The notes below the pieces were generated by a model that was not told the DNA's origin, searched no databases, and saw only the letters and a program-made list of their open reading frames with translations. DNA of 21,804 nt from Boothiomyces macroporosus (lineage: Eukaryota; Chytridiomycota; Chytridiomycetes; Rhizophydiales; Terramycetaceae). The position numbers were made by a program, and so were the translations under genes. Below, piece by piece: positions 1 through 21,804 of this stretch (positions are counted from its first letter, which is position 1; each line of letters opens with the position of its first letter). Location: the NCBI GenBank assembly GCA_027604185.1, contig JADGKB010000169.1:1-21804 (forward strand). Direction: 5' to 3'.

Positions 1-71
1 TGATTATCGCTACTGGGTTTGCTGTCGAAGAATGGGAAAGAGAAGAAAGACAAAAGAGACACCGTCGCTAG
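1..71 (+). CDS. 3' end of a tubby-like/DUF6593-like protein (partial)
   Basis: Only the last 22 codons are in the window, from the ATT at 3 to a TAG at 69-71. The visible tail, IIATGFAVEEWEREERQKR followed by HRR, closely matches an internal stretch of the protein encoded at 2605-3204 (IIATAFAVEEWEREQ). This is therefore the C-terminus of another paralogue of that family, on the opposite strand from the other two copies. The basic Arg/Lys/His tail is shared too. An AATAAA follows about 10 nt after the stop. The 5' part lies outside the window, so completeness cannot be judged. Confidence 0.7.
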   Translation, partial: IIATGFAVEEWEREERQKRHRR

Positions 72-157
72 CACAATTAGAATAAAGTCTTTGATAGACC
101 GACATTGAACACATTCTTAAAATTACAAATTTACATATCAAAACAATTTATTCCTAC

Positions 158-1001
158 CTAGTCATCATTAGCCGTCCTCTTTGGGTTAGTTTGACTATTT
201 GCAGATTTCGTCTTCTTTGAGTTGGCTTGGTTGCGGATACTCTTTTTGGTGTCATCAACGATCATCAACAGAATATTTGCCTCGACAAAGTTGATCAAAG
301 AAAAAAAGAGCTTTAACCAAGGTACCAAGCTAGGAACACCACCTATAATCGCACCAACCAGTTCAATAACGATAATCGTCAACGTGAATATGCAGTTGTT
401 GACACTTAATCGAAGCCAGATGCCAGTGTCATTGAGGTTGGAACTATTCTTTTCCTTGGCAGAAGAGATTGCCTTTGCAATAAATGGATAAGCAAACAGC
501 ACATACAATAGACAACGGTTGCCCAAGCAAATATAGTTTGCAGGGATAAAGTTAGCGACAATGATACAGTACGGCATGATGAATGGAAGGTTGAAAGCAG
601 TTGCAGCAATGTAAAATTCACATACTCCAGAGATCAAGATTTGGAAGCAACAAAACGCAGTATAAATGTGCTGTACCTTTGTGTCAACAGAGAATTGTAG
701 AAAAGTACGCGCTCGGATAAGAAGTAGGCCATCTAGACAGCATATCCAGAGCGCTTGTTAATGTTTGCTTACCATACACAGTTATCCCAAAATTTCCTAA
801 TGCCACGCAGTTGATACCTGGGATAAGCAATTCTACTAGGAGAGTAAGAGCTCTGAGAGCGCAAAGGGAGATTTGCAGGAAAACAGCGATTGGACCTATT
901 CTAAAGTTTGTTATATCACGGACTAAATACCCTGCCTCAGCAACCAAGATTAACAACGTTGCGGTGACCACTGTAACATTTATTTGAGTAGCGCTATTCA
1001 T
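158..1001 (-). CDS. Seven-transmembrane protein, receptor-like (one 19-nt intron)
   Basis: The model joins 1001-773 and 753-158, giving 274 residues. Read straight through, the frame opened by the ATG at 999-1001 is lost. Removing 754-772 joins it (..GITVY/ALWICC..) to the long downstream frame ending in TAG at 158-160. The product is almost entirely hydrophobic, with about seven predicted helices and a short hydrophilic tail (roughly the last 35 residues) rich in Asn, Lys, Ser and Thr. That layout fits a GPCR-like plasma-membrane protein with a cytosolic C-terminus. I recognise no family motif such as DRY or NPxxY, so ligand and G-protein coupling are unknown. An AATAAA lies about 6 nt after the stop. 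The gene converges on the partial tubby-like gene; the stops are 86 bp apart. Confidence 0.75.
754..772 (-). other. Spliceosomal intron, 19 nt
   Basis: On the minus strand it reads GTAAGCAAACATTAACAAG: GTAAG donor, ATTAAC branch-like motif, AAG acceptor, phase 1. Removal restores one open frame through the 7TM gene. Confidence 0.85.
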
Positions 1002-1444
1002 ACTTTAGTTTTTGGAAGAATATTTCACGCGAATAGCATGCGTCATCTTTTCTGTTTACGTTACCAGGATGACAAAGTTGCTATTGCTCAATGGGCAAAT
1101 ATTATTTTAATGCCAAGGTAAACCAATCTCTTGAAAACGTTTTTGGCATCAATCATCACATGACGATAACAGTAGATAAACACTAGATTCCAAATGTTTA
1201 TGTGTAATTATAGAAATACAGAAAGTCTATTACAGACAGGTTTATGAGGATATAGCAAGTGCATGATAAGCGCGATCATTCCTTAGTGATATTTCGCCTT
1301 TGTAAAATTTGCCTAGTTAATTGTGTCATTTCAAACTCTATTTCTTTCATTTTTAAGCTACGTAAAAGCAAATACCCACTCAATTTGAATTAATGGATTG
1401 CATCTGTTTATGAAGGAGACTTGATTTTAATTGGATTTATTCTT
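1002..1444. other. Intergenic region without a recognised gene
   Basis: This 443-bp AT-rich stretch lies upstream of the 7TM gene start (1001, minus) and downstream of the tubby-like stop (1445, minus). It should hold the 7TM promoter and the tubby 3' end; an AATAAA on the minus strand lies about 7 nt beyond that stop. I see no long frame, tRNA-like element or strong hairpin. Confidence 0.6.
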
Positions 1445-2341
1445 TTAATGACCATGTCTATGGTGCGAATGAGTATGATGCGCATGGGTGCTATGAGTGT
1501 GTCTATGATGAGATTGGCTTTGAAATTGTGTCATTAAATTTGTTTGAAGCTGTATCTGTTGCATATGTCTATGATGAGCTTCACGCTGAAGTTCAGCATT
1601 CCTATTAGTTTGTTGCTGTTGCATTAATTGCTGTTGCATTCTTCGGCTCGATTCGCTTTGTCGGTGTCGTTCTTGAGCTTGCTGGTTTGCGTTCCATCGA
1701 TGAATATTCAACATTTGCTCGTTTTGCTGTCGCAATTTATGTAATTGATAATTGCCATACACGAACTTAGAGCTGGATGGCTGGAATACTGGCATGACAG
1801 GTTTTGATTTTTGCAAACGCATTTCTTCCAGCTGCCATTCTTGACTACAAAAGCCAGTTAAAAGAATCAAGCTCAGCATGTGAAGCGATTGGCCAGTGAT
1901 AACTATTCTGCATTGGTTATTGACGGTTTCCCCCATTCGTTGAATGAATCCGATCTGGACATTTTCTGGGTAAGCGAATAATAAAAAAGAATGTCCGTTA
2001 GGCTCCCATGCATATTGCTTACCATCTTTGTCCTGAAAGAAATGCCTGGCGGATGTGCGATTACCCTTCATGAATAAAGTGCGATGGTTTCTGGTATAGT
2101 CGGTGACATCGAAATCTGCCTTTTCCGCTGGTTTTTGAGCTTGCATTGCAATCTGAGGAGGGTTGGTGCCAAGCATGAAGGACACTACCCAGTCTCCTTC
2201 GTTGATTTCTGCAAAGTGAATATCGTATAATTTTTCACCTGAAGCGTCTGTTATAACTGCATTTTTGGTGACCGCATCACTTCTATAAAGGTGGTAGATA
2301 TAATCGGAAGTGGCCTGCTGTCCTGGTTGGGTAGTCGACAT
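1445..2341 (-). CDS. Tubby-like/DUF6593-like protein with Gln/His-rich tail
   Basis: An uninterrupted 298-residue frame from the ATG at 2339-2341 to a TAA at 1445-1447. Residues about 12-185 form a mostly beta-strand domain opening with YIYHLYRSDAV. It contains DGKQYAWEPNG, a D-G-x-x-Y-x-W signature also found in its neighbour at 2605-3204 (DGKEYAWKPCG). That pattern recalls the fungal DUF6593/tubby C-terminal-like beta-barrel; the family name is from memory and tentative. From about residue 205 the protein becomes low-complexity, first Gln/Arg-rich and then His-rich (HHRHTHSTHAHHTHSHHRHG), which could bind metal or be disordered. There is no signal peptide or membrane helix at the N-terminus. 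It is a tandem paralogue of the next gene and of the fragment at 1-71. The biochemical role is unknown. Confidence 0.75.
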   Translation of the reverse strand: MSTTQPGQQATSDYIYHLYRSDAVTKNAVITDASGEKLYDIHFAEINEGDWVVSFMLGTNPPQIAMQAQKPAEKADFDVTDYTRNHRTLFMKGNRTSARHFFQDKDGKQYAWEPNGHSFLLFAYPENVQIGFIQRMGETVNNQCRIVITGQSLHMLSLILLTGFCSQEWQLEEMRLQKSKPVMPVFQPSSSKFVYGNYQLHKLRQQNEQMLNIHRWNANQQAQERHRQSESSRRMQQQLMQQQQTNRNAELQREAHHRHMQQIQLQTNLMTQFQSQSHHRHTHSTHAHHTHSHHRHGH

Positions 2342-2600
2342 TTCTATTATTTAGAATTTGAAAAACTTTGTACCAATTCAAATCCATAAAAGGAAGTGTG
2401 ACTAATAGGAGTGAAACAATGGAACTAGATCTAATGTGACACGATAACAAAGCACCACCTACTGGTAATTATACAACCTTCGTTACTAGGAACGACTCTA
2501 TATTTTCGTCAAGTTTAGGAGTGGAACTTGGATTTTACCATGAACTATATTCGCCATAGATATGCAGTCATATAACGTAATATTTCCAAATGAATTAAAT

Positions 2601-2606
2601 TTTATT
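2601..2606 (-). terminator. Poly(A) signal AATAAA overlapping a stop codon
   Basis: The minus strand reads CACTAATAAAA. The last two bases of the TAA stop (2605-2607) are the first two of AATAAA. Confidence 0.6.
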
Positions 2607-3204
2607 AGTGATGCCTTCTTTGTGCTCTCATTCTTCTTTGTGCTCTCATTCTTCTTTGTCTTTCCTGCTCATTGCTACGTTTTGCTGCTTGCTCGCGTTC
2701 CCATTCCTCAACAGCAAAGGCAGTCGCAATTATCATATTTGCCATTTGATAAACAGTAGGAGAAACGGCTAATGTTCCTTTCTTTGAAATGGCAAACTTT
2801 CTATCATAAAGAGCTACTTGTGTTTTTTCTGGATACGACAATAGTTTCAAATCACCCATACCGCAAGGTTTCCAAGCGTATTCTTTCCCGTCTGGACCAT
2901 GGAAAACAAATTTCTTTTTAAACATTCCTGTTGGAACGACAATGGTTTTGTAGTTTGCAATATGGTCGGTAATTTCCATACTCCAGTTGAACACTGGCTT
3001 CTTTATTTGAAGGGCTACCATTCCCTCCTTGTCTGCACCCCAATGGAAGGTAATGTTCCATCCACCAATAAATGAGAATGGGAATTCAATATGAAATAGT
3101 TGTTCAGTTTTGTCAGAAGTTGTGATTTTGGAGTCCCTGCTGAACAAGCTGGTACGGTAGATATGATATATGAGATCAGTGGTTGGAGGTTGTATTTGCG
3201 CCAT
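2605..3204 (-). CDS. Tubby-like/DUF6593-like protein, short basic tail
   Basis: A 199-residue intronless frame from the ATG at 3202-3204 to a TAA at 2605-2607. It is collinear with the gene at 1445-2341: LIYHIYRTSLFS near the N-terminus, then a beta-rich body, FHGPDGKEYAWKPCG in the middle, and IIATAFAVEEWERE before the tail. The tail is shorter and Arg-rich (RRMRAQRRMRAQRRHH) instead of Gln/His-rich. Part of it comes from an 18-bp direct DNA repeat at 2616-2659. No signal peptide or membrane helix is visible, so it is probably intracellular or membrane-associated through its beta domain. It starts 374 bp from the divergent 7TM gene at 3579. Family assignment is by motif resemblance only. Confidence 0.75.
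   Translation of the reverse strand: MAQIQPPTTDLIYHIYRTSLFSRDSKITTSDKTEQLFHIEFPFSFIGGWNITFHWGADKEGMVALQIKKPVFNWSMEITDHIANYKTIVVPTGMFKKKFVFHGPDGKEYAWKPCGMGDLKLLSYPEKTQVALYDRKFAISKKGTLAVSPTVYQMANMIIATAFAVEEWEREQAAKRSNEQERQRRMRAQRRMRAQRRHH
2616..2659. repeat. 18-bp direct tandem repeat in coding sequence
   Basis: Unit ttctttgtgctctcattc occurs at 2616-2633 and 2634-2651, then partly at 2652-2659. It is in frame with the minus-strand gene and encodes the repeated Arg-Met-Arg-Ala-Gln-Arg tail, a length-variable minisatellite within a disordered region. Confidence 0.85.
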
Positions 3205-3578
3205 ATTATTGAATGTTAATTTTCCCTAATTTTATAGGGAACTTTGTACTCATTCTTTTGCTTTTTGTTTCAAAGATGCTTTGACATCCTTGATTTTCGG
3301 ATTCAAAAGAGACGCCGAATATTATTTATATATCAAGATTAAATCATCTCGCATATCAGCCTTTGAGTAATTGTTCCAATAAATTACCACCTGCACGGAT
3401 TATCCACAAAAATTTCTTATCATCACGGACCTATTTAAGGCATCAATGACCAATATCATTGAATTAAATAGTATCGCCTAAGCGGAATAACAATCAACGG
3501 TCAATCGTTTCTAGTTGCGTGACTTTTCCTAAATTGGTCTGATTTCCGATTCTCAGCACCAAAAGAAAAGTTTGAAAA
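3205..3578. other. Divergent intergenic region (shared promoter space)
   Basis: 374 bp between the tubby-like start (3204, minus) and the 7TM start (3579, plus). It is AT-rich with no long frame. Promoters for both genes must lie here. No motif stands out enough to call. Confidence 0.55.
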
Positions 3579-4349
3579 ATGAGTTCAGTAATTTCCATAA
3601 TTGCAGCTTGTATAGGGATAATTGGATGTGCTCTGACGATATACGAATATTTAGCGAGAAAGTTTCCTAAATCAATAATCAACTTGCTTGTCCTGTCAAT
3701 CATCTTTGATGACTTTTCTTTTGCAGTCATGCAAATTACAAATACAGTTACAAATACTAATACAATTTTGGAGGTCATTGATATATCAAGAAGTCTATTC
3801 AGCATGGAATTAGCACTGATAGGGCTCTATGTGGTATACTGGAAAGGCTCTGCGCTCATACTCCAAAAGCATAAACTAAAGCTGATATCAATTGGATTTG
3901 GACTGCCCTTCTTACACTTTTGGATCAACGAGCATACTATTTATTTAGTAGCAGTATTATCAATCAACATATTCGTTGTAATCACTTGCTTTGGAGTAGC
4001 AAGAGGATTACACTCTGAGGGGATAGGAGTAAGCAAAACAGTATTATTGAAATTATTCCTATACTATTCTGCCTCTTGCGCGCTGTTATACCTGCCATTG
4101 TTAATAGAGCACTATTTGCCTTCAGACTATACTGCAATAATACTTTACGTTGTTGATGGAATTAGAGGGCTGATTACCTTTACGGTAGTGCACTTCAGCC
4201 TAAGTACAGAATTCCAATTTCCATTCTCGTCTGTGCAAGTCCGCTGGCAGCCAGAAAGACTTTCCACCACTGACAATGACTTCCAGGAAACACTACTACC
4301 TCAAATTATTCAAGTACTGTCGGTGCACGATGTCGATACTTTTAAATAA
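3579..4349 (+). CDS. Seven-transmembrane protein, receptor-like
   Basis: An uninterrupted 256-residue frame from the ATG at 3579 to a TAA at 4347-4349. Hydrophobic segments alternate with short polar loops: residues about 3-25, 32-52, 70-90, 100-115, 118-140, 153-172 and 180-203. The C-terminal tail of about 45 residues is hydrophilic (STEFQFPF.. to ..HDVDTFK). There is no signal peptide apart from the first helix. The topology is GPCR-like, but no diagnostic family motif is visible and the sequence is not obviously alignable to the 158-1001 or 10831-13003 proteins. It could also be a non-receptor 7TM protein. The gene converges on the dehydrogenase at 4377 with 27 bp between stop codons. No internal intron is needed. 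Confidence 0.75.
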   Translation: MSSVISIIAACIGIIGCALTIYEYLARKFPKSIINLLVLSIIFDDFSFAVMQITNTVTNTNTILEVIDISRSLFSMELALIGLYVVYWKGSALILQKHKLKLISIGFGLPFLHFWINEHTIYLVAVLSINIFVVITCFGVARGLHSEGIGVSKTVLLKLFLYYSASCALLYLPLLIEHYLPSDYTAIILYVVDGIRGLITFTVVHFSLSTEFQFPFSSVQVRWQPERLSTTDNDFQETLLPQIIQVLSVHDVDTFK

Positions 4350-4350
4350 A
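4345..4350 (+). terminator. Poly(A) signal AATAAA containing the stop codon
   Basis: The sequence TTTAAATAAAC places the TAA stop (4347-4349) inside AATAAA. Confidence 0.65.
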
Positions 4351-4376
4351 CATTATTTATAATTTCCATACTTGAT

Positions 4377-5216
4377 TTATAATTTTGATTTTATTCCAAA
4401 ATCGGATGGTTGGTTCAAGAGTCTCCCTTCCATTCCAGCATTCACATCCAGCGATACACCGGTTATGTTGCCAGATTTAGTAGAGTCTGCCAAGAATAGG
4501 ATAGCTTGAGCAATATCATTTGGTTCAGACACTTTTTTAAGTGGTGAGGAAGCAAGTGCTTGATACAGCAATGACGGATCCTTCATGGCTCGTTCCGCCA
4601 TTGGAGTACGAATCCATCCAGGAGATACGGTGTTAATCCTTGCTCGCGGATGAATCTTTACAACCTCGTTCTTTAACGATGAAATCAACCCGTACATCAT
4701 GGCAGTTTTTGAACAGGAATAGTCGGCATGATATGCTTCTCCAAACTTTCCTGCAGTAGATCCAATCAATACAATTGACGGCGCATCCATATCCATTGTA
4801 ATTTGTCTCAGAAAGTGCTTGATAAAGAGAAAGGCTCCGTCCAAATTAATAGCCAATGTGTTTCTCCATTGTTTATAATCCATATCCTTTACTAGTACAT
4901 CTGGATTAGTGAACTTTAACCTTTGGATGGCCAGATTCCGTGACAAACAATAAGCGACTCAATATTTCCCAATTGCTGCACCGCTTTTGAAACCAGTCCC
5001 GCTACTTGAGATTCATCAGTTACATCCGCTTTCAATAAACACACTCTTGACTGGTACTTTTCTTTTAGTGGTTGTAGACTAGTGCTGTTTGAGTTATATT
5101 GTAATGTTACATTGGCTCCGATTTCTAATTAACTATATGTTACTTAGGAATTCCAATGCAGTGATAATCCCAACTCCACCACTTGCGCCAGTGATCAATA
5201 CGTGCTTGCCTTTCAT
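4377..5216 (-). CDS. Short-chain dehydrogenase/reductase (SDR), two tiny introns
   Basis: Exons 5216-5144, 5124-4921 and 4900-4377 give 266 residues, the usual length of a classical SDR. A single-ORF reading would lose the N-terminal third, including the cofactor site. After splicing all SDR landmarks are in order: TGASGGVG dinucleotide-binding loop (residues 9-16), DVTD (58-61), CHG in place of the usual NAG (85-87), catalytic Asn111 (INLDG), Ser140 (IGSTAG), Tyr153 and Lys157 (YSCSK), and SPGWIRTPM after the active site. It is probably a cytosolic NAD(P)(H)-dependent oxidoreductase of the FabG/3-oxoacyl-reductase-like group; the substrate is unknown. The start was chosen because MKGKHVLITGAS begins exactly where SDRs begin. 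No canonical AATAAA follows the stop; one lies just inside the 3' coding end. Confidence 0.88.
4901..4920 (-). other. Spliceosomal intron, 20 nt
   Basis: Minus strand GTTAAAGTTCACTAATCCAG, phase 1, with an ACTAAT branch-like motif and CAG acceptor. It is the only one of the 14 introns not starting GTA. Removal joins ..HGIWPSK to DVLVKDMDYKQW in the SDR. Confidence 0.85.
5125..5143 (-). other. Spliceosomal intron, 19 nt
   Basis: Minus strand GTAACATATAGTTAATTAG, phase 1. Removal joins the Rossmann start (..TALEFL) to KIGANVTLQY, restoring the SDR N-terminus. Confidence 0.88.
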
Positions 5217-5532
5217 TTAAGGTGGAAAAATATTCCAAAGATATTGTTGCCACAAAACGTACATTGCATGCATCAACAATACTGCTCCGTGTGATCACTC
5301 ATTAAAAGTCTTTGTAATTGCTAATGGATGAACCATTCCTGAGATGATTTGAGGATTCACAAACCTAGAGTCCAAGAGGTGATACTTGGCTTATTGTCGC
5401 ATGACTTGTCCTTCAATGATCGGCTGCTAAGGAAAGTACATCTGTAAAGTGTGATAACCACGTGTATTTAGTTGATTGTCTCTTCACTGGATATTAAAAC
5501 AAAATCATATAGAACAAGTTAAATTACAGCCT
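5217..5532. other. Intergenic region, no gene seen
   Basis: 316 bp between the SDR start (5216) and the ankyrin-repeat gene stop (5533), both minus strand. I see only short interrupted frames and no RNA-like structure. It presumably carries the SDR promoter. Confidence 0.55.
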
Positions 5533-5537
5533 TTATT
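5532..5537 (-). terminator. Poly(A) signal AATAAA containing the stop codon
   Basis: The minus strand reads TTGGAATAAAGG; the TAA stop at 5533-5535 lies inside AATAAA. Confidence 0.65.
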
Positions 5538-6717
5538 CCAAGTTTGCTTTGAGCCAATTGACGCACTCCACATTTCCAGCCGATTCCGCTCTCTCAATCA
5601 CAAAATTATTCCACGGACATTTGTTTGCTTTCAGCCAAACAAGGTTTTCCAAGATTCCTTTTCCTGCTGCAGCACGAAAGGTACCATGATCCCAAGGACA
5701 TCCATTCTCTTTGAGCCATTTCATAATTTCCAAGTTTCCATATTCTGCTGCTGCTCTGAATGTTTGTGGATCAAATGGACAGTTGATTTTCTTTAAAAAC
5801 TTCATTACTTTAAAGCTTCCAAGACCTGCAGCTTCAATGAATGCGCCAGAGTCAAATGGGCAATTATTATCCACTAGCCATTGGAGGTTGTCTACATTCC
5901 CGTTCCTAGCAGCAAATCTGAATGTATATTCATCAAAAGAACAATTATGCTCTTTCAGCCATTTCATATTTTCAAGGCTGCCTATTCCTGCTGCTTCACA
6001 GACTACACCGCTATCCCAGGGACAGTTATTTTCCTTTAACCATTTCATATTTTCGAGATTTCCATTCTTGGATGCAAGTCTAAATGCAACTGCTCCCCAA
6101 GGGCAGTTATTCGCTTTAAGCCATTTCATATTTTCCAAATTTCCATTTGCTGCAGCTTCCTGAAAAGTACGTTCGTTCCAAGGGCAACCATTTTCTTTAA
6201 GCCATTTCATGGTCTGTAGATTTCCCGTTTTTGCTGCCTGAGCAAATGTAGACTCATCTACAGGAATTCCATTTTCCTGGAGCCATTTCAATATCTTCAG
6301 GTCACCCTTTTCGGCTGCAAAACTGGATGTGGTTTTACGTCTTGCCCCATCCTCATAAGGACAGCCTGCTTCTTTGAGCCATTTCAGATTTGCAAGATTT
6401 CCGTTAATAATTGCTTGCTGAAATGCAGATACGGTCCATGGACAGTCATTGGCTTTTAACCATTTCATAATTTCCAAATTTCCTACTCTAGCAGCGCAAC
6501 TGAATTTGAATGGACTCATGGGGCTATGCTTTAAAACCCATTTGATATTATCCAGATTGCCCTTTTCGAGGGCTTCCATTCCAAAATACCGTGTTGTTCT
6601 CTGAACGAAAGTGCTTTGGAGTCGTCTATTGTTTTGCAGTGTTTCTCTATCGCAAAACAGCCAAATCCTATCCATTATTTCTATTGGTAAACGGTATTCG
6701 TCATTCTGCGGGTTCAT
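5533..6717 (-). CDS. Ankyrin-like protein built of 27-residue repeats
   Basis: A 394-residue frame from the ATG at 6715-6717. The frame is open upstream to 6861 but without an ATG, so an additional 5' exon is possible. Residues about 7-30 (YRLPIEIMDRIWLFCDRE) resemble a short F-box-like helix. Then follow twelve full repeats and a half repeat of the form G-N-L-E-N-M-K-W-L-K-x-N-x-C-P-W-x-x-x-x-F-x-x-A-A-x-x, regular at 27 residues (81 bp); the third has a 5-residue insertion. These short CPW-type ankyrin-like repeats are familiar from chytrids, oomycetes, amoebae and giant viruses. They probably form a solenoid for protein binding; with the F-box-like start, a substrate adaptor for ubiquitination is a reasonable guess, not a demonstrated role. 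Confidence 0.85.
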   Translation of the reverse strand: MNPQNDEYRLPIEIMDRIWLFCDRETLQNNRRLQSTFVQRTTRYFGMEALEKGNLDNIKWVLKHSPMSPFKFSCAARVGNLEIMKWLKANDCPWTVSAFQQAIINGNLANLKWLKEAGCPYEDGARRKTTSSFAAEKGDLKILKWLQENGIPVDESTFAQAAKTGNLQTMKWLKENGCPWNERTFQEAAANGNLENMKWLKANNCPWGAVAFRLASKNGNLENMKWLKENNCPWDSGVVCEAAGIGSLENMKWLKEHNCSFDEYTFRFAARNGNVDNLQWLVDNNCPFDSGAFIEAAGLGSFKVMKFLKKINCPFDPQTFRAAAEYGNLEIMKWLKENGCPWDHGTFRAAAGKGILENLVWLKANKCPWNNFVIERAESAGNVECVNWLKANLE

Positions 6718-7209
6718 TTCTTGGTTTCGGATTTGTGTTAAAATTCGGAAAAGTGGTGAAGTACACACTAGTGACGCAAAATCTTTTTGGTTCTCGCATT
6801 GGATACTACGGAACAGATCCAATCCCCAGAGCCTGAACAGTCTCTGATATCTCACTGTCAACTAACAGCGTGTGGTCCCAATTTTTAACAACATAGGGTA
6901 GCATGAATCGTAATAAAGCACTGTGGTCTAAACTATGTACACTAATGACAACTTTATTCCAGAAGAAGAATTGAAAGGTAATCAATGCTCTTTGCAACAG
7001 CTTGATACAAGTAGTCAATTAAACCTGCGAGAGACCCAACCACAGAATGCCCAATTTGATGAACTATGGCCAACTGCAGCAAGTAGATTTTCATTGAATT
7101 CAACCAGCACAAGAAATCCACTACTATCCTGGAGTACTTTGCTTTTACGGATAATCAACAGTTTTTCATAATTTGTGACAACAGATTGATTTAAATACTG
7201 GTATATTGA
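6718..7209. other. Unresolved stretch with overlapping open frames, possible decayed or multi-exon gene
   Basis: 492 bp lie between the ankyrin gene start and the small membrane-protein gene. On the minus strand several short frames are open in succession. One contains SSGFLVLVEFNENLLAAVGH (around 7060-7120), another HQIGHSVVGSLAGLIDYL (around 6990-7060), a third HSALLRFMLPYVVKNWDHTL (around 6860-6930). The last could be joined in frame to the ankyrin gene by removing 22 nt (GT at about 6811 to AG at about 6790), giving it a longer N-terminus, but the branch motif there is weak. No plus-strand reading is convincing. I can neither assemble one gene nor recognise a product. Confidence 0.35.
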
Positions 7210-7413
7210 CTACAAACCAGTGATAGAATAGAGTCGCGTTATTGAATGTAGCTCAAATATTATACTGGAATGGTAGAAAAAGACAAGCGTGATCAATGAC
7301 ACGAATATTCCTGTCAAGACCACAAGCCCAGCGTAATTGAACTGCGGCATATCTTTGGGAGGCTCGGTCTTTGGCCAGTCCTCTAGCAGATCAATGTTGA
7401 ACACTCTTTTCAT
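7210..7413 (-). CDS. Small protein with one membrane helix (hypothetical)
   Basis: A 67-residue frame from the ATG at 7411-7413 to a TAG at 7210-7212. The N-terminal 27 residues are polar and acidic/basic (MKRVFNIDLLEDWPKTEPP..). They are followed by a clear hydrophobic helix (AGLVVLTGIFVSLITLVFF, about residues 28-46) and a short C-terminal segment. The size and single helix fit a small organellar or ER membrane subunit, but I do not recognise it. A 20-nt GT-AG candidate (7192-7211) could replace the last residue with a short alternative tail; its branch motif is poor, so I left it unspliced. The gene diverges from the monooxygenase at 7772. Confidence 0.4.
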   Translation of the reverse strand: MKRVFNIDLLEDWPKTEPPKDMPQFNYAGLVVLTGIFVSLITLVFFYHSSIIFELHSITRLYSITGL

Positions 7414-7771
7414 AACGATGGCTTTACATCCGCGTTTTTATACTCGAATGTCAATGTCAATTTCGCAAAACTATGACATTATCAATTTTAATCCAGATTG
7501 ATTGATCATTAATTCTAATTATACCAAAAACAGCAAGAGTTAAATTGGAAGGTCACATGGCATCTTTTAGATCAGAAATATTTCTTCAAAGTAGAATATA
7601 ATCATTCGGTAAATTAATATAGAGCAAGGAAACTAATTTAATTCATAATGCATCAATTAAATCATATTTTCTTTTCAGTTTGATTAATGAATTTAAATTA
7701 ATTGCAAAATCACATGAAAATATGAAACGAAAAACGGGGAAATTCAAGTTTACTCGCAAGACCACAACCGC
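7414..7771. other. Divergent promoter region with clustered inverted repeats
   Basis: 358 bp, strongly AT-rich, between the small membrane-protein start and the monooxygenase start. It contains a perfect 10-bp inverted pair (TCATATTTTC at 7662-7671, GAAAATATGA at 7716-7725). It also holds an imperfect pair of about 17-22 bp arms (7634-7650 and 7679-7700, built on TAATTTAA..TTCAT). The two pairs interleave rather than nest. They may be transcription-factor sites; AT-rich chance similarity is also possible. Confidence 0.45.
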
Positions 7772-9475
7772 ATGTCCAAACGAGTTGCAATTATAGGAGC
7801 TGGCCCTTCTGGGTTATGCGCAATCAAGCAGTGTCTCGAAGAAGGATTAGTTCCTGTTTGCTTTGAAGCTTCACCAGGGATAGGAGGTTTGTGGCAGTCA
7901 TCAACAGAAGACTCAAACTCTTCAGTCTATCAATCTACAGTAGTAAATACTTCAAAACAAATGATGTCTTATTCGGATTTCCCAATTCCAGACGACTGGC
8001 CAAATTTCTTGCCTCATACAATGGTCCATGATTATTTGGAAATGTATGCCCACAATTTCAAGCTGGGGCCATACATTAAATTCAATAGAAGAGTGCAGTC
8101 GGTTAAACCAGTAATCAAGGATGGAGTAGAAACGGGAAGCTGGGAAATTATATATAAAAAAAGAGAAAGAAGAGGAAGACCTGGCAGACCTACTTCACCA
8201 GATAGCAGACCAATGTCTCCCGAAGCTAGAATGGTTTCTCCAACCAGAAACGGCGAATCTTCAAATTCCATTGACACTCTTGGAATTCAATTTCCGTTGC
8301 GCAAATCTGAAGACAGTGGATATTCTGATGATTCAATCGAATTAAAAAAGAAATCAAATTTGAAAAAGGATGTGTTTGATTTTGTTTTGATTTGTACAGG
8401 ACATCACTGGTCTCCTAAAATGCCAGAGTTTGAGGGAATGAAAGATTTCAAGGGACCAATGATTCACTCTAGCGCTTACAAAGTGTAATTGATATTTAAT
8501 AATAGTCCTTATCCATTCAAGGATGAAAGAGTGTTAATTGTGGGAGTTGGGAATTCTGGAATTGATATCTCTTCAGAATTAGCCAGCCATGCGTCTTCTG
8601 TATTGTTGAGCTCTAGATCTGGAACGTGGATCGCTCCAAGAGTTACATTGTTTGGACTTCCTACTGATCAACTGTCCACCAGAGCTGCAAATTCGTTACC
8701 AAGACCATTGTTGAACTTTGCTTTAGAAAGCTTGATGACTTTGCATCACGGTGACTTGGAAAAGTACAAATTAAAACCAAAGCATGGATTTTTAGAGCAA
8801 ACACCGGTTGTTGGATCTCAAGTCTTGGAGCATATTGAAACTGGAAAGATCGCTGTTCGTCCAAATGTAAAGAAATTCACTGCAAATACTGTTGAATTTG
8901 CTGATGGAACCAAAGATGAAATTGATGCAGTTATACTCTGCACTGGTTATCTTATTGAAAATCCATTCCTTGATCCTTCAATTATGGGTCAACAAGATTC
9001 CAGTAGCAACATTGTGAAGCTTTACAAACATATCTTTCCAACCAACGCCAAGAACCTTGCATTTATTGGAATGGTTCAGCCTATTGGCTCTATCCTGCCA
9101 GTTGCTGAAATGCAAGCCAGATGGGCTACCAGAGTATTTTCTGGAAAGTGCCAATTACCTCCATTGAAACAGATGCGGGATGAAACAGATATGGATTGGA
9201 TTGAACATTTAAAGACTTTTGTGCCAAGAGAAAGAATGACCATTGCTGTAAACACTGTACCGTACATGGATATGATTGCACAGAAAATTGGGGTTTTGCC
9301 AGATTTGTGGAAATTATGGAAAACCAATTGGTCGCTGGCTGCCAATGTGACTTTTGGCCCAACAATTAGCAGTCATTACCGTCTAACTGGACCTGGAAGC
9401 TGCCCTGAAGTAGCAGAGAAAATCATCAGCAACGCTTGCGTCGGTCTAGATTTAAGAAAGCATATCAAAAAGTAA
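7772..9475 (+). CDS. Flavin-containing monooxygenase (class B FMO), 21-nt intron
   Basis: Exons 7772-8484 and 8506-9475 give 560 residues. It carries every class B FMO landmark in order: FAD-binding GxGxxG (IIGAGPSGLCA, residues 7-17), the FMO fingerprint FKGPMIHSSAY (226-236), NADPH-binding GxGxxG (VGVGNSGIDIS), and the C-terminal ATG-type motif LCTGY. Similarity extends to animal FMOs (for example ..LVGPGQW.. corresponds to LTGPGSCPEV). It oxygenates soft nucleophiles (N- or S-containing compounds) using NADPH and O2. There is no C-terminal membrane helix, so it is probably cytosolic. Residues about 130-199 are an extra Ser/Pro/Arg-rich, probably disordered loop absent from typical FMOs. 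An in-frame TAA in the intron makes unspliced reading look like two genes. Neighbours suggest no pathway link. Confidence 0.93.
8485..8505 (+). other. Spliceosomal intron, 21 nt
   Basis: GTAATT donor and TTTAATAATAG branch/acceptor region, phase 2. The length is a multiple of three, but it contains an in-frame TAA at 8486-8488. Removal gives ..HSSAYKV/PYPFKDERVLIVG.., as expected in an FMO. Confidence 0.92.
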
Positions 9476-9530
9476 CCGCATATTTTTGTTCTCTAAATAT
9501 ATAATTTTTGTCCATTAATTTTCCAATCTA

Positions 9531-10344
9531 ATGTTCACGTTTCTCTTGCTTGGAATGCTGAATGCCGACATTTACAGGGATATTTATGCACAGCAGCACC
9601 GCATATCGATCCAGACTACACCCATAGCGGATCCAGACTTGACGCTACCCTTCAAAGGCACCTATGTGAACTGCAAGACTACTGTACTTATACCCGACCC
9701 ACTACCGCCAATAGACAAAGAGGAATCTCTACGATTCGCAATTAATGTTATCGACGGAATGACTGAATGTTTGGAATACAACAATGGCGACTTTGTTTAC
9801 TCGATTTGTCCAAAAAAGAACGTTATTCAGCGGTTTTCCACTGATTTGAAAGAATCTGAAGATTTAACCGAACTTGAATGGAAAATAATCCAGAAAATCA
9901 GATATAAACTGGGTGTCTTTTCTGTCATTCCTCCTACCAATGTTCCCTATTTCAACCTAGATAAACCAGCAGGATCGTATTTGAGCACAGGATTAGACGG
10001 AACATTTAGGCTAAAACAGTTGTGGGGATCTGGGGATTACTGCGAAGAAATAACGCAAAAGCGACAGATTATTATCACTGTACTTTATTTTAATCTAGTA
10101 TTCTTGCGGTATAGAGACAAAGATAATGTCTGTGAATGAATATTCAGTGTGCCTGTATACCATGCACATAAAGTCGCCGCTTTTGTGTGATATTGATGGT
10201 TTCACTCCAAGAGAATACAAGAATAGAGGGGATATAGAGTGCTTTGTCGATAAAGCACTGCTGGAGAACTTGGACCCAGCTGAAAGGAAGAGGTGGAGGA
10301 TGGAAGATCAAGAAGTAAAGGAAAACTTTGTATTATTTAGCTAA
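9531..10344 (+). CDS. OS-9/YOS9-like ER lectin (MRH domain), 19-nt intron
   Basis: Exons 9531-10079 and 10099-10344 give 264 residues. An N-terminal hydrophobic run (MFTFLLLGMLNA) serves as a signal peptide. The next part (IYRDIYAQQHRISIQ, then FKGTYVNC) follows the layout of OS-9/Yos9. The mannose-6-phosphate-receptor-homology domain spans about residues 75-215. It has CLEYNNGDFVYSICP, NVIQRF, GSGDYCEEITQKRQ and, only after splicing, ITYSCG..VNEYSVCLYTMHIKSPLLC. The conserved cysteines and the glycan-binding Gln, Arg, Glu and Tyr are all present. Family members recognise trimmed mannose glycans on misfolded ER proteins for ERAD. The tandem Trp of OS-9 is absent and there is no HDEL-type retention signal. 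A more distant MRH protein is the main alternative. Confidence 0.82.
10080..10098 (+). other. Spliceosomal intron, 19 nt
   Basis: GTACTTTATTTTAATCTAG, phase 0, with TTTAAT branch-like motif and TAG acceptor. Removal reconnects the two halves of the MRH domain (..KRQIIIT/YSCGIETK..). Confidence 0.92.
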
Positions 10345-10830
10345 TATAACTCCATTAATGTACCCGTTGGAATATCTCTATCACCGGTGGAAGACTGAAG
10401 TAGTTGTTACTGCAAATCAACTAGGTGATGCTAATATATTTAGATAACGGGCTCAAACTGTAAACCATAACAAGAATGAGTGAATTTGGATATTTAGGTT
10501 ACGGTAGGAGCTCCTTTAATTTGTGATTCGTTTGATCCCCATTGGTTGGGATTTCATTCTTACAAATCGGGCCAGATCCACTTGACTGATCAGGGAGCCA
10601 AATGAAAAATGTTTCAAGGGGGATTAATGGCCAATCATTAATCTACTGGACTAATAGTTGTTTACCATCCGTATTCGGTGGATTAAGCTAGTGCTACCAA
10701 TTCCGCCTCCTTTCAAACCATCTTTGGTTTTAGTTTCAAAAATCTTTCACGTTGATGAATATATCAGGAAACAGTGGCGTAAAATGAAGGTATCTGGCAA
10801 ATAAAAGGCCCGTGTTTGCAAAAGATATTC
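10345..10830. other. Intergenic region upstream of the receptor tandem
   Basis: 486 bp between the OS-9-like stop and the first tandem 7TM gene. Only very short frames are open. The one structured element is an 8-bp perfect hairpin at 10622-10643, listed separately. It probably holds the 7TM promoter. Confidence 0.5.
10622..10643. repeat. Perfect 8-bp inverted repeat with 6-nt loop
   Basis: GATTAATG, loop GCCAAT, CATTAATC. The duplicated TTAAT cores resemble a dimeric transcription-factor site about 190 bp upstream of the first receptor gene. Chance is possible in AT-rich DNA. Confidence 0.5.
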
Positions 10831-11841
10831 ATGTCTACACCAGCTGTCAACCAAACCAACGTAGAAATAAACAAGTTGTACAATCAGCCATGGAAGCAAT
10901 GCACTTTGCTGATAGTAATGATGGTACAACTACTGACATTGGTTGTACTTTGTTTAGCGTTATTCAACAGGACATATACCCCATTCAAAAGCAAACAGCT
11001 TCCATTCTTAGGTGTCGGATACTTTGCAGGACTGTGCTTTACTCTATCCAACTTGCAAATCTTTGAAATCGTGGACCAGGTTGGGATATTTGCTGACTGT
11101 ACACTTTGGTTCTTGTGGATGCAAGTGGTCTTTGGTGGCTCGTTGATCTTAATTATCATGTCTGCCCGAATGCTCCGGTTGTATTTCCTGATTGTATTGG
11201 CTAAACCCGCTCAAGGCATCAAGTTTTGGAGTCCTTTAGCATTAATGTACTTGCCTTCTTGGGCATTGGCTCTATTAGCAACTGTTTTTCCAAACAAGTA
11301 TGAAGCTAGCGCACCCGAAGTTACCACCGCAACTATCGATGGCGTTCCTGGTTGTACTGTTCAACTGAATCAGTTATGGTTTCTGTATGCGCTATATGGC
11401 GTGGTATTGTTCCAGCTATGTTTTGTATGGGTATTGACCATTCTGGTCTCCAGAGTGAGAATGGGCTTTAATGAATTCAAAGAAAATGTAACGATAAATA
11501 CAATTGCCACAGTATCACTATTTGCATCATACGGACTGGTAATCACAGCGATATCATTCCACAATTGGGGCAAAATTGTACTACTTTTCCTAAGTGTGTT
11601 ATTCGCAACCATCTCTACAATCGGCCCGTTGTTTAAAGTTACTATAGGATTGTAATTAGCTACTAACAATAGTTTGAAAAACAAAGAAGAATACTTGGTA
11701 AAGTGGAAAAGAGGATTGCGCGATGAACGTTTGCCTACAGGACTCAACTATTCAGTTGGCGAAACTACTTCATCTGGAAACGGGCATGGAAGCATGATCA
11801 TGTCCAGCTATCGCTCTAGTACACAAAAATCTTACATGTGA
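10831..11841 (+). CDS. Tandem seven-transmembrane receptor-like protein, copy 1 (21-nt intron)
   Basis: Exons 10831-11651 and 11673-11841 give 329 residues from the ATG MSTPAVNQTN. Seven hydrophobic segments run between about residues 28 and 270. Characteristic shared blocks with copy 2 are YTPFKSKQLP, LWFLWMQVVFG, ARMLRLYFLIVLAKPA, IDGVPGC, LWFLYALYG and VSRVRMGFNEFKENV. The extracellular-type loop cysteine in DGVPGC is conserved. Splicing replaces a stop with a 57-residue cytosolic tail beginning FLKNKEEYLVKWKRG, rich in Ser and Thr at its end, which also aligns with the tails of copies 2 and 3. It is probably a plasma-membrane receptor or sensor; I do not recognise a named GPCR family. An AATAAA lies about 10 nt past the stop. 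Confidence 0.85.
11652..11672 (+). other. Spliceosomal intron, 21 nt
   Basis: GTAATTAGC donor side, then CTACTAACAATAG carrying the textbook branch site CTAAC; phase 2. It starts one base before an in-frame TAA. Removal gives ..TIGF/LKNKEEYLVKW. The position is identical in copies 2 and 3. Confidence 0.93.
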
Positions 11842-12002
11842 GTATTAATAAATTTTAATCTATCTTGTGAAAAGCTGGTTTATGAATATCAAATTACTGA
11901 TTTGCGTTGGTAGTCCAGATTTGGTACTCAATTGGTACCCGAAACTTTGTACTACCCACCCTCCTAATCAGGATGTAATAATCTGGAGACGCAAGTTACC
12001 CA

Positions 12003-13003
12003 ATGACTATCAGCATTGCTCTAAATTCAACCAATGTAGAAATAAACTCTCTAAGAAACCAAATATGGAAACAAATCACTTTGGGAGGAGTAATTGGTCT
12101 AATGGGTTATGCATTAATTGTGCTGCTAATAGCACTTTTGAATAACAAGTACCTGCCATTCAAAAGCAGGCAGATTCCCTACTTGGTGCTGGCGTATATT
12201 TCGGCAGTCTGCACTGTTATTGCAAACCTCCAGATATTCTACATTTTCGATCAGACAGGCATATTTTCAATCTGTATATTATGGTTCCTTTGGATGCAGT
12301 TAGTGTTTGGGGTATCGTTGACATTGATGGTATTGGCATTTAGGATGCAAAGGTTGTATTTCATAATTGTACTATCAAAACCAGCAAGGGGTTGGAGATT
12401 TTGGATTCCGCTAGGAACTGCGTATGCGCCAATAGTCTTGCTCTCTTTACTTTCTACAATATTTCCTGGGAGATACGAGAGTGTTTATCCATTCGTTCCA
12501 CCTGATAGTACAGATGGCATTCCAGGTTGCGCAGTTTTAGACTCTCAAATATGGTTTCTGTATGCGCTCTATCTTGTTGTAATGGTACAAGTAGGCTATG
12601 TGTGGACACTGACATTTCTCGTTTCTCGAGTTAGGAAAGGATTCAACGAATTTCAGGAAAATATCATTATCAATTCAATCGCTACCTTCACACTATTCGT
12701 GTCTTATGGACTAGTAATTACAAAGCTTTCTTACAATCCATATGGCAAAGCAATTCTGGTATTCTTGTCCACCATATTCTCGATTGTTGCTTCCATTGGA
12801 CCTTTGGTAAAGCCAACGATTGGATTGTAATAGTTTTTAACCATAGCTTAAGAAACAAGGATGATTATTTGATTAATTGGAAACTATCCATCATTTCAGA
12901 GCACCTACCGACTGGGTTGGATTACAGATCGACAACATTAAACTCCAATGTGAATGTGTTTAGTCACACTTCCAGTCGGAAGTCTGCTGGTACTTATCAA
13001 TAA
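12003..13003 (+). CDS. Tandem seven-transmembrane receptor-like protein, copy 2 (20-nt intron)
   Basis: Exons 12003-12826 and 12847-13003 give 326 residues, starting MTISIALNSTNVEINSLRNQ, collinear with copy 1. Shared blocks: LPFKSRQIP, LWFLWMQLVFG, RMQRLYFIIVLSKPARG, TDGIPGC, IWFLYALYL, VSRVRKGFNEFQENI and the tail FLRNKDDYLINWKL..LPTGLDY. Seven hydrophobic helices and a cytosolic Ser/Thr/Asn-rich tail are predicted. The intron sits at the same codon and phase as in copy 1. The two genes are 161 bp apart, head to tail, a recent-looking but already diverged duplication. Function beyond membrane receptor or sensor is unknown. Confidence 0.85.
12827..12846 (+). other. Spliceosomal intron, 20 nt
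   Basis: GTAATAGTTTTTAACCATAG, phase 2, TTTAAC branch-like motif. Removal gives ..TIGF/LRNKDDYLINW, homologous to copy 1. Confidence 0.93.
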
Positions 13004-13004
13004 A
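12999..13004 (+). terminator. Poly(A) signal AATAAA containing the stop codon
   Basis: TATCAATAAACTTG: the TAA stop at 13001-13003 lies inside AATAAA. Confidence 0.65.
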
Positions 13005-13357
13005 CTTGTACTTAATGAATCCTGGCCCTATCATTTATATTTACAACTGAAAAACCACCTGGTTCAATTTGCTCAAAATTCAGATCAAACTGATTCTGAT
13101 TATCAAACCAATAATCTATTATATATTAAAATTATCGTGATAGCAGTAAATACAATGGGCTTTGTAACAGCATCCGTTGGTTATCTAATCATGCCACTGA
13201 TAGGAATGTACGCTTAGATATTTACTATAGGATAGTGAACAAAGATGAGTATGCCATGAATTGGAAATCTGAAATAATTTCGGAACAGCTACCCAAAGAG
13301 CTGAATTACAATTCAGAGAATCTAAATGCTGTCAATGTATTCAACTTGCAGATCTAA
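13004..13357 (+). pseudogene. 3' relic of a third tandem 7TM gene
   Basis: Immediately after copy 2 a frame without its own clear start encodes a last helix (YIKIIVIAVNTMGFVTASVG, then YLIMPLIGM). Removing 23 nt (13208-13230) continues it as IVNKDEYAMNWKSEIISEQL and PKELNYNSENLNAVNVFN to a TAA at 13355-13357. That matches the tail of copy 2 (NKDDYLINWKLSIISEHL). Upstream of the last helix the similarity stops; the first six helices are missing. This looks like the surviving 3' end of a third duplicate. Alternatively it could serve as an alternative 3' end for copy 2, but there is no evidence of this. An AATAAA occurs about 11 nt after its stop. Confidence 0.65.
13208..13230 (+). other. Relic intron, 23 nt
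   Basis: GTACGC donor side and ATATTTACTATAG acceptor side, phase 2, in the same codon position as the introns of copies 1 and 2. It is the longest of the set and has a weaker branch-like motif, consistent with relaxed constraint. Confidence 0.75.
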
Positions 13358-13403
13358 CTGTATCCAAATAAACCTATTGAAATCCATTTGATCTTTCCTT
13401 TAG

Positions 13404-13417
13404 ACATTTATAAATGT
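13404..13417. promoter_or_regulatory. 14-bp perfect palindrome, TATA-like
   Basis: ACATTTATAAATGT is self-complementary with TTATAA at its centre, about 137 bp upstream of the next ATG. A near-palindrome (GTGAGC..GCTCAC, 13416-13439) adjoins it. It is a candidate core-promoter or factor-binding site; not tested. Confidence 0.35.
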
Positions 13418-13553
13418 GAGCTGCAAATTTACTGCTCACCTATCCGGGCGGTCAATCATCGCCTTTGAATAAATGGCTTTCAATCAAAAAATAATGCCGC
13501 AAGCACAATTATGAATTCTTCACAAGTTTGTGTGACCAAAAACTTTGTCAAAA

Positions 13554-14864
13554 ATGCACTGGATTTTCTACCTGCTATACTTTCTGATTAAATGGACCCC
13601 AATGGCGATATTTTTCGGATACCTCTTCAAAGTTTATTTCCTTCCGTTTGCTATCCAGAACTTTATTGAAGTTGTCCCACTAAACAAAGATCCACTTTTC
13701 CATTCAATTCACTTGAGGGAAATTACAGATTATGGATTTGAATTATCATTTATTAATACTATCCGGTATTCCAAATTGCCGGTTCCATTTATCAAAGTGA
13801 AGGTGGATATTCCATTGGTGCTTGTTTACGATCAAAGTCAAGGAGAATTGCTTGGAAAGGTAGAACTATCAAGCCCAGTACATATCGATGGATTATCAGA
13901 CATAGTCCTCAAACAGACGCTAAAGGTACAGGTTTGTGATTCTGTTGACGCCTTACAAGTTCTTATCAACAAAGTGTTAGTTGGTGGCCCAAGCGAAATA
14001 GGCAAAATCACTTTACGAGTACAATTCACTGGCTCGTTCACATTTTTTGATTTCATTAAGGTTAAAGATGTAGCTTGCGGCAAAACTATTAATATGGGAG
14101 TGATGATGGAAGACAAGAAGAGATTTAGAGAAATGAAAGAAAAGGAAGCTTTACGTAAAAAGAAGATTGCTGCCGAAATGGATTACTGTTTAATGTCGAA
14201 TGTACTTGTGAACGATACCCTCGAAAAGGACGACCCACCAACTGCTGCAAAATCACGATTCCTGCCCGAAATCCCTACACTGTCAATTACCTCACCACCA
14301 TTCTTGAAAGACCTTTGTCCCAATCCTCAGATTACTCCGTTTGCCTATCCTGGATTATTAGGTGTAAATGCTGGTTTGGATGTTGAATTTTCTAAACCTC
14401 CGGGTTTAAACTTCAACATTGGCAGGGTAAAGTTTGAAACACTGCTCAATGGTTCCTGTGTTGCAAACTGTATCGTTGACAGCTGTTGCTTGACTCAAAT
14501 GTCGAAAACGAGTAGATTTACGATAAATGTTACCCCGACGGCACTATCGCATCCCATCACTGGTCCATTCAGAACTGCTAGAGGACTGGTGTCTGGTGCG
14601 ATTTCTGGTACATACAATGGCGTGGTTTATGGTGAATGGGGCGCAGGTTCAATTATCTTGGGAGTTCGCAAGATCAGAATCGAAAATGAACATGGAAAAC
14701 GAGTATTGTGGTTAAATGAATTGGTAGACAAACTCGAGTTTGAGCAGGATATAGATGCGGTACGTTATGTTGGGTCCCAAGCTATTTCAAAAACTAACGA
14801 TTTATCAGCTGCAATTCAAGGGTTGGCTGTTTCGGTGTTAAGATTATGTAGAATTATATCTTGA
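13554..14864 (+). CDS. DUF3712/LEA-like membrane-anchored protein
   Basis: A 436-residue intronless frame; the in-frame TTG at 13545 is not used because the first ATG is at 13554 (MHWIFYLLYF). An N-terminal hydrophobic helix (about residues 3-30) acts as a signal anchor. It is followed by repeated beta-rich segments of LEA2/DUF3712 character (for example VKVDIPLVLVYDQSQGELLG, LKQTLKVQVCD, ITLRVQFTGSF). A charged Lys/Glu stretch (about 184-203, MEDKKRFREMKEKEALRKKK) separates two beta-rich halves. Fungal DUF3712 proteins include vacuolar-membrane Tag1, linked to TORC1 and autophagy control. That parallel is family knowledge recalled, not shown here. It could be a vacuolar or ER membrane protein with lumenal LEA-type domains that bind lipid. 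The gene ends 15 bp from the convergent esterase stop. Confidence 0.65.
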   Translation: MHWIFYLLYFLIKWTPMAIFFGYLFKVYFLPFAIQNFIEVVPLNKDPLFHSIHLREITDYGFELSFINTIRYSKLPVPFIKVKVDIPLVLVYDQSQGELLGKVELSSPVHIDGLSDIVLKQTLKVQVCDSVDALQVLINKVLVGGPSEIGKITLRVQFTGSFTFFDFIKVKDVACGKTINMGVMMEDKKRFREMKEKEALRKKKIAAEMDYCLMSNVLVNDTLEKDDPPTAAKSRFLPEIPTLSITSPPFLKDLCPNPQITPFAYPGLLGVNAGLDVEFSKPPGLNFNIGRVKFETLLNGSCVANCIVDSCCLTQMSKTSRFTINVTPTALSHPITGPFRTARGLVSGAISGTYNGVVYGEWGAGSIILGVRKIRIENEHGKRVLWLNELVDKLEFEQDIDAVRYVGSQAISKTNDLSAAIQGLAVSVLRLCRIIS

Positions 14865-14874
14865 ATATATCACG

Positions 14875-14880
14875 TTTATT
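14875..14880 (-). terminator. Poly(A) signal AATAAA overlapping a TGA stop
   Basis: The minus strand reads AACTGAATAAACG: the A of the TGA stop (14880-14882) is the first base of AATAAA. Confidence 0.6.
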
Positions 14881-15617
14881 CAGTTGCTTCTTTTTGGATG
14901 TACCAATAGATTTAGTTGTCCAACTTCATTCCACTCTGGATACTTCTGCTTCAAGTTGACAACATTCATTTCTGGCCATGTAATGTAAATTTTATCAATC
15001 AAAGTATCGTAAAAGAACTTGTTTCCTTTTGTATTAAAGTGAACTCCATCATAGTAATGATCCCAGATCTTGTCAAGATTACTGCCATCACCCAGTAATG
15101 CGTGCCAAGTATCTAAACAAGGAATACTCAAATCATGAGCAACTTGCATAGCGGCATCTTTGTACCTCCTTGTTCTTTCTAATGTCCGCTCTGGATGCTG
15201 GTTCGCAGGTGGTGGAGTGACAAGCAGTACTTGGCCTCTTTGCAATGCTTTACCGCATATTTCAGTCAAATTGGCCTTGTAAGCTTCCACATCAACAGCT
15301 TGAAGTGAATTAACTGAAGGATGAACTGAATCATTTGTCCCCAACATAATAATTGTTAGTACAATCCTGGAGTCTCCCAATTCACAGTAGTCCAGAAATC
15401 CATCCATTAAAGGCTCAACCCACCCTGTATTATACCCAGATAAGCCTTTGTTTACAATTTCCAATTTCCGGATGTAGTGGTGCTGAAGAGATGCTGCCCA
15501 GCCAAGCATTGATGGATCTGAACCACATTGAGTAATAGAATCGCCAATAAGCAGGATCTTGTTCATCTTTAGGCTAATCAGTTTGCTGTCAATTTTTATG
15601 TCTTGGTTTTCAGTCAT
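14880..15617 (-). CDS. IAH1: GDSL/SGNH esterase, isoamyl-acetate-hydrolase type (copy 1)
   Basis: From the ATG at 15615-15617 the protein has 245 residues. A second ATG at 15566 (MNKILLIGDSITQ) aligns exactly with the start of the neighbouring paralogue and is an equally good start (228 residues). SGNH blocks are present: GDSIT with the nucleophile Ser, a Gly in KGLSGYNT, GTND with the oxyanion Asn, and DGVHF with catalytic Asp and His. The motif TPPPANQHPERT before the C-terminal block is typical of the Iah1 family. The family hydrolyses short-chain acetate and other esters in the cytosol; no signal peptide is seen. It lies head-to-tail after its paralogue with only 39 bp to that gene's stop codon. 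Confidence 0.88.
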   Translation of the reverse strand: MTENQDIKIDSKLISLKMNKILLIGDSITQCGSDPSMLGWAASLQHHYIRKLEIVNKGLSGYNTGWVEPLMDGFLDYCELGDSRIVLTIIMLGTNDSVHPSVNSLQAVDVEAYKANLTEICGKALQRGQVLLVTPPPANQHPERTLERTRRYKDAAMQVAHDLSIPCLDTWHALLGDGSNLDKIWDHYYDGVHFNTKGNKFFYDTLIDKIYITWPEMNVVNLKQKYPEWNEVGQLNLLVHPKRSN

Positions 15618-15655
15618 GTTACTGAACAAACACAAAATAGGAAATGCATCACTGA

Positions 15656-15661
15656 TTTATT
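15656..15661 (-). terminator. Poly(A) signal AATAAA containing the stop codon
   Basis: The minus strand reads ACCAATAAATC: the TAA stop at 15657-15659 lies inside AATAAA. Confidence 0.65.
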
Positions 15662-16382
15662 GGTATAGTGAGTTGGGGATATCTTTGGGATTTACTGCAT
15701 CCCAAAGCGCTAATGGGGGAACAAGGGCTTCAGTGTTTAGTTCTGGCCAGTTAGTTGTAATTTCTTGAACAAGGGCCTTGTAGAAGGTTTGGTTGCCTTC
15801 GATATCAAAATGCAGCCCATCAAAAAAGAGCTTGTCCATCTTCAATTGATTGAATTCCCCTGATGGCCCTAGAAAGGCTTTCCATACATCCAACACGGGA
15901 ACTTTTAACTCTTGCCCCAATTCAAGAACAGTGTTCCGGTATCTAATTGTCCCTTCCATCGTACGATCCAATCTTCTATTGACTCCAGAAGCGGCCCACC
16001 TTGGCCCGTCAATTGGAGGAGGGGTAACAAGAAGTAATCGGCTACGTGGAATGATCTTTGAGGCAATCTCATTTAGGTTTTGCTTGAAACGTTCCAATTC
16101 GATTCCTTGATGAGAGTTCATTTCAATGTTTGCAGCGTCATTAGCACCAAGAAATACCACGCTTAATTCAATCTTGGAGCCATCTTTTTCGCAGCAGTCC
16201 AAGATATCTGAAATCAAGTGCTTGCTCCACTCAGTGTTGTACCCTGAATGCCCCCGATTGACGATATCGAGCTTGCGACTGTAGTAATATTGAAGTGCTG
16301 CTGCCCATCCTTGCATTGAAGGGTCGGCACCGAACTGGGTAATTGAATCTCCAAACAATAATACTTTGTTCAAATTTCTCAT
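15657..16382 (-). CDS. IAH1: GDSL/SGNH esterase, isoamyl-acetate-hydrolase type (copy 2)
   Basis: A 241-residue intronless frame from the ATG at 16380-16382. It starts MRNLNKVLLFGDSITQFG with the nucleophilic Ser at residue 13, a Gly in RGHSGYNT (block II), GAND (79-82, block III, Ala in place of the usual Thr) and DGLHF (Asp188, His191, block V). The insertion IDGPRWAAS..NRRLDRTMEG between blocks III and V is typical of fungal Iah1. It is a tandem paralogue of the downstream copy with about half the residues shared by eye. The active-site block begins at residue 11, so the start cannot lie much further in. The divergent RCC1-like gene starts only 9 bp away. Confidence 0.9.
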   Translation of the reverse strand: MRNLNKVLLFGDSITQFGADPSMQGWAAALQYYYSRKLDIVNRGHSGYNTEWSKHLISDILDCCEKDGSKIELSVVFLGANDAANIEMNSHQGIELERFKQNLNEIASKIIPRSRLLLVTPPPIDGPRWAASGVNRRLDRTMEGTIRYRNTVLELGQELKVPVLDVWKAFLGPSGEFNQLKMDKLFFDGLHFDIEGNQTFYKALVQEITTNWPELNTEALVPPLALWDAVNPKDIPNSLYQ

Positions 16383-16391
16383 TTTGATTGA
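16383..16391. promoter_or_regulatory. 9-bp gap between divergent start codons
   Basis: The esterase ATG ends at 16382 (minus) and the RCC1-like ATG begins at 16392 (plus). Only TTTGATTGA separates them, so promoters and 5' leaders of both genes must lie inside each other's coding sequence. Confidence 0.7.
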
Positions 16392-17709
16392 ATGTCGAAA
16401 TTTAAAATCTGTACAAGTAGGATTTCAGCCTGTGTAAATATCGGATTAAAACAATCGGTAATTAAACGATGCTATTCGGTTTACGGATGGGGAAACGGAT
16501 TAAGTGCTCAACTGGGATTCGGCCAAACCATTGAAGTAGCAACCAAGCCTTTGGACTTGCCTAATTTTGAAGACCTTGCAATTAAACAATTACAGTCAGG
16601 AGTCAAACACTCTGTGGCATTAGTGCAAGAAGAAGGAAAGGGAAGGCTGTATACATGGGGATCAAATGATTATTGTCAATCTGGATATTTCTCTGAACTC
16701 GAAACTGGAGTTGGGTTGTTTGATTCGGAAGAGAAACTCATCGAAGAACCAATGCAGTTAAGAGACGGTGCTGAAGCAGAAAACTTTAAGCAGATTGCTA
16801 TCGGCGATTTCCACAATCTAGCACTAACAGATGAAGGAAAGGTCTTTGCTTGGGGCGGTGGAATATTGGGATATGGAACTGAATTATTTGAAATTCAGAT
16901 GTTTCCCGTAAAGAAATTGCTGGATTATAAGGTGGAATCTGTTTACGCAACTGGGAACACCTCATTAGCTGTCGTAGATAACAATGGATTAAAAGAAATC
17001 ATGATGTGGGGATACTTGGATACCACTGCCAAAGGAGATGTTAGCAAAGCATTGGAACCAGTAAAGTTGCTTGCTGGGGACAAAGCATTCCAATTCCAGC
17101 AAATTACTAGCGTAGCATTGAATCAGCACAACTTGGCTATCAGTGGAATAAATTTAGAAGGAAAGGATGAAGTCCAAGTATTCGGATCATTGAATAACAT
17201 AACCCCAGGATACATCCCTTACTGCCCTGAGTTCCAAGCTGATGCCCCTTTGTTGTCAGAATCGGTTGCACTTCCCAGCTTATTATCAAAGAATACAGCT
17301 GCCAAACAGGTTCAGCTATGTGATGATTTCCTGCTCATATTGAATGGTATTTGCTATTAATCCAGATGATGGTAAAGTTACCCTTCACTCAATCCTCGAG
17401 CCATCCCAAGAACCGATTGAATTTGCGAATATCTCTGGTATTAACTCACCAATTAGGTCAATGTACGTTCGAAAAAACTCTGCAATATTTGCAACTCCAA
17501 CAGAAGTCTTAACGTACAGCGCAATTCCTCCAGTAAAGAAAGAAAAAGGCTCAATATTGTCCATCTTCTTTACAACAAAAGAAGAGAAAGAGATAAATCC
17601 TAGGCCTTTGATTGATACAATCCTAACTATGCCCCCAAATGTCCAGTATATCAACGAGCCAATGATTGTATCCTGCGGATGGGACTTTTTCATTGTTGCA
17701 ACAAAATAA
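16392..17709 (+). CDS. Mitochondrial RCC1-repeat protein (RCC1L/Fmp25-like), 19-nt intron
   Basis: Exons 16392-17346 and 17366-17709 give 432 residues. The first 27 residues are basic and hydroxylated without acids (MSKFKICTSRISACVNIG..KRCY), a good mitochondrial presequence. RCC1-type blades follow: VYGWGNGLSAQLGFGQ, HSVALVQEEGKGRLYTWGSN, HNLALTDEGKVFAWGGG, LKEIMMWGYLD, EVQVFGS and, across the splice, FLLILN/DDGKVTLHS. The last blade ends ..VSCGWDFFIVATK. It forms a seven-bladed propeller. Human RCC1L and yeast Fmp25 act in mitochondrial ribosome or respiratory complex biogenesis, so that is the likely role. It lies 9 bp from the divergent esterase and converges on IFT56 with 70 bp between stops. 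Confidence 0.82.
17347..17365 (+). other. Spliceosomal intron, 19 nt
   Basis: GTATTTGCTATTAATCCAG, phase 1, ATTAAT branch-like motif. Removal shifts the frame by one and joins LLILN to DDGKVTLHS, completing an RCC1 blade. Confidence 0.9.
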
Positions 17710-17710
17710 A
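17705..17710 (+). terminator. Poly(A) signal AATAAA containing the stop codon
   Basis: ACAAAATAAATTAC: the TAA stop at 17707-17709 lies inside AATAAA. Confidence 0.65.
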
Positions 17711-17779
17711 TTACAAAAATAAAGCGAAATTCAATTATTTGTATTAAATAGCTATTCTATTTTCCTTCATGTACTAATA

Positions 17780-19526
17780 TCAACTAGTAATTACATTTTT
17801 CATCACCCTTATAATGTACTCAACTTGTGGATTGGAACTGTTTCTTAACAAACTGATTATTTCGCGAATGTGCTCTTTAGGTTGGTCTGTCAAGCATTGT
17901 TTAAAAGCGCCAACACATGCTCCCCTCTTACCTTCCCAATACTCTGGATTTGGATCAAGTCTTTCCAAGACATCAAAGGCTTTGGCGGAATAAAAGTACT
18001 GTTCAGTCTACATTAGAAAGAGCTACTTTGTAACAGTCGTTTGCAATCAGCTGCACCAAGCTAAAAGATTCACTGGATGTTTCCATCTTCAGGTAGAGTT
18101 CCCATGCAAGCCTTGGCTTTTTGTTCATGATATCTACATCAATATTTGTTTACAGCACCGGCATAAATGGCTTAGATAGGCATACTCGCATTTATACTTT
18201 TCATTTTGGATCATTAGCAGCAATTCTTCTCCTTCTTCAAAAGCTCCGGTGGCTATTTTCGCTTGGGCATAGTTGTAATTGAAGGTGTCGTCATTGTAGA
18301 AATATCCTTTGATTGAATTCAAGTAAATCAAAACATCGTCAAATTGTTTGAGCAAAAAGAAACAAGATGCCATACATTGTCTACCGGGAATTGTGTCGCA
18401 TTCGCTTGCAGAGCCGCCAACGAGTTGAAAGTATTGTTGGGCAATCTTCAAATGCTCTCTCGATTCTTGCTCTTGCCCTAATGCAGCGTTTACTATTCCC
18501 TTTAGTATATATTCCTGTGGAGTAGCAGGTTCGACGTCCTTCATCAAATTAAATGCTGATACAATGTCATCTTTTTTAAGATGGTAAATGACTAAATTCA
18601 ATCTTGCTTCAGGAATGACATCCAACAATGATGGGAACACTTGCAGAGCACCTTCTCCGTTTCTAAAGACAACCTGGATAAATAAATTACATACCATATT
18701 ATGTTTCATCAAATCTTCTGCGAACTTTAGGTTATGTGAAGTCTTTTCTGACAATACCTTTAGTTCTTGTTCTGCAGCTTTGCCGTTATAGAGTCTAAAG
18801 TGGTTGCACGCTTTCAAATTGATTCCTGTAACGCTATCAGGGTAATGTTGCAAATACACTGAAAGAACTTCCTGTGACACATCATAGTAATCCAGTTTGT
18901 AGTAGCACATGGCAACGTACACATTGATTGCGAGAAAATCTCTATTCTCCAGTAAAATTCTCTTGTAAATATCGATTGCTTCTTGGTAATGACTTCTCAA
19001 GTAATGAATCGAGGCTAAACTCAACTGGTCTTCAATAATATCTTGTAAATTTTGGTGATATCCCATCAATCTCTTTTCATCGTTGAATTTATGCGATAAA
19101 TGGAATAGCAATCTGTTTTGCAGTTTACAGGTTGGCCCTTTTTGGGCAGCATCATCTGCTTCCTTGTACATTCCAAGAAAAAAGTAACAACAGGCTAAAT
19201 ACAGGTGGATTACTTGATCGCATTTTGGGTCATTTAGCAAGGCTTGATATGTCTACTTTAAACGATGCTTACTTCCATGGCTTTCCTGTAATCCCCAAGA
19301 TGAAATTGCGCATATGCATACCATAGTATATTCTCCAATGTGTTTTCTCCGCATGCTTTGTTGAACTAGATTAAGTGTTTGATACTTCAAGGAGAGTAAT
19401 TGCCCCCATATAGTCGCGGTTGGCTATGAATGCTTCCAAAGTTGGAATCTTTTTCTTTTCCATTGCAGTGTCATTCCCTGTTGGCTGTGGGTTAGGAGCC
19501 ACAGCTGGTTTTGCTCTTGATAACAT
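17780..19526 (-). CDS. IFT56: Intraflagellar transport protein IFT56 (TTC26/DYF-13), four introns of 19-20 nt
   Basis: Exons 19526-19386, 19365-19273, 19252-18154, 18133-18027 and 18007-17780 give 555 residues, essentially the length of human TTC26. It starts MLSRAKPAV as in animals. Family signatures run in order: [159 protein letters not shown] and [19 protein letters not shown]. These are tetratricopeptide repeats. IFT56 is an IFT-B subunit that carries motility proteins into the flagellum. Without splicing the first 78 residues and the last quarter are lost. The gene shows that the organism makes flagellated cells. Confidence 0.96.
18008..18026 (-). other. Spliceosomal intron, 19 nt (IFT56 intron 4)
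   Basis: Minus strand GTAGCTCTTTCTAATGTAG, phase 0, CTAAT branch-like motif. Removal joins ANDCYK to [19 protein letters not shown]. Confidence 0.93.
18134..18153 (-). other. Spliceosomal intron, 20 nt (IFT56 intron 3)
   Basis: Minus strand GTAAACAAATATTGATGTAG, phase 1, TTGAT branch-like motif. Removal joins LSHLCRC to [18 protein letters not shown]. Confidence 0.93.
19253..19272 (-). other. Spliceosomal intron, 20 nt (IFT56 intron 2)
   Basis: Minus strand GTAAGCATCGTTTAAAGTAG, phase 0. Removal joins GDYRKAME to [13 protein letters not shown]. Confidence 0.93.
19366..19385 (-). other. Spliceosomal intron, 20 nt (IFT56 intron 1)
   Basis: Minus strand GTATCAAACACTTAATCTAG, phase 0, CTTAAT branch-like motif. 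Removal joins GAITLLE to [19 protein letters not shown]. Confidence 0.93.
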
Positions 19527-19836
19527 CTTTATTAAAATACTGTTACCATCTTGTTTAACGCGAGTAAACTTTCAGATTCGCGTAAAAGAAGATTTAAACA
19601 AAAGGGAATAGCTTCTCAGACCTCAAGAACACAGTTTCGGTTCTGTTGGACGCTGCAATTTGATAACTATGGAAATCTATTTTCGCCAGCTATAATAGAA
19701 TTTTACTTGTCCGATTATTTAATATAGTTTCGCCTGTATTTATCTATATAGGCGATTGGATTTTAATTTACTTACTATCCATTGTCCATTGTGATAGTAA
19801 CAACAAATTAAATATTTTTCTGAAAAGAGTGGATTG
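19527..19836. other. Divergent promoter region between IFT56 and an unknown gene
   Basis: 310 bp with no gene. It holds a hairpin (CGCCTGTAT at 19731-19739 with ATATAGGCG at 19746-19754, one mismatch, 6-nt loop). TTTCGCC is repeated at 19681 and 19728. I looked for an RFX/X-box typical of ciliary genes and found no full match. Confidence 0.5.
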
Positions 19837-20508
19837 ATGGTCCAATCGAAATATTTTAAAAGAAACCGGCCAGACTCTTCAAAGCAATTTCCAGTCCTTC
19901 CAAAGTGTCCACAGCCATACGAGTATCTGCGGGCACCAAAAGAAAAACCAAGCTCACCACTATCAATACCATTAATACCCCAGCCAATAATCAACAAACC
20001 GTCAAGGATTAGGACTCATTTTGAAACGGTTCCGTTTCCCCAAATTGTCAAAACAGCAGTGGAGAGTAACGATCACGCTTTGCATGTAATGAAACAGAAT
20101 TCCAACAAAAGAAGAGATTCGTTTCCCAAAATTGGACATGCCAAAGTCAGAGAAGGTGAATTGCATCATATCTTACATCCTGAATATAAACATACCCCGC
20201 TTTGGACTGACCGTGGCAGATTGGTGATTCCACAGGCTAGTGTTCTGCAGAAACCAATATCCTTAAACGATTACAATAACCTAGTGCTTTCCAACAAATT
20301 GCCAGAGATTCCAACACCTGTATTTACCAGGAATTGTTCTGAAACCTCGATATCAAGCTATGAAGATAGCATGTGCACGTACTTTCAACACGTCCGGCAA
20401 CCAGATTTTTCAGATTTTGATGAAAGGTTAATGATTCAAAATCCATGTACCATTTATATGCAAAAGAAACGTGAGAGACAAGGCAGGTCCAACAGTTTTA
20501 TTGAATAA
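19837..20508 (+). CDS. Unknown basic, Pro/Ser-rich protein
   Basis: A 223-residue intronless frame from the ATG at 19837 (MVQSKYFKRNRPDSSKQ; the TTG just before it is not used). It is hydrophilic, basic and proline-rich in its first third (KCPQPYEYLRAPKEKPSSPL, then SIPLIPQPIINKPSRIRTHF), without signal peptide, membrane helix or recognised domain. Most of it is probably disordered; the block REGELHHILHPEYKHTPLW is the most structured-looking part. It diverges from IFT56, which makes a flagellar or zoospore role a guess worth keeping in mind, but nothing in the protein shows it. Its stop codon overlaps the convergent LRR gene by 11 bp. AATAAA begins inside its stop. Confidence 0.65.
   Translation: MVQSKYFKRNRPDSSKQFPVLPKCPQPYEYLRAPKEKPSSPLSIPLIPQPIINKPSRIRTHFETVPFPQIVKTAVESNDHALHVMKQNSNKRRDSFPKIGHAKVREGELHHILHPEYKHTPLWTDRGRLVIPQASVLQKPISLNDYNNLVLSNKLPEIPTPVFTRNCSETSISSYEDSMCTYFQHVRQPDFSDFDERLMIQNPCTIYMQKKRERQGRSNSFIE
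20497..20502 (-). terminator. Poly(A) signal AATAAA containing the LRR gene stop codon
   Basis: The minus strand reads ATTCAATAAAACTG: the TAA stop at 20498-20500 lies inside AATAAA, within the coding end of the opposite gene. Confidence 0.65.
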
Positions 20509-21377
20509 TAAAGAATGCAGTGACAAATAACAGTTTTAATGCCAGATTAGAGTTTCTCACAGCATTGCTAAGTGGTCCAGCGGGAGTGCTTGATGGAGTA
20601 GTTTGGGGTGCGTTTTGGGTAACTGGGACTTGGGTAACAACAACTTGCGAGTATACTGGTGGTGGAATATTTACAGGATCCATAGTTTGAACTGGAGGAG
20701 GCATTGGAGGATCAGTTGTTTCTGGCATCATCGTGACAGGTGGGAAGACGATAGGATTCTCAGTAATTACAGGCGGTATGATAGGAATATCTTGAGTTAT
20801 AACAGGTGGGATTACTACTTTTGGTGGTGGAGGTGGGATTACTACTTTTGGTGGTGGAGGTGGAGTTACTACCTTTGGAGGCGGAGGTGGTGAATTTACA
20901 ACAGCTGGCTTATTTCCAGAATCAACAAGAAGTTGCTTTAAATTGGATAGACTTGCGACGGAGCTTGGAATAGATCCTGTCAATTTGTTGTTTTTTAGGT
21001 TTAGCATTTGGAGGTTCTGCAGGTTACTCCATTGGGTTGGGACATTTCCAGTAAATCCATTATTCGATAAATTAATACTTTGGCAGCTTTTCAGGTTTCC
21101 AAGTTCAGGTGGAAGTTTGCCATTTAGCCCATTTCCAGACAAATCTATGGAATTGAGTTTAGTTAGTTTGCTAATCGAGGCTGGTAAACTTCCGACGATT
21201 AATGGGTTGTCTGTAATTGACCTTTAGTTAAATAATTGCTTACACATGGAGGATATTCTTGTTTGAATCACATGTCACGAAGCTGTTTGTACAGCATTCA
21301 AGTAAATCCGAGGTAACGGATTCATCAGTCATCGATGGTATAACTTCATTCAACCATACATTGCAATCCACAGACAT
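20498..21377 (-). CDS. Plant-style LRR and proline-rich surface protein, probable GPI anchor (22-nt intron)
   Basis: Exons 21377-21244 and 21221-20498 give 285 residues. The N-terminal 45 residues (DCNVWLNEVIPSM..DLLECCTNSFVTCDSN) look like an LRR N-terminal cysteine cap. Four to five leucine-rich repeats of the plant-specific type follow (IDLSGNGLNGKLPPELGNLK, INLSNNGFTGNVPTQWSNLQ, LNLKNNKLTGSIPSSVASLS). Then comes a stalk rich in Pro/Thr/Val with three PPPPPKVV repeats. The protein ends in a hydrophobic segment (LALKLLFVTAFFIIQ) without a cytosolic tail, as in GPI precursors. It is probably a wall or surface adhesion or recognition protein. No signal peptide is encoded ahead of the cysteine cap, so an upstream exon may be missed. 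The start was chosen as the first ATG. Confidence 0.78.
20507..20512 (+). terminator. Poly(A) signal AATAAA overlapping a stop codon
   Basis: GAATAATAAAG: the last two bases of the TAA stop (20506-20508) begin AATAAA. It lies inside the 3' coding end of the opposite gene. Confidence 0.6.
20805..20885. repeat. Three 27-bp tandem repeats encoding the proline stalk
   Basis: Units at 20805-20831, 20832-20858 (identical) and 20859-20885 (diverged) begin ggtgggattactac. In frame with the minus-strand LRR gene, they encode Pro-Pro-Pro-Pro-Pro-Lys-Val-Val-Ile/Thr. Confidence 0.88.
21222..21243 (-). other. Spliceosomal intron, 22 nt
   Basis: The minus strand starts GTAAGCAATT and ends ATTTAACTAAAG, phase 2, with a TTTAAC branch-like motif and AAG acceptor. 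Removal joins NKNILHV to SITDNPLIVGSLPAS, linking cysteine cap and first LRR. Confidence 0.85.
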
Positions 21378-21740
21378 TTTCTTTTTTGAAAGTAGAAGCC
21401 CTTTTCTTTGTATTTAAATACAATGGGCGTTTTTTGGGTGAGCCTAAAACCATGACAGAGCCTTGCCTTTGGCACACAGGGCTGTACAGAATGAATTACG
21501 ACAGTGGACCGGGTCAAGAATGATGCAAATAGAAATTGTTTAAAAATTATCAGTTATGTCCAAATACTTGTTTCTATCTTTGGCGTGGTAATTTGATCCA
21601 TTGATTTTTGATGTCCACACGAGACTAATGGCAATCATCTATGCAGTTTACTCGGAAAAACAATTCGCAATGCAAATCGGAGCCCTTATGACTTATTTAC
21701 AACCTGGTAGCGGGGATATTGTGCAGGTAGGTTTGAAATA
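21378..21740. other. Region upstream of the LRR gene, no confident gene
   Basis: Upstream of the LRR start. A plus-strand frame from the ATG at 21628 (MAIIYAVYSEKQFAMQIGAL, then MTYLQPGSGDIVQ) reaches a GTAGG at 21726 and may be the first exon of a gene leaving the window. The minus strand is open from the right edge to a TAA at 21693-21695. Neither is convincing. Confidence 0.3.
21408..21423. promoter_or_regulatory. 16-bp perfect palindrome near the LRR gene start
   Basis: TTGTATTTAAATACAA is self-complementary and ends 31 bp upstream of the LRR ATG. Position and AT content suggest a core-promoter element; unproven. Confidence 0.4.
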
Positions 21741-21804
21741 ATTTGTTGAATTGAGTGTGGGGTTATCATTTGTTGAATGGAGTGTGGGGTTATCATATGT
21801 TGAA
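21741..21804. repeat. 27-bp tandem repeat running off the window
   Basis: Units at 21741-21767 and 21768-21794 differ at one base (atttgttgaattgagtg versus atttgttgaatggagtg, both continuing tggggttatc). A third begins at 21795 and is cut by the window end. The unit is a multiple of three and is open in at least one frame on each strand, so it may be coding. Confidence 0.85.

What the first reader, a model, noticed from the sequence alone, without database searches (positions are those of the whole stretch)
754..21243. All detectable introns are 19-23 nt long
Ten loci are each interrupted by a stop or frameshift that disappears when one to four GT-AG segments are removed. The 14 segments measure 19 (five), 20 (five), 21 (two), 22 and 23 nt. 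They sit in unrelated families (SDR, FMO, MRH lectin, RCC1, IFT56, LRR, 7TM), and in each removal restores expected family sequence across the joint. Fungal introns I know of are typically 50-100 nt. Comparable lengths are known from Stentor (15-16 nt) and Bigelowiella nucleomorphs (18-21 nt). A flagellated fungus-like genome with a tight 20-nt mode would imply a spliceosome adapted to minimal introns. I cannot say whether this has been described for this lineage.
Basis: partly seen in the sequence, partly recalled or inferred. Interest (0 to 1): 0.92.

Follow-up and report, generated by a model that had tools for sequence, protein, structure and literature searches.

The report
Twenty-nucleotide introns in a chytrid fungus
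A chytrid, a flagellated fungus, has genes interrupted by introns that are nearly all only 19 to 22 letters long, close to the smallest known, although the parts of its splicing machine that were checked look mostly ordinary.

Summary
All 14 segments exist with the stated lengths; removing them gives complete frames, and IFT56 homologs reveal two more 21-nt introns. The organism is a chytrid, Boothiomyces or very close (IFT56 identical to strain JEL0838 at 544 of 547 aligned residues). In 222 kb from 18 contigs, a gene finder without preferred intron length put 36 of 93 GT-AG introns at 18-24 nt, against 1-9 for each of 13 control dinucleotide pairs. A motif count without gene models peaks at 19-22 nt, with no second mode up to 200 nt. 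A genome-wide motif search allowing 16-46 nt gave 87 of 100 listed hits (of 123) at 18-23 nt. I estimate very roughly 12,000 such introns. 'All' is too strong: 23-, 24-, 46- and 51-nt introns also occur. The predicted branch A lies 13-15 nt after the first intron base and 5-6 nt before the end. The seven spliceosomal parts found (U1, U2, U6, SF1, U2AF65, Cwc25, Isy1) look ordinary except the Isy1 N-terminus, whose gene model is unresolved. Ultrashort introns are known from heterotrich ciliates, mikrocytids and nucleomorphs; ten literature searches listed no such fungus. No RNA evidence was available.

The parts
754..772 (-). 19-nt intron GTAAGCAAACATTAACAAG in a membrane-protein gene (about 158-1001)
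   Evidence: removal gives a 274-aa frame ending at a stop; weak splice-matrix score 4.9; no homology test
4901..4920 (-). 20-nt intron GTTAAAGTTCACTAATCCAG in the SDR gene (about 4377-5216)
   Evidence: removal gives 266 aa; Pfam adh_short_C2 141.5 bits over residues 10-249 versus 90.6 for the downstream fragment
5125..5143 (-). 19-nt intron GTAACATATAGTTAATTAG in the SDR gene
   Evidence: same protein; weak splice-matrix score 5.4
8485..8505 (+). 21-nt intron GTAATTGATATTTAATAATAG in the flavin monooxygenase gene (7772-9475)
   Evidence: joint reads SAYKVPYPFK; Pfam FMO-like 448.6 bits versus two pieces of 186.2 and 243.8; called by the flat-length gene finder
10080..10098 (+). 19-nt intron GTACTTTATTTTAATCTAG in the MRH / glucosidase II beta-like gene (about 9531-10344)
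   Evidence: Pfam PRKCSH_1 appears only after splicing, residues 177-216, across the joint
11652..11672 (+).
   Evidence: same position and phase as in paralogue 2 by eye (G-F-L-[KR]-N-K)
12827..12846 (+). 20-nt intron GTAATAGTTTTTAACCATAG, '7TM' paralogue 2
   Evidence: differs by 1 nt in length from paralogue 1 while the exons stay in frame
13208..13230 (+). 23-nt intron GTACGCTTAGATATTTACTATAG in the truncated '7TM' paralogue 3
   Evidence: same position and phase by eye (G-M-I-V-N-K); the gene may be a pseudogene
17347..17365 (+). 19-nt intron GTATTTGCTATTAATCCAG in the RCC1-like gene (16392-17709)
   Evidence: removal gives 432 aa; PF25390 match end moves from residue 268 to 324
17774..17794 (-).
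   Evidence: removal gives the C-terminus RVMKNYMKENRIAI seen in JEL0838 P0001
18008..18026 (-). 19-nt intron in IFT56
   Evidence: joint continuous with homologs
18134..18153 (-). 20-nt intron in IFT56
   Evidence: joint RCYIMN matches PDB 8bd7_E and P0002, P0003, P0005, P0016; the JEL0838 model is shorter here; matrix score 6.7
18674..18694 (-).
   Evidence: the seven residues it would encode are absent from PDB 8bd7_E and P0001
19253..19272 (-). 20-nt intron in IFT56
   Evidence: joint continuous with homologs
19366..19385 (-). 20-nt intron in IFT56
   Evidence: joint continuous with homologs
21222..21243 (-). 22-nt intron GTAAGCAATTATTTAACTAAAG in the LRR gene
   Evidence: removal joins an N-terminal exon in frame, 285 aa; called by the matrix gene finder; Pfam score did not improve

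Best explanation
These are ordinary U2-type spliceosomal introns shrunk close to the physical minimum across a whole fungal genome. SHOWN from sequence: donor GTA(A); a branch-like motif, mostly YTNAY, a few bases before the acceptor; acceptor usually TAG; exons that join in frame and, where tested, match homologs; canonical pairing segments in U1, U2 and U6; SF1, the U2AF large subunit, Cwc25 and Isy1 encoded. PREDICTED by a motif score, not measured: the branch A, 13-15 nt after the first intron base and 5-6 nt before the last G. INFERRED: U1 pairs with the donor and SF1/U2AF/U2 define the branch point; the 3' splice site is then the first AG a few bases downstream. Because U1 and U2 can hardly sit together on about 14 nt, they must bind in a tight or sequential hand-over before the U6 ACAGAGA box takes the donor. 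Splicing would release a lariat with a ring of about 14-16 nt and a tail of 5-6 nt. The narrow lengths would result from deletion pressure against a hard lower limit set by these two spacings.
For: Window: 16 introns. Gene finder requiring only GT and AG, flat in length: 36 of 93 introns at 18-24 nt; 13 control pairs gave 1-9 each. With a splice matrix (trained on the 18-24-nt set) and still flat in length: 130 introns, 21/46/20/5 at 19/20/21/22 nt, none at 23-30, nine at 31-100, 27 at 101-300, two below 19. Motif count without gene models: 129 at 19-22 nt (32 per nt) against 1.8-4.7 per nt in the other length bins from 14 to 200. Whole genome, pattern allowing 16-46 nt: 87 of the 100 listed (of 123) hits at 18-23 nt. 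Geometry: in 87 of 92 the assigned branch A is at offset 13-15 and in 87 of 92 it is 4-6 nt from the end; 79 of 92 fit YTNAY; 27 of 92 contain an earlier AG but only 1 of 92 has an AG between branch A and acceptor. Homology across joints: IFT56 (six), SF1 (24, 22, 21 nt), oxidosqualene cyclase (22 nt). Spliceosomal parts.
Against: No RNA data, so splicing is not shown. Donor +5 G, normally paired by U1, is at background (16 of 92) although U1 is canonical. Three window introns score weakly (754-772 at 4.9, 5125-5143 at 5.4, 18134-18153 at 6.7). Longer introns of 46 and 51 nt are evidently removed too, so shortness is not an absolute requirement. In human extracts a donor-to-branch distance of 35 nt abolished assembly (PMC6692369, passages), so the proposed hand-over at about 14 nt is unproved. 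The control (pattern read backwards) gave 96 hits against 123, so only the length peak, not the total, carries that argument.
Confidence: 0.95

Rival explanations
1. The segments are short insertions of another kind, such as ciliate-like eliminated sequences removed from DNA, or sites of ribosomal skipping, not introns.
For: Short, AT-rich (71.6% A+T) and of uniform size, like some eliminated sequences (recalled).
Against: Ends are GT-AG, not TA-TA; a branch-like motif sits at nearly fixed spacing from the acceptor; U1, U2, U6, SF1 and U2AF65 are encoded; control dinucleotides show no comparable peak.
Confidence: 0.02
2. Tiny introns are only the detectable part: a second class of normal 50-100-nt introns exists and is missed by a stop/frameshift test.
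For: Introns of 46 nt (Isy1) and 51 nt (aspartyl aminopeptidase) occur. For four of six ambiguous cases my own matrix prefers the longer version.
Against: The flat-length gene finder gives fewer GT-AG introns at 39-100 nt (11) than any of 13 control pairs (22-43). No excess of donor-branch-acceptor motifs over controls from 23 to 200 nt, with branch-to-acceptor gaps of 1-4 or 5-25 nt. Of nine candidates at 31-100 nt, six contain an in-frame stop-free 20-22-nt alternative (confirmed by homology for one, the cyclase), two are edge or fusion artefacts by eye and one is real by homology.
Confidence: 0.04
3. Sequencing or assembly errors mimic interruptions.
For: A draft assembly in 216 contigs.
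Against: Errors would not be GT-AG, 19-22 nt and carry a branch motif; the public IFT56 model of the relative JEL0838 has nearly all the same joins (544 of 547 aligned residues identical).
Confidence: 0.01
4. The short introns needed a changed branching step: Isy1's N-terminus (and perhaps further factors) was altered to let a tight lariat fit, as proposed for Stentor.
For: Of 16 aligned Isy1 proteins (my model plus 15 chosen of 120 listed) 11 begin MARN; the two Boothiomyces rows begin MAPKTLAQKQE and Globomyces MANNQKEK; two rows are truncated there. Stentor's Isy1 N-terminus is reported as non-conserved (PMC9505925, section 2.6). The Boothiomyces branch in an Isy1 core tree is about 1.5-1.9 times as long as those of Homolaphlyctis and Batrachochytrium (0.61 against 0.42 and 0.32).
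Against: Cwc25, the other factor reported changed in Stentor, keeps MGGGDLNLKKSWHP here. The Isy1 exon-1 join is unresolved (49 nt, or two 20-nt introns around a 1-nt exon, or 17 and 20). Globomyces also has a long branch (0.50), and whether it has tiny introns is unknown.
Confidence: 0.25

Closest known systems
Stentor coeruleus (heterotrich ciliate) introns
   Same: Thousands (8806 annotated) of mostly GT-AG introns of almost one length, AU-rich, 5-nt tail after the branch A, canonical U1 and U2 pairing segments, U2AF subunits kept (PMC9505925: sections 2.1-2.3, 2.5, 2.6 and table passages)
   Different: 15-16 nt there, 19-22 nt here; branch A at position 10-11 there, predicted 14-16 here; no strong branch consensus there, YTNAY in 79 of 92 here; Cwc25 glycine motif lost there, kept here; ciliate versus fungus
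Mikrocytos mackini / Paramikrocytos introns
   Same: Very narrow size range, conserved intron sequences (PMC10245619, passages)
   Different: 16-17 nt, 224 introns in M. mackini, strongly reduced spliceosome, intracellular parasite
Chlorarachniophyte (Bigelowiella) nucleomorph introns
   Same: 18-21 nt, the nearest length range (as stated in PMC10245619, passages)
   Different: Relict endosymbiont nucleus with more than 800 introns; here a fungal nuclear genome with a rough estimate of 12,000
Paramecium introns
   Same: Ultrashort and very numerous
   Different: About 25 bp (PMC5014332, start of abstract in a search listing); ciliate
Microsporidian introns
   Same: Short introns in relatives or members of Fungi (PMC10245619 passages: few, relatively short)
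   Different: Few per genome and a reduced spliceosome; some as short as the low twenties of nt (recalled, no call)
Other fungal introns
   Same: U2-type GT-AG with branch motif
   Different: Cryptococcus mean 63 bp is called relatively short; the reconstruction table lists two Chytridiomycota and the passages seen mention no tiny introns (PMC8476143, passages)

Membership tests
U2-type spliceosomal introns | GT-AG boundaries with in-frame exon joining | tested here: met
U2-type spliceosomal introns | Branch motif complementary to U2 GUAGUA near the acceptor | tested here: met
   branch A assigned by motif score: 79 of 92 fit YTNAY, 87 of 92 lie 4-6 nt from the end; TACTAAC form peaks at 18-23 nt genome-wide; U2 carries GTAGTA. 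Not measured on lariats
U2-type spliceosomal introns | Donor complementary to U1 | tested here: inconclusive
   A at +3 in 88 of 92 and at +4 in 62 of 92, but +5 G only 16 of 92; U1 5' end canonical
U2-type spliceosomal introns | Major spliceosome encoded | tested here: inconclusive
   found: U1 (68.8 bits, just under the 69.5 cut-off), two U2, U6, SF1, U2AF large subunit, Cwc25, Isy1; U4, U5, U2AF35 and Prp8 not searched
U2-type spliceosomal introns | Removed from RNA as a lariat | not testable with these tools
   no RNA data
Minor (U12-type) introns | U12 snRNA present | tested here: inconclusive
   no hit, but no control genome rang either
Minor (U12-type) introns | RTATCCTT donor (consensus recalled) | tested here: not met
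   commonest donors GTAAAT (10), GTAATC (8), GTAATT (8) of 92
Ciliate-type internal eliminated sequences | TA at both ends (recalled) | tested here: not met
   GT-AG ends, branch motif
Ultrashort uniform introns (heterotrich / mikrocytid / nucleomorph kind, as a way of working) | Nearly all introns within a few nt of one length at or below about 22 nt | tested here: met
   small tail of 23, 24, 46 and 51 nt

The most novel reading that the evidence does not exclude
A fungus that is not a reduced parasite carries on the order of ten thousand 19-22-nt introns processed by an otherwise canonical spliceosome, an independent origin of near-minimal introns in the fungal kingdom, with a convergent change at the Isy1 N-terminus, which reaches the active site, as the only visible protein adaptation.
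Probability: 0.25. Interest if true: 0.9.

Novelty: new variant of a known kind. Interest (0 to 1): 0.75.

Why it matters
Human spliceosomes are reported to need about 50 nt between donor and branch point (PMC6692369, passages); this fungus seems to manage with about 14. Boothiomyces strains are, as far as I recall, culturable saprotrophs, and the spliceosomal parts I could find look nearly ordinary, so this offers a place within Fungi, comparable with the well-studied yeast spliceosomes, to ask what sets the minimum intron. It would separate extreme intron shortening from parasitism and from a reduced spliceosome. A practical side: gene finders that expect longer introns may mis-splice such genomes, and two public gene models of the relative JEL0838 hint at this.

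Tried and rejected
SSU rRNA search for naming the organism did not complete; the organism was named from IFT56. Aphelids and sanchytrids were considered first and dropped. An Rfam scan of 131,804 bases (window and 11 of the 20 sampled pieces) found no family.

Smu1/RED, needed for short introns in human cells: RED_N gave no hit, but nothing rang in any control genome, so absence is not shown; Smu1 was not searched. U12: same caveat.

My gene finder has low recall and makes artefacts. In the window it called 5 of the 16 introns singly and fused two pairs into long introns, 4901-5143 and 19253-19385; its five other window introns (2344-2538, 2545-2678, 9472-9577, 11819-12039, 18008-18197) are long and I do not accept them. 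Its coding model had been retrained on its own GT-AG predictions, which favours GT-AG over the control pairs somewhat. Held-out loci: 14 of 18 called introns are 19-24 nt, one of them counted twice because L032 and L033 overlap. The control with acceptor GA shows 49 at 19-22 nt; I think this is because a true AG followed by A also reads GA one base on, and do not count it as clean. The branch-motif control YATAY shows 18 there, slightly above its neighbours. Of the 92 introns, 90 are distinct. Of the six shorter alternatives the matrix scores are 3.7, 4.8, 7.2, 7.4, 9.4 and 9.8; the longer versions score higher in four of six, so five of the six remain open without RNA or homologs. Some of the 13 longer hits share their acceptor with a listed short one. 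The 22-nt model of the Isy1 exon-1 join, used, scores -1.6 and is dropped.

In print? The ten searches (titles and starts of abstracts seen) listed no paper reporting introns of this size in a chytrid or other fungus; the library lacks most subscription papers, so this is no proof. The aphelid genome paper doi 10.1016/j.cub.2022.08.071 was not held.

Full report
WHAT WAS CHECKED. The window is contig C169 of a 15.2-Mb genome in 216 contigs. Family evidence was tested for five loci. The MRH locus matches no Pfam family unspliced and PRKCSH_1 across the joint when spliced. The SDR rises from 90.6 bits for its fragment to 141.5, and the FMO becomes one protein of 448.6 bits instead of pieces of 186.2 and 243.8. 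RCC1-like rises slightly (96.9 to 102.4, below the family's cut-off); the LRR protein does not change.

TWO MORE INTRONS. The best IFT56 match is Boothiomyces sp. JEL0838 (taxonomy). Comparison with it and with PDB chain 8bd7_E reveals a stop-free 21-nt intron at 18674-18694, which a frame test cannot see, and a 21-nt intron at 17774-17794 whose removal restores the conserved C-terminus. With all six introns removed, IFT56 is identical to JEL0838 at 544 of 547 aligned residues; the six gap positions lie, by eye, at one 20-nt intron, where the JEL0838 model is shorter than the other four relatives fetched. The organism is a Boothiomyces or very close: a flagellated chytrid of the order Rhizophydiales.

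GENOME-WIDE. I sampled 20 pieces of 10 kb from 17 other contigs, all from their first 20 kb; with the window, 221,804 bases. A hidden-Markov gene finder written here, trained on long reading frames and then on its own predictions, was run with a flat intron-length prior and only GT...AG required. It placed 36 of 93 introns at 18-24 nt; the same run with 13 other dinucleotide pairs placed 1 to 9 there. At 39-100 nt it found 11, against 22-43 for the controls. After learning a splice-site matrix from the 18-24-nt set (still flat in length) it called 130 introns: 21, 46, 20 and 5 at 19, 20, 21 and 22 nt, none at 23-30, nine at 31-100, 27 at 101-300, two below 19; the long ones amount to about 0.13 per nucleotide, a flat background. 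On loci not used in training, 14 of 18 called introns were 19-24 nt, one counted twice in overlapping loci.

A count that needs no gene model, of a donor GTA[AT], a branch motif YTAAY and AG within a few bases, gives 129 at 19-22 nt (32 per nucleotide) and 1.8-4.7 per nucleotide in the other bins from 14 to 200 nt. Changing the donor removes the peak and changing the branch motif nearly removes it (11 and 18 at 19-22 nt). Across the whole genome the strict pattern GTAA...TACTAAC..AG, which admits 16-46 nt, has 123 hits (reversed control 96); of the 100 listed, 87 are 18-23 nt. From the excess of matrix hits (127 in the sample, at a sensitivity of 65 of 92) I estimate about 12,000 such introns. 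This is my own arithmetic and rough: the sample comes from contig starts and the matrix was trained on the same data.

EXCEPTIONS. Nine gene-finder introns of 31-100 nt were examined. Six contain an in-frame, stop-free 20-22-nt alternative, one of them a GC-AG intron (AAG|GCAAGT). For the 85-nt case, in oxidosqualene cyclase, human lanosterol synthase (PDB 1w6k) confirms the 22-nt version. For the other five neither version is proved, and over all six the matrix prefers the longer version in four. Two are edge or fusion artefacts by eye. One, 51 nt in aspartyl aminopeptidase, looks real, because solved homologs have no insert there. Isy1 has a 46-nt intron, at which the JEL0838 protein agrees with the spliced sequence. 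SF1 has introns of 24, 22 and 21 nt, whose joints are continuous with a solved SF1 chain (7vpx_D). So nearly all, not all, introns are 19-22 nt.

ANATOMY. The branch A was assigned by a motif score, so it is a prediction. In 92 introns it lies at offset 13-15 from the first base in 87 and 4-6 nt from the end in 87 (5 or 6 in 85); 79 fit YTNAY. The lengths follow from combining the two spacings: 13+5 gives 19, 13+6 or 14+5 gives 20, 14+6 gives 21, 15+6 gives 22. Acceptors are TAG 65, CAG 15, AAG 12. An AG occurs earlier in 27 of 92, but between branch A and acceptor in only 1 of 92, so the branch site, not the first AG after the donor, appears to select the 3' end. Donor +5 G is at background (16 of 92).

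MACHINERY. U1 (68.8 bits, just under the cut-off of 69.5; 5' end ATACTTACCTG), two U2 genes (GTAGTA) and U6 (ACAGAGA) are present. The U2AF large subunit (best match E = 1.1e-67; its own introns 19, 20, 19 and 19 nt after I discount a fusion with the gene upstream) and SF1 are encoded. Stentor was reported to lack the glycine motif of the Cwc25 plug and to have a non-conserved Isy1 N-terminus (PMC9505925, section 2.6). Here Cwc25 starts MGGGDLNLKKSWHP, so that change is not needed for 20-nt introns. Isy1 differs: of 16 aligned proteins, 11 begin MARN, two are truncated, the two Boothiomyces rows begin MAPKTLAQKQE and Globomyces begins MANNQKEK. One of the Boothiomyces rows is my own model, and the exon-1 join is unresolved, so this is a lead only. 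RED_N and U12 were not found, but those searches had no positive control.

HOW IT PROBABLY WORKS. Human spliceosomes need about 50 nt between donor and branch site, and a 35-nt spacing abolished assembly (PMC6692369, passages). At about 14 nt the U1-donor and U2-branch helices almost touch, so I infer tight or sequential binding, followed by a lariat ring of 14-16 nt. The tail of 5-6 nt is like that of Stentor's introns (5 nt; section 2.1), whereas the ring is longer (10-11 nt there). Two spacings, each fixed within one or two bases, would act as a floor against which deletions push introns; a floor of this kind was proposed for mikrocytids (PMC10245619, passages).

STANDING AGAINST THE LITERATURE. 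Ultrashort uniform introns are known from heterotrich ciliates (15-16 nt), mikrocytids (16-17 nt), chlorarachniophyte nucleomorphs (18-21 nt) and, at about 25 nt, Paramecium; microsporidia have a few short ones. The ten searches, which cover only an open-licence library and of which I saw listings, showed no report for a fungus with thousands of such introns. JEL0838's public IFT56 and Isy1 models already splice most of these introns, so the fact is implicit in public data, whether or not it has been remarked on. I class it as a new variant of a known kind.

Noticed in passing
L036 and L037 (G000 C49 and C100): An identical 3111-nt stretch around Cwc25 occurs on two contigs: an unresolved haplotype copy or a very recent duplication.
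   Followed up: no
L041 about 1467-1516: The start of Isy1 keeps frame with one 49-nt intron, or with two adjacent 20-nt introns separated by a single-nucleotide exon, or with 17- and 20-nt introns around a 4-nt exon; the 1-nt-exon model gives, by eye, the best match to the conserved RNEEK (scores; model).
   Followed up: partly
window 18134-18153 and P0001: The public JEL0838 IFT56 model lacks residues around this 20-nt intron, as if its gene finder chose a longer intron.
   Followed up: partly
92 sampled introns: The +5 G of the donor is not conserved (16 of 92), though the U1 5' end is canonical.
   Followed up: no
L003-L004 (C1) within 1834-1901: A possible 20-nt GC-AG intron, AAG|GCAAGTTTATTCTAATTTAG, in a JmjC-like gene (gene name by eye).
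   Followed up: partly
window 10834-13360: Three tandem '7TM'-like genes, the third truncated, perhaps a pseudogene, yet with a 23-nt intron at the same position.
   Followed up: no
window 14880-16424: Two neighbouring open frames without interruption that look like GDSL-type hydrolase paralogues (by eye).
   Followed up: no
window 5533-6861: A 442-aa repeat protein of ankyrin-like appearance in one open frame, with long antisense open frames (by eye).
   Followed up: no
L024, L025: Two diverged U2 snRNA genes, both with the canonical branch-recognition segment.
   Followed up: no
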